The notes below the pieces were generated by a model. That model worked only from the letters and a program-made list of their open reading frames with translations, did not search any database and had not been told where the DNA came from. A program made the translations under genes and the position numbers. Below, piece by piece: positions 1 through 58,078 of a stretch of 58,078 nucleotides of DNA. Within the stretch, counting starts at the first letter, position 1, and the number at the start of each line of letters is the position of its first letter. Source of the DNA: an uncultured Pelagibacteraceae bacterium (GTDB lineage Bacteria; Pseudomonadota; Alphaproteobacteria; Pelagibacterales; Pelagibacteraceae); assembly GCA_902635795.1 (NCBI GenBank), contig CACPPH010000003.1, forward strand, positions 1 through 58,078, read 5' to 3'.

Positions 1-409
1 AAGTTTATCCAAAGGAAATTACACATTAATTAAGCCAAATACCTTTGATAAAAAAGATATACTTTGTGGAGAAAAAGCTCTTAAAAAGTCTGGAGACTTT
101 TCATTTGTTCAAGGTGCGATTTGTAGAAATAATAAAATTCTTGCGATTGAGGGTAGTGGAGGTACTCAAAAAATGATTAAAAAAGTGAAAAAAATTAACA
201 AATCTCTCAGTGGTATACTAATAAAATACCCTAAAAAAAAACAAGATTTGAGAGTTGACCTTCCTACTGTAGGGTTAGAAACTTTAAAACAGTGTAAAAC
301 AGCTGGACTTAAAGGAATAGTTCTTAAACATAAATTAAATATTTTTTTAAATAAAAGGCAAAGTGTCAAATACGCAAACAGAAATAAAATGTTTATTCTT
401 ATTAAATGA
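1..409 (+). CDS. lpxI: LpxI, UDP-2,3-diacylglucosamine pyrophosphatase (C-terminal part)
   Basis: Partial gene, open at the left window edge; the frame is read from base 2 (about 135 residues). LpxI hydrolyses UDP-2,3-diacylglucosamine to lipid X in lipid A synthesis at the cytoplasmic face of the inner membrane. The visible part matches the C-terminal catalytic domain of the DUF1009/LpxI family: an AIEGSGGT stretch near base 145, then PKKKQDLRVDLPTVG, equivalent to the family's conserved K-x-x-Q-D-x-R-x-D-x-P-x-x-G signature, then an AGLKGI segment. The stop (TGA, 407-409) overlaps the next start by four bases (ATGA). lpxB follows one gene downstream, as expected for a lipid A cluster. The family call is firm; the N-terminus lies outside the window. 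Confidence 0.9.
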   Translation, partial: SLSKGNYTLIKPNTFDKKDILCGEKALKKSGDFSFVQGAICRNNKILAIEGSGGTQKMIKKVKKINKSLSGILIKYPKKKQDLRVDLPTVGLETLKQCKTAGLKGIVLKHKLNIFLNKRQSVKYANRNKMFILIK

Positions 410-1461
410 AAAAACTACTTATAATTTTTCTTTTATTTTTCACAAATTTAAGTGCTAATGATTTTAAACTAGAGAAAATGATTAAAGGGTTCGATAGCCC
501 TTGGAGCTTGACATTTATAGACAGTAAATATTTGCTGGTTACAGAAAAGCCTGGAAATATCAAACTTATTAATTTAAATGAAAAAATAATAAAAGATATA
601 AGTCATAATCTTAAAGTCCTAGAAGATGGTCAGGGAGGATTATTAGATATACTTCACAAAGACAGCGTTGTATTTGTGTCATACTCTGAAAATAGATCAA
701 ATGGAATGTCCAGCACTTCTGTAGCAAGAGCAAAACTTAATACTGAGAAACTTAGTTTTAAAAACATCTTTCAAGCCCAGCCTCCTATAAATTCTGGATA
801 TCATTTTGGATCTAGACTAGTAATAAAAAATAAACATTTGTATGTGACTGCTGGGGAAAGAGGCCAAGGGATGATCGCCCAAGATTTCACTAAACATCCT
901 GGAAGCATTATAAGAGTAAATTTGGATGGATCGATCCCAAAAGATAATCCAAAATTTATTAATAAAAAAGATTGGCTACCTGAAATTTATCAAATTGGAG
1001 TTAGAAATCCTCAGGGTATGTCTCTTTCACCATTTGATGACAAAATATATTTAACCAATCATGGTGCAAGGGGAGGCGATTGGTTTGGAACAGCAAATTT
1101 TGGAGAAAACTATGGTTGGAAGATTTTAGGTTGGGGAGGAACTAACTACTCTGGAACTAAAATTGGTCCAAAATGGAAACCTGGCTTTACAAAAGCAATT
1201 AAGTACTGGGTTCCCTCTATCGCAGTAAGCGCAATGATAATTTATAAAGGTGAAACATTTAAAGAATGGAACGGAGAGGCTTTAATTACATCTCTCAAAG
1301 ACCAATCTTTAAGGAAAATAAAATTTAATAAATCAAAATTTATAAAAGAGGAAATTATATTCAAAGGTGATATAGGAAGAATAAGAGATATTAAAATACA
1401 TGAGAGCGGAGATCTTTATTTACTATCTGACAAGGGTGAACTTTGGAGAATGTACAAGTGA
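406..1461 (+). CDS. PQQ-dependent sugar dehydrogenase-like protein (glucose/sorbosone dehydrogenase family), secreted
   Basis: A 351-aa protein with a signal peptide (short Lys start, hydrophobic run, likely cleavage after about residue 18, before NDFKLEKM), so probably periplasmic. The rest resembles the six-bladed beta-propeller of GSDH/aldose sugar dehydrogenases (YliI/Asd-like): DSPWSLTFID and VTEKPG early, GQGGLLDI around residue 75, SGYHFGSRL around 130, VTAGERGQGM, then IGVRNPQGMS and NHGARGGDWFG near 200-230, with a final blade DLYLLSDKGELWRM. Family members oxidise aldose sugars with PQQ; the sugar here is unknown. Length is normal for the family. It overlaps lpxI by four bases and lpxB starts in its last codons, so it sits inside a lipid A operon, an unusual position. 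PQQ supply cannot be judged from this window. Confidence 0.8.
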   Translation: MKKLLIIFLLFFTNLSANDFKLEKMIKGFDSPWSLTFIDSKYLLVTEKPGNIKLINLNEKIIKDISHNLKVLEDGQGGLLDILHKDSVVFVSYSENRSNGMSSTSVARAKLNTEKLSFKNIFQAQPPINSGYHFGSRLVIKNKHLYVTAGERGQGMIAQDFTKHPGSIIRVNLDGSIPKDNPKFINKKDWLPEIYQIGVRNPQGMSLSPFDDKIYLTNHGARGGDWFGTANFGENYGWKILGWGGTNYSGTKIGPKWKPGFTKAIKYWVPSIAVSAMIIYKGETFKEWNGEALITSLKDQSLRKIKFNKSKFIKEEIIFKGDIGRIRDIKIHESGDLYLLSDKGELWRMYK

Positions 1462-2588
1462 AAAAAATATTTATACTTACAGGTGAGCCGTCTGGAGACA
1501 AACTGGCATCAAAAGTAATTCAAGAACTAAAAAAAGATAATTCAGGAATTGAATATTTAAGTGTAGGGGGTGAAAATTTAAAAGCTTTAGGTATAAAATC
1601 GATTTATGACTTAAAAGAGATTACCTATATAGGTTTTACAAATGTAATAAAAAATATTTTCAAAATTAATAGAAAGATTAATGATACAGTGAAGGCTATC
1701 AAAGATTTTAAACCAGATATTCTATTTACAGTTGATAGTCCCGATTTTACTTTGAGAGTTGCTGAGCGTTTAAAAAAACAAGAACCAAGGATAAAAACTA
1801 TTCATTATGTTGCACCTCAAGTTTGGGTCTGGAGAGAGGGAAGAGTTAAGAAAATTAAAAATTATATTGATCATATTCTTTTATTATTTAATTTTGAAAA
1901 ACCTTATTTTGATAAAGAGAATGTGAGTAATGAATTTGTGGGCCATCCGTTATTAGACGCATCTTCTGAAAGTAAAATAGATATCAATCAAATATTTGAA
2001 AAAAATAAAGCATTAATATCAGTTTTTCCAGGAAGTAGAGACTCTGAAATCAAACTCTTAATGCCTATCCTCTTGGATTTTATAAAATTAATGAATAAAA
2101 ACTATCAAGATTTTATTTATATATTTCATTCGACAAAACAACATTATGATTTAATTCAATCCTATGTAAAATCTCAAAATATAAGTAATTGTGAAATTAT
2201 CAGTGATGATAAAATAAAGTCTCACACTCTTAAGAAATCTGTATTTGCAGTTGCTAAATCCGGAACAGTCTCTCTTGAAATTTGCAAATCTAAAGTTCCG
2301 TCCATCATTCTCTATAAAATGAATTTTTTAAACTATTTAATTGTTAAATCTTTGGTAAAAGTTAAATTTGCAAATATCATTAATATTGCAGCAGGAAAAG
2401 AGGTAATACCTGAACTGCTTCAATCTAAGTGCAATCCAAAAGATTTATTCAAATCTGTAAGTTCTTTTATTGATGACCCAAATAAGATTAAGGAGCAGGT
2501 CGAAAAGACTCAATCAATCTTAAATACATTTAAAACTGATATTTCCTCATCAATACTTGCAAGTAGAGCTTTAAGTAAATATTTATAA
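1458..2588 (+). CDS. lpxB: LpxB, lipid-A-disaccharide synthase
   Basis: Glycosyltransferase (GT19) joining lipid X and UDP-2,3-diacylglucosamine into the lipid A disaccharide. The N-terminus carries the family mark GEPSGD followed by a helix; other family segments are VDSPDFTLR (about residue 95), YVAPQVWVWREGR (about 120) and VGHPLLD, then SVFPGSRDSEIK (about 190) and AVAKSGTVSLE near the C-terminal nucleotide site. I place the start at GTG 1458, which overlaps the upstream stop (GTGA) and has GGAG at 1445-1448 in front; an in-frame TTG at 1443 would add five residues that do not look family-like. About 376 aa, normal length. It ends flush against a convergent minus-strand gene with no visible hairpin terminator. 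Conserved core gene; the accessory block starts right after it. Confidence 0.93.
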   Translation: MKKIFILTGEPSGDKLASKVIQELKKDNSGIEYLSVGGENLKALGIKSIYDLKEITYIGFTNVIKNIFKINRKINDTVKAIKDFKPDILFTVDSPDFTLRVAERLKKQEPRIKTIHYVAPQVWVWREGRVKKIKNYIDHILLLFNFEKPYFDKENVSNEFVGHPLLDASSESKIDINQIFEKNKALISVFPGSRDSEIKLLMPILLDFIKLMNKNYQDFIYIFHSTKQHYDLIQSYVKSQNISNCEIISDDKIKSHTLKKSVFAVAKSGTVSLEICKSKVPSIILYKMNFLNYLIVKSLVKVKFANIINIAAGKEVIPELLQSKCNPKDLFKSVSSFIDDPNKIKEQVEKTQSILNTFKTDISSSILASRALSKYL

Positions 2589-3497
2589 TTACTGGTACCT
2601 TGCTTTTTTCAAAGCATCAGCACATATCTTTTGGGTTAATATTGCTTCATTCATTAAGAGATTATTTTTACTTTCAATAAATTTTTTTAAACAATTTAAG
2701 TATGACTTTCTGTGTCTTACAGAAAAGTCATTATATAATGTCTTTTTGTCAGAAAAGTCGTCAGAGTCTAATGAAAATTTTTCACCATACAATTTAATTT
2801 TTTCAAAATTTCCAAATCTGCACTTTCTACTAAATAATATTTCAACGACTATTCCATTCCTGAGTTTTAAATTAATCATTGCATCTGAGAAATCTCCATT
2901 ATCTAAGAAATCCTCGGAACTAATTGATTTTGAAATTACAATCATTTTCTCTGGTTTCGAATTACCCAACCAACAAGCTAAATCAAAAAAATGAAATCCT
3001 TTATCAAAAAAAAGACCTCCGTTTCTTAATGATAAATCAATATTATGATTGGCCGATCTAGATATTATTTGGATATAATTAACTTTTTTTTTGTTAATTT
3101 TCTTTTTTAAAGCAATATATTCCTTTGAAAATCTACGATTTAAACCAGCGCAAAATTTAATTTTATGTTTTTTTATTAAGTATTTGAGTTTATCAAGTTT
3201 ATTATTATTTGTAATTGGTTTTTCACAATAGATCATTTTCCTAAATTTTATTAATTTTTTTATGTAAAAATCATGCGTAATTGTAGGTGATGCAATTATA
3301 AATAGTTCTATATCTTTTTTTTTTAATATACTATCGAAGTTTCTTGAAGTATTACATTTAAATTTTTTAGATAGTCTTTTACTCAGATTATAATTTTTAT
3401 CAAAAATATAATTTAAGGAAGTGTTTTTTATTTTTATTAAACTTTTACAATGAATTATACCAACTTTTGATAATCCTATCACACAGGATTTAATCAT
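2589..3497 (-). CDS. Gfo/Idh/MocA-family oxidoreductase (1 of 3)
   Basis: A 302-aa NAD(P)-dependent oxidoreductase of the Gfo/Idh/MocA family. The N-terminal Rossmann domain begins at once (IGLSKVGIIHCKSL); the second glycine of the usual G-x-G-x-x-G is replaced, so the motif is loose. The IYCEKPIT segment (about residue 95) holds the conserved E-K-P lysine and is followed by AGLNRRFS. The C-terminal alpha/beta domain contains GGLFFDKGFHFFDLACWL, the family's G-x-x-x-D-x-G-x-H-x-x-D region. It is short for the family (usually 330-390 aa). It is last in a long minus-strand operon, one base after the next gene. Substrate unknown; relatives act on sugars, inositols and sugar acids. Confidence 0.8.
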   Translation of the reverse strand: MIKSCVIGLSKVGIIHCKSLIKIKNTSLNYIFDKNYNLSKRLSKKFKCNTSRNFDSILKKKDIELFIIASPTITHDFYIKKLIKFRKMIYCEKPITNNNKLDKLKYLIKKHKIKFCAGLNRRFSKEYIALKKKINKKKVNYIQIISRSANHNIDLSLRNGGLFFDKGFHFFDLACWLGNSKPEKMIVISKSISSEDFLDNGDFSDAMINLKLRNGIVVEILFSRKCRFGNFEKIKLYGEKFSLDSDDFSDKKTLYNDFSVRHRKSYLNCLKKFIESKNNLLMNEAILTQKICADALKKARYQ

Positions 3498-4628
3498 TTA
3501 AAAAGCTACCCATTTTTTCTTGGATGATGACTTTACACATCCGTCTATAAATCTTGCTGTAAGTAAACCTTCATACGCTGTTGGAAAATAAAACCTTTTC
3601 TTACTATTTTTTGAATTAATTTTTGATGCAATTTCTTTATATAAATTTGAAAAGGCGCTTAAATATCCCTCAGGATGCCCGTACTTAACTCTTGAAAAGT
3701 TTTTTGAAAAACCACTTTCATTGAAACCTCTTTCTAAAACTTTTGTTGCACCATTAGCAGCATTATATTTTAGATAGTTGGGGTCATTCTGTACCCATTC
3801 CAAACTTCCCATCGAACCAAATATTCTTATTCGTAATCCATAAACACCCCCTTTAGCTGTAGTTGATGCCCAAAATAAACCCTTTGCTCCATTCTCGTAA
3901 TTTATGAAAACTTGAGCGTTTGTATCAAATTTAATTTTTTTTGAGTATTGCTTGATATCTGCAAATAGGCTTTTTCCTTTAAGACCAGTAATGTAATTAC
4001 ATAAATGATATGCATGAGATCCTATTTCATTAAGCACAGTAGAAACTCCAGCTATTTTTTTATCTAATTTCCATTTAAATATTTTTTTTGCAGAACCCAG
4101 GGTAACTTTTTTACCGTTAGACCAATCCTGAACATATTCGACGTTAATATATTCAATATTTCCAAGCTTCTTATCTTCCACTAATTTTTTAGCATGTCTT
4201 ACCATTGGATAAGCCGAATAATTATGTGTGAGCCCGTAAACAATCTTTTTATTACTTTTAATTGTTTTATAAAGTTTTTTAGCTTGAGGTAGAGAACCTG
4301 CAAATGGTTTATCAGATATTACATGAATGTTATTTTTAATGAATAATTCCGCTATTTCTTGATGACTCCCAGGGGGTGTCATAATCGCTACTACATCGAT
4401 ACCATTTTTAATTTTTTTTTCAGAATAGCAAAGATCTTTATAATTTTTGTAACACCTATTTTTTTTTATTCCTATACTTGTGCCAAAAGATTGATTGATT
4501 TTATAATTTCTTGAAAAAACGCCAGCTACAATTTCATATTTATCATCGAATCTTGAGGCTATTCTATGTACATGACCAATCCAAGATCCAGGGCCACCAC
4601 CAATGATACCAAGTTTAAGTTTTTTCAT
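3498..4628 (-). CDS. Gfo/Idh/MocA-family oxidoreductase (2 of 3)
   Basis: A 376-aa Gfo/Idh/MocA oxidoreductase. It opens with LKLGIIGGGPGSWIGHVHR, a nucleotide-binding loop of the subgroup in which G-x-G is followed by an insertion and IGxxH. VISDKPFAGS (about residue 95) carries the catalytic-region lysine (D-K-P rather than E-K-P). The C-terminal domain has AGVSTVLNEIGSHAYHL, with the conserved G-S-H. The C-terminus (FYFPTAYEGLLTARFIDGCV) is typical of the family's last helix. The start overlaps the upstream stop (position 4628, TAATG type), so the two are probably translationally coupled. It differs clearly from its two neighbours, so this is not a recent tandem duplication. Reaction likely NAD(P)-linked oxidation of a sugar-type alcohol; substrate unknown. 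Confidence 0.85.
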   Translation of the reverse strand: MKKLKLGIIGGGPGSWIGHVHRIASRFDDKYEIVAGVFSRNYKINQSFGTSIGIKKNRCYKNYKDLCYSEKKIKNGIDVVAIMTPPGSHQEIAELFIKNNIHVISDKPFAGSLPQAKKLYKTIKSNKKIVYGLTHNYSAYPMVRHAKKLVEDKKLGNIEYINVEYVQDWSNGKKVTLGSAKKIFKWKLDKKIAGVSTVLNEIGSHAYHLCNYITGLKGKSLFADIKQYSKKIKFDTNAQVFINYENGAKGLFWASTTAKGGVYGLRIRIFGSMGSLEWVQNDPNYLKYNAANGATKVLERGFNESGFSKNFSRVKYGHPEGYLSAFSNLYKEIASKINSKNSKKRFYFPTAYEGLLTARFIDGCVKSSSKKKWVAF

Positions 4629-5668
4629 TAGTTTACTCTTATTTTTTTTCCAGTTTTAGTACTTCTTAGTATCGCATCAAATATTTTAAGCGATTGCAAG
4701 CCATCATTTCCACTTACTTTTGGTTTAGCTTTTCCAGACACAACATCGCATAAGTGATCAATTTGATTTATTAAAGTAAATCTACTCAAACGAATATTAA
4801 AATCCTTATGATAGATTGGTTTCCACCAACTTCTCTCACCTCTATTGTACCAATGTTTTAAATTAGGAAATTGTATCGAGCCTTTTGTCCCTCCAATAAA
4901 ATATGCTGATTGACTTGTTATAGGGTATGCAGGGTTTTCTCCAGCTGTAAGCTCATAACTGTAAGGAGCTACAATTGTATCAGAAACACTTAATGTACAT
5001 AAAGTACCTGATTTAAAAGTAAAATTAACAATTGCGGTATCTTCAACTTCATATTTTCTAATTTTATTTGAGGTTGTTGCTTGAACATGTGTTATGGGCC
5101 CTAATAAGTAACAAATAAGATCAATATCATGTACTAGATTAATACCTAGAGGACCTCCTCCTTTTTTAATACGCCATTTTTCTTTGTACCAATCTTTATT
5201 TTTGTATAACCAGCACATAACATTAGCAGCAACAATTTTTCCAAGATTTCCGCTATCGATTTGTTTCTTTACTTTAGTTACGATACTGTTGTGCCTTCTA
5301 TGATAGCCAATAAGTAGATGAGTTTTATTTTTTTTTGAGCTTTGAATAATTTTTTTTGCTTTTGAAATATTATCGGAAATTGGTTTTTCTAATAAAACAG
5401 GTATTTTTGCATTTAAAAAACTTATCGTATGTTTTTCGTGAAACTGATTAGGTGTAGCAACAATTACGGCATCTGGTTTATTTTTACTAAGTAATTCAGT
5501 CGACGATCTATAGAATGGAACTTTAAATTTTTTAGCATGAATAATTGAATTTTTATTTACATCGACAATTGAATGGAGCTTTGCTTTTTTTGAAACACTT
5601 AAAGCTTTTAAATGTTGACTACCCATCAAACCAATCCCAACAACCGCAATCTTTATTTTGTTTTTCAC
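4628..5668 (-). CDS. Gfo/Idh/MocA-family oxidoreductase (3 of 3)
   Basis: About 346 aa. The N-terminus after the preferred start reads KIAVVGIGLMGSQHLKAL, a good G-x-G-x-x-G Rossmann loop. IPVLLEKPISDN holds the E-K-P lysine, LLIGYHRRHN follows, and GGPLGINLVHDIDLI is the family G-x-x-x-x-x-x-H-x-x-D region. I prefer the GTG at 5668, one base after the upstream stop, because family proteins start just before the Rossmann loop; an ATG at 5713 would add 15 residues and overlap the upstream gene by 44 bases. Neither start has a clear Shine-Dalgarno sequence. Probably a dehydrogenase of a sugar-like substrate, co-transcribed with the rest of the minus-strand operon. Confidence 0.85.
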   Translation of the reverse strand: MKNKIKIAVVGIGLMGSQHLKALSVSKKAKLHSIVDVNKNSIIHAKKFKVPFYRSSTELLSKNKPDAVIVATPNQFHEKHTISFLNAKIPVLLEKPISDNISKAKKIIQSSKKNKTHLLIGYHRRHNSIVTKVKKQIDSGNLGKIVAANVMCWLYKNKDWYKEKWRIKKGGGPLGINLVHDIDLICYLLGPITHVQATTSNKIRKYEVEDTAIVNFTFKSGTLCTLSVSDTIVAPYSYELTAGENPAYPITSQSAYFIGGTKGSIQFPNLKHWYNRGERSWWKPIYHKDFNIRLSRFTLINQIDHLCDVVSGKAKPKVSGNDGLQSLKIFDAILRSTKTGKKIRVN

Positions 5669-5669
5669 T

Positions 5670-6074
5670 TTAATATTTAAGATTAAATTTATAGTTATTT
5701 TGTCGATAACCACTTTTCATGACTTTTAGGTAATATTTTGCAGGCTTCAAAATAGGAGTTTTTCTTTTCATGAAATAATACATTACATTTTTTCTATTTT
5801 TATTAAAAAATTTTTTTATATATAACTTAGGATAGTCTTCGTATCTATCTAATTTTTTCTCGGTTGCTTTATCTATTTCATAGATTATGCCTTTTACACT
5901 GGAGCCCTTTTTTCTTTGTATATCTGGTACTCTATATTTTGATCTAAAGACTAATTCAAATCCTTTCAAAATATACTTGCTCAGATATTTGGCATTTTTA
6001 TATTTTTTTAAAAAAATTTTTTTATTTAGATTTGTACCGTAAGCAAAGTACAAAAGTTTCTTAGTATTATTCAT
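5670..6074 (-). CDS. Gamma-glutamylcyclotransferase (AIG2/GGCT)-like protein
   Basis: A 134-aa protein of the gamma-glutamylcyclotransferase-like fold. It has the family opening YFAYGTNLNKKIF (usual YFAYGSNL), a central SSVKGIIYEIDKATEKKLDRYEDYP that matches the V-x-G-x-x-Y-x-I ... L-D-x-x-E-x-x-P block, and an acidic residue (E78/D79 area) where the family has its catalytic Glu. Members cleave gamma-glutamyl amides to 5-oxoproline plus amine, but many are uncharacterised. The start overlaps the stop of the CitE-like gene by one base (TAATG), so it belongs to the catabolic operon; a role in removing a gamma-glutamyl group from an intermediate is possible but is inference. Confidence 0.75.
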   Translation of the reverse strand: MNNTKKLLYFAYGTNLNKKIFLKKYKNAKYLSKYILKGFELVFRSKYRVPDIQRKKGSSVKGIIYEIDKATEKKLDRYEDYPKLYIKKFFNKNRKNVMYYFMKRKTPILKPAKYYLKVMKSGYRQNNYKFNLKY

Positions 6075-6724
6075 TAAAAAATTTTGTTTGAGATTTGAAC
6101 TTGGTCCGGATGTATACAGGCTTTACCACCAAAACCTAATTTTTTAACCATATTACATGATTTTTCAAATCCATTTAAATCTTTAAAATTTAAATAAGAG
6201 GTATCAATTGGGCTCATAATATTTTTAGATTTATTTACTATATTTTTTCTAAATTCTAATATTTCTTTTTCATCTTCTGAAATCTCAAGATTTATAGATT
6301 TAGCTAAATCATGAGATCCAAAAGATATAATTTGAATTCTTTCTGAAAAAGAACAAATCTCCTCAAGATTAGCTAGACCGTTTATACTTTCCAAAATTGG
6401 GATTATATCAGTTTTCGATTTCTCAGTTTTTTTTAATAATATATCTATCTCAATTAATTGTTTTTTTGTTTCTGTAAACGGAAGAAATATTCCAGGGAAT
6501 TTTTCTGATGTTACAAATTCTAAATCTGAATTATTATTTATCCTTATATATGTTTGATCTTTATTAACATTGCATTCTTTTATTATCTTTTTTGCCTGTT
6601 CTTTCTGATCATCAGGAACAGTTGACTCTAAGTCAAGAACAATTAAATCTGCATTTAATGTATAAGCTTTTTTAATTTTTTTTTCTTCATGTCCTGGAAC
6701 AAATAAAACAGATCTATATTTCAT
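6074..6724 (-). CDS. HpcH/HpaI (CitE-like) aldolase/lyase family protein
   Basis: A 216-aa TIM-barrel protein of the CitE/malyl-CoA lyase group. Visible family features are RSVLFVPGH at residues 4-12, VLDLEST at 29-35 (usual DLED), R61 in the IRIN strand, E112 in ILESINGL, FGSHDLA around 135-141, and GGKACIHPDQ at 199-208. CitE-like enzymes cleave or form C-C bonds of acyl-CoA thioesters with Mg2+. It is shorter than typical members (about 270-290 aa) and lacks the C-terminal extension that covers the CoA site in citrate lyase beta and malyl-CoA lyases. The start overlaps the enolase-superfamily gene by 11 bases. With a CoA ligase and a crotonase in the same operon, a CoA-ester or 2-oxo-acid lyase step is likely; exact substrate unknown. 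Confidence 0.82.
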   Translation of the reverse strand: MKYRSVLFVPGHEEKKIKKAYTLNADLIVLDLESTVPDDQKEQAKKIIKECNVNKDQTYIRINNNSDLEFVTSEKFPGIFLPFTETKKQLIEIDILLKKTEKSKTDIIPILESINGLANLEEICSFSERIQIISFGSHDLAKSINLEISEDEKEILEFRKNIVNKSKNIMSPIDTSYLNFKDLNGFEKSCNMVKKLGFGGKACIHPDQVQISNKIF

Positions 6725-7802
6725 ATTTACTTAATTTATTATAATCTAAGTCAATACCAAGACCTGGTCCTGAAGGTAATTTATATTTCCCATTTAATGC
6801 TCTTTTAAAATTTGGGTAGAATTCTTGATCAATATCTAAATAGAATCTCTCAATATATGTATCTTTTTCCATCAACGCAGCTAATTGAAGAGTAGCTAAA
6901 AAACCTGGTCCAAAATAAGCAGTGTGAGGCATTACAGAGACATTATTTTTTTCTGCATGCTGAATAATTTTGAACATTTCATAAATACCACCAACTTTAA
7001 TTACTGATGGTTGAACAAAAGTAACTGCTTTTTGTTTGATCATTGATTTAAACTCAAATTCTGTACACGCATTTTCCCCACAGGCTAAGGGTATTCCAAG
7101 CTCTTTATTCAATTTTGCAAGAGTTTCATAATCTTCCGGCGGGTAAATAGGTTCTTCCAACCAAGTTAGTTTCATACTTTTTAAAAAATCTTTTTTGGAT
7201 AATGTTTCTTCATAAGTCCAAGGACAATTAGTATCTAACATTAAAGGAAGATGACCTATTCCTTTTCTTCCAGCTTCAATGCAATCATTTTCTATTTCAT
7301 GAAGTTTTATAGCTTGGTAACCATCATCTAATGATTGCTTACATTTTTGCTCTATAATTTTTGGATCTCCATATCTAAAAAGACTTGAATAGGCTTTAAA
7401 TAGATCTTTATTTTTTTTTCCTAACAATTCATGAATTGGCTTATTTTTTTCTTTGCCTAAAGCATCCCATAATGCAATTTCAACACCAGATATTGCAAAC
7501 ATTGTTATCCCGTATCTACCAAATAAGTGCAAAGATTTTTGAAGAGTTAAAAGAAGTTCCGGTATATTACTCATATCTTTTCCAACGAGCAAAGGAGTCA
7601 CCATTTCTTCAATTGCTATCTTTACTGCTTTCCAACTTGTATAACCAAAGGCTTCACCCCAACCAGTGATACCTTTATCTGTATCAATTTTTACTAAGTT
7701 AAATTCTAAACTTTTCCATTCTTTTCCATGAAAAATTACCTTTTTTCCTCCATGGCTAAACGGCATACTCAAAGTGATTGCTTTGATCGATTTAATTTTC
7801 AT
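6714..7802 (-). CDS. Mandelate racemase/muconate lactonizing enzyme family protein (enolase superfamily)
   Basis: A 362-aa enolase-superfamily enzyme: N-terminal capping domain (to about 125), then a TIM barrel. Metal ligands are visible as D190 (MLDTN), E216 (WLEEP) and E243 (CGEN). The second-strand base motif is K166-L-H168, not the common K-x-K. On the sixth strand QPSVIKVGG places Ser266 where the MR group has the Asp of its His-Asp dyad; the His itself is likely H293 (MPHT). The superfamily abstracts a proton alpha to a carboxylate, giving dehydration, racemisation or cycloisomerisation. The residue set suggests an unassigned subgroup, perhaps an acid-sugar dehydratase. It starts at the stop of the crotonase gene (TAATG type) and overlaps the CitE-like gene by 11 bases. 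Confidence 0.85.
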   Translation of the reverse strand: MKIKSIKAITLSMPFSHGGKKVIFHGKEWKSLEFNLVKIDTDKGITGWGEAFGYTSWKAVKIAIEEMVTPLLVGKDMSNIPELLLTLQKSLHLFGRYGITMFAISGVEIALWDALGKEKNKPIHELLGKKNKDLFKAYSSLFRYGDPKIIEQKCKQSLDDGYQAIKLHEIENDCIEAGRKGIGHLPLMLDTNCPWTYEETLSKKDFLKSMKLTWLEEPIYPPEDYETLAKLNKELGIPLACGENACTEFEFKSMIKQKAVTFVQPSVIKVGGIYEMFKIIQHAEKNNVSVMPHTAYFGPGFLATLQLAALMEKDTYIERFYLDIDQEFYPNFKRALNGKYKLPSGPGLGIDLDYNKLSKYEI

Positions 7803-8572
7803 TATCTAAATTTTTTGAAATTTGGCTTTCTTTTTTCTAGAAAGGCCTTTGCGCCTTCAGCCTGTTCTCCAGTTTTAAAATAATCAGGAGCAACTTCTTC
7901 GACCATACCTTTTTGGGTAATTTTTAGAATTTCTTCAAATTGTTTTCTAAAACTGGCCTTTAATATCTTTAAACAAGTTGGTGCAGCTTTTAAAATTTCA
8001 TCACCATACTTTTTAACTTCTTCATCTAATTTATCTTTCTTCACTACTGAATTTACCAAACCCCAATTCATCATCTCTTTCGCTGAGTATCTTTTGCAAG
8101 TCATCCACATTTCTCTTGCACGTTTGTGTCCTAATATATTTGCAGAGTGAGCAACGATAGCACCTCCCGCAGGAGAACCAACTCTGGGACCATTTTGTCC
8201 AAATATAGAATTCTCACTTGCAATAGTTAAATCACAGAAGTAAGCCATATGATTTCCACCGCCAATCGCATATCCATCCACTTTAGCAATGATTGGTTTA
8301 CTACATTTTGTTAAGTGAATGTGAAATTCGTATTCATGATCTTGAAATTCTTTAGAACTTTCCCAATTCATATCTCCACCTGAGCAAAAAGCTCTATCTC
8401 CAGCACCTGATAAAACTATTACTCCAACTTCTTTATCTTTTTCTGCAGCATCAAGTGCTGCCTTAAGTTCATGAAGAGTTACTGGTGTAAAAGCATTTAA
8501 TACCTTAGGTCTATTAATAGTGACATGAGCGTACTCATCTTTAACTTCATATAATATATCTTTAAATTGCAT
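7802..8572 (-). CDS. Enoyl-CoA hydratase/isomerase family protein, MenB/BadI-like
   Basis: A 256-aa crotonase-fold protein. Oxyanion-hole segments are AFCSGGDMNW (61-70) and YAIGGGNHMAY (101-111). FGQNGPRVGS (124-133), REMWMTCKRYSA and the C-terminal AFLEKRKPNF resemble 1,4-dihydroxy-2-naphthoyl-CoA synthase (MenB) and 2-ketocyclohexanecarboxyl-CoA hydrolase (BadI) more than classic hydratases. However the MenB GSFDGGYG segment reads GSPAGGAI here, so the catalytic Asp is Ala135 and the Tyr is Ala138. Menaquinone synthesis is unlikely: no other men genes are present and SAR11-type cells use ubiquinone. A CoA-thioester hydration, isomerisation or ring/C-C cleavage is more likely. It overlaps the CoA ligase gene by 11 bases. 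Confidence 0.85.
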   Translation of the reverse strand: MQFKDILYEVKDEYAHVTINRPKVLNAFTPVTLHELKAALDAAEKDKEVGVIVLSGAGDRAFCSGGDMNWESSKEFQDHEYEFHIHLTKCSKPIIAKVDGYAIGGGNHMAYFCDLTIASENSIFGQNGPRVGSPAGGAIVAHSANILGHKRAREMWMTCKRYSAKEMMNWGLVNSVVKKDKLDEEVKKYGDEILKAAPTCLKILKASFRKQFEEILKITQKGMVEEVAPDYFKTGEQAEGAKAFLEKRKPNFKKFR

Positions 8573-10475
8573 GTGATCTAATCTCCTCTATAGATTCTGG
8601 ATTTAATAGCGTTGATAAATCACCCGGATCTTGGTTTGATAAACATGATTTTATAACTCTTCTCATAATTTTCATATTTCTTGTTTTAGGTAAATCTTTT
8701 ACAAAGATTACCTTATCAGGCTTAAATGATTTCCCTAAATCTTTTATAACTAAATCTTCAAAAAAACTTTCTTTTTGATCATTATTTTCTGCAGGAACGA
8801 TAGATAAAATAATTTTTGACCCTTTATTTGCGTCAGGTATTCCAACAGCAGCGACCTCTTTTGCTTTTCCACTTTTGACTATTACACTCTCGAGCTCTGA
8901 TGGACCAATTCTTTTGCCTGATACTTTTATGGTATCATCAGATCTTCCATGTAAATACCAATGGCCATCAGTGTCTCTACTTGCAAGATCACCATGTACC
9001 CAATAATCTTTAATTACACTCCAATAATTATCGATGTAACGCTTGTCGTCATTCCATAAACTCTTTGTTAATCCGATTGATGATTTTCTCATAACCAATT
9101 CACCCATTTCATTTGTAGAAACTTTTTTTCCATCTAAATTTAAAATGTCTGCGCTCATTCCGGGAATAGGAGCATTAAAAGATCCGACCTTAAAAGGACG
9201 ATGTAAACAACAATGCAAAATAGAACCAGAAACCTCAGTACCCCCAGCTGAATTCATAATAGGAACTTTAGATTTACCTATGACTTGAAATAACCATTTC
9301 CAAGGTTTTTCCGTCCAAGGTTCTCCTCCCGTACAAATCATTCTTAATGAGCTTAAATCTAAATCTTTAAAAAGTTTTTCATCTTTAATCATTTGCGTTC
9401 TGATGAGAGCGGGGGAAAGCTCTGTCCAGGAGACCTTATATTTTTCTATAAGTTTCCAAAAACGAACTTCATCAGGAAAATCAGGAACTCCCTCAGCGAT
9501 TACCATTTGCGCTCCGTGTGCAGAAGCTATTGTTGCAGACTTAGAACCTACCATCCATCCCATATCAGCCATACACAAATGAATATCAGTTTGTTTGAAG
9601 TCTGCTAAAACTCCTTCATCAAAAGACATTTTAGCAACTAAACCAATATGAGTATAAACACATCCTTTGGGTTTTCCGGTTGTGCCTGATGTAAAGTGGA
9701 TAATAGCAGGATCTTCAGCATCAGTTTCCTCTGTCTTTAAATTATCAGAAACATTTTGAAAATTTTCCCAATTAAAGATTTTCTTTCCTTTCTCATTTCC
9801 CAATAAAAAAATTTTTTCTAAAGAAATGACTTGATCTAATTCACTTTTGATTTGATCAAACATTCTTATTTCTTTTGCTTTTCTAAATGTTTTCTCAACT
9901 GTAAATATACCTTTAGCTTTTGCTATCTTGAGTCTTTCAATAACTGCCTTTGATCCATATCCAGAGAATAAAGGTAGCACTACACAACCAATTTTTAAAA
10001 TAGCAAAGTAAGCAATGTAAGTTTCTATAAATTGAGGCATGTAAAGTGCGATTACATCACCTTTTTTAAAGCCGTTTATTTTTAAAGTATTCCCAACCTT
10101 TGAGATTTGCTTATCAAAGTCTTTATAAGTAATTGAGCTTTCTTTCCCGTCTTCTCTTTCAGCAAAAATGAAAGTGTTGTTAAAAAATTTCTTATCTTTA
10201 TGTCGATCTATACAATTTAAAACTATATTAGTTTTACCTCCGATACACCACCTTGTCCAAGGAGTCCCTTTTGATTCATCTAATATTTTTGAGTAAGGTT
10301 TATAAAATTTTAAATCCGAAAATTTGATTACATTGTCCCATAACCATCCAGGATCAGAAAAACTTTTTTTCTCAAGCTCATCATAATTTTTTAATTTACA
10401 ATGTTGTATGAACTTAGTTAGTTTTGAATTTCTAATCTGCTCTTTTGATGGTTGCCAAATAATTTCTTTAGACAC
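8562..10475 (-). CDS. AMP-dependent acyl-CoA synthetase (acetoacetyl/acetyl-CoA synthetase-like)
   Basis: A 637-aa adenylate-forming ligase. The N-terminal ACAS_N-like region starts IWQPSKEQIRNSKLTKF. The ATP loop FTSGTTGKPKG is at 261-271, the adenine-binding region AGGTEVSG around 410, the hinge motif GRSDDTIKVSGKRIGPSE at 510-527, and the C-terminal catalytic Lys is K602 in KTRNMKIMRR (usual KTRSGKIMRR). It activates a carboxylic acid as acyl-AMP and then acyl-CoA; architecture resembles acetoacetyl-CoA and propionyl-CoA synthetases, but the substrate cannot be read from the sequence. Start is GTG at 10475, five bases after the ketopantoate-reductase-like gene; no strong Shine-Dalgarno. 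Probably the entry step of the pathway encoded by this operon. Confidence 0.88.
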   Translation of the reverse strand: MSKEIIWQPSKEQIRNSKLTKFIQHCKLKNYDELEKKSFSDPGWLWDNVIKFSDLKFYKPYSKILDESKGTPWTRWCIGGKTNIVLNCIDRHKDKKFFNNTFIFAEREDGKESSITYKDFDKQISKVGNTLKINGFKKGDVIALYMPQFIETYIAYFAILKIGCVVLPLFSGYGSKAVIERLKIAKAKGIFTVEKTFRKAKEIRMFDQIKSELDQVISLEKIFLLGNEKGKKIFNWENFQNVSDNLKTEETDAEDPAIIHFTSGTTGKPKGCVYTHIGLVAKMSFDEGVLADFKQTDIHLCMADMGWMVGSKSATIASAHGAQMVIAEGVPDFPDEVRFWKLIEKYKVSWTELSPALIRTQMIKDEKLFKDLDLSSLRMICTGGEPWTEKPWKWLFQVIGKSKVPIMNSAGGTEVSGSILHCCLHRPFKVGSFNAPIPGMSADILNLDGKKVSTNEMGELVMRKSSIGLTKSLWNDDKRYIDNYWSVIKDYWVHGDLASRDTDGHWYLHGRSDDTIKVSGKRIGPSELESVIVKSGKAKEVAAVGIPDANKGSKIILSIVPAENNDQKESFFEDLVIKDLGKSFKPDKVIFVKDLPKTRNMKIMRRVIKSCLSNQDPGDLSTLLNPESIEEIRSHAI

Positions 10476-10480
10476 AAGTC

Positions 10481-11425
10481 TTATACGTACATACCCTCTT
10501 TAATCTTAATAATATTATACATGAGGTCATTTAAAGGTGTTTTAATCCCATGTTTTTTTCCAATTTTAGAAACAGCTCCACTTATGAAATCAATTTCTGT
10601 TTTTCTATGCTTTACAACATCGAATGCCATTGATGATTTATTAGTTTGTCTTGAGTCTACTATTCTATTGAACATTTCTAAACAATCACTTTCACTTACA
10701 TCAACTCCATCGGCTTTTGCTACTTCTCTAGTTTCAAGGATTATATCCTTACCTAATTTTCGAGACATGGTCTGATTTTTATTAGAAATGTATAAATCTG
10801 TATGATGTAAATCAAATATTGCAGATAACGGACCAATTGCAGTTAAAGCAAATAATTTCATCCATTTTCTTCTTTTGATATTTTCTTCTGCAATTGTTTC
10901 TAAGCCATGTGCAGTAAAAGTATCAGCTAAATCTTTTACCCTTTCACTTGATCCACCTTCGTATTCACCAATCCATGATGGCAAACTTGCGTGGTTTTGA
11001 ATTATTCCAGGACCTTGAATACTAGAAGCTTGTGTTGTGGAACCACCTAAAACTTTTTCTTTACCAGCTATTTTTTGCATGATTTCTTCATGCCCAATAC
11101 CATTTTGAAAAGACATTAGCACTGTATTATCTCCGATAATATTTTTTGAATTGGATAAAGCTTGCTCTAAAGCTGTAGCTTTACACATAATAATTATTGC
11201 ATCGACTGGCTTTAAAGTTTTTGGATCAGTCGTAGCATGGATTTTTACTGTTCTATCTCCGCCATGACCCATCATTTTTAAACCTTTACTATTAATTTCG
11301 TCTACATGTTCTTTCCAAACATCAATAAGATGAACCTCTAAACCTTTTTCAGCTAACAACCCGCCGAAAAGACAGCCCATAGCACCAGCACCTAATACTG
11401 CAACTTTTGTATCTTTCTTTATCAT
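10481..11425 (-). CDS. Ketopantoate reductase (ApbA/PanE) family protein
   Basis: A 314-aa NADPH-dependent 2-oxoacid reductase-like protein. KVAVLGAGAMGCLFGGLLAE at 7-26 is the Rossmann loop; CKATALEQAL (about residue 82) carries the family Lys; SFQNGIGHEE (about 105) is the usual Q-N-G; RRKWMKLFALTA (about 185) matches the conserved R-x-x-W-x-K region with the catalytic Lys; the C-terminal helical domain is complete. PanE reduces ketopantoate to pantoate, but the family contains many other 2-oxoacid and 2-hydroxyacid enzymes. Position between a liv permease gene and an acyl-CoA ligase gene argues for a catabolic role. Its start overlaps the livH stop by one base (TAATG). Confidence 0.82.
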   Translation of the reverse strand: MIKKDTKVAVLGAGAMGCLFGGLLAEKGLEVHLIDVWKEHVDEINSKGLKMMGHGGDRTVKIHATTDPKTLKPVDAIIIMCKATALEQALSNSKNIIGDNTVLMSFQNGIGHEEIMQKIAGKEKVLGGSTTQASSIQGPGIIQNHASLPSWIGEYEGGSSERVKDLADTFTAHGLETIAEENIKRRKWMKLFALTAIGPLSAIFDLHHTDLYISNKNQTMSRKLGKDIILETREVAKADGVDVSESDCLEMFNRIVDSRQTNKSSMAFDVVKHRKTEIDFISGAVSKIGKKHGIKTPLNDLMYNIIKIKEGMYV

Positions 11426-12462
11426 TAAGCTTTCATTTTAACTTGAACACCAAAGAAGCCTGTTGGCTTGATCATTAAAACAACTATCATTAATAAAAAG
11501 GCGTATAAATCTTTGTGACTTCCAGAAATATAAAAAGAAGAAGCTGTTTCAAATATTCCAACTGTAAAACCACCAACTATTGCACCAGGCAGATTACCAA
11601 AACCACCTACGACCGCAGCAGCAAAAGCTTTCATAAGAATGATATAACCCATGAATACAACAACTTGATAAGTTGGACCTACTAAAGTCCCTCCAATACC
11701 TGCTATAGCACAAGCTATACCAAAAATAATTGATATGTATAGTGGTACATTTATTCCAACTAGATTTGAAACATCTTTAGAGTAAGCTACTGCTCTAATA
11801 CCTAATCCCATTTTTGTTTTATTTAAAAAGAACCAAAGACCTGCAGCCACAGATAAACCAACTACAATCATCCAAATATAAGTAATCGGTAAAAATAGTC
11901 CTCCAATTTCCATTGGCAAACCTAATTCAGCAGGGAAAGGTTTTGCTACTGGATTCCAAATTAAATAAGCAACGTTTATTAAAACCACTGAAAGACCAAA
12001 TCCACATATGATTATTCCCATTCCAGCTACAGTGTAACCACCACCTTTTTTTGTTAGAGGTCTTAAGAAAACTCTTTCAATAAAAACCCCAAATAAACCC
12101 ATCGAAACAAAGGCTGTAAATAAACAAACTACGTAAATTATCCAACCATAAGCATCAGGAAATATATTAAAAATCCAATCTTGATTACCCAAAAGATTAA
12201 ACATGGTAAGACCGGCAAAAGCACCTATCATGAAAAATTCGCCGTGAGAAAAATTAACTACATCTAGACCTGTGTAGATCAACGAAATTCCAAGCGCAAC
12301 TAAGCCATAAATAATACCAACAGAAAGACCAATTGTTAAAACTGATTTGAGTGATTCAATATTCATATCGGGGCTATTCACACACCAACCGATATAAAGA
12401 AGTACAAATGTTCCAAATATAATATTTTCACCTTTTTTTCCAATTCTAAGTTTATTAAACAT
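11425..12462 (-). CDS. livH: Branched-chain amino acid-type ABC transporter permease (LivH)
   Basis: Inner-membrane permease of the LivH family, about 345 aa with some nine hydrophobic segments. The first long segment is followed by GIIYGLVALGISLIYTGLDVVNFSHGEFFMIGA, the classic LivH region (about residues 50-80), and the C-terminus has AAVVGGFGNLPGAIVGG, the coupling/exit signature. Start chosen at ATG 12462: GGAGGG (12473-12478) precedes it and it overlaps the livF stop by eight bases; an upstream TTG at 12480 would put that ribosome site inside the gene. An extra hydrophobic segment near the N-terminus makes it longer than E. coli LivH (about 308 aa). Works with LivM, LivG, LivF and LivK of this window. 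Confidence 0.92.
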   Translation of the reverse strand: MFNKLRIGKKGENIIFGTFVLLYIGWCVNSPDMNIESLKSVLTIGLSVGIIYGLVALGISLIYTGLDVVNFSHGEFFMIGAFAGLTMFNLLGNQDWIFNIFPDAYGWIIYVVCLFTAFVSMGLFGVFIERVFLRPLTKKGGGYTVAGMGIIICGFGLSVVLINVAYLIWNPVAKPFPAELGLPMEIGGLFLPITYIWMIVVGLSVAAGLWFFLNKTKMGLGIRAVAYSKDVSNLVGINVPLYISIIFGIACAIAGIGGTLVGPTYQVVVFMGYIILMKAFAAAVVGGFGNLPGAIVGGFTVGIFETASSFYISGSHKDLYAFLLMIVVLMIKPTGFFGVQVKMKA

Positions 12463-13174
12463 TGGCTTTAGTCCCTCCAAGATATGACTCTTTTACACTT
12501 TCGTCGTACATTAATTTCTTACTATCGCCCTCAACATTGATCACACCGTCTTTAATTACATACCCATAATCAGCAAGTAATAATGCCATCCTAACATTTT
12601 GTTCAACGACTAGAACTGTTAATCCATCTTGTCTAATTCTATTAATATTTTTAAAAATATCTAAAACAATTTGAGGCGCTAAAGCAGCACTAGGTTCGTC
12701 TAGCATTATCATTTTAGGATTAGACATTAACCCTCTTCCAATACATAACATTTGCAACTCTCCACCTGATAAAGTTGCGGCCAATTGATCTTTTCTTTCA
12801 TTTAATCTTGGAAAATAGTTATAAACCTTTTCTAAATTATCTGACAGTTGTTGTTTACTTTTTAAAATAAATCCACCTAATTTTAAATTTTCAGTGACAG
12901 ACATTGCAGGGAAAACATCCTTTCCTTGAGTTACTTGCACTAATCCTTTTCCAACTATTTCGTGAGCAGGCAAGTTTTGAATTTGCTCACCATTAAATTC
13001 GATCGTACCTTTCCATGATCTAATCAATCCAGATGCAGCTCTAAGAATAGTTGATTTGCCTGTCCCATTACCACCAAGCAATGCAACTATAGATTGTTTT
13101 TCAACTTTCATATTAGCTCCATTTAAAATTTGTACAGAGCCATATCCAGAAATAAGTTGATCTATCTTAAGCAA
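12455..13174 (-). CDS. livF: Branched-chain amino acid-type ABC transporter ATP-binding protein (LivF)
   Basis: A 239-aa ABC ATPase. Walker A GGNGTGKST is near residue 34, signature LSGGELQ near 138, Walker B MIMLDEPSAALAP near 155-167, switch His replaced by Glu/Gln (VVEQN), as is usual in LivF. First gene of the long minus-strand operon. The start is TTG at 13174, giving MLKIDQLISGYG, which matches LivF N-termini; GGAGG lies at 13179-13183. A tiny out-of-frame ATG-Ile-Ala-stop (13178 to 13167) overlaps this start, so initiation may be weak or regulated. It energises uptake together with LivG. Confidence 0.93.
   Translation of the reverse strand: MLKIDQLISGYGSVQILNGANMKVEKQSIVALLGGNGTGKSTILRAASGLIRSWKGTIEFNGEQIQNLPAHEIVGKGLVQVTQGKDVFPAMSVTENLKLGGFILKSKQQLSDNLEKVYNYFPRLNERKDQLAATLSGGELQMLCIGRGLMSNPKMIMLDEPSAALAPQIVLDIFKNINRIRQDGLTVLVVEQNVRMALLLADYGYVIKDGVINVEGDSKKLMYDESVKESYLGGTKANV
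12473..12478 (-). promoter_or_regulatory. Ribosome binding site deciding the livH start
   Basis: GGAGGG on the minus strand, ten bases before ATG 12462. It lies inside the last codons of livF and supports the ATG at 12462 rather than the TTG at 12480 as the livH start. Confidence 0.65.
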
Positions 13175-13285
13175 TCATCCTCCAATTTTTTTTTCTGATT
13201 TACCAAAAATGTAACTATTAGTCATAGACATTATAACTATTATTTTATAGCCTTAGCAACAATTAAATAACAAATGGGGGAAATA
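13175..13285. promoter_or_regulatory. Divergent promoter region between livF and livK
   Basis: A 111-base AT-rich gap between two divergent operons, one of the longer ones in this compact window. On plus, TAGACA (13225-13230) and TATAGC (13246-13251) could be a weak -35/-10 pair with a 15-base spacer for livK. GGGGGA at 13276-13281 is the livK ribosome site. On minus, GGAGG at 13179-13183 serves livF. No clear operator palindrome was seen. Both operons are probably controlled from here. Confidence 0.45.
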
Positions 13286-14476
13286 ATGAATAAACTTAAA
13301 TTTGTTTTTTCAGTAATTGTCTTTTCCGCAGGTTTAGTAATCACGACTTTAGCTCAAGCAGAAACAATCAAAATTGGTGTTTCTTTTAGAATGCTATCAG
13401 ATGTTGGTTATAAACACGGAGAGTTAATTACTGATACTGTTGCAAAGTGGAATAAAGAAGGCACTATCAACGGTCAAAAAATCGACTTAACACTTTATAA
13501 CGATGAGTGTAAATCTGAGAAAGGTGTAGCAAACGCAACAAAACTTGCTTACCAAGATAAAGTTCACGTTATAATTGGATCTAGCTGTAGTTCTGTAACA
13601 TTACCTATGGTACCTGTTTCAGCTAAAGCTAAAGTTCCACAAATCATACCTCACTCAACAAATGCTGACATTACTAAAAAGGGTAGTGAATACATTTTTA
13701 GAGTACCTGTATCATCAAGATTTTACAAAATCGTACAAGGTAAATTTACTGCAGAAAATCAAGGTACTAAGATAGCTTACATCTATGGTCCAGATGCTGC
13801 TGGTAAAGATTTTGCATTATCTTTAGCTGATTACATGAGAGAGAACTACAACGTTGAGCCAACTTATATGGTTCAATCTGGAGAAAAAGAAACTGACTTT
13901 AGAAGTTACTTAACTAAAGCTAAAGCTACTAATCCAGAAGTTCTTGTAATTTCAGCTTTATTGGATGAAACAGTTAGAGGACTTGTACAATCGTATGAAG
14001 TTGGAATACCAAAATCTGTTCACAGAGTAACAGCTTCTATTGGTTCTAAAGTAGAAATACCAATAAATGCTGGTTCTGCTGCAAAAGGTGTAACTTTCTC
14101 AGCTGCATTTGCTGCATCTGACACTAGACCTGTAGCTAAGAAATTTGTGAAAATGGTTAAAGACAAATATGGTGTTGTACCTGGTCACGACTTTTCACAA
14201 ATGATGGACTTACTAGATATTCTAGAGATAGCTCTTAAAAAAGTTAAATTCACTGGAGATCTAGCTGCTGACAGAAATAAAGTTAGAGACGCAATAGCTG
14301 CGACAACTGACTTTAGAGGTTTAGCTTCTGGTCCAATCAATTTCTGTAAATCAGGAACACCTGAGTGTAGAGATGGTAACAGAACTCCTGTTATGATTGA
14401 GTACACTAAAGGTGGAAAAAACTTTAAAACAAAAGTTGCTGGTACTGTAACATTTAATGCTAGCGCTGGTTTATAA
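13286..14476 (+). CDS. livK: Branched-chain amino acid-type ABC transporter substrate-binding protein (LivK-like)
   Basis: Periplasmic binding protein of the LivK/Peripla_BP_6 type, about 396 aa. The ATG at 13286 gives a clean signal peptide (MNKLKF, hydrophobic core, cleavage after TLAQA before ETIKIG); an ATG at 13274 would place the GGGGGA ribosome site inside the gene. After the signal come IGVSFRMLSDVGYKHGE and LTLYNDECKSEKGVANATKL, then VIIGSSCSSVTLPMVPVS, typical of the fold, and a second lobe IAYIYGPDAAGKDFA. Codon use is less extremely AT-rich than in neighbours, as expected for a highly expressed binding protein. It is followed by a strong terminator that separates it from the rest of the operon. 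Ligand unknown; the family binds amino acids, amides, short acids and aromatics. Confidence 0.92.
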   Translation: MNKLKFVFSVIVFSAGLVITTLAQAETIKIGVSFRMLSDVGYKHGELITDTVAKWNKEGTINGQKIDLTLYNDECKSEKGVANATKLAYQDKVHVIIGSSCSSVTLPMVPVSAKAKVPQIIPHSTNADITKKGSEYIFRVPVSSRFYKIVQGKFTAENQGTKIAYIYGPDAAGKDFALSLADYMRENYNVEPTYMVQSGEKETDFRSYLTKAKATNPEVLVISALLDETVRGLVQSYEVGIPKSVHRVTASIGSKVEIPINAGSAAKGVTFSAAFAASDTRPVAKKFVKMVKDKYGVVPGHDFSQMMDLLDILEIALKKVKFTGDLAADRNKVRDAIAATTDFRGLASGPINFCKSGTPECRDGNRTPVMIEYTKGGKNFKTKVAGTVTFNASAGL

Positions 14477-14491
14477 TAGTTAAAAAAATTG

Positions 14492-14523
14492 TGAGCGGTA
14501 GATAAAACTACCGCTCATTTTTT
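14492..14523 (+). terminator. Intrinsic terminator after livK
   Basis: Perfect 10-bp inverted repeat TGAGCGGTAG / CTACCGCTCA (14492-14501 and 14508-14517) with a 6-base loop (ATAAAA), followed by six T residues (14518-14523). It should stop most transcripts after livK and give the binding protein more mRNA than the downstream oxygenase, livM and livG. Confidence 0.93.
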
Positions 14524-14539
14524 CAAGGAAACCACAAAA

Positions 14540-15406
14540 ATGATAAACGTTAATAAATTGAAGAAAGTTAAGAGCAACTTTCCTGTAATGGTTGGCAAAG
14601 GTGCTATTTCAAAAAAAGATTGTGAAAAACTTATAGACGAAATTCGAAATGCAAAATCATTCGATGATTTAATACAAGGAGGTAGAAATAGAATTAACAA
14701 AGGGTCAAGTAATTTTAAAAATTATTTAAAAAAATCAAAATTATCTAACAAATTATATAAACAATTTAATAGCCAATCTTTTTACAAAAAAGTTGAAAAT
14801 AGATTTAAAAAAACTTTTAAGGATTATGGTTGGTCAAATGCATACTTGCCTAGCAAATTTTTGCGAGAAAAATTTACAAATAAAAAATTGATGAATTCAA
14901 AAGAATTAATGAAAATGTTGGGTAAAACTTATAAAAACCCTAATGTGAATTTAGATATAGATTTCTCTGTTTCTAGAGGCGGTTATAGATTAAGGCCCCA
15001 CAGAGATGATGTAACAAGACTTTATAATTTTCTTATATATTTAAATGATATACCAAAAAAAAATGGCGGAGCTTTATCAATTTTTAAAAAGAAAACTGAT
15101 ATGAAATATAGAAAAAGTTTTAAAAGATTTCCTGGTATTTCTGAACTAGCAAAAGTTAAAGAATTTACTCCGTCAAAAGGGAGTGTAATTTTTTTCCAAT
15201 CTACACCTAACTCTTACCATGGTGTATCTTTATTTAGAGAAATCAAAGGCAAGAAAAGATTTTTCATTTATGGAAGTTATGCTTTAAGTAAACCTGTTGT
15301 ATGGAGATATAAAAACGTTAGCTATTTACCCAAAATTAAGAAAACAAAAAAAAGAATGCTCACATCTTCACATGACTCAGATTATTTAATGAGAGAAGTT
15401 GGATAA
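14540..15406 (+). CDS. 2OG-Fe(II) oxygenase family protein
   Basis: A 288-aa protein with the double-stranded beta-helix iron site of 2-oxoglutarate-dependent oxygenases: LRPHRDD places H154 and D156, NSYHGVS places the distal H227, and R240 (KGKKR) can bind the 2-oxoglutarate carboxylate. LYNFLIYLNDIPKKNGGALSIF is a typical core strand pair (Lx-Y-L-N ... G-G-x-L). The N-terminal 130 residues are Lys/Asn-rich and match no domain I know. Prolyl-hydroxylase-like members of this group hydroxylate small molecules or protein residues. It sits between the livK terminator and livM, whose start overlaps its stop (TAATG), so a small molecule carried by the transporter is a reasonable guess for its substrate. 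Confidence 0.82.
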   Translation: MINVNKLKKVKSNFPVMVGKGAISKKDCEKLIDEIRNAKSFDDLIQGGRNRINKGSSNFKNYLKKSKLSNKLYKQFNSQSFYKKVENRFKKTFKDYGWSNAYLPSKFLREKFTNKKLMNSKELMKMLGKTYKNPNVNLDIDFSVSRGGYRLRPHRDDVTRLYNFLIYLNDIPKKNGGALSIFKKKTDMKYRKSFKRFPGISELAKVKEFTPSKGSVIFFQSTPNSYHGVSLFREIKGKKRFFIYGSYALSKPVVWRYKNVSYLPKIKKTKKRMLTSSHDSDYLMREVG

Positions 15407-16398
15407 TGGAAAAATTTAAATCGATTATCAGAGATTATCCTTTTATTGCTTTTATTATAGCTTTCGTCATCTTAGCTTTTGTACCGTCAGTAGTTTTCAC
15501 GGATGTTTATCAATCACATTTAGCTACTTTAATATTTGTGAACATTGTGGTTGCCGCAGGACTAAACATTGTTAAGGGTTATTGCGGTCAAGTTACAGTT
15601 GGACATGTTGGCTTATTTGCAGTTGGTTCTTATACTGCTGGAACATTGTTTTTATATTTAGGACTTGGTTTTTGGGCAACTTTACCCATAGCTATAATAG
15701 TTACTGCATTTTTTGGAGTAGCAATGGGAATTCCATCTTTTAGATTGGAAGGTCCTTATTTAGCCTTAGCGACATTGGGAGGAGGCGAGGCAATAAGATT
15801 GTTTATTGAAAACGGAAACTTTTTTAGATCTACATTTGGTATTTCTGATATTCCAACACCTTCTTTAATGGGCTACAACTTCGACTCTCCAGATAGATAT
15901 TATTTCATCTCAATGACAATAATGATTATAGCGGTTTACTTTTCATTCAGTATTTTGAGATCTGGAGTTGGAAGAGCGTTTATGTCTATCAGAGAGGATC
16001 CAATTTGTGCTGCAGCCGCTGGAATTAATGTAAAAAAATATAAGATCTTAGCTTTTATTCTTAGCGCTATGTTTGCTGGAGCGGCAGGTGCAGTTTATGC
16101 TCACATGCCTCCAGGATACATTCATCCTAATAATTACACAGTTATAGAAATGGTAACCTTCTTAGCTATGGTTGTCCTAGGAGGTCTCGGTCATATTTGG
16201 GGTGGAATTATTGGCGCTATAGTAATTACAATTGTTTATGACTTAACTAGACCATTATATAAATATCAACTTTTAATATTTGGTTTAACAATTGTATTAA
16301 CTATTTTATTTATGCCTAAGGGTTTAGGCGGTTTTATTGACAGATATTTCTTAGAAAAGAGATTTAAAAAGAAAACTGGAACAGAAAAAACAACATGA
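15406..16398 (+). CDS. livM: Branched-chain amino acid-type ABC transporter permease (LivM)
   Basis: A 330-aa inner-membrane permease with about nine or ten hydrophobic segments. Family marks are GLNIVKGYCGQVTVGHVGLFAVGSY-type segment near residues 50-75 (G-x-x-G-Q-x-x-x-G-H), PSFRLEGPYLALATL near 108, SIREDPICAAAAGIN near 195-210 (the cytoplasmic coupling loop that contacts the ATPase) and FLAMVVLGGLGHIWGGIIGA near 250. Starts on the stop of the oxygenase gene and overlaps livG by four bases (ATGA). Confidence 0.93.
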   Translation: MEKFKSIIRDYPFIAFIIAFVILAFVPSVVFTDVYQSHLATLIFVNIVVAAGLNIVKGYCGQVTVGHVGLFAVGSYTAGTLFLYLGLGFWATLPIAIIVTAFFGVAMGIPSFRLEGPYLALATLGGGEAIRLFIENGNFFRSTFGISDIPTPSLMGYNFDSPDRYYFISMTIMIIAVYFSFSILRSGVGRAFMSIREDPICAAAAGINVKKYKILAFILSAMFAGAAGAVYAHMPPGYIHPNNYTVIEMVTFLAMVVLGGLGHIWGGIIGAIVITIVYDLTRPLYKYQLLIFGLTIVLTILFMPKGLGGFIDRYFLEKRFKKKTGTEKTT

Positions 16399-17192
16399 TT
16401 TTAAAAACTAAACAATTATCTAAATCATTTGGTGGTTTGAAAGCTATTAATAAAGTTGATTTTGAACTTCCAAAAAATGAAATTAGAGGAATAATTGGAC
16501 CCAATGGCTCAGGTAAAAGTACATTTTTTAATTTAGTTTCAGGAATCTATGATAGCGATCCTGGAAGCTATATCGAGTTTGATGGTCATGATATTACTTT
16601 TACACCTCCACATGAGATTGCTAGTTATGGTTTATCAAGAACGTTCCAATTACTAAGACTTTATCAAGATATGACAGTTATAGACAATGTTATGTCGGGA
16701 TATCATACTAGAGTTCCTTACAAGTTTTTCGATGCAGTTATAGGAAGAAAAAAAATCTGGGATCAAGAAAGAGCTATCAAAGAGGAAATGATGGAACTCC
16801 TTTCTTTTGTAGGATTAGCAGACTATGCAGAGCTAAATGCTAGTGAGCTTTCTGGCGGTCAGAGAAGATTATTAGTTTTAGCAAGAGCAATCGCTATGAA
16901 ACCAAAATTACTAATGTTAGACGAACCAGCTGCGGGTTTATCCCCAGTCAACGTAGATAATTTAATGAAAATTATTATGCAGCTAAAAGAAAAATATGGC
17001 CTTACTCTTATTATTATAGAGCATATTTTAAAAGTCGTAATGGATACTTGTAATTCAGTAACTGTTTTTGACCATGGTCAGAAAATTGCAGAGGGTACTC
17101 CAGCTCAAGTAAAAGATGACAATGCTGTAATCGAGGCGTATTTGGGTAAAAAAATGGACGATGAAGAGATGAGAAAAGCTCTTGCAGTCTAA
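16395..17192 (+). CDS. livG: Branched-chain amino acid-type ABC transporter ATP-binding protein (LivG)
   Basis: A 265-aa ABC ATPase of the LivG type. Walker A GPNGSGKST is near residues 36-44, the Q-loop region RTFQLLRLY near 82, signature LSGGQRR near 155, Walker B LLMLDEPAAGLSP near 175-187, switch His in IIIEHILK. A LivG-type insertion (the VMSGYHTR segment) is present between the Q loop and the signature. It completes the transporter: livK, livM, livG on plus and livF, livH on the divergent minus operon. Confidence 0.93.
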   Translation: MILKTKQLSKSFGGLKAINKVDFELPKNEIRGIIGPNGSGKSTFFNLVSGIYDSDPGSYIEFDGHDITFTPPHEIASYGLSRTFQLLRLYQDMTVIDNVMSGYHTRVPYKFFDAVIGRKKIWDQERAIKEEMMELLSFVGLADYAELNASELSGGQRRLLVLARAIAMKPKLLMLDEPAAGLSPVNVDNLMKIIMQLKEKYGLTLIIIEHILKVVMDTCNSVTVFDHGQKIAEGTPAQVKDDNAVIEAYLGKKMDDEEMRKALAV

Positions 17193-17230
17193 AATGAATT
17201 TGATAATATTTTTCCATTCATAACGATTCA

Positions 17231-18214
17231 ATGAGCCAAAATATTAAAAAAATTTTTGAGAAACAAGGTTTCATAAGATTAAAGGGTGTTTTAGATTATA
17301 AAGAGGATTTAGAACCAATTTTAAATGATATGGCTTTTATCATGGATAGGCTCATTCATAGATTTGTTCCTAAAAGTGACAAAGTAAAAGTACTTAATTA
17401 TGAGTTTAAGAAAAAATACTCATATTTGGTTTCTTTAGATATTCCTGAACTTGATCAATATTTTAACATAAGACTTCCTGAAAAAAACATAAACGCTAAT
17501 AGTGATTTCTTTGCAAGTCAATCAATATGGAATTTAATTAAAAATAAAAAGATTTTAGATAAGATTGAAAAAATTCTAGGTCCCGAGATAGCTTCTAATC
17601 CTTGTCAAAATTCAAGAATTAAACAACCTGAAAAAGGTGTTGCAAAAAAGAATTTAAATGACGGCCTTGTTGGAAGAACTCCTTGGCATCAAGATGCCGG
17701 CGTTATGAATAAAAAAGGACAGAAGGGTACTGAATTAGTAACGTGTTGGATACCTTTTACTAAAACAAGAATAGAAAATGGTTGTATGCTTGCTGTAAAA
17801 GAAAGTCATAAATTTGGACTTGTTAACCACGATTTTGGAAGCAAGGGACAAGTAGAAGTTAGAGGCAAAGAAATAATCGATAAATTATCAACTGTGCCTC
17901 TTGAAGCTGATGTCGGAGATATAATATTATTAAATAGATATCTACTTCATTGTTCACTACCAAATAAATCAAAAAATTTTAGAATAAGTATGGACTTGAG
18001 ATATAATAAAGCAGGTCAGCCTTCAGGAAGAGACCCATTGCCTAATTTTATTGTTAAAAGTAAAAACAAAAAAAATATAAAAGTACAAAATTACAAACAA
18101 TGGATAGCTTTATGGGAAAAAGCTAAAGTAAAATGCATTCCAAGAAAATGGTCTTATAAATATCCTCTTCCTACTTTCAAAGGAACTAAAAGAGATTTAG
18201 CAAATATTATTTAA
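17231..18214 (+). CDS. Phytanoyl-CoA dioxygenase (PhyH) family protein
   Basis: A 327-aa iron/2-oxoglutarate dioxygenase of the PhyH family. TPWHQDAG gives H153 and D155, LLHCSLPN gives the distal H240, and KNFRISMDLRY gives R251 for 2-oxoglutarate. VTCWIPFTKTRIENGCMLAVKESH is the usual PhyH strand with the N-G-x-L/M ... S-H turn. Bacterial PhyH proteins hydroxylate diverse small molecules (ectoine, phosphonates, acyl-CoAs). It follows livG by 38 bases on the same strand and overlaps the next gene's start by one base, so it is likely co-transcribed with the transporter. It has no close resemblance to the other oxygenase in this operon. Confidence 0.85.
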   Translation: MSQNIKKIFEKQGFIRLKGVLDYKEDLEPILNDMAFIMDRLIHRFVPKSDKVKVLNYEFKKKYSYLVSLDIPELDQYFNIRLPEKNINANSDFFASQSIWNLIKNKKILDKIEKILGPEIASNPCQNSRIKQPEKGVAKKNLNDGLVGRTPWHQDAGVMNKKGQKGTELVTCWIPFTKTRIENGCMLAVKESHKFGLVNHDFGSKGQVEVRGKEIIDKLSTVPLEADVGDIILLNRYLLHCSLPNKSKNFRISMDLRYNKAGQPSGRDPLPNFIVKSKNKKNIKVQNYKQWIALWEKAKVKCIPRKWSYKYPLPTFKGTKRDLANII

Positions 18215-19140
18215 TGAATTCAAAATTATCGGAGAAGAATTATCTTCCCGAATTTTTTCTAGCTTGTCTCGGATATTTTTTATTTGTAACTCAAGACGCA
18301 ATAGTAAAATATATTGCTGAAGATTACGACATAATACAGATAATTTTCGTTAACTCCTTGTTTGCTCTTATACCTATTATTTTGTACACCCAAACCCTCG
18401 ATGGCTGGAAAGAATTAAAGGGTGCTAATTTAAAAATTCATTTTTTTAGAACTTTAACGATGGTATTAGCTGTTTTTTTTGCCTACACAGGATTCTATTT
18501 ATTACCAATGGTTACTATGTACAGTATTGTATTTTTAATTCCATTATTAATTACTATTGGATCGGTTTTATTTTTAGGTGAAGTCGTTAGATGGAAAAGA
18601 TTTACTGCTATAGTAATTGGTTTTATTGGAACACTTATTTCTATTAATCCTTTTGGAGCCGAAATTAATAGTTACGTATTTATAGCTTTGTTGTGCCCAA
18701 TTTTTGCGTCTGCAAGTTATTTAATAGTAAGAAAATATGGTTATGAGGAGAGCTTGTTCTCATTTTTAATATTTGGAAAAATTTTTATGATATTGTTTTC
18801 TGGTATATTTGTATTCTTTGTTTTCAAAGAGATGACATTTAATGATTTAGTTTTGAACGCTATTTCTGGAATTTCTAGAGGAACAGCCATGATATTTGTC
18901 ATCAATGCCGCTAGACACTTGCCTGGAGCAATTTTTGGATCAATTTTATATACTCAAATTTTTGCAGGTGTATTTTTGGGTTACGTTGTTTTTAATGAGA
19001 TACCTACAATTAATAATTATATAGGAAACTTAATAATAATTGCAGCAGGTGTATATATTGTTTTAAGAGAAGTAAAATTAAAGAAAAACATTGTTACTTC
19101 AACAGCAAGACACCCAACTATTCCTATTAAAAAAGATTAA
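18214..19140 (+). CDS. DMT-superfamily (EamA) transporter
   Basis: A 308-aa integral membrane protein with about ten hydrophobic helices arranged as two EamA repeats (roughly 12-145 and 155-295), the normal layout of drug/metabolite exporters. RTLTMVLAVFFAYTGFYLLPM is the repeat-1 motif and GTAMIFVINAARHLPGA the corresponding repeat-2 region. Exporter or importer of small metabolites; substrate unknown. It may release an end-product of the neighbouring pathway. Its last four bases overlap the convergent PanB-like gene. Confidence 0.85.
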   Translation: MNSKLSEKNYLPEFFLACLGYFLFVTQDAIVKYIAEDYDIIQIIFVNSLFALIPIILYTQTLDGWKELKGANLKIHFFRTLTMVLAVFFAYTGFYLLPMVTMYSIVFLIPLLITIGSVLFLGEVVRWKRFTAIVIGFIGTLISINPFGAEINSYVFIALLCPIFASASYLIVRKYGYEESLFSFLIFGKIFMILFSGIFVFFVFKEMTFNDLVLNAISGISRGTAMIFVINAARHLPGAIFGSILYTQIFAGVFLGYVVFNEIPTINNYIGNLIIIAAGVYIVLREVKLKKNIVTSTARHPTIPIKKD

Positions 19141-19949
19141 AATTTCTTTTTAAAATTTTCTAGAATTTCTTCACTAACATTTACTGAATTTTCAGGTCCA
19201 GGAAATTTCCCCTCTAAACTATCTTTGATAAATGCTTTTAAGGCTTTAACTCTTTCGATTTCAATTTCATCTTTCATCTTTTTTAAATTTGTATAAGCTT
19301 TTGCATGTCTAGGGGACTTTTCTTGCTCTCCACAGATATCATTCATGAATAGATACATAACATCAGCTTTTTTTCCAGATCCTAGAGATACAGTTACAAT
19401 ACTCGTCCTTTTTGATATTTCCCCCATAATATTTTCAGGAATAACTTCACATTCGGCTGAAAAGGCCCCAGCATCCTCTAAACGTTTAAATTTTTTAAAT
19501 AGTTCGTATGCTTCATCAGCAGTTTTACCTACAGCTCTTAAGCCACCAATCCATGTAGATTTTCTAGGAACCAAACCTAAATGACCCATAACTGGAACAT
19601 CTTCTTTTGCAAGCATAGAAACAACATCCATACTTCTCGCAGTCATAACCGCATCAGCACCATTCTCTAAAGCTTTAAAGGCTCCACGTAACACATCCTC
19701 TGCTGTAGGATAATTATGTAGCTCGAGTGCTGCCGTATAAAAAAGAGACTTGGATCCTTCCCGAACCTTCTTAACATTTGAAGCACTTCCTATTATCATG
19801 TCAAAACCTGCTTCTTCAGCTGCTTTTGCCTCTAATGAATTATTGGCAGTTACTTGTGTAAGAATTTTTTTTCCTTTAGCTTCAATAATATCACCTACAG
19901 TGACAGTTCTTTTTGCAGGATTAGCCGCCCAAGTATAAATATTTTTCAT
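19137..19949 (-). CDS. PanB-like protein (ketopantoate hydroxymethyltransferase / PEP mutase superfamily), active site altered
   Basis: A 270-aa TIM-barrel protein. The segment from residue 120 (MGHLGLVPRK ... GGLRAVGKTADEAYELF ... LEDAGAFSAECEVIPENI) aligns well with PanB (GHIGLTPQ ... GGYKVQGKT ... AGA-x-x-x-x-E-x-V-P), and E168 matches PanB's catalytic Glu. Upstream, PanB's metal-binding residues are missing: GDS reads GSA (about 54-56) and VKLEGG reads VMTARS (101-106), with the intervening aspartate region shortened. So ordinary ketopantoate synthesis is doubtful; a related aldol or lyase reaction on a 2-oxoacid is possible. Probably in one operon with the DUF1907 gene (17-base gap). Confidence 0.7.
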   Translation of the reverse strand: MKNIYTWAANPAKRTVTVGDIIEAKGKKILTQVTANNSLEAKAAEEAGFDMIIGSASNVKKVREGSKSLFYTAALELHNYPTAEDVLRGAFKALENGADAVMTARSMDVVSMLAKEDVPVMGHLGLVPRKSTWIGGLRAVGKTADEAYELFKKFKRLEDAGAFSAECEVIPENIMGEISKRTSIVTVSLGSGKKADVMYLFMNDICGEQEKSPRHAKAYTNLKKMKDEIEIERVKALKAFIKDSLEGKFPGPENSVNVSEEILENFKKKF

Positions 19950-19966
19950 ATTTATATTTAATCAAA

Positions 19967-20929
19967 CTAATTAGTATTTTTCAATTCCTTGTAAATATTA
20001 TTCACTCTATGAACTTCTTCGGCGGTATTGAAATAGCATTCATATTCAATTTCATTAGGGGTTACATCGAAATGATAGTGGCCGGCATCTTGAGCACCTT
20101 TATAAGAATGAAAATGAGTGTGTTCTCCTGACTCTCTTAAATCTAATTTTCCTCCAGAGGGATCATTAGTCCATAAAACTGAATAGCATTGAAAATGTGG
20201 CCCTATAGGTTCGTAAAATTGTAAAAAATCCTTAACACATTTCATTTGTTTTGGATCATAATATTCGTGTTTTATATCTGCATAGTCTGGTTGAACATGG
20301 GATTTAATCTTACCATTTAAGATCCTAAACACACCACCCAGCGCCACACTTAAGTTTGTTTGTAAATTTTCAATTAATGCAGTTCTCATAGATTGAGGTA
20401 AAGAGCCTTGCTCACCTGACCTTCCTTTAATTTTAATTTTTATAACATCTCCTTTTTTCCCCTCAGAGTAATAGATATTTCCTAGTCCGCCATGTTTTCG
20501 GTGATTGTAAGGAGTTGATTTACATTTATTATTTTTATCTACTTGAGCAATTATAGATTTTGAATCGTTAGTTATTAAATTTTCATTAATGATAAGTTCT
20601 CCACAGTGACCCTCTAAGCACGACATAGCTCCTGATCCTGCACCTAAAGCATAAGATTTCTCTGAGCCTATTCTTTTTGCTATTTCTTCATAATCAAATT
20701 CAGTACCTATGAACCTTTTATCGTGCATGTATGGTTCACCTCCAACATCAATAATTCTTTGGTTTCCACTTATACCTTCAGCAGGGCAATCCCATTTTCT
20801 TAGATCAGGGCATTCAACAATTGAAATATCAACTTCAATATAGTTTTTTGACAAACCCTTTTTTAGAGCTTCGCTTATTTGTTTTAAAGAAATTTGATGA
20901 AACTTAGCTTTTTCGATTGTTAATTCCAT
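19967..20929 (-). CDS. DUF1907 protein, C11orf54 (PTD012)-like putative ester hydrolase
   Basis: A 320-aa protein resembling the DUF1907 domain of human C11orf54/PTD012. The strongest match is the C-terminal HTHFHSYKGAQDAGHYHFD (about residues 267-285), whose histidines correspond to the zinc-binding H-x-H-x-H cluster, followed by NEIEYECYFN. The N-terminal part has CPDLRKWDCPAEGISGN and DVGGEPYMHD, then the glycine-rich YALGAGSGAMSC. The human protein is reported to hydrolyse small esters in vitro; the physiological substrate is unknown. It starts 51 bases from a divergent hydratase-like gene. A bacterial copy in an operon with a PanB-like gene is a useful context clue. Confidence 0.72.
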   Translation of the reverse strand: MELTIEKAKFHQISLKQISEALKKGLSKNYIEVDISIVECPDLRKWDCPAEGISGNQRIIDVGGEPYMHDKRFIGTEFDYEEIAKRIGSEKSYALGAGSGAMSCLEGHCGELIINENLITNDSKSIIAQVDKNNKCKSTPYNHRKHGGLGNIYYSEGKKGDVIKIKIKGRSGEQGSLPQSMRTALIENLQTNLSVALGGVFRILNGKIKSHVQPDYADIKHEYYDPKQMKCVKDFLQFYEPIGPHFQCYSVLWTNDPSGGKLDLRESGEHTHFHSYKGAQDAGHYHFDVTPNEIEYECYFNTAEEVHRVNNIYKELKNTN

Positions 20930-20980
20930 AATCTATTAATATCATTTAAAGAAGTTTATCAATTAAATATAATTTTTATT

Positions 20981-21760
20981 ATGAACAAGTTGGGTACAGA
21001 ACTAGCAACCGCGTGGATGAAGAAAACTTTAGTTGATCTAAATGGGTTCAGTGAAAATGAAATTCCAAAAAATCGAGATGAAGCATACAAAGCTTTAAAT
21101 TTATTCTATGAAGAATTGGATAAAAAAACAGTTGGTTGGAAAATAGGGGCAGTTGCAAAAGAAGTTCAAAAAGAGGAAGGCTTTGATGGGCCTGTTCCAG
21201 GTAAAATTTTTAAAGAAACTATTTTACCTCCTAATTGCTCGATTAAATATTCAGAAATCCCTTACTCCAACTTGGAATGTGAATATGCATTTGAAATTGA
21301 TCAAGATGTAAAAATTGATAGCGAATTGCTAAATAAAATAAATAATTTTAAATTATATACAGCTATTGATATTACGTCTTCAAGGTATGTACAAAGTTCA
21401 AAAAATAAATTTGATAAACTAGTTCAAATGTATCTTGGTATTTCTGACCATGGAAATGGAGGTAAGATTATTATAGGAGAAGAGATAAGGAATTGGCGAA
21501 CTACAGATATTAATAAAATTAAGATTAGATTAAAAATCAACGACAAAGTTACTCAACCCTATTTCACTGGTACAAAGAGAATAGATCCTAGAGACTCATT
21601 AAAGGCTTTTGTTGATGAGTTTAAAGATAAAAATATGAGCTTTAAAAAAGGAGATTATCTACTTTGCGGTTCTTTGACTCAACCATACAAAATTAATATG
21701 AAAGATAAAATTATTGTGACTTACGAAAATTTAGGAGATATTAATATTAAGATCTTATGA
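20981..21760 (+). CDS. 2-keto-4-pentenoate hydratase (MhpD)/fumarylacetoacetate hydrolase-family protein
   Basis: A 259-aa protein of the FAH/MhpD fold. VGWKIGAVAKEVQ (about 46) is the family V-G-x-K-I-G-x motif; NLECEYAFEI (about 97-106) has the E-x-E metal pair; FDKLVQMYLGISDHG is an unusual replacement for the common helix carrying the third ligand; RDSLKAFVDEF and KGDYLLCGSLTQPYKI match the usual L-x-x-G-D-x-I-x-x-G-S-L-T end. Relatives hydrate 2-hydroxypenta-2,4-dienoate or decarboxylate oxalocrotonate in meta-cleavage pathways. It overlaps the following SDR gene by four bases (ATGA). Substrate unknown. Confidence 0.78.
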   Translation: MNKLGTELATAWMKKTLVDLNGFSENEIPKNRDEAYKALNLFYEELDKKTVGWKIGAVAKEVQKEEGFDGPVPGKIFKETILPPNCSIKYSEIPYSNLECEYAFEIDQDVKIDSELLNKINNFKLYTAIDITSSRYVQSSKNKFDKLVQMYLGISDHGNGGKIIIGEEIRNWRTTDINKIKIRLKINDKVTQPYFTGTKRIDPRDSLKAFVDEFKDKNMSFKKGDYLLCGSLTQPYKINMKDKIIVTYENLGDINIKIL

Positions 21761-22503
21761 AAACAGCATTAATCACAGGGGCTAGCCAAGGCATCGGAGC
21801 AGCAATAGCTGATAAGCTTAATAATAAAAAAATTAAAGTTATTTTAGTTTCAAGATCAAAAAGTAAATTAAAAACTTTTCAAAAGAATTTAAAATTTCCT
21901 AAAAATTCTTTAATCATTTCTAAAGACTTAAGATCATTATCTGCATGCAATTCAGTTGCTAAAAAAATTAAAAAATTGAATTACCTCATAAATGTAGCAG
22001 GGGCAACAAAGGGAGGAAAATTTTTAAATCTGAATGATAATATCTGGGAAGATGGATTTAATTTAAAATTTAAAGCTGCAGTAAGATTAAGTAGAGCTTT
22101 TTGGCCTTCTCTCAAAAAAAGCAAAGGAAAAGTTATTAATATTGGAGGAGGGGCCGCTAGAAATCCTTCAAATACATTTATGATAGGCGGTGCTGTTAAT
22201 TCAGCGTTAAATAATTTTTCGAAAGCTTTAGCTATGCAAGGTAAAATTGATAAAGTTTCTGTATCGATTATTCATCCAGGTATGACTTTAACAAGTAGAC
22301 TAGAAAAACTTCTACAAACAGACGCAAAAATATTTAAAAGAAGTGTTAAACAAATTTTAAAACAAAGGTGTAAAATTGAGAAAATAAAAAGACCTACAAA
22401 ACCTGAAGAAGTCGCAAATTTAGTTTATAAACTGATTAAAGATAAAAAATCAAATTTTAAAAACTTTTCAATAGACGGCGGAAAAATTAAAAATTTAAGA
22501 TGA
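21757..22503 (+). CDS. SDR-family protein with altered catalytic residues
   Basis: A 248-aa short-chain dehydrogenase/reductase fold. The coenzyme loop TGASQGIGAA is at 7-16, the adenine-side NVAGATKGG region near 79-87, and the C-terminus (IHPGMTLTSR, NFSIDGG) is normal. The catalytic triad is not: the strand that normally reads I-N-I-S-S reads INIGGGA (127-133), and the Y-x-x-x-K pair is replaced by G144 and N148 in FMIGGAVNSALNN. It may therefore bind NAD(P) without normal redox chemistry, or use other residues. Overlaps both neighbours by four bases, so it is co-translated with the hydratase-like and HDAC-family proteins. Confidence 0.82.
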   Translation: MKTALITGASQGIGAAIADKLNNKKIKVILVSRSKSKLKTFQKNLKFPKNSLIISKDLRSLSACNSVAKKIKKLNYLINVAGATKGGKFLNLNDNIWEDGFNLKFKAAVRLSRAFWPSLKKSKGKVINIGGGAARNPSNTFMIGGAVNSALNNFSKALAMQGKIDKVSVSIIHPGMTLTSRLEKLLQTDAKIFKRSVKQILKQRCKIEKIKRPTKPEEVANLVYKLIKDKKSNFKNFSIDGGKIKNLR

Positions 22504-23426
22504 TTGTATACAGTCATCCAGATTGTTTACTAAAATTTAATGGACAAGGCCATCCAGAGAGAAAAGAAAGATTAGATAGTATACTAAAATCTATTAAATC
22601 ATCCGATTTAAAAGTAGAGTTTAAAGAGGCTCCTAAGGTGGATTTAGAGATAGTTTCATTAGTGCATCCCAAGAAACATATTGAACAGATATTTGCTAAT
22701 ATTCCAAAGGAAGGAATTATCGGTGTTGAGAAAGAGCCATACGCAGATACAATGTTATGTCCTAATAGTGAAAATGCAATTTTAAGATCCTGTGGTTCAG
22801 GTATTGCTGCTTGTGATGATCTAATTAAAAGTAATGAGCGAGTTTTTTGTGCAATTAGACCTCCTGGACATCATGCAGAAACTGTTCGAGCTAATGGCTT
22901 TTGTTTCATTAATAATATTGCAGTTGCAGCAAGATATTTACAAAAAAAATACAATATAGGAAAAGTAGCTATTATTGATTTTGATGTTCATCATGGCAAC
23001 GGAACCCAAGAAATATTTTATAAAGATAATTCTGTTGCTTATGGATCTTCTCATGAATTTCCATTATTTCCTGGAACTGGAGCTGAAAATGAAACAGGTG
23101 TAGGTAATATTTATAACGCTACTTTAAAAGCTGGCATAAAAAGTGAGGAATTTCATGATATTTTTGAAAAAAAAGTTTTAACTCCTGTAGAAAAGTTTAA
23201 GCCAGAAGTTATTTTAATTTCTGCTGGTTTTGATGCTCATAAAAGAGACCCTCTAGCAAATATAAACTTAGAATCTGGTGATTTTTTTACGATTACAAAA
23301 AAAATAATTGAAATTGCTAATATTCATTCAAAAGGAAGAGTAATTTCTTTTTTGGAAGGCGGTTATGATTTACAAGCTTTATCCGAAAGTATAATTGAGC
23401 ACCTTAAAGGGTTAAAAAAGGGTTAA
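22500..23426 (+). CDS. Histone deacetylase-family amidohydrolase (acetylpolyamine amidohydrolase-like)
   Basis: A 308-aa arginase/deacetylase-fold protein. All key residues are visible: HPERKERL near 19-26, RPPGHHAE (about 120-127, the His pair), IDFDVHHGNGTQE (about 160-172, zinc Asp and His), SAGFDAHKRDPL (about 247, zinc Asp) and LEGGYDL (about 290, the catalytic Tyr). Bacterial members deacylate acetylated small amines, polyamines or lysine. Length is normal for the class. Here it is the third gene of a hydratase/SDR/HDAC operon, suggesting removal of an acyl group from a small molecule rather than a chromatin role. Its stop overlaps a small convergent gene. Confidence 0.88.
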   Translation: MIVYSHPDCLLKFNGQGHPERKERLDSILKSIKSSDLKVEFKEAPKVDLEIVSLVHPKKHIEQIFANIPKEGIIGVEKEPYADTMLCPNSENAILRSCGSGIAACDDLIKSNERVFCAIRPPGHHAETVRANGFCFINNIAVAARYLQKKYNIGKVAIIDFDVHHGNGTQEIFYKDNSVAYGSSHEFPLFPGTGAENETGVGNIYNATLKAGIKSEEFHDIFEKKVLTPVEKFKPEVILISAGFDAHKRDPLANINLESGDFFTITKKIIEIANIHSKGRVISFLEGGYDLQALSESIIEHLKGLKKG

Positions 23427-23545
23427 AGACCCATATTTGACCAGTTATCAGGATTTTCAAATTTCTCTATTTCTTTTTTTGTTACAGGTCTAAAAAGATA
23501 ATAAATAATATATGCCGTCAAAAAAAATAGAAAAATTGAATTCAT
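23423..23545 (-). CDS. Small 40-aa single-pass membrane protein, unknown
   Basis: A short open frame with ATG at 23545 and TAA at 23423. The product is 40 residues: an N-terminal hydrophobic helix (about residues 3-18, rich in Phe, Ile, Tyr and Leu), then RPVTKKEIEKFENPDNW and a short tail. The pattern (one membrane helix, then a Lys/Glu helix and an N-P-x-N-W turn) looks designed rather than random, and it fills an otherwise empty gap. It overlaps the HDAC-family stop by three bases, convergently. I do not recognise the family. No Shine-Dalgarno sequence is obvious, so this is tentative. Confidence 0.5.
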   Translation of the reverse strand: MNSIFLFFLTAYIIYYLFRPVTKKEIEKFENPDNWSNMGL

Positions 23546-23679
23546 AAAATAAGTGTACCAAATTTTTAGTGGATTTTATCATCAAAAACTCAATATTTTC
23601 CTATTTTTTTATTCACACAGCACCCAAATCGTTCACATATAAAGGTGATTTAATAAGACAAAAGTTTAGAATCCGACTC

Positions 23680-24381
23680 ATGGAACCTATAATAGTTATT
23701 GCTGCTGGAATAGTTCTTGTAGTAACAGGAGTAGTCAATCCTGATTTCAAAGATAAGGAAACAGTAGCTGAAGCGATTAAAACAGTGATTTCATCGCCAG
23801 CTCCTGAGCCGGCTAAAGAAACTGAGCCTAAGCCGGATCCAGAGCCTGAGACAAAACCTGAGCCAGAACCTGAGCCAGAGCCGGAACCAGAACCTGAGCC
23901 AGAACCAGCTAAAGAACCGGAGCCAGAACCAGAACCAGAACCAGAACCAACTCCTCAAACTGAAGAGCCAAAAGAACAAGTTAACGCTGAAGCCAACCAA
24001 GAACAAGATGCTAAACCTGAGGAAGAGGAAGTGAAACCAGTTACAGAAGAAACACCAATTGAAGAAGAAAAAGAAGGATTAAGTATTGTAAATATAATGT
24101 TGTACATTCTAGGTGCTATCGCAGTTATTGCTGCTGGAATATATTTCTTTATGAGAAGAGAGCCATCTCCACAAAGTGCAGCAGATATTGCAAGATCTCA
24201 ATCACAAGAACCTACTCCTGAACCTCAGCCAGAACCTGAACAACCAGTTCAAGAGGAAACACCAACAGAAACTAATCAAGAGGAAACTCAACCAGAAAAT
24301 ACAGATCAATCATCTAATACAGATCAATCATCTAATACAGATCAATCGTCTAATAATGATGATGAAAACAACAATAAATAA
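23680..24381 (+). CDS. Glu-Pro repeat membrane protein, unknown
   Basis: About 233 aa from ATG 23680. N-terminal hydrophobic segment (residues 4-20), a charged stretch, then a long Pro-Glu repeat region (about 41-90, mostly E-P dipeptides with Pro-Ala-Lys breaks), an acidic region, a second membrane segment (about 134-158) ending FMRRE, and a second Pro/Gln/Glu region ending in three copies of N-T-D-Q-S-S and an Asn/Asp tail. An in-frame ATG at 23569 would add 37 residues before the first membrane helix, with no better ribosome site. The E-P tract resembles the rigid spacer of TonB-like proteins, but there is no TonB C-terminal domain. Function unknown; possibly an envelope spacer. Repeat tracts make length variation likely. 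Confidence 0.72.
23800..23955 (+). repeat. Pro-Glu coding repeat tract
   Basis: Near-tandem 6-base units (GAGCCA, GAACCA, GAGCCT, GAACCT and variants) encoding alternating Glu and Pro. Synonymous changes between units show the tract is not freshly expanded, but it is much more GC-rich and purine-biased than its surroundings. Slippage could change its length in frame. Confidence 0.85.
24301..24354 (+). repeat. Three tandem 18-bp units (N-T-D-Q-S-S)
   Basis: Unit ACAGATCAATCATCTAAT at 24301-24318, exactly repeated at 24319-24336 and again at 24337-24354 with one change (A to G). It encodes T-D-Q-S-S-N three times near the C-terminus. Being nearly identical, it looks like a recent expansion and a possible strain-variable site. 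Confidence 0.93.
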
Positions 24382-24382
24382 A

Positions 24383-25150
24383 TTAAAATTTTTTTCCACC
24401 TTCAAGATAAGCACATTTCTCGCAAGTTTTTTCAATTTTAGGTGGTTCATCTAAGTTTAGAACATCTTTCATTTCAATTAATTTTTCTTCTATCCAATCA
24501 GTATTTACTCGGTATGGGATTAGTGTAGTTTTAAAATCTATTTTATTATCAAATTTGCTATTTGTTTTTTCTCCATTGCAAACATAAAAAAAAGTTCGGT
24601 CTGAAACTTTAAAATTCATTTTTCTTAAGATATGAACATAAATATCCATCTGTAATTTATAACTAAGATGCCATTCAGCATCGAGATAAGAAGATACTGT
24701 TACTGGATAAGTTGACGATTGGGCTTTATAATCTACAACAACTAATTTTTTTTCAGTCACATCAAACCAAATATCATCAATACCTCCATGAATTATAAGG
24801 TTTGTATTTTTATCTAGATAAGAAATGCCACCTTTTAAAGAATTTCTCCACATATCTAAATCTTTGTGCTGATAAGGTATAAAATTTAAGTTATGTTTTA
24901 CCATAATTGGATGGGGTTTTTGTTCTTTTCTATATTTATCAAATTCTTTCTTTAACAACTCATCAACTGTAACGTTTAGAGCCCATCCAGGCATCGAGGG
25001 TTCTTTTAGTCCTTTTACACGATCTAAATAAAAGCACCTTTTACAGCTCATAAAGTTGAAAAATTTAGACCTGCTTATTTTAAAAGGAGTATTAGATTTT
25101 TTATCGTAGAAAGAGGATTTTCTTGTTCTAAAAGATACAGCGTCTTTCAT
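24383..25150 (-). CDS. PD-(D/E)XK nuclease-superfamily protein with four paired cysteines
   Basis: A 255-aa protein resembling the RecB/Cas4-type nuclease fold. The core is HGGIDDIWFD (121-130, metal Asp at 125/126) and LVVVDYKAQ (136-144; D140-x-K142 is the D/E-x-K motif), then a helix with LSYKLQMDIYVHILRK (Q167, usual Q-x-x-x-Y). CKRC (36-39) near the N-terminus and CEKC (243-246) near the C-terminus could bind an iron-sulphur cluster or zinc, as in Cas4 and AddB, though those use one plus three cysteines. No CRISPR or recombination genes are nearby. It follows gltX with no gap (operon-like). Could act in DNA repair; substrate unknown. Confidence 0.75.
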   Translation of the reverse strand: MKDAVSFRTRKSSFYDKKSNTPFKISRSKFFNFMSCKRCFYLDRVKGLKEPSMPGWALNVTVDELLKKEFDKYRKEQKPHPIMVKHNLNFIPYQHKDLDMWRNSLKGGISYLDKNTNLIIHGGIDDIWFDVTEKKLVVVDYKAQSSTYPVTVSSYLDAEWHLSYKLQMDIYVHILRKMNFKVSDRTFFYVCNGEKTNSKFDNKIDFKTTLIPYRVNTDWIEEKLIEMKDVLNLDEPPKIEKTCEKCAYLEGGKKF

Positions 25151-26539
25151 TTAAATTTGCTTTAGTCTTTTGAGTACTTCAGCTTTATTTAATGAGAGAA
25201 TAACATCGTAAATACCAGGCCCAAATCTAGAGCCAACTAGCGCTATCCTTAAAGGTTGTCCCACACCTTTAAAATTAGTTTTATGTTTATCAATTAGAGA
25301 CTTTATTAAAGGTTCTAAAGTTTCTCTAGATAGTGAGGAAAGTTTTTCATACTCATTAATAAATTCAGTTATTATTTTTTTTGATAAATCATCAATTAAC
25401 TTTTTATCATCTGCGCTAATCTCAATTTTATCTTTGATAATGTATTGAGCATTATTCCAAATATCCTCTAGAGTTTTTGCCTTATTTTTTAAAAAACCCA
25501 TTGATTTTAAAAGAACACTCTGTTTTGATTGATTTAAAGGTTTTTTGTATTTTGAAACATATTCTTTAAAAAAATTAAAAAGATCTTTCTGATCGATACT
25601 TTTTATATATGTCTCATTTATTGAATAAATCCTATTCATATCTAATTTTGAAGGTGATTTTCCAACACCACTTAGATCAAATAAATCTATACTTTCCTGC
25701 TTTGTAAAAATTTCTTTATCTTTATAAGACCATCCCAATCTTAATAAATAATTCCTCAAAGCGTCTGATATAACCCCTATTTTAATATAATCCTCGAGAG
25801 TGGAAGCATTATCTCTTTTTGATAATTTTTTTCCTTGCTCACTATGAATTAAAGGAATGTGTGCAAAGTTTGGAACCTCCCAACCCATTGCTTCGTAAAT
25901 TTGTCTTTGTTTAAAAGAGTTAATCATATGATCATCTCCTCTAATAACATGAGTTATTTTCATTTCATGATCATCAACCGTGGCTGATAGCTGGTACGTT
26001 GGAGTATTATCTTTTCTTAAAATTACAAAATCCTCAATAGTAGAATTTGAAATATTTCTATCTCCTTGCACTAAATCTTTTATAATCGTATTTCCTGATA
26101 TTTTACTTTTAAATCTTAATACTGGTTTTACTCCTTCTGGAATTTTTAAATCTTTGGCATCTCTCCATTTTCTATTATAAACATATGGTATTCCTTGTTT
26201 TTTACATTTTTCTTTTTGTTCATTAATTTCTTCCTCAGAACAATAACATTTGTAGGCAAAACCTTTTTTTAATAATTCCTCTGCAACTGAAACGTGTTTA
26301 GATATATTTTTAGATTGAATATACTCATCTCCATCATGTTCAATACCAAGCCAAGCTAAAGATGTAATAATTTGTTTTTTGAATTCGTCTTTAGACCTTT
26401 CTTTATCAGTGTCCTCTATCCTAAGAAAATATTTGCCCTTATTTTTTTTAGCCAAAAGCCAATTGAACAAGGCTGTTCGAACGCCACCAATATGAAGAGG
26501 CCCGGTAGGAGAGGGCGCAAACCTACAATTAAAAGACAT
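25151..26539 (-). CDS. gltX: Glutamyl-tRNA synthetase
   Basis: A 462-aa class I aminoacyl-tRNA synthetase charging tRNA-Glu. FAPSPTGPLHIGGVRTALFNWLLA at the N-terminus contains the HIGH-type motif; GKKLSKRDNA (about 240) is the KMSKS-type loop; the C-terminal helical anticodon-binding domain ends with GQPLRIALVGSRFGPGI. Four cysteine/histidine-type residues in the CYCSEEE region are at the usual tRNA-acceptor domain. It is 19 bases from lexA. In alphaproteobacteria gltX usually lies near lpxB and gltA on one side and lexA/trp on the other; gltA is not in this window. Confidence 0.95.
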   Translation of the reverse strand: MSFNCRFAPSPTGPLHIGGVRTALFNWLLAKKNKGKYFLRIEDTDKERSKDEFKKQIITSLAWLGIEHDGDEYIQSKNISKHVSVAEELLKKGFAYKCYCSEEEINEQKEKCKKQGIPYVYNRKWRDAKDLKIPEGVKPVLRFKSKISGNTIIKDLVQGDRNISNSTIEDFVILRKDNTPTYQLSATVDDHEMKITHVIRGDDHMINSFKQRQIYEAMGWEVPNFAHIPLIHSEQGKKLSKRDNASTLEDYIKIGVISDALRNYLLRLGWSYKDKEIFTKQESIDLFDLSGVGKSPSKLDMNRIYSINETYIKSIDQKDLFNFFKEYVSKYKKPLNQSKQSVLLKSMGFLKNKAKTLEDIWNNAQYIIKDKIEISADDKKLIDDLSKKIITEFINEYEKLSSLSRETLEPLIKSLIDKHKTNFKGVGQPLRIALVGSRFGPGIYDVILSLNKAEVLKRLKQI

Positions 26540-26558
26540 TAATATTAATTAGACTATT

Positions 26559-27233
26559 TTAATGAAAGTTTCTATATAAAGAAACAAGTTTACCTTGAAT
26601 TTTTATTCTATTAGCAGCATAAATTTTAGTTCCGTAGTTTCGATTTGCCGCTTCAAGAGCAATTGTGTTTCCTTTTTTTCTTACTCTTTTTAAAGTAGCT
26701 TCCTGGTCGTCTATTAAGACTACTGCAATCTGACCGTTATCTACATTGGAAACTTTTTTTATAATAACTGTATCACCATCAGCAATTCCTGCTTCAATCA
26801 TTGAGTCACCTTTTACTTTAAGACCGTAGTGCTCACCATTATTTTGAAGATCTTCTGGCAAAGCAACTCTATCAACTTCTTGTTGAATAGCTTCAATTGG
26901 TGTACCAGCTGCAATACTTCCTAATACCGAAACATCAGTAGATTTATTATTATTCTTATCTAATCCACCTTTGATAACGCTTGGAGTAAAAGTATTAAAT
27001 ATATCATTAGCGCTTGCGTTCTCTGGTAATTTTACTACCTCTAATGCTCTTGCTTTATGTGCTAATCGCTTCACAAAACCTCTTTCTTCTAATGCAGAGA
27101 TTAATCTGTGTATTCCTGATTTCGACTTAAGGTTGAGCGAATTTTTCATTTCTTCGTAAGACGGAGAAATACCTGAAGATCTAATCTTCTTATTGATAAA
27201 TATTAATAAGTTTTTTTGTTTTTTTGTAAGCAT
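26559..27233 (-). CDS. lexA: LexA repressor
   Basis: SOS repressor, about 224 aa from ATG 27233 (MLTKKQKNLLIFI, the standard LexA start); an in-frame ATG at 27251 would add six residues and nearly reach the SOS box. The winged helix covers about residues 1-65 (SGISPSYEEMK, SKSGIHRLISALEERGF). The self-cleavage site A-G lies in LGSIAAGTP, the nucleophile Ser in KGDSMIEAGI, and the general base Lys in EATLKRV. All are intact, so it should be RecA-cleavable. The linker is long, as in other alphaproteobacterial LexA. An SOS box lies just upstream (27256-27270), indicating autoregulation. Confidence 0.95.
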   Translation of the reverse strand: MLTKKQKNLLIFINKKIRSSGISPSYEEMKNSLNLKSKSGIHRLISALEERGFVKRLAHKARALEVVKLPENASANDIFNTFTPSVIKGGLDKNNNKSTDVSVLGSIAAGTPIEAIQQEVDRVALPEDLQNNGEHYGLKVKGDSMIEAGIADGDTVIIKKVSNVDNGQIAVVLIDDQEATLKRVRKKGNTIALEAANRNYGTKIYAANRIKIQGKLVSLYRNFH

Positions 27234-27255
27234 AGAACAAACCTTGTACATACAT

Positions 27256-27270
27256 GTTCTATAAAAGTTC
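27256..27270 (-). promoter_or_regulatory. LexA operator (alphaproteobacterial SOS box)
   Basis: GTTC-N7-GTTC on plus (27256-27259 and 27267-27270), read as GAAC-N7-GAAC on the lexA strand. This direct repeat is the known SOS box of alphaproteobacteria. It lies 22 bases upstream of the lexA start, within the 70-base gap to trpC, as expected for autorepression. Confidence 0.87.
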
Positions 27271-27303
27271 TTTTTAAATTACAACTTCAAATAAATGGCT
27301 AAT

Positions 27304-28095
27304 TTATTGATTAATTTGAATTAATTTTTTCATCAATTCACTAGGATTGTCAGACTTTAAAAGTGATTCTCCAATAAGAAAATTTTTTATTCCGGTTTTT
27401 TCGTAAATATATTTTGCTTCACTTGCAGTTTTAATTCCGCTTTCAGAAATAATAGGGCCTTTGTGTGTTTTAATAACTTCAAAAATTGAAATAGTATTAT
27501 TTAAAGATACCTCAAGTGTTTTCAAATTTCTGTTATTTATTCCAATTAATGCTTTATCAAATTTTAAGGCCGTTTCAGCTTCTTTTTGATCATGCACTTC
27601 TACTATGACTGATAGATTTTGTTTTAATGCCTCAGAATAAATCTCATCTGCTTGGGTTCCATTAAGTGCTGCAATTATTATCAAAATACAATCACAACCA
27701 TAGCTTTTAGATAAAGCGATTTGATAAGGGTCTATAAAAAAATCTTTAGCTAGAATTGGTATTTTAAATTGTTTTTTTATGTCTTGAATATAATCTAATT
27801 TTCCTAAAAAATACTTTTCCTCTGTCAAAACCGAGAGGCAAGTAGCACCATTATTTACATACATTTTTGCAATGTCTAAATGATCAAAATTATTTACAAG
27901 AACGCCAGCAGATGGACTAGCTTTTTTTATTTCGGTTATTAAAGAAATACTCTGATTTTTTTGAATTGTTTCTTTAAAATTTAAAAAACTTTGCTCTTTG
28001 ATATTTTTCTCTAAAATATCTAAAGATTTTTCTTTTTTAATTAGGTCTAAAGAGTATTTTTTTTCCTCGATAATTTTTTCTAAAATGTTTGTCAT
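27304..28095 (-). CDS. trpC: Indole-3-glycerol phosphate synthase
   Basis: A 263-aa TIM-barrel enzyme closing the indole ring from CdRP in tryptophan synthesis. LITEIKKASPSAG (about 52-64) has the catalytic Lys of E-I-K-x-x-S-P-S; ILAKDFFIDPYQI is the K-D-F segment; VEVHDQKE, GINNRNL and ISESGI are the expected strand ends; a phosphate-binding FLIGESLLKS closes the barrel. It is monofunctional (no TrpF domain). It overlaps trpD by one base and is the last trp gene in the ECGDC order on this strand. trpF, trpB and trpA are not in the window. Confidence 0.95.
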   Translation of the reverse strand: MTNILEKIIEEKKYSLDLIKKEKSLDILEKNIKEQSFLNFKETIQKNQSISLITEIKKASPSAGVLVNNFDHLDIAKMYVNNGATCLSVLTEEKYFLGKLDYIQDIKKQFKIPILAKDFFIDPYQIALSKSYGCDCILIIIAALNGTQADEIYSEALKQNLSVIVEVHDQKEAETALKFDKALIGINNRNLKTLEVSLNNTISIFEVIKTHKGPIISESGIKTASEAKYIYEKTGIKNFLIGESLLKSDNPSELMKKLIQINQ

Positions 28096-29090
28096 TAATT
28101 TGATTGAATTTTCAATAAGTGGTTAAAAACCTGTCCTGAATTTAAATATTTCGTAGCCTTTTCGTACGAGATCTTAAAATCACTTTCTTTACCAGAAACT
28201 ATCAAACCTGCCGCTACATTTAGAGCAACAGATTGAGAGAATTCATTATTTTTTCCTTTAAATATTTCAATAATTTTTTTAGAATTATATTCTGCATTTT
28301 TTCCTTTTAAATTTTCTTTATTTACAGAGTCAATCCCTAAAGTTTTTGGATCAATTATAAATTCTTTAATCATTGAATCTTTAAGTTCTACTACATTTGT
28401 TTTTGCAAATGGAGATATCTCATCCATACCGTCCTCGCTATGAACGATAAATGCATGAACAACTCCGTTATCTTTAAGTGCCTCAGCGAAAGGTTTCATC
28501 CATTTTTTGTCAAATACTCCTATTACTTGTCTTTTTACTTGTGCGGGACTACTTAAAGGGCCAATCAAGTTAAAGATAGTTTTCTTTCCCATTTTTTTTC
28601 TAGCAGGTCCCACATGTTTCATTGCTGAATGATAATTAGGTGCAAACATAAAAGCGAAATTAAAGTTTTTTATACTTTCTTCTGCTTCATTCGGTTTTAA
28701 ATTAATATTTATTTTTAAAGCTTCTAATACGTCTGCAGATCCACAGTTTGAAGAAACAGCTTTATTGCCATGTTTGGCAACTTTTACACCCATACTTGCT
28801 AAAACTATAGCTGCTGCAGTAGAAATATTTAAAGAGTTTTTCCCGTCTCCTCCTGTTCCGCATGTATCTATAGTATTTTGATCAGCCTTAACTTTAGTAG
28901 CTTTTTCTCTTAAAACAAAAATTCCTCCAGCTAGCTCATCTTTAGTTTCACCTTTTTTTAGAAGAGACTCTAAAATTTCAATAATCGAATTTTCATCGTA
29001 TTTTCCCTCCATGAGTTCGTTAAAAAGGGTTTTGCTTTCTTCAAAAGAAAGATTGTGGCCTTTTTTTAAACTTTCTACAAAATTAGACAT
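28095..29090 (-). CDS. trpD: Anthranilate phosphoribosyltransferase
   Basis: A 331-aa enzyme transferring phosphoribose from PRPP to anthranilate. DTCGTGGDGKNSLNIST (about 75-91) is the PRPP/Mg loop; KHGNKAVSSNCGSADVLEA is the anthranilate site; FMFAPNYHSAMKHVGPARK-like region near 150-168 matches TrpD; GLDEIS-equivalent HSEDGMDEISP holds the second metal site. Length is normal. One-base overlap with trpC and flush with trpG indicate a single trp transcript. Confidence 0.95.
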   Translation of the reverse strand: MSNFVESLKKGHNLSFEESKTLFNELMEGKYDENSIIEILESLLKKGETKDELAGGIFVLREKATKVKADQNTIDTCGTGGDGKNSLNISTAAAIVLASMGVKVAKHGNKAVSSNCGSADVLEALKININLKPNEAEESIKNFNFAFMFAPNYHSAMKHVGPARKKMGKKTIFNLIGPLSSPAQVKRQVIGVFDKKWMKPFAEALKDNGVVHAFIVHSEDGMDEISPFAKTNVVELKDSMIKEFIIDPKTLGIDSVNKENLKGKNAEYNSKKIIEIFKGKNNEFSQSVALNVAAGLIVSGKESDFKISYEKATKYLNSGQVFNHLLKIQSN

Positions 29091-29657
29091 TTAATTAGTT
29101 ATAAAGTTTTTAATTAATTTCATACCCACCTTAGTACTTATACTTTCAGGATGAAATTGAAACCCATGAATATCATATTCTTTATGCATTAATCCCATAA
29201 TCGTCTTGTTTTTAGTTTCAGCTGTAATTAATAGTTTTTTTGGGAATTTTTTACGATCGACCACTAAACTATGATATCTAGTTGCCTCAAAATTATTTTT
29301 AATGTTCTTAAATAAACCCTTTTTATTATGACTGATTTTACTTGTTTTTCCGTGCATTAAATTCTTAGCATTTATAATCTTTCCACCAAACACTTGACCT
29401 ATAATTTGATGTCCTAAACAAACGCCAAGAATAGGGATCTTTTTATAAACTTCTTTTACAATTTCAATACAATTCCCAGCTTGATTAGGGTTCCCAGGTC
29501 CCGGAGAGATTACAATTTTATCGTATTTTTTTTTTAAAATTGTTTTTCCATTAATCTTATCATTTCTTATTACTTCAACATTTTTCTTAATTTTTGAAAT
29601 ATAGTGAAATAAGTTGAAAGTAAAACTATCGTAATTGTCTATTAATAAAATTTTCAT
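29091..29657 (-). CDS. trpG: Anthranilate synthase component II (glutamine amidotransferase)
   Basis: A 188-aa class I glutamine amidotransferase supplying ammonia to TrpE. IDNYDSFTFNLFHY opens it; SPGPGNP is near 50; the nucleophile Cys lies in GVCLGHQIIGQ (about 78); the His-Glu pair is in FQFHPESI near the C-terminus. It abuts trpE without a gap. Confidence 0.95.
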   Translation of the reverse strand: MKILLIDNYDSFTFNLFHYISKIKKNVEVIRNDKINGKTILKKKYDKIVISPGPGNPNQAGNCIEIVKEVYKKIPILGVCLGHQIIGQVFGGKIINAKNLMHGKTSKISHNKKGLFKNIKNNFEATRYHSLVVDRKKFPKKLLITAETKNKTIMGLMHKEYDIHGFQFHPESISTKVGMKLIKNFITN

Positions 29658-31115
29658 TTAATCTACTGCTTTCATTAGAGCTTTGGCTTTATTAACAGTT
29701 TCTATGTATTCTTTTTCAGCTTTGCTGTCAGCTACTATTCCTGCTCCAGCTTGAACATAAAACTTATTATTTTTTATAAGAGCAGTTCTTAGGGCAATGC
29801 AGGTATCGAATTCATTATTAGGCGTGAAGTAACCGATTCCACCCGCATATAATTTTCTTTTATTTTTTTCAAGCTCATCAATTATTTCCATTGCCCTAAT
29901 CTTTGGTGCACCGCTTACCGTTCCTGCCGGAAAGCCTGATAACAGTGTTTCAAAAATTGAGGTTTTATTGTTAAATTTTCCTGTTACGTTAGAAACAATA
30001 TGCATTACATGAGAGTATCTTTCTATTTTAAATCTTTCAGTAACTTTTACAGTATTAATTTTTGCAACTTTACCAACATCATTTCTTCCTAAGTCTAATA
30101 GCATAAGATGTTCAGCTAATTCTTTTTCATCTCTTAGCAAATCGTGTGCATATTTTTTATCCTCATTTTTTGTTTTTCCTCTTGGCCTTGTGCCAGCTAT
30201 GGGTCTTATAGTAATTTTACCTTTTCTAAGTCTTACTAATATTTCTGGACTACTCCCAAGAACTTTAAAATCCTCATAATTAAAATAAAACATAAAAGGT
30301 GAAGGATTCGATTTTCTTAAGTAGTTATAGATTTCAATAGGTTTTTTATTTATTTTTCTTTCGAATCTTTGACTTAAAACAACCTGAAAAATATCACCTT
30401 TTTTAATGTAAGCTTTTGCCTTTAGAACAAGTGATTTATATTTATTTTTTGTTACGTTTGATTTAATTTTATTTTTATTAATCTTATAAGTAAATTGATC
30501 CGGTAGTTTTATATTTTCAAAATTTGAATATAATTCAAATTTTTTAAGAATTGAATCGTAAGTGCTCTTATAATCTTTAATTTTTGTATCCGCATAAACA
30601 TTTTCAATATAATAAATTTTTTTTTTTAAATTGTCATAAATAACTAAATTTTTCGGCCTAGAAAGTCTAACATCAGGAATTTTTAAATTATCTTTACATG
30701 TATTAGGAATTTTTTCTATATAACGTATAATATCGTAAGAAAAATATCCAACTAACATCGACGCCATCGAAGGTAATTGTTTTGGCACCTTTATTTTAAA
30801 ATTTTTTATAAGTTTATTTAAATATTTTAAAGGATTAGTTTTTATCCTAGTTTTTTTTCCATTTGTTTTTAGTGAAATTATGTCATTATTAATATCCCAA
30901 ACTTTATCAGGGTTCAGCCCGATAATTGTATATCTTCCTCTTGTGATACCTTTCTCAACTGACTCGAAAATGAAGCTATTTTTTTCTGCTAAAAGAAATT
31001 TGTATAGATTTTCGACTTTAAAATAATTTTTACAACTCAAAGATTTAAATAGTATCTGATTTTTTTTATTAAGATGGCTTTTTTTGAAATCTTTAAAGCT
31101 TATATTTATTTGCAT
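29658..31115 (-). CDS. trpE: Anthranilate synthase component I
   Basis: A 485-aa chorismate-using enzyme. The N-terminal region has FIFESVEKGITRGRYTIIG, the feedback-site area with an L-L-E-S-like element changed to FESVE; the catalytic C-terminal domain shows FQVVLSQRFER, SPEILVRLRKG, RPIAGTRPRGKT, DEKELAEHLMLLDLGRNDVGK and the final GAGIVADSKAEKEYIET. Normal length and complete. The start overlaps the PpiD-like gene by one base (TAATG), so the trp operon has no leader peptide or attenuator of its own here and is probably read from the promoter of the PpiD-like gene. Confidence 0.95.
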   Translation of the reverse strand: MQINISFKDFKKSHLNKKNQILFKSLSCKNYFKVENLYKFLLAEKNSFIFESVEKGITRGRYTIIGLNPDKVWDINNDIISLKTNGKKTRIKTNPLKYLNKLIKNFKIKVPKQLPSMASMLVGYFSYDIIRYIEKIPNTCKDNLKIPDVRLSRPKNLVIYDNLKKKIYYIENVYADTKIKDYKSTYDSILKKFELYSNFENIKLPDQFTYKINKNKIKSNVTKNKYKSLVLKAKAYIKKGDIFQVVLSQRFERKINKKPIEIYNYLRKSNPSPFMFYFNYEDFKVLGSSPEILVRLRKGKITIRPIAGTRPRGKTKNEDKKYAHDLLRDEKELAEHLMLLDLGRNDVGKVAKINTVKVTERFKIERYSHVMHIVSNVTGKFNNKTSIFETLLSGFPAGTVSGAPKIRAMEIIDELEKNKRKLYAGGIGYFTPNNEFDTCIALRTALIKNNKFYVQAGAGIVADSKAEKEYIETVNKAKALMKAVD

Positions 31116-32569
31116 TAAAATGAATTTTTAACTCGTTCTATTGTTCTTTGATTTAATTCAACTTTGTATTTTTCATTAAGATTTGTATCATGAGATTGAT
31201 ATATTTTGTTGATCAAATTTAGTTTAGCTTTTGCCTCATACTGTTCATATTCATTGCTGTCTTTTTTAAGATCTTTAAACTTAGTACTTATTGCAAGCAC
31301 TAAAAAACTTTTAGTAAGTGTATTATTAGTTATTAAATCTACTTCTCCATCTTTTGTTAAAAAAATTCTTTTAATAATTCCTTCCGAAAAAATTTCATTT
31401 TGTTTTAAACTTTTTAATTCATAATTTTGAATTGTTAATTCATTTTCATCTGCAAATTTTTTTAATTTTTCTTTATCAAAACCTCCCATACTAATATCCT
31501 TCACTATTGAAGTATTACTTTCAATTTTATTTTTAAAACCTAGTTGTGCATTCAATGCTTCTTGAACCTCAATATCATCAAAAGATTTGTATTTTTTTTC
31601 AGTTCTCTCAATTTCTGCAAGATAGTATTTGTTATCCACTATTATAACTTCAGGTGTTTTTGTGGAATTCAAATTATATATTTTTTTGAATAATTTATCT
31701 GGTAAATTTTTAATTTGTTTTTTTTCATTATCTTCTTTATTTGCATTAATATTTTTTAAAATTGATACATCTAAATTATTATTTTTTGTTGTCTCATCAA
31801 AAGATTGACCATCTAAAACATTATTTTCAATCAAGTCTAATTGTTTAAAAAAATTTTCATCATATTCTTTGCTACCGCTAATTTTTTCTGGATTAATTAA
31901 TGCATATTTAATAGTTTTAAATTCGGTAAAAAAAATATTTTTATTTCTATCAAATAATTCTTTTTTGCTTTTTTCAGAAGGTTTATTTTTTGAGTGATAG
32001 GTTTCTAAATCAATATACTGAATTTTTTTTATTTGATTCTCTTTTCTATATTCTTTTTCAACTAATATTTCAGGTATCACTATTCCACCTGACAAAGAAC
32101 TTAAAAATTGCCTTTTTTTTTCTTGTGCAACAATATTTTTTTCGAATTGTGGTGCTGTTATTCCACTTTTAATTAAAAATTTTTCATACTCGGTTCTAGA
32201 AAATTTTTTATTTTTGTAAAATAATTCATCATTTTTTATAATTTCTCTTAGTGAATTATCGTTCACAGTGATCTCTAATTTCTTAATTTCTAACTCCATT
32301 ACTTTTTTTCCTATATACTCAGATAAAATTTTTTCAATAAGATCCGTTTTTGGTAAATTTTTTATTTGATCATTATTTAGATTTAATCTTTGTAAGTATT
32401 CAACGAATTCTTTCGTACTAATTTTTTCGTTGTCTATCGTTGCTATAACATTTTGATTACCTCCTCTAAAAACATCTCCCATTCCCCAAAAAATAAAAGG
32501 AAGAATTATTATCCCTACGAGAAGTTTTAAGAAAAAAGATTTAGAATATTTACCTATTGAAGTTAGCAT
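31115..32569 (-). CDS. PpiD/SurA-like membrane-anchored chaperone (peptidyl-prolyl isomerase family)
   Basis: A 484-aa protein with a membrane anchor near the N-terminus (about residues 14-32, ending in FWGMGDVFRGG, typical of PpiD) and then a SurA_N-type chaperone region (IDNEKISTKEFVEYLQRL, IEKILSEYIGKKVMELE, GITAPQFEKNIVAQEKKRQFLSSLSGG). PpiD assists folding of exported proteins at the periplasmic side of the inner membrane. It is short compared with PpiD (about 620 aa), and I cannot find a clear parvulin core, so it may be a chaperone without isomerase activity. The gene order ppiD-trpE, divergent from tpiA, is usual in alphaproteobacteria. Confidence 0.83.
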   Translation of the reverse strand: MLTSIGKYSKSFFLKLLVGIIILPFIFWGMGDVFRGGNQNVIATIDNEKISTKEFVEYLQRLNLNNDQIKNLPKTDLIEKILSEYIGKKVMELEIKKLEITVNDNSLREIIKNDELFYKNKKFSRTEYEKFLIKSGITAPQFEKNIVAQEKKRQFLSSLSGGIVIPEILVEKEYRKENQIKKIQYIDLETYHSKNKPSEKSKKELFDRNKNIFFTEFKTIKYALINPEKISGSKEYDENFFKQLDLIENNVLDGQSFDETTKNNNLDVSILKNINANKEDNEKKQIKNLPDKLFKKIYNLNSTKTPEVIIVDNKYYLAEIERTEKKYKSFDDIEVQEALNAQLGFKNKIESNTSIVKDISMGGFDKEKLKKFADENELTIQNYELKSLKQNEIFSEGIIKRIFLTKDGEVDLITNNTLTKSFLVLAISTKFKDLKKDSNEYEQYEAKAKLNLINKIYQSHDTNLNEKYKVELNQRTIERVKNSF

Positions 32570-32633
32570 TATAATACTTTATTAAGTTTTAAAATTATAC
32601 ACCTATAAATTAAAATTAATATTAAGGCAAATA

Positions 32634-33377
32634 ATGAAATATTTTATTGGAAATTGGAAAATGTTTGGTGTCCCAAAATCTATAAATATACTTAAAAAAA
32701 TAAATGATTTTTACAAAAAAGATGTAAATCGTAATAAATACAAAGTTATAATTACTCCTCCTTACACCCTAATTGAGAACTATTCTAAGTATTTTAAAAA
32801 TAAAAAGATTTTTGTAGGTTCACAAAATTGTTATCAAAAAGATCAATTTTCTTCTAATACAGCTGCCGTAAGTTCTTATATGTTGAAAAAAGTTGGCGCC
32901 AAATTTACTCTCATTGGACATTCTGACAATAGATCTGAAGGAGACACAGACAAGATGTTAAAAGATAAGGTAAAGTTTGCACTAAAAAACAATTTAAAAG
33001 TAGTTTTTTGTATAGGCGAAAATCATAAAGAAAAGAAAAACGGAAGCACTTTAAATGTTTTAAAAAAACAACTGATAAATGTTTTAAATAAAAAATTAGA
33101 TAGTAAAGATATAGTTATAGCCTATGAACCTATTTGGTCTATAGGTACTGGAAAAATTCCAACTTCTCAAGAATTAAAAAAAACAATTGTACATATAAAA
33201 AAAGAACTTCATAAAATTTTTAAAAAAAATGTACCAGCTGTTTTATATGGAGGATCAGTAGATGGAAATAGCGTAAAATCTTTTAAAGATTTAAAAGAAA
33301 TTGACGGATTTCTAATTGGTGGAGCTTCAAAATCCTCAAAAAAATTTATTGATATAATAAAAAATTACTATAGATAG
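32634..33377 (+). CDS. tpiA: Triosephosphate isomerase
   Basis: A 247-aa glycolytic enzyme interconverting DHAP and glyceraldehyde 3-phosphate. Catalytic residues are visible: N and K in IGNWKMFG at the start, His in LIGHSDNRS (about 95), Glu in VIAYEPIWSIGTG (about 165), then the flexible loop and YGGSVDG phosphate-binding turn. It is six bases upstream of secG. The 64-base gap to the divergent PpiD-like gene must hold promoters for both directions. Together with glpK and gap downstream it links glycerol use to glycolysis. Confidence 0.96.
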   Translation: MKYFIGNWKMFGVPKSINILKKINDFYKKDVNRNKYKVIITPPYTLIENYSKYFKNKKIFVGSQNCYQKDQFSSNTAAVSSYMLKKVGAKFTLIGHSDNRSEGDTDKMLKDKVKFALKNNLKVVFCIGENHKEKKNGSTLNVLKKQLINVLNKKLDSKDIVIAYEPIWSIGTGKIPTSQELKKTIVHIKKELHKIFKKNVPAVLYGGSVDGNSVKSFKDLKEIDGFLIGGASKSSKKFIDIIKNYYR

Positions 33378-33382
33378 TCATC

Positions 33383-33682
33383 ATGGAAAACCTATTGATT
33401 TTAGTTAATATTATTCTTGCAGTAATACTTATAATTGTAATTCTTTTACAAAGGTCTGAGGGTGGAGCTCTAGGCTTAGGTGTTTCACAAGATAATTTCA
33501 CGTCTGCAAGATCAGTAGGAACTTTTTTGACAAAATTCACCTCAATAGTTGCTGCTTTGTTTATTATTTGCAGTATCGCTATTGTTGCGATCTCAAGAGA
33601 CGAATATCGTGAAACACAATCCGTTTTAGAAAAAGAAGAAGAAGAAAATTCTAATCTTCCACAAATTCCAAAAACTGAATAA
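33383..33682 (+). CDS. secG: Preprotein translocase subunit SecG
   Basis: A 99-aa protein with two membrane helices (about 3-22 and 50-70) separated by LLQRSEGGALGLG, the SecG signature. Accessory subunit of the SecYEG protein-export channel. The C-terminal tail is acidic. Normal position between tpiA and pyrG. Confidence 0.93.
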   Translation: MENLLILVNIILAVILIIVILLQRSEGGALGLGVSQDNFTSARSVGTFLTKFTSIVAALFIICSIAIVAISRDEYRETQSVLEKEEEENSNLPQIPKTE

Positions 33683-33726
33683 TTAAGACTTTATAATTAT
33701 CTATTTTTAGAATATAACATTCTTCC

Positions 33727-35349
33727 ATGGCGCGATATATTTTTGTCACTGGCGGCGTGGTTTCATCTTTAGGAAAAGGATTATCATCTGCATCATTAGC
33801 ATATCTCTTACAATCAAGAGGTTATAAAGTAAGAATAAGAAAACTTGATCCTTATTTAAATGTTGACCCTGGAACAATGAGTCCATTTCAACATGGAGAG
33901 GTTTTTGTAACTGATGATGGTGCAGAAACTGATCTTGACCTAGGGCATTATGAAAGATTTTCGGGAATTTTAGCAAAAAAATCAGATAATATAACAACAG
34001 GAAAAATTTACAACGATGTATTAAAAAGAGAGCGTCAAGGTAAGTATTTAGGCAAAACAGTTCAAGTAATTCCCCATATTACAAATAGGATAAAAGAATT
34101 TATTAAAAATGATTTATCAAAAGAAGATTTTGTTATTTGTGAAATAGGAGGAACAGTCGGAGATATTGAAAGCCTTCCATTTTTAGAAGCAATAAGACAA
34201 TTTTCAAATGAAGTGGGAAAAAAAAATACTTTATTTGTTCACCTTACATTGGTTCCTTACATGAGAGCCTCAGATGAAATAAAAACTAAACCAACACAAC
34301 ACTCTGTAAAAGAGTTGAGAAGCATAGGAATTCAACCTGATATAATAATTTGTAGATCTGAAAGAACAATTCCATTAGATCAAAGAAAAAAAATTTCATT
34401 ATTTTGTAATGTTTCAATTGAGGATGTCATAGAGACTGTAGACGTAAAAACGATCTACGAGGCACCAATAAGTTTTAATAAAGAGAAATTAGATGAAAGA
34501 GTATTAAAGTTTTTTAATATTAAATCTAGAAAAAAGGTAAATCTTTTACCATGGAAAAAAATTACACAATTAGTTTTAAATACAAAAAATAAAGTAAATA
34601 TCGCAATAATTGGTAAATATGTTGAGCTTAAAGATGCATATAAATCACTAGATGAGGCCTTGACACATGGTGGAATAGCTAACAATTTAAAAGTAAATTT
34701 AGTTAGGGTTGAATCTGATTTTTTAAAAGCGAGTGAAATTAAAAATAAACTTAAAAATGTTTCAGGAATTTTGATACCAGGTGGTTTCGGAAAAAGAGGA
34801 ACTGAGGGAAAAATTGCAGCTGTAAATTATGCAAGAAATAACAAAATTCCTTTTTTAGGTATTTGTTTTGGTATGCAAATGGCAGTGATAGAGTTTGCAA
34901 GAAATAAATTAAATATAAAGAATGCAACATCAAGTGAATTTGGAACATCCAAAGCCTCTGTTGTTGGCCTTATGAGTGAATGGACTAAAGATGGTAAAAT
35001 AATGAAAGGAACCGACAGGGATTTAGGTGGCACAATGCGTTTAGGTAGCTATGAGGCAAGACTTAAAAAAGACACAAAAATAAGCAAAATTTACAATTCG
35101 TTGAAAATACATGAAAGACATCGACATAGGTATGAAGTTAATATCAATTACAGAAAGGACTTTGAAAATAAGGGAATGATATTTTCAGGTTTATCTCCAG
35201 ACAATAAATTACCAGAAATAATAGAGCTAAATGATCATCCTTGGTTTATCGGAGTGCAATTTCATCCTGAATTTAAATCTAGACCTTTAAAGCCACATCC
35301 TTTATTCTCATCATTTATAAAGGCCGCAAAAAAAAGTTCGAAAAAATGA
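33727..35349 (+). CDS. pyrG: CTP synthase
   Basis: A 540-aa enzyme making CTP from UTP, ATP and glutamine. The synthase domain starts [20 protein letters not shown] and has [24 protein letters not shown] and [18 protein letters not shown]. The glutaminase domain has the nucleophile Cys in [18 protein letters not shown] and the His-Glu pair in [11 protein letters not shown]. All motifs are intact. Overlaps kdsA by four bases (ATGA). Confidence 0.97.
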
Positions 35350-36167
35350 ATAATCATAAAGTAAAATGCTTCAATTTTGAGATCGCAAATAATAAACCAT
35401 TTACATTAATCGCTGGACCTTGCCAGCTTGAAAGTGAGGAGCATGCAATAAATATTTCAACTGAATTAAAAAAAATTACAAGTCAGCTAGGAATTAATTT
35501 TATTTACAAAACATCTTTTGACAAAGCAAATCGAACAAGTTTGAAGGGTAAAAGAGGCTTGGGCTTAGACAAGTCACTTCCAATATTTGATAAAATCAGA
35601 AAAGAAGTTGGAGTGCCAATTTTAACCGATATTCATACAGCCGAACAATGCTCAACCGTTGCTAAACATGTTGATGTTTTACAAATTCCTGCTTTCTTGT
35701 GCAGACAAACCGATTTATTAATCGCTGCAGCTAAAACTGGAAAAATAATTAATGTAAAAAAAGGTCAATTTTTAGCTCCTTGGGATATGTCAAACGTTAT
35801 TAAAAAGATTGAAGAGTCAGGCAACAAAAATATTTTGATAACAGAGAGGGGAGCAAGTTTTGGTTACAATACTCTCGTATCAGATATGAGATCCTTACCT
35901 ATAATGACAAAATTTGGATTTCCAATTGTTTTTGATGCAACACACTCCGTGCAACAACCAGGCGGTATGGGAGAAAAAAGTGGTGGTCAAAGAGAGTTTG
36001 TTCCTCATTTGGCCCGTGCAGCTATAGCAGTTGGTGTAGGGGCAATCTTTATTGAAACACACGAAGATCCTGACAATGCACCTTCAGACGGACCTAATAT
36101 GGTCCCGTTAAATGAAATTAAACCTTTGTTAAAAAAACTTACAGAGATCGATAAAATAATAAAATAA
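35346..36167 (+). CDS. kdsA: 3-deoxy-8-phosphooctulonate (KDO-8-P) synthase
   Basis: A 273-aa enzyme condensing PEP with arabinose 5-phosphate for the LPS inner core. [26 protein letters not shown] (K-x-S-F-D-K-A-N-R-S-S region), [26 protein letters not shown] and [12 protein letters not shown] are the expected motifs. The Cys in AGPCQ and the Asp/His metal-type residues suggest the metal-dependent form, a fine point I hold weakly. Two bases separate it from eno. Confidence 0.95.
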
Positions 36168-36169
36168 AA

Positions 36170-37429
36170 ATGGCAAAAATCAAAAGTATAAAAGGCAGAC
36201 AAGTCTTTGACAGTAGAGGAAATCCAACAGTTGAAGCAGAAGTTTTTTTAGAAAATAATGTATCAGCCACTGCAATTTCTCCATCAGGCGCATCAACTGG
36301 TGCATTTGAAGCTCATGAATTAAGAGATAAAGATATAAATAGATTTTTCGGCAAAAGTGTCAATAAAGCTGTTGAAAATATAAATAATCAAATTTCAAGA
36401 AAATTGAAAGGTCTAGACTCAGATGATCAAAAAAATATTGATAAAGTTTTGTTAGATTTAGACGGAAGTGAGAATAAAATAAATCTAGGTGCAAATGCAA
36501 CTCTTGCAGTTTCGCTCGCTAACTCAAAATGTTCAGCTTTATCAAACAATAAATCTTTATTTAAAAATCTAGGAAATAATTTCTCAATTCCAATTCCGTT
36601 AATGAATATTATCAATGGAGGAGCACATGCTGATAATGATTTAAATATTCAAGAATTTATGATTAGACCCGATTCAGCAAAAAATTTTATGGATGCTATT
36701 GAGAAATGCTATGTAGTAATTCAAAATTTAAAAAAATTATTAAAATCTAACGATATGCTAACTAACGTTGGTGATGAAGGAGGATTTGCCCCATCAATTA
36801 AAACTAACGAACAAGCACTAGAATTAATTGTTAATGCTATTGAAAAATCAAAACTAAAGCCAGGAAAAGACTTAGTTATTTGTTTAGATGTTGCCGCTAA
36901 TGAATTGATAAATGATAAAGGCGAATATTCAATTCAATCCAAAAATTTTACATCTGTGGATGATAACATTATTTATTACAAAAAATTAATCTCTAATTAT
37001 CCAATTAAATCAATCGAAGATCCTTTTGCAGAAGAAGATTGGAAATCATGGAAAAAAATTACAAGTGAAATAGGCTCTAAAGTTCAAATTGTCGGTGACG
37101 ATTTATTTGTTACTAACGCAAAGCGACTTAACAAAGGTATAAGAGAAAAGTCAGCAAATTGCATTTTAGTAAAACCAAATCAAATAGGTACTTTAACTGA
37201 GACCTTAGAGGTTATCACGATCGCGAAAGCTGCAAATTTTAATACCATTATTTCGCATAGATCAGGAGATACCGAGGATACTTTTATCGCTGATTTGGCC
37301 TCGGCGACAATGTCTTCACAAATTAAAACAGGATCTCTAGCTAGATCAGAAAGAGTAGCTAAATATAACAGGTTATTACGCATCGAAGAAGAACTTGGCA
37401 ATCAGGCTAAAATGGCTAAAATCTCGTAA
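36170..37429 (+). CDS. eno: Enolase
   Basis: A 419-aa glycolytic enzyme converting 2-phosphoglycerate to PEP. GRQVFDSRGNPTVEAEV, SGASTGAFEAHELRD, NIINGGAHADNDLNIQEFM, TNVGDEGGFAPS, SIEDPFAEEDW, VGDDLFVTN, LVKPNQIGTLTE and SHRSGDTEDTFIADLA are all present, including the catalytic Lys in LVKPNQ. It abuts the ftsB-like gene. Confidence 0.97.
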   Translation: MAKIKSIKGRQVFDSRGNPTVEAEVFLENNVSATAISPSGASTGAFEAHELRDKDINRFFGKSVNKAVENINNQISRKLKGLDSDDQKNIDKVLLDLDGSENKINLGANATLAVSLANSKCSALSNNKSLFKNLGNNFSIPIPLMNIINGGAHADNDLNIQEFMIRPDSAKNFMDAIEKCYVVIQNLKKLLKSNDMLTNVGDEGGFAPSIKTNEQALELIVNAIEKSKLKPGKDLVICLDVAANELINDKGEYSIQSKNFTSVDDNIIYYKKLISNYPIKSIEDPFAEEDWKSWKKITSEIGSKVQIVGDDLFVTNAKRLNKGIREKSANCILVKPNQIGTLTETLEVITIAKAANFNTIISHRSGDTEDTFIADLASATMSSQIKTGSLARSERVAKYNRLLRIEEELGNQAKMAKIS

Positions 37430-37723
37430 ATGCGACTAATTGAAAGTTTAAAGAGAAAAAAATTTGTATTATTCAACATCTTTTTTACACTCTACATCGG
37501 AATTAATTTGATTGGAGGCGAAAGAGGATTAATTTCTTATTTTGACAAAAAAAAGATATATGAAGAGCTATTAAATAAAGAAATAATATTATCAACTCAA
37601 TTAGAGGAATTAGAACATAAGATATCTTTATTAAAAAATAATGATTTTGACTATTTAGATATGCTTTATAGAGAAAAATTTAGATACGGAACAAAAGACG
37701 AGATAATAATAAAATTAAAATGA
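37430..37723 (+). CDS. FtsB/DivIC-like septum formation initiator
   Basis: A 97-aa bitopic protein: one membrane helix (about 12-30), then a coiled coil (about 40-70, [13 protein letters not shown] ... [12 protein letters not shown]) and [17 protein letters not shown], the conserved FtsB/DivIC end. It would act in the FtsQLB division complex. In alphaproteobacteria this gene normally follows eno. The lipA start overlaps its end by four bases; the pyruvate dehydrogenase genes often found between them are absent. Confidence 0.82.
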
Positions 37724-38664
37724 GCCAGAAACCTAGACATCCAGAAAAAGTTAATAAACCTTTTAACCCAATTAAAAAAAAACCGACATGGATTAGATCA
37801 AAAATTGTAGACACACAAATTTTCTTTCAAACAAAACAAGTAGTCAATAAAAATCATTTAGTTACAGTTTGTCAGGAAGCTAATTGTCCAAATATTACTG
37901 AGTGTTGGAGTAAAAAACACGCAACATTTATGATCATGGGCGATACATGTACAAGAGCATGTGCATTTTGTGACGTTAAAACTGGAAAACCTTCTCAGTT
38001 AGATATTTTCGAACCAGTTAAAATAGCAAAGGCTGTAAAGAGTTTGAATTTAAAACATGTAGTAATTACATCAGTGGATAGAGATGACCTAGAAGATGGT
38101 GGATCTGAACATTTTTATAAAGTTGTTAAAGCAACCAGGGACAAAAATCCGAAAACTTCTATTGAAGTTTTAACCCCAGACTTTTTAAGAAAAGGGGAGG
38201 CTTACAAAAAAATTTTAAAAGCTGATCTTGACGTATTTAATCACAATATTGAGACAGTGCCGAGACTTTATACTACTGTTAGGCCAGGAGCTCGTTATTT
38301 TGCCTCTTTAGAACTTTTAAAAAATGCTAAAAAATCAAATAAAAAAATATTTACTAAATCTGGAATAATGGTTGGATTGGGAGAAAATAAAGAGGAAGTA
38401 ATTCAAGTAATGGATGATCTTAGATCCGCAGAAGTAGATTTTATTACGATAGGTCAGTACTTACAGCCATCTCCAAAACATCATCCATTAAATCGTTATT
38501 ATCATCCTGATGAGTTTAAAGAGTTTGAGCAAATTGCAAAGACGAAAGGGTTTTTACTTGTTTCTTCATCACCTTTAACAAGATCTTCTTATCATGCTGA
38601 CGAAGATTTTAGAAAATTACAGGACGCAAGAAATAAACAGCTTGAATGTCAACTGCCTCAATAA
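37720..38664 (+). CDS. lipA: Lipoyl synthase
   Basis: A 314-aa radical-SAM enzyme inserting two sulphurs into protein-bound octanoate. The auxiliary cluster cysteines are in [15 protein letters not shown]; the radical-SAM cluster is [10 protein letters not shown]; further motifs are [14 protein letters not shown] and [12 protein letters not shown]; the C-terminal S-S-P-L-T-R-S-S-Y gives the cluster-ligating Ser. Overlaps both neighbours, consistent with one operon from tpiA onwards. Confidence 0.96.
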
Positions 38665-39089
38665 AAAAAATTATTCCTTGTAAAAAAGAACAGTTAGTAG
38701 AAATGGTTCTTGATATTGAAAAATATCCAGAGTTTGTACCTTGGTGCATTGAAGGTAAAATCTATGATAAAAATGAAAGTTCAGATTTAATTACTTTTAA
38801 TGGAGATTTGAAAGTGGGAAAAAGTATTTTAAATGAAACATTTTCAAGCCACGTTTCTTATCATAAAGAAAAAGATAAAATCATTGTAACAAACCTGGAT
38901 GGGCCATTGAAGCACCTTAAGAATGAGTGGAAATTTCAAGAAGTAAACAATTCGACACAGTTAGAATTTTTTATTGATTTTGAATTGAAAAATCCGATTT
39001 TGAATGGAATAATGAAAAAATCTTTTGAACTTGGTTTAAATAAAATCGCCAAAGCATTTGAAGAAAGGGCAATAAAAATTTATAAATAA
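38646..39089 (+). CDS. RatA/Coq10-family START-domain protein
   Basis: A 147-aa helix-grip (START/polyketide cyclase) protein. The opening (about residues 10-40: [20 protein letters not shown]) is the Coq10/RatA signature with D-x-x-x-Y-P-x-F-x-P-W-C. Members bind ubiquinone or lipids (Coq10) or associate with ribosomes (RatA). In alphaproteobacteria it follows lipA, as here, with an 18-base overlap. No RatB partner is visible, so a quinone chaperone role is more likely than a toxin. Confidence 0.83.
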
Positions 39090-39400
39090 TGTTTATTATA
39101 TCTTCATTATTAATTTTATTTATTTTAACTTTTAAAATTTTGTCTTCATACATAAAAACAATTAGAACGGGTGATCCAAACGAAACTAATTTAACTTATT
39201 GGATGTTTTCGTATGATTTTAAATCTAAGAATAAAGAATGGGTCCCAGAAGATAAAAAATTGTTACAAAGAAAAAGAAATAGAAATTTTTTAGTCTTTGT
39301 CCTTTATATTATAGCTTTTAGTATATTCTTGTTATTAAATAGTTTTACAGCTCATCTTTTGGATGTAATTGTTAATCCAGAATTTAGTTATCCCGTTTAA
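39089..39400 (+). CDS. Small membrane protein, unknown
   Basis: A 103-aa protein with an N-terminal hydrophobic helix (about 2-22), a polar middle containing TGDPNETNLTYWMFSYDFKSK, and a second helix (about 67-90). It starts on the last base of the ratA-like gene (TAATG), so it is probably co-expressed. Its last 17 bases overlap the convergent cinA-like gene. I do not recognise the family. Confidence 0.72.
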   Translation: MFIISSLLILFILTFKILSSYIKTIRTGDPNETNLTYWMFSYDFKSKNKEWVPEDKKLLQRKRNRNFLVFVLYIIAFSIFLLLNSFTAHLLDVIVNPEFSYPV

Positions 39401-39863
39401 TCAATTGCGTTAGTAAATTTAGAGTTTTTTTAACAGTTTGTTTTTGGATAAAAATTCTTCCTTTATTTTTAAAATTACATTTATTAATAACAACCTTTTT
39501 TCCAACCCTAATTCCAATATAAACCAAACCAACTGGTTTTTGTTCAGACCCTCCTTTAGGGCCAGCTATTCCAGTTATTGAAACGCAAACTTTTGAATTG
39601 CTAATTTTACTTAAATTATTGACCATAGCTAAACAACATTGAACACTTACAGAACCATATTTTTTTATTATTTTTTGAGGTACTTTTAATATACTTTTTT
39701 TAGCTTGATTTGAGTAAGTGACTAATCCCATAGTAAATACTTTTGATGATCCACTTATAGAGGTAATAGCGCTAGAAAGCATTCCTCCGGTGCAAGACTC
39801 CGCAATCGCAATCTTCATCCCCCTTTTTTTAATTAATGAAATTATTTTTTTATTCAAACTCAT
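39384..39863 (-). CDS. CinA C-terminal-family protein (nicotinamide-nucleotide amidase)
   Basis: A 159-aa stand-alone CinA/PncC domain. AIAESCTGGMLSSAITSISGSSKVF at residues 19-43 holds the catalytic Ser region, GLVTYSNQAKKSILKVP follows, and CVSITGIAGPKGGSEQKPVGLVYIGI is the family's second block. It recycles NMN to NaMN. The start overlaps pgpA by one base. Confidence 0.9.
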   Translation of the reverse strand: MSLNKKIISLIKKRGMKIAIAESCTGGMLSSAITSISGSSKVFTMGLVTYSNQAKKSILKVPQKIIKKYGSVSVQCCLAMVNNLSKISNSKVCVSITGIAGPKGGSEQKPVGLVYIGIRVGKKVVINKCNFKNKGRIFIQKQTVKKTLNLLTQLIKRDN

Positions 39864-40366
39864 CAGAAAAACTTTGATTTAATTACCATAAAGATTATCA
39901 ATGTAATGACAACATATAGGCCTGCAACTACATCGTCTATTATTACTCCAAAACTATTTTTAAATTTTTTATCAAAAAAACTTACCGGAAATGGTTTTTT
40001 GACATCAAAAAATCTGAATAAAATAAAAATATAAAAATAAAATAAAATTGACTCCTGTTGACCTTTCGTAGTTCCATGTGCGATTTCATAAAGACAAATT
40101 GGAATAGACTGACCAATAAACTCATCTATAACAATTTCTTTTGGGTCTTTATTTTCATTATATTTTATATATTCAGACACTGCATAAAATGAATATATAA
40201 AAACTAATAACAAAATTATTAATATGATATTGCTAGATAAATTAACTACATGAAATAGACTATATAGAAAAATAGTTGTAACTAAAGAAGCAATGGTTCC
40301 TGGAGCAAATCTAAAAGATCCTATACCTAAACAAGTAACAAATAAATAATTAATAGTTTTAATCAT
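39863..40366 (-). CDS. pgpA: Phosphatidylglycerophosphatase A
   Basis: A 167-aa membrane enzyme dephosphorylating phosphatidylglycerol phosphate. GIGSFRFAPGTIASLVT (about 15-31; usual G-x-G-x-x-x-x-P-G-T-x-G-S) and VIDEFIGQSIP (about 81-91) are the PgpA marks; DVKKPFPVSFFDKKFKNSFGVIIDDVVAGLY is the C-terminal metal/phosphate region. It has four hydrophobic segments. Overlaps ispDF by eight bases. Confidence 0.92.
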   Translation of the reverse strand: MIKTINYLFVTCLGIGSFRFAPGTIASLVTTIFLYSLFHVVNLSSNIILIILLLVFIYSFYAVSEYIKYNENKDPKEIVIDEFIGQSIPICLYEIAHGTTKGQQESILFYFYIFILFRFFDVKKPFPVSFFDKKFKNSFGVIIDDVVAGLYVVITLIIFMVIKSKFF

Positions 40367-41504
40367 ATTTTATAACCGAACATATAACTTCACATGCTAT
40401 TGCTTTTTCTTTACCAATAATACCCAATTTCTCAGTTGTTTTTCCTTTTACGTTAATTTGATTTTTAGAAATTTCACAAATCTTTGCAATATTATTAATT
40501 ATTTTATCTTTAAAATTATTAATTTTTGGTTTTTGAGTAATAATATTTATATCAATATTATTTATAAAGTATCCTTTAAATCTAATCTGATCTAAAACTT
40601 TTTTAAGTAAAATAGTAGATCTTATATTTTTAAATTTTTTACTTTTATCAGAAAATATTTGACCAATATCTCCCATCTTGCAAGCACCTAAAATTGCATC
40701 TGTAATTGAATGAAGAACTGGATCCCCATCTGAGTGGCCTAATGTTCCTAATTTTGATTTTATTTTTAATCCTGCAAGGTAAAGTTTTCTTTTGGGGACT
40801 AGTCTATGTACATCAAATCCTATTCCAACACTTTGTTTAGATTTATAAATATTTTTAAGATTTTCAAAATCTGATAGATCTGTAATTTTAAAGTTATTCT
40901 TTTCACCTTCAATAAACCTTACATTATTAAGATCCATATACAAAGAGATGTCATCGTCTTTATATTTACTAAAATTAGTTTTGTGTAAATTGTATACTTC
41001 TTTTAAATTGAAAGCTTGAGGAGTTTGAGTCAAAAATAAATTCTTTCTTTCTTTTCCTATAATATATTCCTCTTTACTCGTCTCTATTATTTGTTTTATC
41101 GCATCCTGAACTTTAATTTTAGGTATTACTGCTCTTGAATTATTCATCTTTCTCAATATTGAGTCTAAAAGTTTTGTTGAAAAATTAGGTCTTGCAGCAT
41201 CATGAATTAAAACTTTAGTTGTTCCTTTTTGATTTTTCAAAAATTTTAGGGCGTTAAATGTAGATTGTTGTCTACTATCACCTCCAGCTATCAATTTTAC
41301 GTTTTCAAGGTTTAGTGATTTGACCTGTTTTAAGTCTTTTTTGTTATACACGAGAATAATCTTTTTAATTTTCCTAAATTTACGTGCTTTAATGACGTTT
41401 ATTTCAATTAATGATTTACCAGCTATTTTTTGATAAGGTTTACTAATATTAGACTTAAACCGATGGCTATTACCTCCAGCTAGAATTATTAAACAAAAAC
41501 TCAT
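40359..41504 (-). CDS. ispDF: Bifunctional IspD/IspF isoprenoid enzyme
   Basis: A 381-aa fusion, as in many alphaproteobacteria. The N-terminal IspD half (1-222) has LAGGNSHRFKSNISKPYQKI, DAARPNFS and FLTQTPQAF. The IspF half (from about 226) has GIGFDVHRLV, LYLAGLKI, LGHSDGDPVLHSITDAILGA, IGQIFSDK and VKGKTTEKLGIIGKEKAIACEV. It carries out steps three and five of the MEP pathway. The linker is only a few residues. The 48-base gap to divergent ntrY holds promoters for both directions. Confidence 0.96.
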   Translation of the reverse strand: MSFCLIILAGGNSHRFKSNISKPYQKIAGKSLIEINVIKARKFRKIKKIILVYNKKDLKQVKSLNLENVKLIAGGDSRQQSTFNALKFLKNQKGTTKVLIHDAARPNFSTKLLDSILRKMNNSRAVIPKIKVQDAIKQIIETSKEEYIIGKERKNLFLTQTPQAFNLKEVYNLHKTNFSKYKDDDISLYMDLNNVRFIEGEKNNFKITDLSDFENLKNIYKSKQSVGIGFDVHRLVPKRKLYLAGLKIKSKLGTLGHSDGDPVLHSITDAILGACKMGDIGQIFSDKSKKFKNIRSTILLKKVLDQIRFKGYFINNIDINIITQKPKINNFKDKIINNIAKICEISKNQINVKGKTTEKLGIIGKEKAIACEVICSVIKYD

Positions 41505-41552
41505 GGTATAAACTTATATTATATTTATATAGATATTTAATGCTTATTTAAG

Positions 41553-43334
41553 ATGTTTAAGATTATTAAAAACTTTAACTGGATTATTTTATCCTCATTT
41601 TTATGTATTTTTATGGGGATAGTAACTTTTTTAACATTCATCAATGAGGGTTTTGTAGCCTTAACTGATGAAAATTTACAAACTTTACTTATAATTGATA
41701 TTATTTTACTTTTGGTATTTTTTGGTCTTATTTTCAAAAATTTTTATAGATTTTATTATACCGGAAAAAAAAACAAAAAAGGATCTCAAACAAATTTAAA
41801 ATACATATCTGTTTTTTCTTTATTTACAGTCATTCCATCTCTGGTAGTAGCAATTTTTTCATTATTTATTTTTAATTTTGGTATTCAAAAATACTTCGAT
41901 AAACAAATTACTAATGCAGTAAATAATTCTTTTGATGTAGCTAAAAATTATTTAGAAGAAAGTAAAGAAAATGTTTTATCTGACGTAATCCTTATGAGTG
42001 TAGGCCTCAATAGAGCATCAAATCTATACTACTCTAATTTAAATCGATTTAAAAATGTTGTCAGATCAGAAAAAATCTTAAGAAAAATTGATGATGTATA
42101 TTTAATTGACAGCTTGGGAAATATTTTACTATCAGATGTAAGAGATATATCAGATGAGTTTGTTATTCCAACAGAAGAAAATTTTGACGAAGTTTTAGAG
42201 GGAAAACCAGTTTTTATTACTGAAAGTTTGGAAAATAAAACTACTGTGATGACAAAGCTAAACTCTTTAGTAGATACGTATTTATACATATCAAGAAATA
42301 TAGACCCAGAAATTATAAGGTATCTTAACGAAACTGAAGAAGCTGTAAGTTTTTATTATTCTGTAGAAAATAGTCAGACTGGAATAAAAGTTACATTTGC
42401 GATTATATACATAATTGTTGTTACATTGTTATTATTTTTGTCAACTTCAATAGCTATTACTTTTGCATCCAGACTAACAAAGCCAATTGTAAATCTTATT
42501 GGAGCATCGGACTCAATAAGCAAAGGAGCTCTTGACGTAAAAGTTCCTGAGCTAGAAACTGACGAAGAGTTTCAGCAACTTAATAGAAATTTTAATTCAA
42601 TGATTGAAAGATTAAAGGAACAACAAAATAAACTATTAATTAATGAAAGATATGAGGCTTGGGAGTCTGTAGCAAGAAAATTAGCTCATGAAATTAAAAA
42701 TCCTCTTACTCCAATTCAATTATCAATAGATAGTTTAAGAGAAAAGTATAAAAATAAACTTAATAATCAAAGCCAGGAGTTTGAGAGATATTTAGAAACT
42801 ATAAATAGACAAATAAAAGATATCGAAAAATTAGTAAATGAATTTTCTAATTTTGCTAGGATGCCGAGTCCAGTTTTCAAAAAATTAGACATTTCAAAAC
42901 TCATAAACAGATCTCTTGAATTGATAAGAGTTTCTTCAAATAATGCAATAAATCTAAAAGTTAATACTCAAGAGTTAATAATTTATGGAGACGAAGACCA
43001 ACTAAATAGAGTTTTTATTAACCTAATCAAGAATTCTGAGGAGGCATTATTTGAAATTTCAACAAAAGACCCTGGTTTCAAGGGAATTATTGACATAGAA
43101 ATAAATGGTAATAATGACTATATAAAATGTAGGTTGACAGACAATGGTCCAGGTATTACAGACGCTAAAAAAGCAATGACACCTTACTTTACAACTAAAA
43201 AAAAGGGTACTGGTTTAGGTCTACCGATAGTTTCAAAAATTATAAATGAGCATTCTGGAACTTTTAGCATCAAAAATAACAAAAAAGATAAAGGAGTAAT
43301 AATTACAATTTTATTACCTAAAACAAATGAATAA
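41553..43334 (+). CDS. ntrY: NtrY-type sensor histidine kinase
   Basis: A 593-aa membrane kinase. Hydrophobic segments at about 10-30, 45-62, 85-110 and 278-303 enclose a periplasmic sensing region (about 112-275). HAMP follows (305-357, with the P-I-x-x-L core), then directly the dimerisation helix with phospho-acceptor H379 in KLAHEIKNPLTPIQLS. The ATPase domain has N490/N494 (INLIKNSEEAL), DNGPGI (530-535) and GTGLGLPI (552-559). NtrY proteins are usually 720-770 aa with a PAS domain between HAMP and the His helix; that domain is missing here. Overlaps ntrX by eight bases. Confidence 0.93.
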   Translation: MFKIIKNFNWIILSSFLCIFMGIVTFLTFINEGFVALTDENLQTLLIIDIILLLVFFGLIFKNFYRFYYTGKKNKKGSQTNLKYISVFSLFTVIPSLVVAIFSLFIFNFGIQKYFDKQITNAVNNSFDVAKNYLEESKENVLSDVILMSVGLNRASNLYYSNLNRFKNVVRSEKILRKIDDVYLIDSLGNILLSDVRDISDEFVIPTEENFDEVLEGKPVFITESLENKTTVMTKLNSLVDTYLYISRNIDPEIIRYLNETEEAVSFYYSVENSQTGIKVTFAIIYIIVVTLLLFLSTSIAITFASRLTKPIVNLIGASDSISKGALDVKVPELETDEEFQQLNRNFNSMIERLKEQQNKLLINERYEAWESVARKLAHEIKNPLTPIQLSIDSLREKYKNKLNNQSQEFERYLETINRQIKDIEKLVNEFSNFARMPSPVFKKLDISKLINRSLELIRVSSNNAINLKVNTQELIIYGDEDQLNRVFINLIKNSEEALFEISTKDPGFKGIIDIEINGNNDYIKCRLTDNGPGITDAKKAMTPYFTTKKKGTGLGLPIVSKIINEHSGTFSIKNNKKDKGVIITILLPKTNE

Positions 43335-44694
43335 AGAAATTTTAGTAATAGACGATAATCCAGATATACGCTCTTTAGTTAGCAGTATTTTACAGGATCA
43401 AAACTTTGAGGTTAGAACGGCAGCTAATTATGATCAGGCAATCTTTGAGATTAATAGAAAGTTACCTGATTTAGCTATTATCGATATTAAATTAGATAAA
43501 GCTGATAGAGATGGAATCGATCTCTTAAAGCTTATAACTAAAAAAGATAAATTAACCCCAGTAATTATGATTTCAGGACATGCTACTGTTCAGATTGCAG
43601 TTGAAGCAACAAGACTAGGTGCATATGAATTTATCGAAAAGCCTTTTTCAAAGGAAAAAATACTAAATTACGTAAAAAGGGCGTTAGAGTCACTTAACTT
43701 AAAAAAAGAGAAAGATATCATTGAGAACAAACTTTTTCATTCATTTGATTTAATTGGTAACAGTCCTTCAATCATAAAAGTTAAAAAAATTATAGACAAA
43801 TTATCAACTTCAGAGAGTAGAGTCTTAATAAAAGGCCCAACAGGAACAGGTAAAGAATTAGTGGCAAGAAAAATACACAAAACTTCTGGAAGAAACAAAG
43901 AACCATTTATAATTATTAATGCAGCTTTATTAAAAGAGAATACTTACGAGAAAGAATTATTTGGAGAAGAATTTGAGGATGGAAAAATTTCATTTGGCGC
44001 TCTAGAAAGGGCTAACAAGGGGACTTTATTGATTGATGAAGTTTCTGAAATTCCATTTGAGACACAAGCTAATGTTTTAAGGGTTTTAATAGATCAAAAA
44101 TTTAAAAGATTAAATGGCTCTAAAGACATAAGTGTAAATATAAGATTAATCTCTTCAACTTCAAAAGATTTAGAAGTTCTTGTACAAAATAATAAATTTA
44201 GAGAGGACTTATTTCACAGACTTAATGTGATGCCGATTGAACTCACTCCACTAAATTCTCGCACAGAAGATATTCCTCTTTTAATAGATTATTTTAAAGA
44301 AAAACTTTCTGAAATAAATGGCGTACAACAACCAAAAATTGATATAAAAAATGACAATTTATACACTTATGATTGGCCCGGCAATGTTAGAGAGTTGAGA
44401 AATTTAGTAGAGAGAATTACAATTCTATCAGCTAATGAGTCTAAAGGTAATATAAACAATATTATTGAAGATATTTTAAATCCTTCGTCATCTTTTATTA
44501 ATAATAAAGACTTACTAGAAAAAACGTTTTCAGCTCCTTTAAAAGAGGCTAGAAAGCATTTTGAAAAAGAGTACCTTACAAAACAACTCAAAAAAAATCA
44601 TGGAAATATTTCTAAAACTGCAGATTTTATTGGCATGGAAAGGTCTGCTCTCCATCGAAAATTAAAAGAACTTGGAATAAAAGGCATAAATTAA
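43327..44694 (+). CDS. ntrX: NtrX-type response regulator lacking the GAFTGA loop
   Basis: A 455-aa regulator. The receiver domain has acidic D10/D11, phospho-acceptor D53 and K105. The AAA+ domain has Walker A GPTGTGKE (170-177) and Walker B GTLLIDEV (232-239). Between them, where sigma54 activators have ELFGHEKGAFTGA, this protein reads ELFGEEFEDGKISFGALERA (210-229): the sigma54-contacting loop is gone. The R-finger region FREDLFHRLN and DWPGNVRELRN are intact. A Fis-type helix-turn-helix lies at about 420-450 (GNISKTADFIGMERSALHRKLKELG region). It probably regulates sigma70 promoters. Partner of NtrY; two bases from trkA. Confidence 0.93.
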   Translation: MNKEILVIDDNPDIRSLVSSILQDQNFEVRTAANYDQAIFEINRKLPDLAIIDIKLDKADRDGIDLLKLITKKDKLTPVIMISGHATVQIAVEATRLGAYEFIEKPFSKEKILNYVKRALESLNLKKEKDIIENKLFHSFDLIGNSPSIIKVKKIIDKLSTSESRVLIKGPTGTGKELVARKIHKTSGRNKEPFIIINAALLKENTYEKELFGEEFEDGKISFGALERANKGTLLIDEVSEIPFETQANVLRVLIDQKFKRLNGSKDISVNIRLISSTSKDLEVLVQNNKFREDLFHRLNVMPIELTPLNSRTEDIPLLIDYFKEKLSEINGVQQPKIDIKNDNLYTYDWPGNVRELRNLVERITILSANESKGNINNIIEDILNPSSSFINNKDLLEKTFSAPLKEARKHFEKEYLTKQLKKNHGNISKTADFIGMERSALHRKLKELGIKGIN

Positions 44695-44695
44695 A

Positions 44696-46069
44696 ATGAA
44701 TATAATAATATGTGGAGCTGGCAAAGTCGGCTTTTCAATAAGTAAACAATTATCGGCTCAAGGACATTCTGTGACAGTAATTGATCAATCCTCAGAAGAT
44801 ATCAAAAAAATTAATGATACCCAGGATGTAAAAGGCATTGTAGGACGAGCCTCTTTGCCTTCGGTTTTAGAAAATGCCGGAGCCGAAAAGGCTGATATGG
44901 TCATTGCTGTAACAAGAAATGATGAAACTAATATGATTGTATGTCAATTAGCTAGTTCATTATTTAATGTGTCTAAAAAAATTGCTAGAATAAGAACTAA
45001 GGATTTTCTTGAAGGTAAATGGGGAAAACTTTTTAACAAATCAAATATCCCTATAGATGTAATTATTTCACCTGAGATTGAAGTTGCAAAATCATTATAT
45101 AGAAGATTAGAGGCTCCAGGCGCATTAGATAATGTTCCTTTTGGAAATAACAAAGTAAAAATGTTGGAAATATCAATTGAAAAAAATTGTCCACTAAAAA
45201 ATATTCCTCTTAAAAAATTAACAGAAAAGTTTCCTGATTTCAAAGCAAACATCGTGGGAGCTTTAAGAAAAGAAAAATTTATATATTTAAAAAAAAATGA
45301 TCAAATACTTGAGGATGACAATGTATACGTAGTTGTGAGCAGCGATCAATTAAATCCAATTCTAAAAGCTTTTGGACATGAGGAAAAAGTTGCTAAAAAT
45401 ATATTAATAATCGGAGGAGGGAACATTGGGTTAAATTTAGCTAAAATGATCGAGGAAAATTTTGAAGATCTAAGAGTAAAAATAATTGAAAAAGACAAGA
45501 AGAGAGCAGAGGAGATAGCCAATGAATTATCATCATCGATTGTGATTAATGGTGACGCACTAGATGAGGAGATTTTGAAAGAGGCTAATCTTGATGGATC
45601 TGAAACAGTATTAGCTTTAACAAATGACGATGAAAATAATATGATGGCATGTGTTCTAGCAGAAAAATCAGGATTTAAGAAAAGAACAATAGCTATAGTT
45701 AACAAATCAAATTATAATTTGCTTCAAGACTCACTAAACATTGATGACTTAGTTGATCCAAGAATGACCACAGTATCGCGAATAATGGAACATGTTCATA
45801 GAGGTACTATTGGAACTGTTTACTCTTTATTAGATGGAGAATACGAATTTATTGAGGCTAAAATTTTGGAGAAATCTGAATTACTTAACAAACAAATAAG
45901 AGACTCTAACTTACCAGAGGATATTAGGATTGGAGCTATAGTCAGAAAAAAACAGGTAATAATTCCTCGTTCAAATTTCATATTTGAAAAAGATGATCTG
46001 GTAGTTTTTCTTGCTAAAAGAGAGCAACTAAAAGCAGTAGAAAGTATCTTTAGCGTTGGTTCGATTTAA
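44696..46069 (+). CDS. trkA: Trk potassium transport regulator TrkA
   Basis: A 457-aa peripheral protein with two Rossmann (RCK_N) domains, IIICGAGKVGFSISKQLS at 3-20 and ILIIGGGNIGLNLAKMIE near 233, each followed by an RCK_C domain. It binds NAD(H)/ATP and gates the K+ channel TrkH encoded next. ntrYX-trkA is a known alphaproteobacterial linkage. Six bases separate it from trkH. Confidence 0.94.
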   Translation: MNIIICGAGKVGFSISKQLSAQGHSVTVIDQSSEDIKKINDTQDVKGIVGRASLPSVLENAGAEKADMVIAVTRNDETNMIVCQLASSLFNVSKKIARIRTKDFLEGKWGKLFNKSNIPIDVIISPEIEVAKSLYRRLEAPGALDNVPFGNNKVKMLEISIEKNCPLKNIPLKKLTEKFPDFKANIVGALRKEKFIYLKKNDQILEDDNVYVVVSSDQLNPILKAFGHEEKVAKNILIIGGGNIGLNLAKMIEENFEDLRVKIIEKDKKRAEEIANELSSSIVINGDALDEEILKEANLDGSETVLALTNDDENNMMACVLAEKSGFKKRTIAIVNKSNYNLLQDSLNIDDLVDPRMTTVSRIMEHVHRGTIGTVYSLLDGEYEFIEAKILEKSELLNKQIRDSNLPEDIRIGAIVRKKQVIIPRSNFIFEKDDLVVFLAKREQLKAVESIFSVGSI

Positions 46070-46075
46070 TTTCTA

Positions 46076-47488
46076 ATGAATTTTAAAAGTATAAGCTTTT
46101 ATCTAAGTTTATTTTGTTTTCCTGTAAGTATTTTAGCTTTTATAAATATTCTATACTCATCGTATTTTGATTATTTTTTAAGTATTGAATCTTACTTTCT
46201 TACTTTAATAATTTCATTATTTGTTGGGCTAGGTCTTTATATTTTTGGAAAAGATGCTAATAAAAAGATAAATTTCTTAGAACAGTTAGTTTTAATTATA
46301 TTAGTTTACATTGTAATAGGATTATTAATTTCAATCCCTTTCTATTTAAGTAACTTTCAGGTTAAATTTTTAAGTGCTTTTTTCGAGTCTGTTTCAGGCT
46401 TAACAGGTACGGGTTTTTCAATTTTTAAAAGTATAAAATATTTAGATCCTACACTTATTCTTTGGAGATCGTCTTCTCAATGGTTAGGTGGATTATTTTT
46501 CTTAGTATTTTTAATTTTATTATTTTCTAACAAGACATTCAATTACAAAATGACAAATTTGACTTTTTCCGGTGATAGTAATTTTAAATCCGAAGAAAAT
46601 ATTAAAAATAATATTTTAAAAATATTTATTTTCTATAGTGTATTAAGTATTATTATTTTATCTTTATTAAATCTTTCTAATGTTAGACTTTACAACTCTC
46701 TTAACTTAACTATGACTTTAGTTTCAGGTGGTGGTTTTTTACCTTCTGATAATTTAACTGAAATAATTTCAACAAATTTTCAAAAATTAATATTGATTTT
46801 GTCACTAATAATAGGAATGATCAATTTCTTTTTCATATTCAACTTATTTAACAAAAAAATCATAACTAAAGAACATAAAGAAGACTTTTACTTGATATTA
46901 TATTCGATAATCTTCATGATACTAATTTATTTTAATAACTTTGATGGATTTAATGTCATTATAAGTGTTTTAAGCAGTTTAGCAAATTCTGGTCTCACTC
47001 TAATAAAAACTGATAATAATTTAAGTCTATATTTTCTATTTCTAACAATCATAGGCGGATCACTCATTTCGAATACATCGGGTATAAAATTAAGTAGATT
47101 TTATATTCTTCTCAAAATAACTTCATCAGAAATAATTAAATTAATTAGCCCTAATAGTGTCATAAATAAAACTATTTTTAATTCTGAAAATAAAATTACA
47201 GATGATAATGTAAGAATATCTTTTTTAATTTTCATATCTTTTTTTATAAGTCTTTTTATCTTATCTAGTTTTTTAGTTTTAGATAATATTGGATTTGAAA
47301 GATCTTTTAAACTTGCTATTCTTGCTTTAACAAATACTGTGAATTCTGAAATGTATAATTTACAAAGCCTAAATTTTGTTAATTTGTTAACATCATCTAA
47401 AATAAGTTTGATTATTTTTATGATTATTGGAAAAATTGAGCTAATATCAGTTTTTATTATTTTCAAAAAAATATTTTTTAAGGATTAA
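46076..47488 (+). CDS. trkH: Trk potassium uptake membrane protein TrkH
   Basis: A 470-aa membrane protein with about ten or more hydrophobic segments. Pore-loop elements are visible: FFESVSGLTGTGFSIFKSI (about 102-120), TLVSGGGFLP (about 215), LANSGLTLI (about 300) and a final LTNTVNSEM (about 420). The Gly of the last filter loop is replaced (NTVNSE), as in many TrkH proteins with an imperfect fourth loop. Pairs with TrkA for K+ import. Confidence 0.92.
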   Translation: MNFKSISFYLSLFCFPVSILAFINILYSSYFDYFLSIESYFLTLIISLFVGLGLYIFGKDANKKINFLEQLVLIILVYIVIGLLISIPFYLSNFQVKFLSAFFESVSGLTGTGFSIFKSIKYLDPTLILWRSSSQWLGGLFFLVFLILLFSNKTFNYKMTNLTFSGDSNFKSEENIKNNILKIFIFYSVLSIIILSLLNLSNVRLYNSLNLTMTLVSGGGFLPSDNLTEIISTNFQKLILILSLIIGMINFFFIFNLFNKKIITKEHKEDFYLILYSIIFMILIYFNNFDGFNVIISVLSSLANSGLTLIKTDNNLSLYFLFLTIIGGSLISNTSGIKLSRFYILLKITSSEIIKLISPNSVINKTIFNSENKITDDNVRISFLIFISFFISLFILSSFLVLDNIGFERSFKLAILALTNTVNSEMYNLQSLNFVNLLTSSKISLIIFMIIGKIELISVFIIFKKIFFKD

Positions 47489-48535
47489 ATGTCAAAAATT
47501 ATAATTATCGGAGCTGGAGCAATGGGATCAGCTTTTGCTTTTCCTTGTCTTGATAACAATCATGATATTCACATAGTTGGGACCCATCTTGAAAATGACT
47601 TTATTGAAAATTTAAAGAAAAATAAAAATTTACATCCTGGTTTAAATATTAAAATCCCTGATCAAATAAAGATTTTCAAATTTGATAAATTTGATGAACT
47701 TTTGAGTTCAAAGGTAGATTTAATAGTATTAGGTATAAGTTCAAAAGGAATTGACTGGGTGGCAGATCAATTAATTAGACTTTTTAAGGGGAAAAATTTG
47801 CCAAATTTATTAATGTTAACCAAAGGTTTAAGCATTTACAAAAATAATTATGAATTATTAGTTGATAAATTAAATAGATTGTTACTTGATAAGGGAATTT
47901 CAAAGACTAGCATTTCAGCGGTGGGCGGACCCTGTTTAGCAGTTGGGTTAGCTAACAGAGTACATAGTAGTGTCGTTATAGCAAATAAAGATATTAATAT
48001 TGCAAAAAAAATTGCCGATATGTTAAACACAAGTTATTATCACACTTCATACTCAGATGATTTAAATGGCGTGGAGGTATCAGCTGCAATAAAAAATATT
48101 TTTTCAATGGCCGTCGGTGCAGCTAAAGGTTTATGTAATAAAAATATTCCCGATGATGTGAGAGAAAAAAATTATTTAAATACAGCTTCAGCCCTTATGA
48201 AACAATCAATTTCTGAAATGGAAATTTTTGTAGAGCATCTTAAAGGTAAAAAAGAGACAGTAAAAGGATTAGCCGGATTAGGAGATCTATACGTAAGTTC
48301 AGGTGGCGGAAGAAATGCTAAGATGGGAGCTTATATTGGAGAGGGACTAACATTTTCTGAGGCAAAAAAAACAAAAATGGAAAAGGTTACAGTTGAGGGT
48401 GCCGACTTAGCAAAAGAAATTGCTAAAAAAGTAAATGAGGATTTTGATGAAAAAAAACTACCTTTAATGCTAAGCATGATTAACGCTATTGTTGAAGATA
48501 AAAAACTTGAATTCAATTGGGAAGCTTTTAGGTAA
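47489..48535 (+). CDS. Glycerol-3-phosphate dehydrogenase, GpsA-like
   Basis: A 348-aa soluble NAD(P)-dependent dehydrogenase. The Rossmann loop IIGAGAMGSAFAF is at 4-16; VLGISSKG (about 75) matches the V-x-S-x-x region; LTKGL and GGPCLAVGLA follow; the catalytic Lys lies in GVEVSAAIKNIFSMAVGAAKGL (about 190-211); GLAGLGDLYVSSGGGRNAKMG (about 255-275) is the GpsA C-terminal signature. It is more divergent than standard biosynthetic GpsA. It starts right after trkH and its stop overlaps glpK, so I infer a catabolic role: oxidising glycerol 3-phosphate to DHAP in place of GlpD, which is not in the window. Confidence 0.82.
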   Translation: MSKIIIIGAGAMGSAFAFPCLDNNHDIHIVGTHLENDFIENLKKNKNLHPGLNIKIPDQIKIFKFDKFDELLSSKVDLIVLGISSKGIDWVADQLIRLFKGKNLPNLLMLTKGLSIYKNNYELLVDKLNRLLLDKGISKTSISAVGGPCLAVGLANRVHSSVVIANKDINIAKKIADMLNTSYYHTSYSDDLNGVEVSAAIKNIFSMAVGAAKGLCNKNIPDDVREKNYLNTASALMKQSISEMEIFVEHLKGKKETVKGLAGLGDLYVSSGGGRNAKMGAYIGEGLTFSEAKKTKMEKVTVEGADLAKEIAKKVNEDFDEKKLPLMLSMINAIVEDKKLEFNWEAFR

Positions 48536-50016
48536 TGAAAAAATTTATAATTTCAATTGATGCTGGAACAACATCAAATAGATCAATTCTTTTTGATCTA
48601 AAAGGTAAACCAATTTTTTCATCACAAAAAGAATTTACTCAATATTTCCCTAAAAGTGGATGGGTCGAACATGATCCCGATGAAATATGGAGAACAACTA
48701 TTAAAACTTTAAAAGATGTCATCCAAAAAGCAAAAAAGTTAAAAGGAGAAATTTTAAGTATAGGTATTACAAATCAAAGGGAAACCACAGTTTTATGGGA
48801 TAAAAAAAATGGCCAACCTGTTTATAAAGCGATTGTATGGCAAGATAGAAGACAAGAAGAATTTTGTAAAAAACTGAGAAAGCAAAATAAGGATACGATG
48901 ATTTTTAATAAGACTGGGCTGCTTATCGACTCTTATTTTTCCGGAACTAAAATCAAATGGATTCTAGATAATATGCCAAAAGCAAGACAATTAATGAATA
49001 AAAAACAGTTATTGTTTGGAACAATTGATAGTTTTTTAATATGGAGACTTACAAAAGGTAAAGTTCACGCAACAGATGCTACTAATGCTAGTAGAACAAT
49101 GATTTATAATATCTCATCTAATAAATGGGATGATACAATATTAAACTTACTTAAAATTAAAAAACATATCTTACCTGAAGTAAAAGATTGTGCAGACGAT
49201 TATGGACAAACTCATTCTTCAATTACCGGAAAATCAATACCTATAAATGGTGTAGTGGGAGATCAACAATCAGCAACTATTGGTCAATGTTGTTTCGAAC
49301 CAGGATCTTTAAAAAGTACATATGGTACGGGAGCTTTCGTTTTATTAAATACAGGTTCAAAGAAAATTTATTCTAAAAATCGTTTATTGACGACAATTGC
49401 CTATAGGATTAAGGGTAAAACAACATACGCTATGGAAGGCTCAATCTTTATTGCTGGAGCAGGGGTCCAATGGTTAAGAGACAGAATGAAATTTTTTAAA
49501 AAAGCACCTGAAACAGAAAAAATAGTAAAGTCGCTCGATAATAATAATGACATTTATTTAGTTCCCGCATTCACTGGATTAGGAGCGCCTTACTGGGATG
49601 CCAATGCCAGAGGTGTCTTAAGCGGCATTACAAGGGATACAAGCCCTAAAGAAATAGTTAGAGCTACTATAGAAGCAGTAGCCTATCAAACTTTTGATCT
49701 CTTCGAAGCCATGAAACATGATGGTCTTAGACCCAAAATAGTAAAAGTAGATGGTGGCATGGTTATGAATAATTGGTTCTCTCAATTTTTATCTGACATC
49801 GTAAATGTAAAAGTTTTAAGACCTAAAGTCCAAGAGACTACTGCTTTAGGTGCAGCTTTTATGGCTGGTTTACAAATCGGTGTATATAAATCATTAAAAG
49901 ATATTTCTAAAAATTGGAACTTAGATAAAAAATTTTCTCCAAAAATGAAAAATAAATCTAGAACAATTCTAATTAACGGCTGGGAAAAAGCTGTCAAGAG
50001 AGCCTTAATAAATTAA
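48535..50016 (+). CDS. glpK: Glycerol kinase
   Basis: A 493-aa FGGY-family kinase phosphorylating glycerol. SIDAGTTSNRSILFD is the phosphate-1 loop; SIGITNQRETTVLWDKKNGQPVYKAIVWQDRR is the glycerol-binding block; GVVGDQQSATIGQCCFEPGSLKSTYGTGAF is the phosphate-2 area; PAFTGLGAPYWDANARG and VDGGMVMNNW complete the FGGY signature. Complete and normal length. Overlaps the GpsA-like gene by one base and precedes the glycerol ABC importer by 104 bases. Confidence 0.95.
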   Translation: MKKFIISIDAGTTSNRSILFDLKGKPIFSSQKEFTQYFPKSGWVEHDPDEIWRTTIKTLKDVIQKAKKLKGEILSIGITNQRETTVLWDKKNGQPVYKAIVWQDRRQEEFCKKLRKQNKDTMIFNKTGLLIDSYFSGTKIKWILDNMPKARQLMNKKQLLFGTIDSFLIWRLTKGKVHATDATNASRTMIYNISSNKWDDTILNLLKIKKHILPEVKDCADDYGQTHSSITGKSIPINGVVGDQQSATIGQCCFEPGSLKSTYGTGAFVLLNTGSKKIYSKNRLLTTIAYRIKGKTTYAMEGSIFIAGAGVQWLRDRMKFFKKAPETEKIVKSLDNNNDIYLVPAFTGLGAPYWDANARGVLSGITRDTSPKEIVRATIEAVAYQTFDLFEAMKHDGLRPKIVKVDGGMVMNNWFSQFLSDIVNVKVLRPKVQETTALGAAFMAGLQIGVYKSLKDISKNWNLDKKFSPKMKNKSRTILINGWEKAVKRALIN

Positions 50017-50120
50017 CACAATTAAGAGTTGTAATTTTAAAAAGTTTCTGCACTGTACTTTTAACATTTATTTTGATTGAATAAGAAAACTTATAACAAC
50101 AACAACGAGGGAAATAATCT

Positions 50121-51854
50121 ATGTTTAAAACATTGAAGAGTATTTTGGCTGTTGCTGTTTCAATTTCTCTATTAACTATTTCAAACGCTGTAGCTGACGG
50201 ACACGGAGCTGCAATTAAGAAATGGTCAAATGGTGAGTTTAGTCTTTCAACAATTTCTGCAAAAGAAAGAGAGAAAGAACTTAATTGGTTCCATGATGCT
50301 GCAAAGCCATTCAAAGGAATGGAAATAAATGTATTGTCAGAAACCATTCCAACTCACGAATATGAGTCAAAAGTTTTAACAAAAGCTTTTGAAGAGATAA
50401 CTGGAATTAAAGTTAATCACCAGTTACTTGGAGAAGGAGAAGTAGTACAAGCTGTACAAACTCAAATGCAAACTGGAAGAAACTTGTATGATGCATACAT
50501 CAATGACTCTGATTTGATCGGTACACACTCAAGACTTCAGTTAGCAGTAAACTTAACAAAGTGGATGAAAGGTGAAGGTAAAGATGTAACTTTACCAACA
50601 TTAGATATCGATGATTTCATCGGTAAATCATTTACTACAGGCCCAGATGGTGATTTATATCAATTACCTGATCAACAATTTGCTAACCTTTACTGGTTTA
50701 GAAAAGATTGGTTTGACAGACCTGAAATCAAAAAAGGTTTCAAAGCTAAATACGGATACGATCTAGGTGTGCCAGTAAACTGGTCTGCTTACGAAGATAT
50801 TGCTGAATATTTTACAAAAGATGTAAAAAATATCGACGGTGTTAGAGTATACGGTCACATGGACTACGGTAAAAGAGCTCCAGACTTAGGATGGAGAATG
50901 ACTGACGCGTGGTTATCTATGGCTGGTGCAGGTTCAGTTGGTAAACCTAATGGTGTACCAGTAGACGAGTGGGGAATAAGAATGGAAAAAGGTTCTTGTA
51001 ATCCAGTTGGTGCTGACGTAGCAAGAGGTGGGGCTGCAAATGGTCCTGCTGCCGTATATGCAATCAGAAAATGGGATGAGTGGTTAAGAGCTTATGCACC
51101 TCCAGGTGCTGCAGCGATGGACTTCTATCAGTCTCTGCCAGCTTTATCATCAGGAAACGTTGCTCAGCAAATTTTCTGGTATACAGCGTTCACGGCATCA
51201 ATGGTTGCTCCAAAGAGTACTGGAAACAAAACAGTTGACGATAAAGGTAATCCTTTATGGAGAATGGGACCATCACCAAAAGGTCCTTACTGGGATGAAG
51301 GTATGAAGCTTGGTTATCAAGATGCTGGATCATGGACTCTATTTAAGTCTACTCCAGTTGACAGAAGAAAAGCTGCATGGTTATACGCTCAGTTTGTAGT
51401 ATCAAAAACTGTTGATCTTAAGAAAAGTGATGTTGGTTTAACTATCATTAGAGATAGCACAATTAATCATAAGCACTTTACTCAAAGAGCTCCAAAATTA
51501 GGTGGACTTGTAGAATTCTACAGATCTAAAAACAGAGTGTTGTGGTCACCAACAGGTATCAATGTTCCGGACTATCCGAAACTTGCACAAATCTGGTGGC
51601 AACAAATTGGAGATGTAAACTCTGGTGCGTTTACTCCACAACAAGCTATGGATCGTCTTGCGGAAGAGATGAACTTAGTTATGTCTCGTATGGAAGCTGC
51701 TGATAAAGCAAACAATACATACGGTGGATGTGGTCCAAGATTGGCTAAGCCGAAAGGCGCTGATTATTGGTTGAAACAACCAGGATCGCCAAAAGCTAAA
51801 CGTAATGAGAAACCTAAAGGTAAAACAGTTCCATTCGAAAGAGCTTGGAAGTAA
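50121..51854 (+). CDS. glpV: GlpV-like ABC transporter substrate-binding protein (glycerol)
   Basis: A 577-aa periplasmic binding protein, larger than most family-1 sugar-binding proteins and matching the size of rhizobial GlpV. Signal peptide with cleavage after about residue 25 (NAVADGHG). The following domain has GMEINVLSETIPTHEYESKVL and FEEITGIKVNHQLLGEG, typical of this fold; WRMTDAWLSMAGAG and GPAAVYAIRKWDEWLRAYAPPGA follow. GAGGGA (50107-50112) gives a ribosome site eight bases from ATG. The codon use is richer in optimal codons than in neighbours, indicating high expression. Glycerol as ligand is inferred from glpK and the GlpU-type gene nearby. Confidence 0.88.
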   Translation: MFKTLKSILAVAVSISLLTISNAVADGHGAAIKKWSNGEFSLSTISAKEREKELNWFHDAAKPFKGMEINVLSETIPTHEYESKVLTKAFEEITGIKVNHQLLGEGEVVQAVQTQMQTGRNLYDAYINDSDLIGTHSRLQLAVNLTKWMKGEGKDVTLPTLDIDDFIGKSFTTGPDGDLYQLPDQQFANLYWFRKDWFDRPEIKKGFKAKYGYDLGVPVNWSAYEDIAEYFTKDVKNIDGVRVYGHMDYGKRAPDLGWRMTDAWLSMAGAGSVGKPNGVPVDEWGIRMEKGSCNPVGADVARGGAANGPAAVYAIRKWDEWLRAYAPPGAAAMDFYQSLPALSSGNVAQQIFWYTAFTASMVAPKSTGNKTVDDKGNPLWRMGPSPKGPYWDEGMKLGYQDAGSWTLFKSTPVDRRKAAWLYAQFVVSKTVDLKKSDVGLTIIRDSTINHKHFTQRAPKLGGLVEFYRSKNRVLWSPTGINVPDYPKLAQIWWQQIGDVNSGAFTPQQAMDRLAEEMNLVMSRMEAADKANNTYGGCGPRLAKPKGADYWLKQPGSPKAKRNEKPKGKTVPFERAWK

Positions 51855-51874
51855 TTTAGGTTTAATCTAAATTT

Positions 51875-51902
51875 AAAGGGGGCTTAACGGCCCCCTTTTT
51901 TT
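51875..51902 (+). terminator. Intrinsic terminator after glpV
   Basis: GGGGGC (51878-51883) and GCCCCC (51890-51895) form a strong stem with loop TTAACG, extended by AAA/TTT, followed by seven T residues. It lies between the binding-protein gene and the ABC subunit genes and should lower downstream expression. Confidence 0.93.
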
Positions 51903-51921
51903 AAAACGGAATTCAAAAAAT

Positions 51922-52986
51922 ATGAGCCTAGAATTAAAAAACGTAGAAAAAAAAATAGGATTAGATACTCATATTTATTCAACGAATTTAAAATTAGAAA
52001 AAAATACAATTAATATTCTCTTAGGGTCTACTTTAGCCGGAAAGACAACTTTAATGCAAATTATGGCTGGCCTAGATAAACCAACATCAGGGGAGATTTG
52101 GTTTAACAACGAGAATGTAACAGGTATGAAAGTTCAAAAAAGAAATGTCTCAATGGTTTACCAGCAATTTATTAATTACCCCAACTTCACAGTTTATGAC
52201 AACATTGCATCTCCATTAAAAATTACTGGAGTAAGTTCAGATGAAACAAAACAAAGAGTTGGGAAAGTTGCTGAATTACTAAAACTTTCTGGAATGTTGA
52301 ATAAAAAACCAAATGAGCTTTCCGGAGGACAACAACAAAGAACTGCTTTAGCAAGAGCACTTGTAAAAGACTCAGACTTAATTCTTTTAGATGAACCACT
52401 TGCTAACTTAGATTTTAAATTAAGAGAAGAATTAAGAGAAGAATTACCAAAATTATTTGAAAATAGAGATTGTATTGTAGTTTACGCAACCACAGAACCC
52501 TCAGAAGCTCTACTCTTAGGCGGTAATACTGCAACGTTACAGGAAGGTAAGATTATTCAATATGGAAAAACTTTAGATACTTATAATAAACCTAACTCTC
52601 TAGTTTCAGCTCAGGTCTTTAGTGATCCACCTATGAATATAGCTAAAATAAAAAAAACAGGAGACCAGTGTTCATTTTTACAAAATGACATTCAATGGAA
52701 GACTAAATTAAATATCAAAGATGGTGAATATAAAGTAGGTATTCGACCCCACAACATTACCACGTATAAAGATGGCAACAATACACTTGAGATAAAAGGT
52801 AAAGTTTTAATCTCTGAAATTAGTGGCTCTGAGAGCTTAATCCATTTTACAAACGGAAATTTGAATTGGGTTTCTTTGTCTAATGGAGTTTTTCAAAAAA
52901 ACGTAGGCGATGAGATGAATTTATACATGAATACAGATGAGTTCGTTTATTTTGATCAAAATGAAAGGTTAGTATCTAATGGCTAA
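51922..52986 (+). CDS. glpS: GlpS-like ABC transporter ATP-binding protein
   Basis: A 354-aa sugar-type ABC ATPase with C-terminal TOBE-like region. Walker A is GSTLAGKTT (35-43, non-standard second half of the loop), Q-loop Gln81, intact signature LSGGQQQR (133-140), Walker B LILLDEPLANLD (153-164). The switch His is replaced: VVYATTEPSE puts T191 in the His position. It therefore supplies a good signature but a poor hydrolysis site. Pairs with the next gene product. Overlaps it by eight bases. Confidence 0.9.
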   Translation: MSLELKNVEKKIGLDTHIYSTNLKLEKNTINILLGSTLAGKTTLMQIMAGLDKPTSGEIWFNNENVTGMKVQKRNVSMVYQQFINYPNFTVYDNIASPLKITGVSSDETKQRVGKVAELLKLSGMLNKKPNELSGGQQQRTALARALVKDSDLILLDEPLANLDFKLREELREELPKLFENRDCIVVYATTEPSEALLLGGNTATLQEGKIIQYGKTLDTYNKPNSLVSAQVFSDPPMNIAKIKKTGDQCSFLQNDIQWKTKLNIKDGEYKVGIRPHNITTYKDGNNTLEIKGKVLISEISGSESLIHFTNGNLNWVSLSNGVFQKNVGDEMNLYMNTDEFVYFDQNERLVSNG

Positions 52987-54043
52987 AGTTACTTTAAAAG
53001 GTTTAAGCCATAGTTATTTAAAAACTCAGTCTTCAGATGCTGATTGGGCAATCAGAGGAGTAGACATTGATTGGAATGATGGGGGTGCTTATGCTTTATT
53101 AGGCCCGTCAGGTTGTGGAAAGACAACATTGTTAAATATTATTTCTGGATTAATTACACCAACTAAAGGCGATATATTATTTGATGATAAAGTTATTTCA
53201 GGGTTGAGTCCAGTAGAGAGAAATATTGCACAGATTTTTCAATTCCCGGTTATTTATGACACAATGACAGTGTATGATAATTTAGCTTTTCCTTTAAGAA
53301 ATAGAAAAATTCCGGAGGAAGAAATTAAAGTAAAAGTTCATGAGATAGCTGAAATGCTAGAATTATCCTCAACATTAAATAATAGAGCTTCTGGTCTAAC
53401 TGCAGATGGTAAACAAAAAATTTCACTAGGGCGTGGATTGGTAAGATCAGATGTAAATGCTATTATGTTTGATGAACCATTAACAGTAATCGATCCACAT
53501 TTGAAATGGATTTTAAGATCTAAACTTAAAGAACTTCATCAAAAGATTAATAGAACAATGATTTATGTAACACATGATCAAACAGAGGCTTTAACATTTG
53601 CTGATCAAGTGGTTGTAATGCATGAAGGTCAAATTGTTCAAACAGGAACACCAGTAGATTTGTTTGAAAAACCAAAGCATACATTTGTTGGATATTTTAT
53701 TGGTTCGCCAGGCATGAATGTTTTACCTTGTCAAATTAAAGGGAATGATGTGATCGTTAATGGAAAAAAAATAGAAACCCACCAACAAATTAAAAAAAGC
53801 AATTTTAACAAGACAGAAGTTGGTGTGAGACCTGAATTTATATCTTTTAGTAATGAAGGAATTCCAGTCAAAGTTTTATCAGTCAGTAATACTGGAAGGC
53901 ACAAAATTGTAGATACCGAGAGTGAAACCGGAAAAATTAAAATTATTGCAAAATCTAATGAAGATATTCCGTCAGGTTCTGCATTTTTAAAATTTAAAAA
54001 AGAATATACTTATACATATGGAGATAGCTGGATAATTGAATGA
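52979..54043 (+). CDS. glpT: GlpT-like ABC transporter ATP-binding protein (not the G3P antiporter)
   Basis: A 354-aa sugar-type ABC ATPase. Walker A GPSGCGKTT (42-50), Q-loop Gln88, Walker B AIMFDEPLTVIDP (161-173) and switch H199 (YVTHDQTEA) are intact, but the signature is degenerate: LTADGKQK (140-147) instead of LSGGQQQR. The mirror image of GlpS, which keeps the signature but lacks the switch His. The symbol follows the rhizobial GlpSTPQUV naming. Overlaps the next gene by four bases. Confidence 0.9.
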   Translation: MAKVTLKGLSHSYLKTQSSDADWAIRGVDIDWNDGGAYALLGPSGCGKTTLLNIISGLITPTKGDILFDDKVISGLSPVERNIAQIFQFPVIYDTMTVYDNLAFPLRNRKIPEEEIKVKVHEIAEMLELSSTLNNRASGLTADGKQKISLGRGLVRSDVNAIMFDEPLTVIDPHLKWILRSKLKELHQKINRTMIYVTHDQTEALTFADQVVVMHEGQIVQTGTPVDLFEKPKHTFVGYFIGSPGMNVLPCQIKGNDVIVNGKKIETHQQIKKSNFNKTEVGVRPEFISFSNEGIPVKVLSVSNTGRHKIVDTESETGKIKIIAKSNEDIPSGSAFLKFKKEYTYTYGDSWIIE

Positions 54044-54906
54044 ATAAAACAGTAAATCAAAAAGCATGGTTTTTTGTAATACCAGTATTTGTGCTGGTAG
54101 CTTTCAATGCCATTATCCCATTAATGACAGTAGTAAACTATGCTTTCCAGGAAACTTTCGGGAATAATGTTTTTATGTGGGAAGGCACAAGATGGTTTAA
54201 ACAAATCATGTTATCTGAAAGATTTCACGCATCACTTGGTAGACAATTTTTATTTACATTTATAATTTTATTCATTCAAATTCCATTAGGAATAGCTATC
54301 GCTCTTACTATGCCTAAAGAGGGAATAGGAGTACCTGTTTGTTTAGTTTTAATGTCCATGCCACTTTTAATTCCATGGAACGTTGTAGGAGCTATGTGGA
54401 ATATTTTTGCGTTACCAGATATTGGTTTCTTAGGTCATTCACTTAATGCTTTGGGATTTGATTATAACTTTACCCAACAAATTGGTGATGCTTGGTTCAC
54501 AACTATACTAATGGATGTATGGCATTGGACATCGTTAGTAGTTTTATTGTCTTATGCGGGATTAAGATCTATCCAACCTGCTTACTATCAAGCAGCAGAA
54601 ATTGATGGGGCTAGTCGTTGGGCAATTTTTACGAAAATTGAATTACCTAAAATGAAAAAAGTATTAACGATAGCAATACTTTTAAGATTTATGGACAGTT
54701 TCATGATTTATACAGAGCCATTTGTTTTAACTGGAGGCGGTCCAGGCAATGCTACTGCATTTTTATCTATAGATTTAGTGAAAATGGCATTAGGACAGTT
54801 TGATTTAGGACCAGCTGCAGCAATGTCGTTGATATACTTCTTTATAGTACTTTTAGTTTGTTGGGTATTCTACACATTAATGATGAGAAATGAGGAGAAA
54901 TCATGA
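54040..54906 (+). CDS. glpP: GlpP-like ABC transporter permease
   Basis: A 288-aa permease with six hydrophobic helices. The cytoplasmic EAA loop AAEIDGASRWAIFTKIELPKMK (about 186-207) contacts the ATPases. FNAIIPLMTVVNYAF at helix 1 and GGGPGNATAFLSIDL near the C-terminus are typical of MalF-type sugar permeases. Starts inside the end of glpT (ATGA). Confidence 0.9.
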   Translation: MNKTVNQKAWFFVIPVFVLVAFNAIIPLMTVVNYAFQETFGNNVFMWEGTRWFKQIMLSERFHASLGRQFLFTFIILFIQIPLGIAIALTMPKEGIGVPVCLVLMSMPLLIPWNVVGAMWNIFALPDIGFLGHSLNALGFDYNFTQQIGDAWFTTILMDVWHWTSLVVLLSYAGLRSIQPAYYQAAEIDGASRWAIFTKIELPKMKKVLTIAILLRFMDSFMIYTEPFVLTGGGPGNATAFLSIDLVKMALGQFDLGPAAAMSLIYFFIVLLVCWVFYTLMMRNEEKS

Positions 54907-55703
54907 AGAAAGCTAAGTGGGTAGTTCCTACAATTTATATTATTTTCTTGATGCTTCCAATTTATTGGTTGCTTAACATGTCATTTAAAACAACAACTGA
55001 GATTATAAACACTTACACATTATGGCCTCAAGAATTTACATTAGATAATTACAAGAAAATTTTTACCGACAGCACTTGGTATACTGGGTATCTTAATTCT
55101 ATTTATTACGTAGTGATGAACACCGTGATTTCAGTAGCAGCTGCACTACCTGCAGCTTACGCTTTTTCTAGATATAAATTTTTAGGGGATAAACATTTAT
55201 TTTTTTGGTTATTGACTAACAGAATGGCCCCTCCAGCAGTATTTGCTTTGCCATTTTTTCAATTTTATTCATCAGTAAATTTGTTTGATACACATGTGGC
55301 TGTAGCTTTATCACATTGTTTGTTTAATATTCCTTTAGCAGTTTGGATTTTAGAAGGATTTATGTCTTCTGTGCCAAAAGAGTTAGATGAAACAGCTTAT
55401 GTTGACGGTTATTCGTTTTGGAGATTTTTCTTTAAAATATTCATACCCACTATTACTGCAGGCATAGGTATTACTATGTTTTTCTGTTTTATGTTTTCTT
55501 GGGTAGAATTATTATTAGCTAAAACACTTACAGCTGTAGCAGCTAAACCTATAGCCGCAACAATGACAAGAACTGCCAGTACATCTGGATATGAATTAGG
55601 ACTACTTGCTGCTGCAGGAAGTTTGACAATTATACCTGGTGCAATAGTAATTTACTTTGTGAGAAACTATATTGCGAAAGGATTTGCGTTAGGACGAGTA
55701 TGA
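54903..55703 (+). CDS. glpQ: GlpQ-like ABC transporter permease
   Basis: A 266-aa MalG-type permease with six helices. PIYWLLNMSFKTTTEI at the N-terminus and the EAA loop DETAYVDGYSFWRFFFKIFIP (about 160-180, conserved G) are diagnostic. Not the glycerophosphodiester phosphodiesterase that shares the symbol. Overlaps both neighbours by four bases. Confidence 0.9.
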   Translation: MKKAKWVVPTIYIIFLMLPIYWLLNMSFKTTTEIINTYTLWPQEFTLDNYKKIFTDSTWYTGYLNSIYYVVMNTVISVAAALPAAYAFSRYKFLGDKHLFFWLLTNRMAPPAVFALPFFQFYSSVNLFDTHVAVALSHCLFNIPLAVWILEGFMSSVPKELDETAYVDGYSFWRFFFKIFIPTITAGIGITMFFCFMFSWVELLLAKTLTAVAAKPIAATMTRTASTSGYELGLLAAAGSLTIIPGAIVIYFVRNYIAKGFALGRV

Positions 55704-56059
55704 TGATTTTTAATATCTTAAATGCCGCAACTTGGGGTGACATGGCTAAAAAGAAAGAGAAGGGATTCTTCGATTTTGAATTTATCACTTGGATGGCCTG
55801 GACATGGCAGACAGCTGCATTTTTTATATTCATAGCTTTATGTTTAACAGCAATGGTTATTTGGGAAAAAAAATCACCAGGAGGCAGTCCAAGAAAAGGA
55901 ATTTTAGGATTAGACACAACTAGAGGCGATAGATTATTTATTTCATTATTAGGCAGTGCGTTCATTCATTTATTTTGGTTAGCTCTAGTTGGAAGTGTAT
56001 TGTGGATTGCAACAATAATTTGCATTGGCTATGCAGTTGTTGTATTTAGATACGTCTAA
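55700..56059 (+). CDS. glpU: GlpU-like small membrane protein (DUF2160)
   Basis: A 119-aa protein resembling DUF2160/GlpU of rhizobial glycerol importers. About three hydrophobic segments: FEFITWMAWTWQTAAFFIFI near residues 26-45, a second near 80-98 and a third at the C-terminus. The region between helices 1 and 2 (KKSPGGSPRKGILGLDTTRGDRLF) is typical of the family. The presence of this gene is the best argument that the importer is the Glp type. Role in transport not known. Confidence 0.85.
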   Translation: MMIFNILNAATWGDMAKKKEKGFFDFEFITWMAWTWQTAAFFIFIALCLTAMVIWEKKSPGGSPRKGILGLDTTRGDRLFISLLGSAFIHLFWLALVGSVLWIATIICIGYAVVVFRYV

Positions 56060-56083
56060 ATATTATTCATTAAAGGAGATTAA

Positions 56084-57088
56084 ATGGTTAAGGTTGGTAT
56101 TAATGGTTTTGGTAGAATAGGTAGATTAATTTTAAGAGCTATTTTAGAAAATTATAAAAATAAAATTCAAGTTGTTGCAATAAATGATTTAGGATCAATA
56201 GAAACTAATGCACATTTAATTAAATATGATAGCACTCATGGCATCATTCATGAAGACATTCAGACTTCAAAAGACGGTTTTAAAATCGGCAATCAAGAAA
56301 TAAAAGTTTTTGCAGAAAAGGATCCAGCTAATATCCCTTGGGGAAAAGTAGGTGCTGATGTAGTTTTAGAATGCACTGGTATATTTTTAGACAAGTCATC
56401 AGCAGAAAAACACATAAAAGGTGGAGGAAAAAAAGTAATAATTTCTGCTCCTGGTAAAGAAGTAGATTTTACAATCGTTCAAGGTGTTAATAGCAAGGAG
56501 TTAAAAAAAGAGCATAATATTATATCCAATGGCTCGTGCACGACAAATTGTTTAGCTCCTGTTGCAATGGTTTTAGAAAAAACTTTTGGAATCAGTTATG
56601 GTTATATGACTACAATCCATAGTTATACAGGTGATCAAAAACTTTTAGATACATTGCATAAAGATTTAAGAAGAGCTCGTTCTACTGAAGGGGCAATGAT
56701 ACCTACTTCAACAGGAGCAGCTAAAGCAATGAGTTTAGTTCTGCCGAGTTTAAAAGGCAAGTTAGATGGTACAGCTATAAGAGTTCCAACACCAAATGTT
56801 TCATTAATTGATTTAACACTAGTTACTGATAAAGAAGCAACACCTGAAAGTATTAATGAAGCCATGATCAAGGCTGCAAAAGGAGATTTAAAGGGAATCT
56901 TAGATGTAAACCAAAAACCTTTAGTATCAAAAGATTTTAATCATAATCCGCATAGTTCAATTTTCGACGTAACCCAAACTCAAGTAATAAAAGGAAAATT
57001 TAGTCGAGTGCTTTCATGGTACGATAATGAATGGGGTTTCTCCAACAGAATGTGTGATACTTCAATACAAATAGCCGGTTTAATTTAG
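56084..57088 (+). CDS. gap: Glyceraldehyde-3-phosphate dehydrogenase
   Basis: A 334-aa glycolytic enzyme. VGINGFGRIGRLILRA is the NAD loop; SNGSCTTNCLAPVA (about 148-161) holds the catalytic Cys; the general base His lies in TTIHSYTGDQ; RRARSTEGAMIPTSTGAA and WYDNEWGFSNRM complete it. AAGGAG (56073-56078) is a good ribosome site five bases from the start. It converges on a small minus-strand gene. Its position after the glycerol importer links glycerol-derived triose to lower glycolysis. Confidence 0.97.
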   Translation: MVKVGINGFGRIGRLILRAILENYKNKIQVVAINDLGSIETNAHLIKYDSTHGIIHEDIQTSKDGFKIGNQEIKVFAEKDPANIPWGKVGADVVLECTGIFLDKSSAEKHIKGGGKKVIISAPGKEVDFTIVQGVNSKELKKEHNIISNGSCTTNCLAPVAMVLEKTFGISYGYMTTIHSYTGDQKLLDTLHKDLRRARSTEGAMIPTSTGAAKAMSLVLPSLKGKLDGTAIRVPTPNVSLIDLTLVTDKEATPESINEAMIKAAKGDLKGILDVNQKPLVSKDFNHNPHSSIFDVTQTQVIKGKFSRVLSWYDNEWGFSNRMCDTSIQIAGLI

Positions 57089-57258
57089 TTATTTGATTTT
57101 TCAGCTTCCTCAATTAATCTTAAGGTATTTTTTGGAATGCCAGAATCATCAGTTTTAGCATTTGAAACGCTAGAAACCTTTTTAGTTTTATTCCTTTTAA
57201 AATTTTGAAGATCATCTACTGCTGAGAGAATCTCATCAATACTATAATTCTCTTCCAT
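57085..57258 (-). CDS. Small 57-aa acidic/basic protein, unknown, coupled to pyk
   Basis: ATG at 57258, TAA at 57085; 57 residues starting MEENYSIDEILSAVDDLQNF, then a Lys-rich region and a C-terminal acidic helix (NTLRLIEEAEKSNN). The start overlaps the pyk stop by one base (TAATG), and its end overlaps the gap stop convergently. The opening I-D-E-I-L-x-x-V resembles the short N-terminal motif of DUF2497-type alphaproteobacterial proteins, but that is a weak match. Position and coding character support a real gene. Confidence 0.65.
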   Translation of the reverse strand: MEENYSIDEILSAVDDLQNFKRNKTKKVSSVSNAKTDDSGIPKNTLRLIEEAEKSNN

Positions 57259-58078
57259 TAGGAACCAACTTTATAAAGTCTCACCATGTTAGTCATACCT
57301 GCCTTTCCAAAAGGTAAACCAGCAGTTATAACTACAAAGTCATTTTTTTTAATAAATCTTAGTTTTTTTATAATTTCTTTAGAAATAGACATCATATCTT
57401 TCCATCCATTTGCATCTCTACTATTAATAGATTGAACACCCCAAAGTAATGAAACTTGTCTACTTACGTTTATATTTGGAGAAATAGTTACTATTTTAGC
57501 TGCTGGACGCATAGCAGAAACAAGTTTCGCAGATTTTCCAGAATTAGAAAAAACGATTATAGCTTTAACGTCTGGGTTATAAGCCATATCTTTGACAGAG
57601 AGAAGGATAGATTTAACAGGATCTTTGTTTGCAATGATAGAATTTTTAAAATCTTCAATATGTTCTCTTTTATATTTTTCTGTAGATAGAATTGTTTGTG
57701 TCATAGTTGAAACAGCTTGAGTTGGAAATTTACCGATTGCAGCTTCAGCAGACAACATTACAGTATCTGCACCTTGAAATATCGCAGTTGCAATATCATT
57801 AATCTCTGCCCTAGTAGCAGTATTATTTTCAATCATACTTTCTAACATTTGCGTAGCCACAATTACAGATTTGGAAAATTGAGAACATTTTTTTATAAGA
57901 CTTAATTGAACTTTTGGTACTTCACTATGTCCAATATCAATTGCCAAATCTCCTCGTGCAATCATTATTGAATCAGTAGACTGAATAATCTTTTTGATAT
58001 TTTTTAAGGCATGCTTATTTTCTATTTTAGAAATTATGCCCATATCTTTTTTAATTAATTTTCTAGTCTCAAGAATTA
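57258..58078 (-). CDS. pyk: Pyruvate kinase (C-terminal part)
   Basis: Partial gene, open at the right window edge; the frame continues past base 58043, so that internal Met is not the start. About 272 residues seen: IISKIEN, MIARGDLAIDIGHSEVPKVQ (metal/substrate site), VIVATQMLESMI, ATRAEINDIATAI, DTVMLSAEAAIGKFP, and a C-terminal domain with IVFSNSGKSAKLVSAMRPAAKIVTIS. Complete at the C-terminus. Converts PEP and ADP to pyruvate and ATP. Confidence 0.93.
   Translation of the reverse strand, partial: ILETRKLIKKDMGIISKIENKHALKNIKKIIQSTDSIMIARGDLAIDIGHSEVPKVQLSLIKKCSQFSKSVIVATQMLESMIENNTATRAEINDIATAIFQGADTVMLSAEAAIGKFPTQAVSTMTQTILSTEKYKREHIEDFKNSIIANKDPVKSILLSVKDMAYNPDVKAIIVFSNSGKSAKLVSAMRPAAKIVTISPNINVSRQVSLLWGVQSINSRDANGWKDMMSISKEIIKKLRFIKKNDFVVITAGLPFGKAGMTNMVRLYKVGS

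Follow-up and report, generated by a model that had tools for sequence, protein, structure and literature searches.

Gene content of the locus

The window analysed here, a stretch of 58,078 nucleotides from an uncultured Pelagibacteraceae bacterium, harbors a Liv-type importer that is divided over two divergent gene clusters and is accompanied by a set of putative catabolic enzymes. The genes named in an earlier note on this DNA were all recovered as open reading frames at their coordinates, and the family assignments agree with Pfam and NCBIfam. This includes an operon of eleven genes on the minus strand. It comprises a LivF-type ATPase (12455..13174; nearest NCBIfam model LivF), a LivH-type permease (11425..12480; PF02653), a PanE/ApbA-like 2-oxo-acid/hydroxy-acid dehydrogenase (10481..11425), an acyl-CoA ligase of the acetyl-CoA synthetase family (8562..10475; PF00501, PF16177), a MenB/BadI-like crotonase (7802..8572), a dehydratase/cycloisomerase-like protein of the enolase superfamily (MR_MLE; 6714..7802; PF13378, PF02746), a short CitE-like C-C lyase of the HpcH/HpaI family (6074..6724; PF03328), a gamma-glutamylcyclotransferase/AIG2-like protein (GGACT; 5670..6074; PF06094) and three Gfo/Idh oxidoreductases, gfoA (4628..5713; assigned by Pfam), gfoB (3498..4628; PF01408) and gfoC (2589..3497; PF01408).

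According to the gene coordinates, livF and livK are separated by a divergent intergenic region of 99 bp (13175..13273). The plus strand then encodes, again as described before, a LivK-type periplasmic binding protein (13274..14476; PF13458), a 2OG-Fe(II) dioxygenase of the 2OG-FeII_Oxy_3 family (14540..15406; PF13640), a LivM-type permease (15406..16398; PF02653), a LivG-type ATPase (16395..17192; PF00005, PF12399), a PhyH-family 2OG-Fe(II) dioxygenase (17231..18214; PF05721) and an EamA-family transporter, presumed to be an exporter (18214..19140; PF00892). Neighboring genes had been claimed to overlap or to lie 0-11 bases apart, which does not hold for livK and the first dioxygenase gene (63 bp) or for livG and the PhyH gene (38 bp). 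Where the first dioxygenase gene is missing in other loci, the gap between livK and livM amounts to 68-101 bp. With the chosen start codons, gfoA and the GGACT gene overlap by 44 bp and livH and livF by 26 bp.

Four further genes follow: a PanB-like protein without the metal ligands of ketopantoate hydroxymethyltransferase (KPHMT) (19137..19949, minus strand; PF02548), a putative decarboxylase of the DUF1907/C11orf54 type (19967..20929, minus strand; PF08925), a protein resembling 2-oxo-4-enoate hydratase/4-oxalocrotonate decarboxylase (20981..21760, plus strand) and a short-chain dehydrogenase (SDR; 21757..22503, plus strand; PF00106). The window contains no tRNA gene, and a search against Rfam yielded no match.

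Extent, mobility and conservation

The comparison of SAR11 (Pelagibacteraceae) genomes showed that this block is a mobile island, which genomes have or lack as a whole and which sits at different chromosomal sites. It spans 19.9 kb (2589-22499) and lies exactly between lpxB and a histone-deacetylase (HDAC)-like gene. Its left edge is gfoC, adjoining the lpxB stop; at the right edge, the stop of the SDR gene overlaps the start of the HDAC-like gene at 22500. We located lpxB in 6/6 crotonase-negative relatives and read the empty junction in three of them (G036, G052 and G120), where lpxB abuts the HDAC-like gene in every case. The unit therefore reaches past 19140: of the borders proposed earlier (2589-19140) the start can be kept, while the end has to be moved, as the PanB-like, DUF1907, hydratase-like and SDR genes (19137-22503) also lie inside. 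Presence and absence between close relatives, combined with a clean empty site, identify the block as a flexible genomic island. Three different chromosomal locations were found, across which most island genes remain grouped, with internal rearrangement. LivK was detected neither on plasmids at 1e-30 nor in viral contigs by a pattern-based scan, and DUF1907 had no match on plasmids at 1e-25.

The island crotonase is present in 36 of 197 sampled genomes of the family. Co-occurrence was followed in a set of 75 genomes; the crotonase of the island is encoded by 35 of these and lacking from 40, the latter being hand-picked rather than random. LivK was found in 34/35 crotonase-positive versus 0/40 crotonase-negative genomes, DUF1907 in 32/35 versus 0/40 and the PanB-like gene in 28/35 versus 0/40. 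Co-occurrence of the island genes is close to all-or-none. The earlier note had suggested a single uptake-and-degradation system and had named as its refutation a lack of co-occurrence of the enzymes with livKMGFH; in these 75 genomes the enzymes do occur together with LivK, which supports the suggestion.

Gene content was compared in 30 loci, four of which (L046, L050, L054 and L057) end before livG. The other 26 are mutually related and not independent. They were selected for the presence of crotonase, livG and eamA, and the 26/26 for these three genes therefore holds by construction; eamA is present in all of the 26/30 loci extending to livG. The core set consists of the five-part importer (livK, livH and livF in 26/26 loci each), CoA ligase, crotonase, MR_MLE, CitE-like lyase (26/26), PanE-like dehydrogenase, one Gfo/Idh enzyme (gfoA, 25/26), PhyH (25/26) and EamA. 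Of the genes first described, gfoB (11/26), gfoC (10/26), GGACT (6/26) and the first dioxygenase (11/26) are optional. The PanB-like gene is usual and not universal, and the SDR gene was seen in 14/26 loci as fetched, most of them cut at 20 kb. Versus six other islands, dN/dS stayed below 0.28 in every comparison yielding a number, with many dS values above 1 making these figures rough. Judged from the sequences, the island is kept under purifying selection. Because of these low ratios and the near all-or-none co-occurrence, the grouping of the genes is more than chance.

The importer and its relatives outside SAR11

One Peripla_BP_6 binding protein, two BPD_transp_2 permeases and two ATPases make up an ABC importer of the HAAT/LIV type. 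The island LivK is 26% identical to both LivJ and LivK of E. coli. It retains Ser79 and Thr102 of LivJ, which we take to bind the carboxylate. Glu226 of LivJ, presumably the acidic residue that binds the alpha-ammonium group, is aligned with Ser in the LivK of the window, in 6 other SAR11 proteins and in 9 relatives outside SAR11, and the aromatic pocket residues Tyr202 and Tyr150 are lost. Leu, Ile or Val, the binding of which the earlier note had listed as a second refutation if the enzymes were regulated separately, is therefore an unlikely ligand. We infer that the substrate taken up by LivK together with LivHM/LivFG is a carboxylic acid other than an alpha-amino acid. The AlphaFold model of LivK (mean pLDDT 49.8) was too poor for use. 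The genome encodes another LIV importer on contig C12.

Outside SAR11, the LivK sub-family (44-54% identity) occurs in at least 5 of 366 other genomes of the class, a lower bound since up to five candidates per genome were scored, and in 6 of 31 genomes in a search for relatives around G435, with G435 itself counted. From ten such genomes nine loci were fetched, G231 being left out as a contig-end fragment; after exclusion of L264 and L266 (contigs below 6.5 kb), seven loci of at least 13 kb remained. In these, each of the five importer genes shares 44-64% identity with its island counterpart. Genes for quinate/shikimate or protocatechuate metabolism, namely dehydroquinase, 3-dehydroshikimate dehydratase (QuiC), AroE-like or LigAB genes, accompany the importer in 5/7 loci (L256, L258, L262, L263 and L265) versus 0/59 control loci, these being a convenience sample of at least 10 kb, seven with another LIV permease, searched with query proteins from the positive loci themselves. 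The QuiC matches (352-845 bits) lie under the curated cut-off of 1200. Only dehydroquinase was detected in L263; this gene and the AroE-like genes could be biosynthetic. No quinate/shikimate gene was seen in L257 and L259. Further partners in the seven loci are a PanE-like protein (6/7), Gfo/Idh A (5/7, 26-34% identity), SDR (5/7) and the hydratase-like protein (2/7).

Enzymes encoded by the island

The crotonase is nearest to the NCBIfam models of MenB (TIGR01929; 238.8 bits, cut-off 342.7) and of BadI, 2-ketocyclohexanecarboxyl-CoA hydrolase (TIGR03210; 251.7 bits, cut-off 467.6), remaining below both cut-offs. MenB Asp163 (E. coli numbering), presumably catalytic in DHNA-CoA synthase, is replaced by Ala and Tyr258 by Phe in 30/30 SAR11 sequences. 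The CoA ligase reaches 460.1 bits against AcsA, under the cut-off of 724.95; Lys609 is kept in 29/30 sequences, with one gap, and Trp414, which we assume closes the acyl pocket of acetyl-CoA synthetase and restricts AcsA to acetate, is Gly in 30/30. The MR_MLE protein has invariant K166, H168, D190, E216, E243, S266 and H293 in 30 SAR11 and 19 class sequences, position 266 being in our understanding the place of the usual His-Asp partner. Its nearest NCBIfam models, arabinonate and galactonate dehydratase, are matched far under their curated cut-offs; among PDB entries, galactonate dehydratase ranks first and 3,6-anhydrogalactonate cycloisomerase third. The CitE-like lyase is nearest to citE and RipC, likewise far under cut-off. 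The nearest model for Gfo/Idh A and for C is an inositol dehydrogenase and for B levoglucosan dehydrogenase, each with a score under the cut-off. For the PanE-like protein, TIGR00745 was exceeded (247.6 bits, cut-off 141.35), which assigns family membership only, and N98, K176, S244 and E256, which we take to be catalytic, are kept in 28/28 sequences.

Searches with the CoA ligase, MR_MLE and crotonase found no complete island outside SAR11. The best of the matches listed were 44%, 48% and about 60% identical, respectively, with up to three candidates per genome scored for the ligase and five for MR_MLE, so that presence is given as a lower bound, and with one crotonase search covering the best 80 of 559 matches. 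None of the loci read around these homologues named a substrate. All 6 of 38 MR_MLE homologues of the class whose surroundings were read stand in unrelated context, and a crotonase homologue of Leisingera (59%) lies in another gene context with a TRAP importer.

At the right end, D45, D84, E114 and K112 of PanB are absent from 22/22 SAR11 PanB-like proteins, while H136 and E181 are kept. Positions 84, 112 and 114 agree with the PDB alignment; position 45 is outside it, in a poorly aligned stretch. We take Asp45, Asp84 and Glu114 as metal ligands and, with Lys112, as functional residues of KPHMT. Relatives (35-47% identity) occur in at least 16 of 361 other class genomes, a lower bound with up to seven candidates scored per genome. 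The best listed on rhizobial plasmids reach 54-57% and neighbor a ribokinase, a sterol-desaturase-family protein, a Rieske protein and an FAD oxidoreductase. The hydratase-like protein has no Pfam match, its nearest NCBIfam models (HpaH, DmpH) are below cut-off, its nearest PDB entry is 2-keto-4-pentenoate hydratase, and in part of the islands it is only about 40% identical. DUF1907 matches PF08925 with 213.1 bits over 285/285 positions. C11orf54 of this family was reported as a 3-dehydro-L-gulonate decarboxylase (PMC12435205), as likewise stated in PMC12921845.

Proposed function

In our best reading, held tentatively and at somewhat less than an even chance, SAR11 cells use this mobile catabolic island to take up a cyclic hydroxy-acid and to degrade it in a CoA-dependent manner. 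Most likely, the substrate would belong to the quinate/shikimate class of cyclic hydroxy-carboxylates or be closely related to it; as the importer is only about 50-60% identical to its quinate-linked relatives, the ligand may have shifted. After import, hydroxyls would be oxidised by Gfo/Idh A, the PanE-like enzyme and the SDR as NAD(P) dehydrogenases, the MR_MLE enzyme would remove water or shift a ring bond, and the ligase would form a CoA thioester. The crotonase could then cleave a C-C bond, opening the ring, or hydrolyse the product, and the hydratase-like protein, DUF1907 as a beta-keto-acid decarboxylase and the CitE-like lyase might break the chain down into pieces that enter central metabolism. 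A 2OG dioxygenase may act as a hydroxylase widening the substrate range and EamA may export an inhibitory side product. Step order and substrate are a proposal, with the protein families alone being established. Among the best 25 families of the island proteins there was no quinate dehydrogenase, dehydroquinase or 3-dehydroshikimate dehydratase (livH was covered by one separate search, livF by NCBIfam only and livM by Pfam only). This counts against the reading, as do the loss of MenB Asp163 from the crotonase and the different surroundings of its Leisingera homologue; in favor are the Ser at the LivJ 226 position, the cyclic-acid genes around importer relatives, the similarity of the crotonase to the MenB and BadI models and the Gly of the CoA ligase. 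The more specific idea of a non-aromatising, CoA-dependent ring opening of quinate/shikimate-type cyclohexane(ene) carboxylates, which would proceed by import, oxidation, CoA ligation, ring opening by a crotonase with changed active site, decarboxylation and aldol-type cleavage and need no aromatic-ring dioxygenase, is doubtful. If true, the route would be new and, to our knowledge, the first cyclic-acid catabolism assigned to SAR11.

Catabolism of a linear sugar acid of the aldonate or uronate type is likewise rather unlikely. Here, Gfo/Idh and SDR enzymes would oxidise, MR_MLE would dehydrate an aldonate, the hydratase/hydrolase-family protein and the CitE-like lyase would cleave, DUF1907 would decarboxylate a 3-keto-aldonate, and ligase and crotonase would process the released short acid. 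The nearest models and structures of MR_MLE and of the three Gfo/Idh enzymes fit this scheme, but the MR_MLE scores are far under the cut-offs, Ser266 occupies the His-Asp partner position in 49/49 sequences, and the MenB/BadI-like crotonase and the cyclic-acid neighbors of the importer are left unexplained. The action of C11orf54 on 3-dehydro-L-gulonate (PMC12435205; PMC12921845) speaks for it. With PanB- and PanE-like proteins beside a Liv-family importer, the former with the PanB fold and the latter with its catalytic residues kept, a system for branched-chain amino acids or 2-keto acids that is linked to pantoate chemistry might also be considered. We set this link aside as a leading explanation, since the metal ligands are missing from the PanB-like protein and LivK does not have the acidic residue found at position 226 of LivJ; Lys112 is missing too, no panC or panD family occurs among the island proteins, and contig C12 carries a separate LIV importer, which makes such a system quite improbable.

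Biotransformation or salvage, with import, modification by dioxygenases and dehydrogenases, export by EamA and little carbon gain, is improbable as well. EamA in 26/26 loci reaching livG and PhyH in 25/26 would suit it, but the retention of CitE-like lyase and CoA ligase (26/26 loci) and DUF1907 (32/35 genomes) suggests degradation. That two or more unrelated functions merely co-travel in one recombination hot spot is the least probable: some genes are optional and the lpxB-HDAC junction could accept other cassettes, but most genes stay together at three sites despite rearrangement, and in other families the same importer is again accompanied by panE, gfoA, sdr and hydratase-family genes. Mycosporine and apiose degradation were also considered and not retained.

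Our analysis adds to the earlier note the mobile nature of the island, its larger borders, the optional genes and the importer relatives pointing to cyclic acids. The earlier statement that no described pathway has this combination stands within the open-licence literature, where we found no report on SAR11 and mandelate racemase and none on quinate, shikimate and SAR116. SAR11 is the most abundant bacterial group of the ocean and has streamlined genomes. For such small genomes, a 20-kb import-and-degrade block is a heavy investment, and from it we would expect a dissolved carbon substrate by which otherwise similar strains are divided. Poorly understood groups, PanB-like proteins without metal ligands, MenB-like proteins without Asp163 and a bacterial DUF1907, would be joined in one pathway, and the importer relatives provide a short list of first ligands.

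Comparison with known systems

The purine-degradation island (PMC7318151) is an example of SAR11 flexible islands that likewise carry a metabolic cassette in some genomospecies and not in others. Its gene content is unlike that of the present island, and the words 'branched-chain', 'enoyl-CoA' and 'lpxB' are absent from its main text. The importer shares its five components and their families with the E. coli LivJ/LivK-LivHMGF (HAAT/LIV) system, but its subunits are divided over two divergent operons together with enzymes. MenB and BadI, which close and open rings on CoA thioesters, are the best NCBIfam and PDB matches of the island crotonase, and MenB residues Gln154, Gly156, Ser161 and Trp184 are kept. 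DUF1907 matches C11orf54/PTD012 (PDB 1xcr) over nearly its full length and retains the zinc-His motif HTH...H with a spacing two residues longer; unlike C11orf54 it stands in a bacterial island, where it is a predicted decarboxylase.

Closest are the quinate-linked loci (L256, L258, L262, L263 and L265), in which all five importer subunits are 48-62% identical to those of the island. They share the panE, gfoA and sdr partners with it, L256 also the hydratase-like gene, and the divergent livHF/livKMG layout recurs in L256 and in L257. Where these loci have dehydroquinase, QuiC, AroE-like or LigAB genes, the SAR11 island carries CoA ligase, MenB/BadI-like crotonase, MR_MLE and CitE-like lyase.

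Gene content, conservation and selection

The list of importer and enzyme genes given in the earlier note was confirmed by ORF calls and by Pfam and NCBIfam scans. The minus-strand operon (13174-2589) carries livF, livH, a PanE/ApbA-like gene, an acetyl-CoA-synthetase-family ligase, a crotonase, an enolase-superfamily (MR_MLE) enzyme, a CitE-like lyase, a cyclotransferase-like protein (GGACT/AIG2) and three Gfo/Idh oxidoreductases (gfoA, gfoB and gfoC), while the plus-strand set, from 13274, comprises livK, a 2OG-Fe(II) dioxygenase, livM, livG, PhyH and EamA. Past the end of that earlier description, PanB-like and DUF1907 genes follow on the minus strand, and 2-oxo-4-enoate hydratase-like and SDR genes on the plus strand. 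Of the 20 junctions within the island, 15 overlap or are at most 5 bp long; the tight spacing claimed before does not hold between livK and the dioxygenase (63 bp) or livG and PhyH (38 bp).

The genome carrying the contig (C3) comprises 735 kb and is 65% complete. With this genome counted, the crotonase was detected in 36 of 197 genomes of the family, representing 2 of 14 genera. Seventy-five genomes were hand-picked from this survey (35 crotonase-positive, 40 negative); they are related and do not represent independent events. The positive genomes contained LivK in 34 cases, DUF1907 in 32 and the PanB-like gene in 28, versus none of the negative genomes for each; this agrees with the proposal that importer and enzymes form one system. 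Some of the misses reflect truncation of the island at the end of a contig (G187 for LivK, G135 for DUF1907 and the PanB-like gene), and in G106 and G183 eamA is followed by DUF1907 without an intervening PanB-like gene. Gene counts were made in 26 loci of likewise related genomes, chosen for having crotonase, livG and eamA and ending at 20 kb, by which outer genes are undercounted. The other importer genes, the ligase, MR_MLE, CitE-like and PanE-like genes are present in all 26, gfoA and PhyH in 25 each, the hydratase-like gene in 24, the PanB-like gene and DUF1907 in 22 each and the SDR in 14; gfoB and the first dioxygenase (11 each), gfoC (10) and GGACT (6) are less frequent. In comparisons of the island in the window with six others, every dN/dS value that could be computed was below 0.28, with many dS values above 1.

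Borders and mobility

Among six genomes of the same genus that have lpxB and lack the crotonase, three were read; in each, lpxB is directly followed by an HDAC-like gene with overlapping ends, and the remaining flank is collinear with the window save one small gene. With lpxB ending at 2588 in the window and the HDAC-like gene beginning at 22500, the insert spans 2589-22499. At its right border the SDR stop overlaps the HDAC-like start. In genus g2 (G015 and G024) the same gene set has a pntAB/transaldolase-like region on one side and purE/purK-like genes on the other, and G179 carries it at a third site adjoining an ABC-transporter region, all these flanks being named by eye. These comparisons indicate that the island is mobile, with exact borders. 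No tRNA genes and no Rfam elements were found in the window, and the G+C content of the island (0.310) is close to that of the remaining window (0.297).

Between the window and L055, a locus from another genus, the PanB-like gene (19137-19949) is nearly identical, with a dS of 0.19, whereas its island neighbours are saturated (ligase, 1.99). Such unequal divergence within one island pair looks like gene-wise recombination, and a recent exchange of the PanB-like gene alone between the two genera is therefore probable. The gene next to the HDAC-like gene (23569-24381) encodes a membrane protein that contains an extended Pro-Glu repeat and differs in length among relatives. Further along, at 47489-55703, glycerol-3-phosphate dehydrogenase-like and glycerol kinase-like genes precede an ABC importer with a 577-aa binding protein, two ATPases and two permeases; by eye, this looks like a glycerol uptake system.

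Enzyme active sites

Active-site residues of the PanE-like protein, the CoA ligase, the crotonase and the PanB-like protein were scored against E. coli reference proteins. The PanE-like protein keeps Asn98, Lys176, Ser244 and Glu256 in 28/28 sequences. In the CoA ligase Trp414 is replaced by Gly in 30/30, and Lys609 is kept in 29/30 (one gap). The metal ligands of the MR_MLE enzyme, together with Lys166, His168, His293 and Ser266, are invariant in 30 SAR11 sequences and in 19 others. In the crotonase, MenB Gln154, Gly156, Ser161 and Trp184 are kept, and MenB Asp163 is changed to Ala in 30/30. A 59% homologue of it on a plasmid of Leisingera sp. M527 (L129:14995-17771), with genes for an acetoacetate-CoA ligase and for a TRAP importer adjoining, likewise has Ala at this position; both appear to belong to a wider MenB-like family in which the catalytic Asp is missing.

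The PanB-like protein is without Asp45, Asp84, Glu114 and Lys112 in 22/22 sequences, the Asp45 stretch being poorly aligned. Among the best 15 of 274 plasmid records matching it at 1e-25, three rhizobial loci (L253:12001-12831, L254:12001-12831 and L255:11971-12837) encode proteins 54-57% identical to it, annotated as 3-methyl-2-oxobutanoate hydroxymethyltransferase and neighboured by ribokinase, a sterol-desaturase-family protein, a Rieske protein and an FAD oxidoreductase. If the metal ligands are absent there too, this annotation is doubtful. The DUF1907 protein can be aligned over nearly its whole length to human PTD012 (C11orf54), zinc-binding histidines included; PTD012 has been identified as a 3-dehydro-L-gulonate decarboxylase with a fold related to acetolactate decarboxylase (commentary, PMC12435205).

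The binding protein and its relatives

Sequence identity of the island LivK to LivJ and LivK of E. coli is 26%. The residues at LivJ positions 79 and 102 are kept and Glu226 is changed to Ser, states common to six other SAR11 and nine non-SAR11 relatives aligned; position 100 is His in the SAR11 proteins and in 8/9 non-SAR11 relatives. In a second alignment the Glu226 column is a gap in the SAR11 proteins, likewise without an acid. Because the residues at 79 and 102 are kept and the acid is absent, the ligand is likely a carboxylate other than an alpha-amino acid. A second complete LIV-type importer lies on contig C12 of the same genome (L219:7577-12358); the genes after it were judged by eye to encode small membrane proteins and a transporter of the tripartite tricarboxylate-like type.

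Outside SAR11, LivK was found at 45-54% identity in at least 5 of 366 other alphaproteobacterial genomes, in one case as a fragment at a contig end. Of 31 genomes searched around one such relative, itself counted, six have LivK at 49-53%. From the ten genomes in total, nine loci were retrieved, seven of them at least 13 kb long. L256 and L257 have the divergent livHF/livKMG layout of the island. Recurring partners in the seven longer loci are PanE-like (6/7), Gfo/Idh A (5/7), SDR (5/7) and hydratase-like proteins (2/7), and five contain quinate/shikimate or protocatechuate enzymes: L256 a QuiC-type 3-dehydroshikimate dehydratase (845 bits), a dehydroquinase-like gene with 47% identity to its L262 counterpart and an AroE-like one with 26% to the L265 gene; L262 a type II dehydroquinase as well as a QuiC-type protein of shorter length (352 bits); L263 only a dehydroquinase; L265 an AroE-like protein besides a QuiC-type one (623 bits); L258 the protocatechuate 4,5-dioxygenase LigAB, a Gfo/Idh protein with a PF19858 domain and a 4-oxalomesaconate tautomerase match just below cut-off. 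All QuiC matches lie below the curated cut-off of 1200 bits, so this name is family-level, and a biosynthetic role is possible for the dehydroquinase and AroE-like genes. No such gene was found in the stretches read of L257 and L259, nor in any of 59 other loci of at least 10 kb, a convenience sample including seven with other LIV permeases, searched with queries from the positive loci. A block of PanE-like, SDR, acyl-CoA dehydrogenase, CoA-transferase, Gfo/Idh, MaoC and SDR genes with a LIV importer recurs in L262 (430-13119), L263, L265 and L258 beside dehydroquinase, QuiC-type or LigAB genes, and is possibly another undescribed cyclic-acid pathway.

Proposed function and comparison with known systems

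The sequence comparison shows inheritance as a unit, selection, the protein families, the residue states and the kinship of the importer; the ligand class and the order of reactions are put forward as a proposal, in which the crotonase would open a ring and EamA might export side products. Breakdown of a linear sugar acid is the strongest rival and would explain MR_MLE, Gfo/Idh and DUF1907 well; however, it leaves the crotonase unexplained, as well as the quinate, shikimate and protocatechuate neighbours of the importer relatives.

In agreement with the earlier note, no described pathway with this gene combination was found in main texts of the open-licence literature. The same literature yielded nothing on SAR11 with mandelate racemase, and the terms 'branched-chain', 'enoyl-CoA' and 'mandelate' are absent from the main text of PMC12636525. 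Import combined with catabolism on a flexible island is already a known kind of arrangement in SAR11, such an island for purines being described in PMC7318151.
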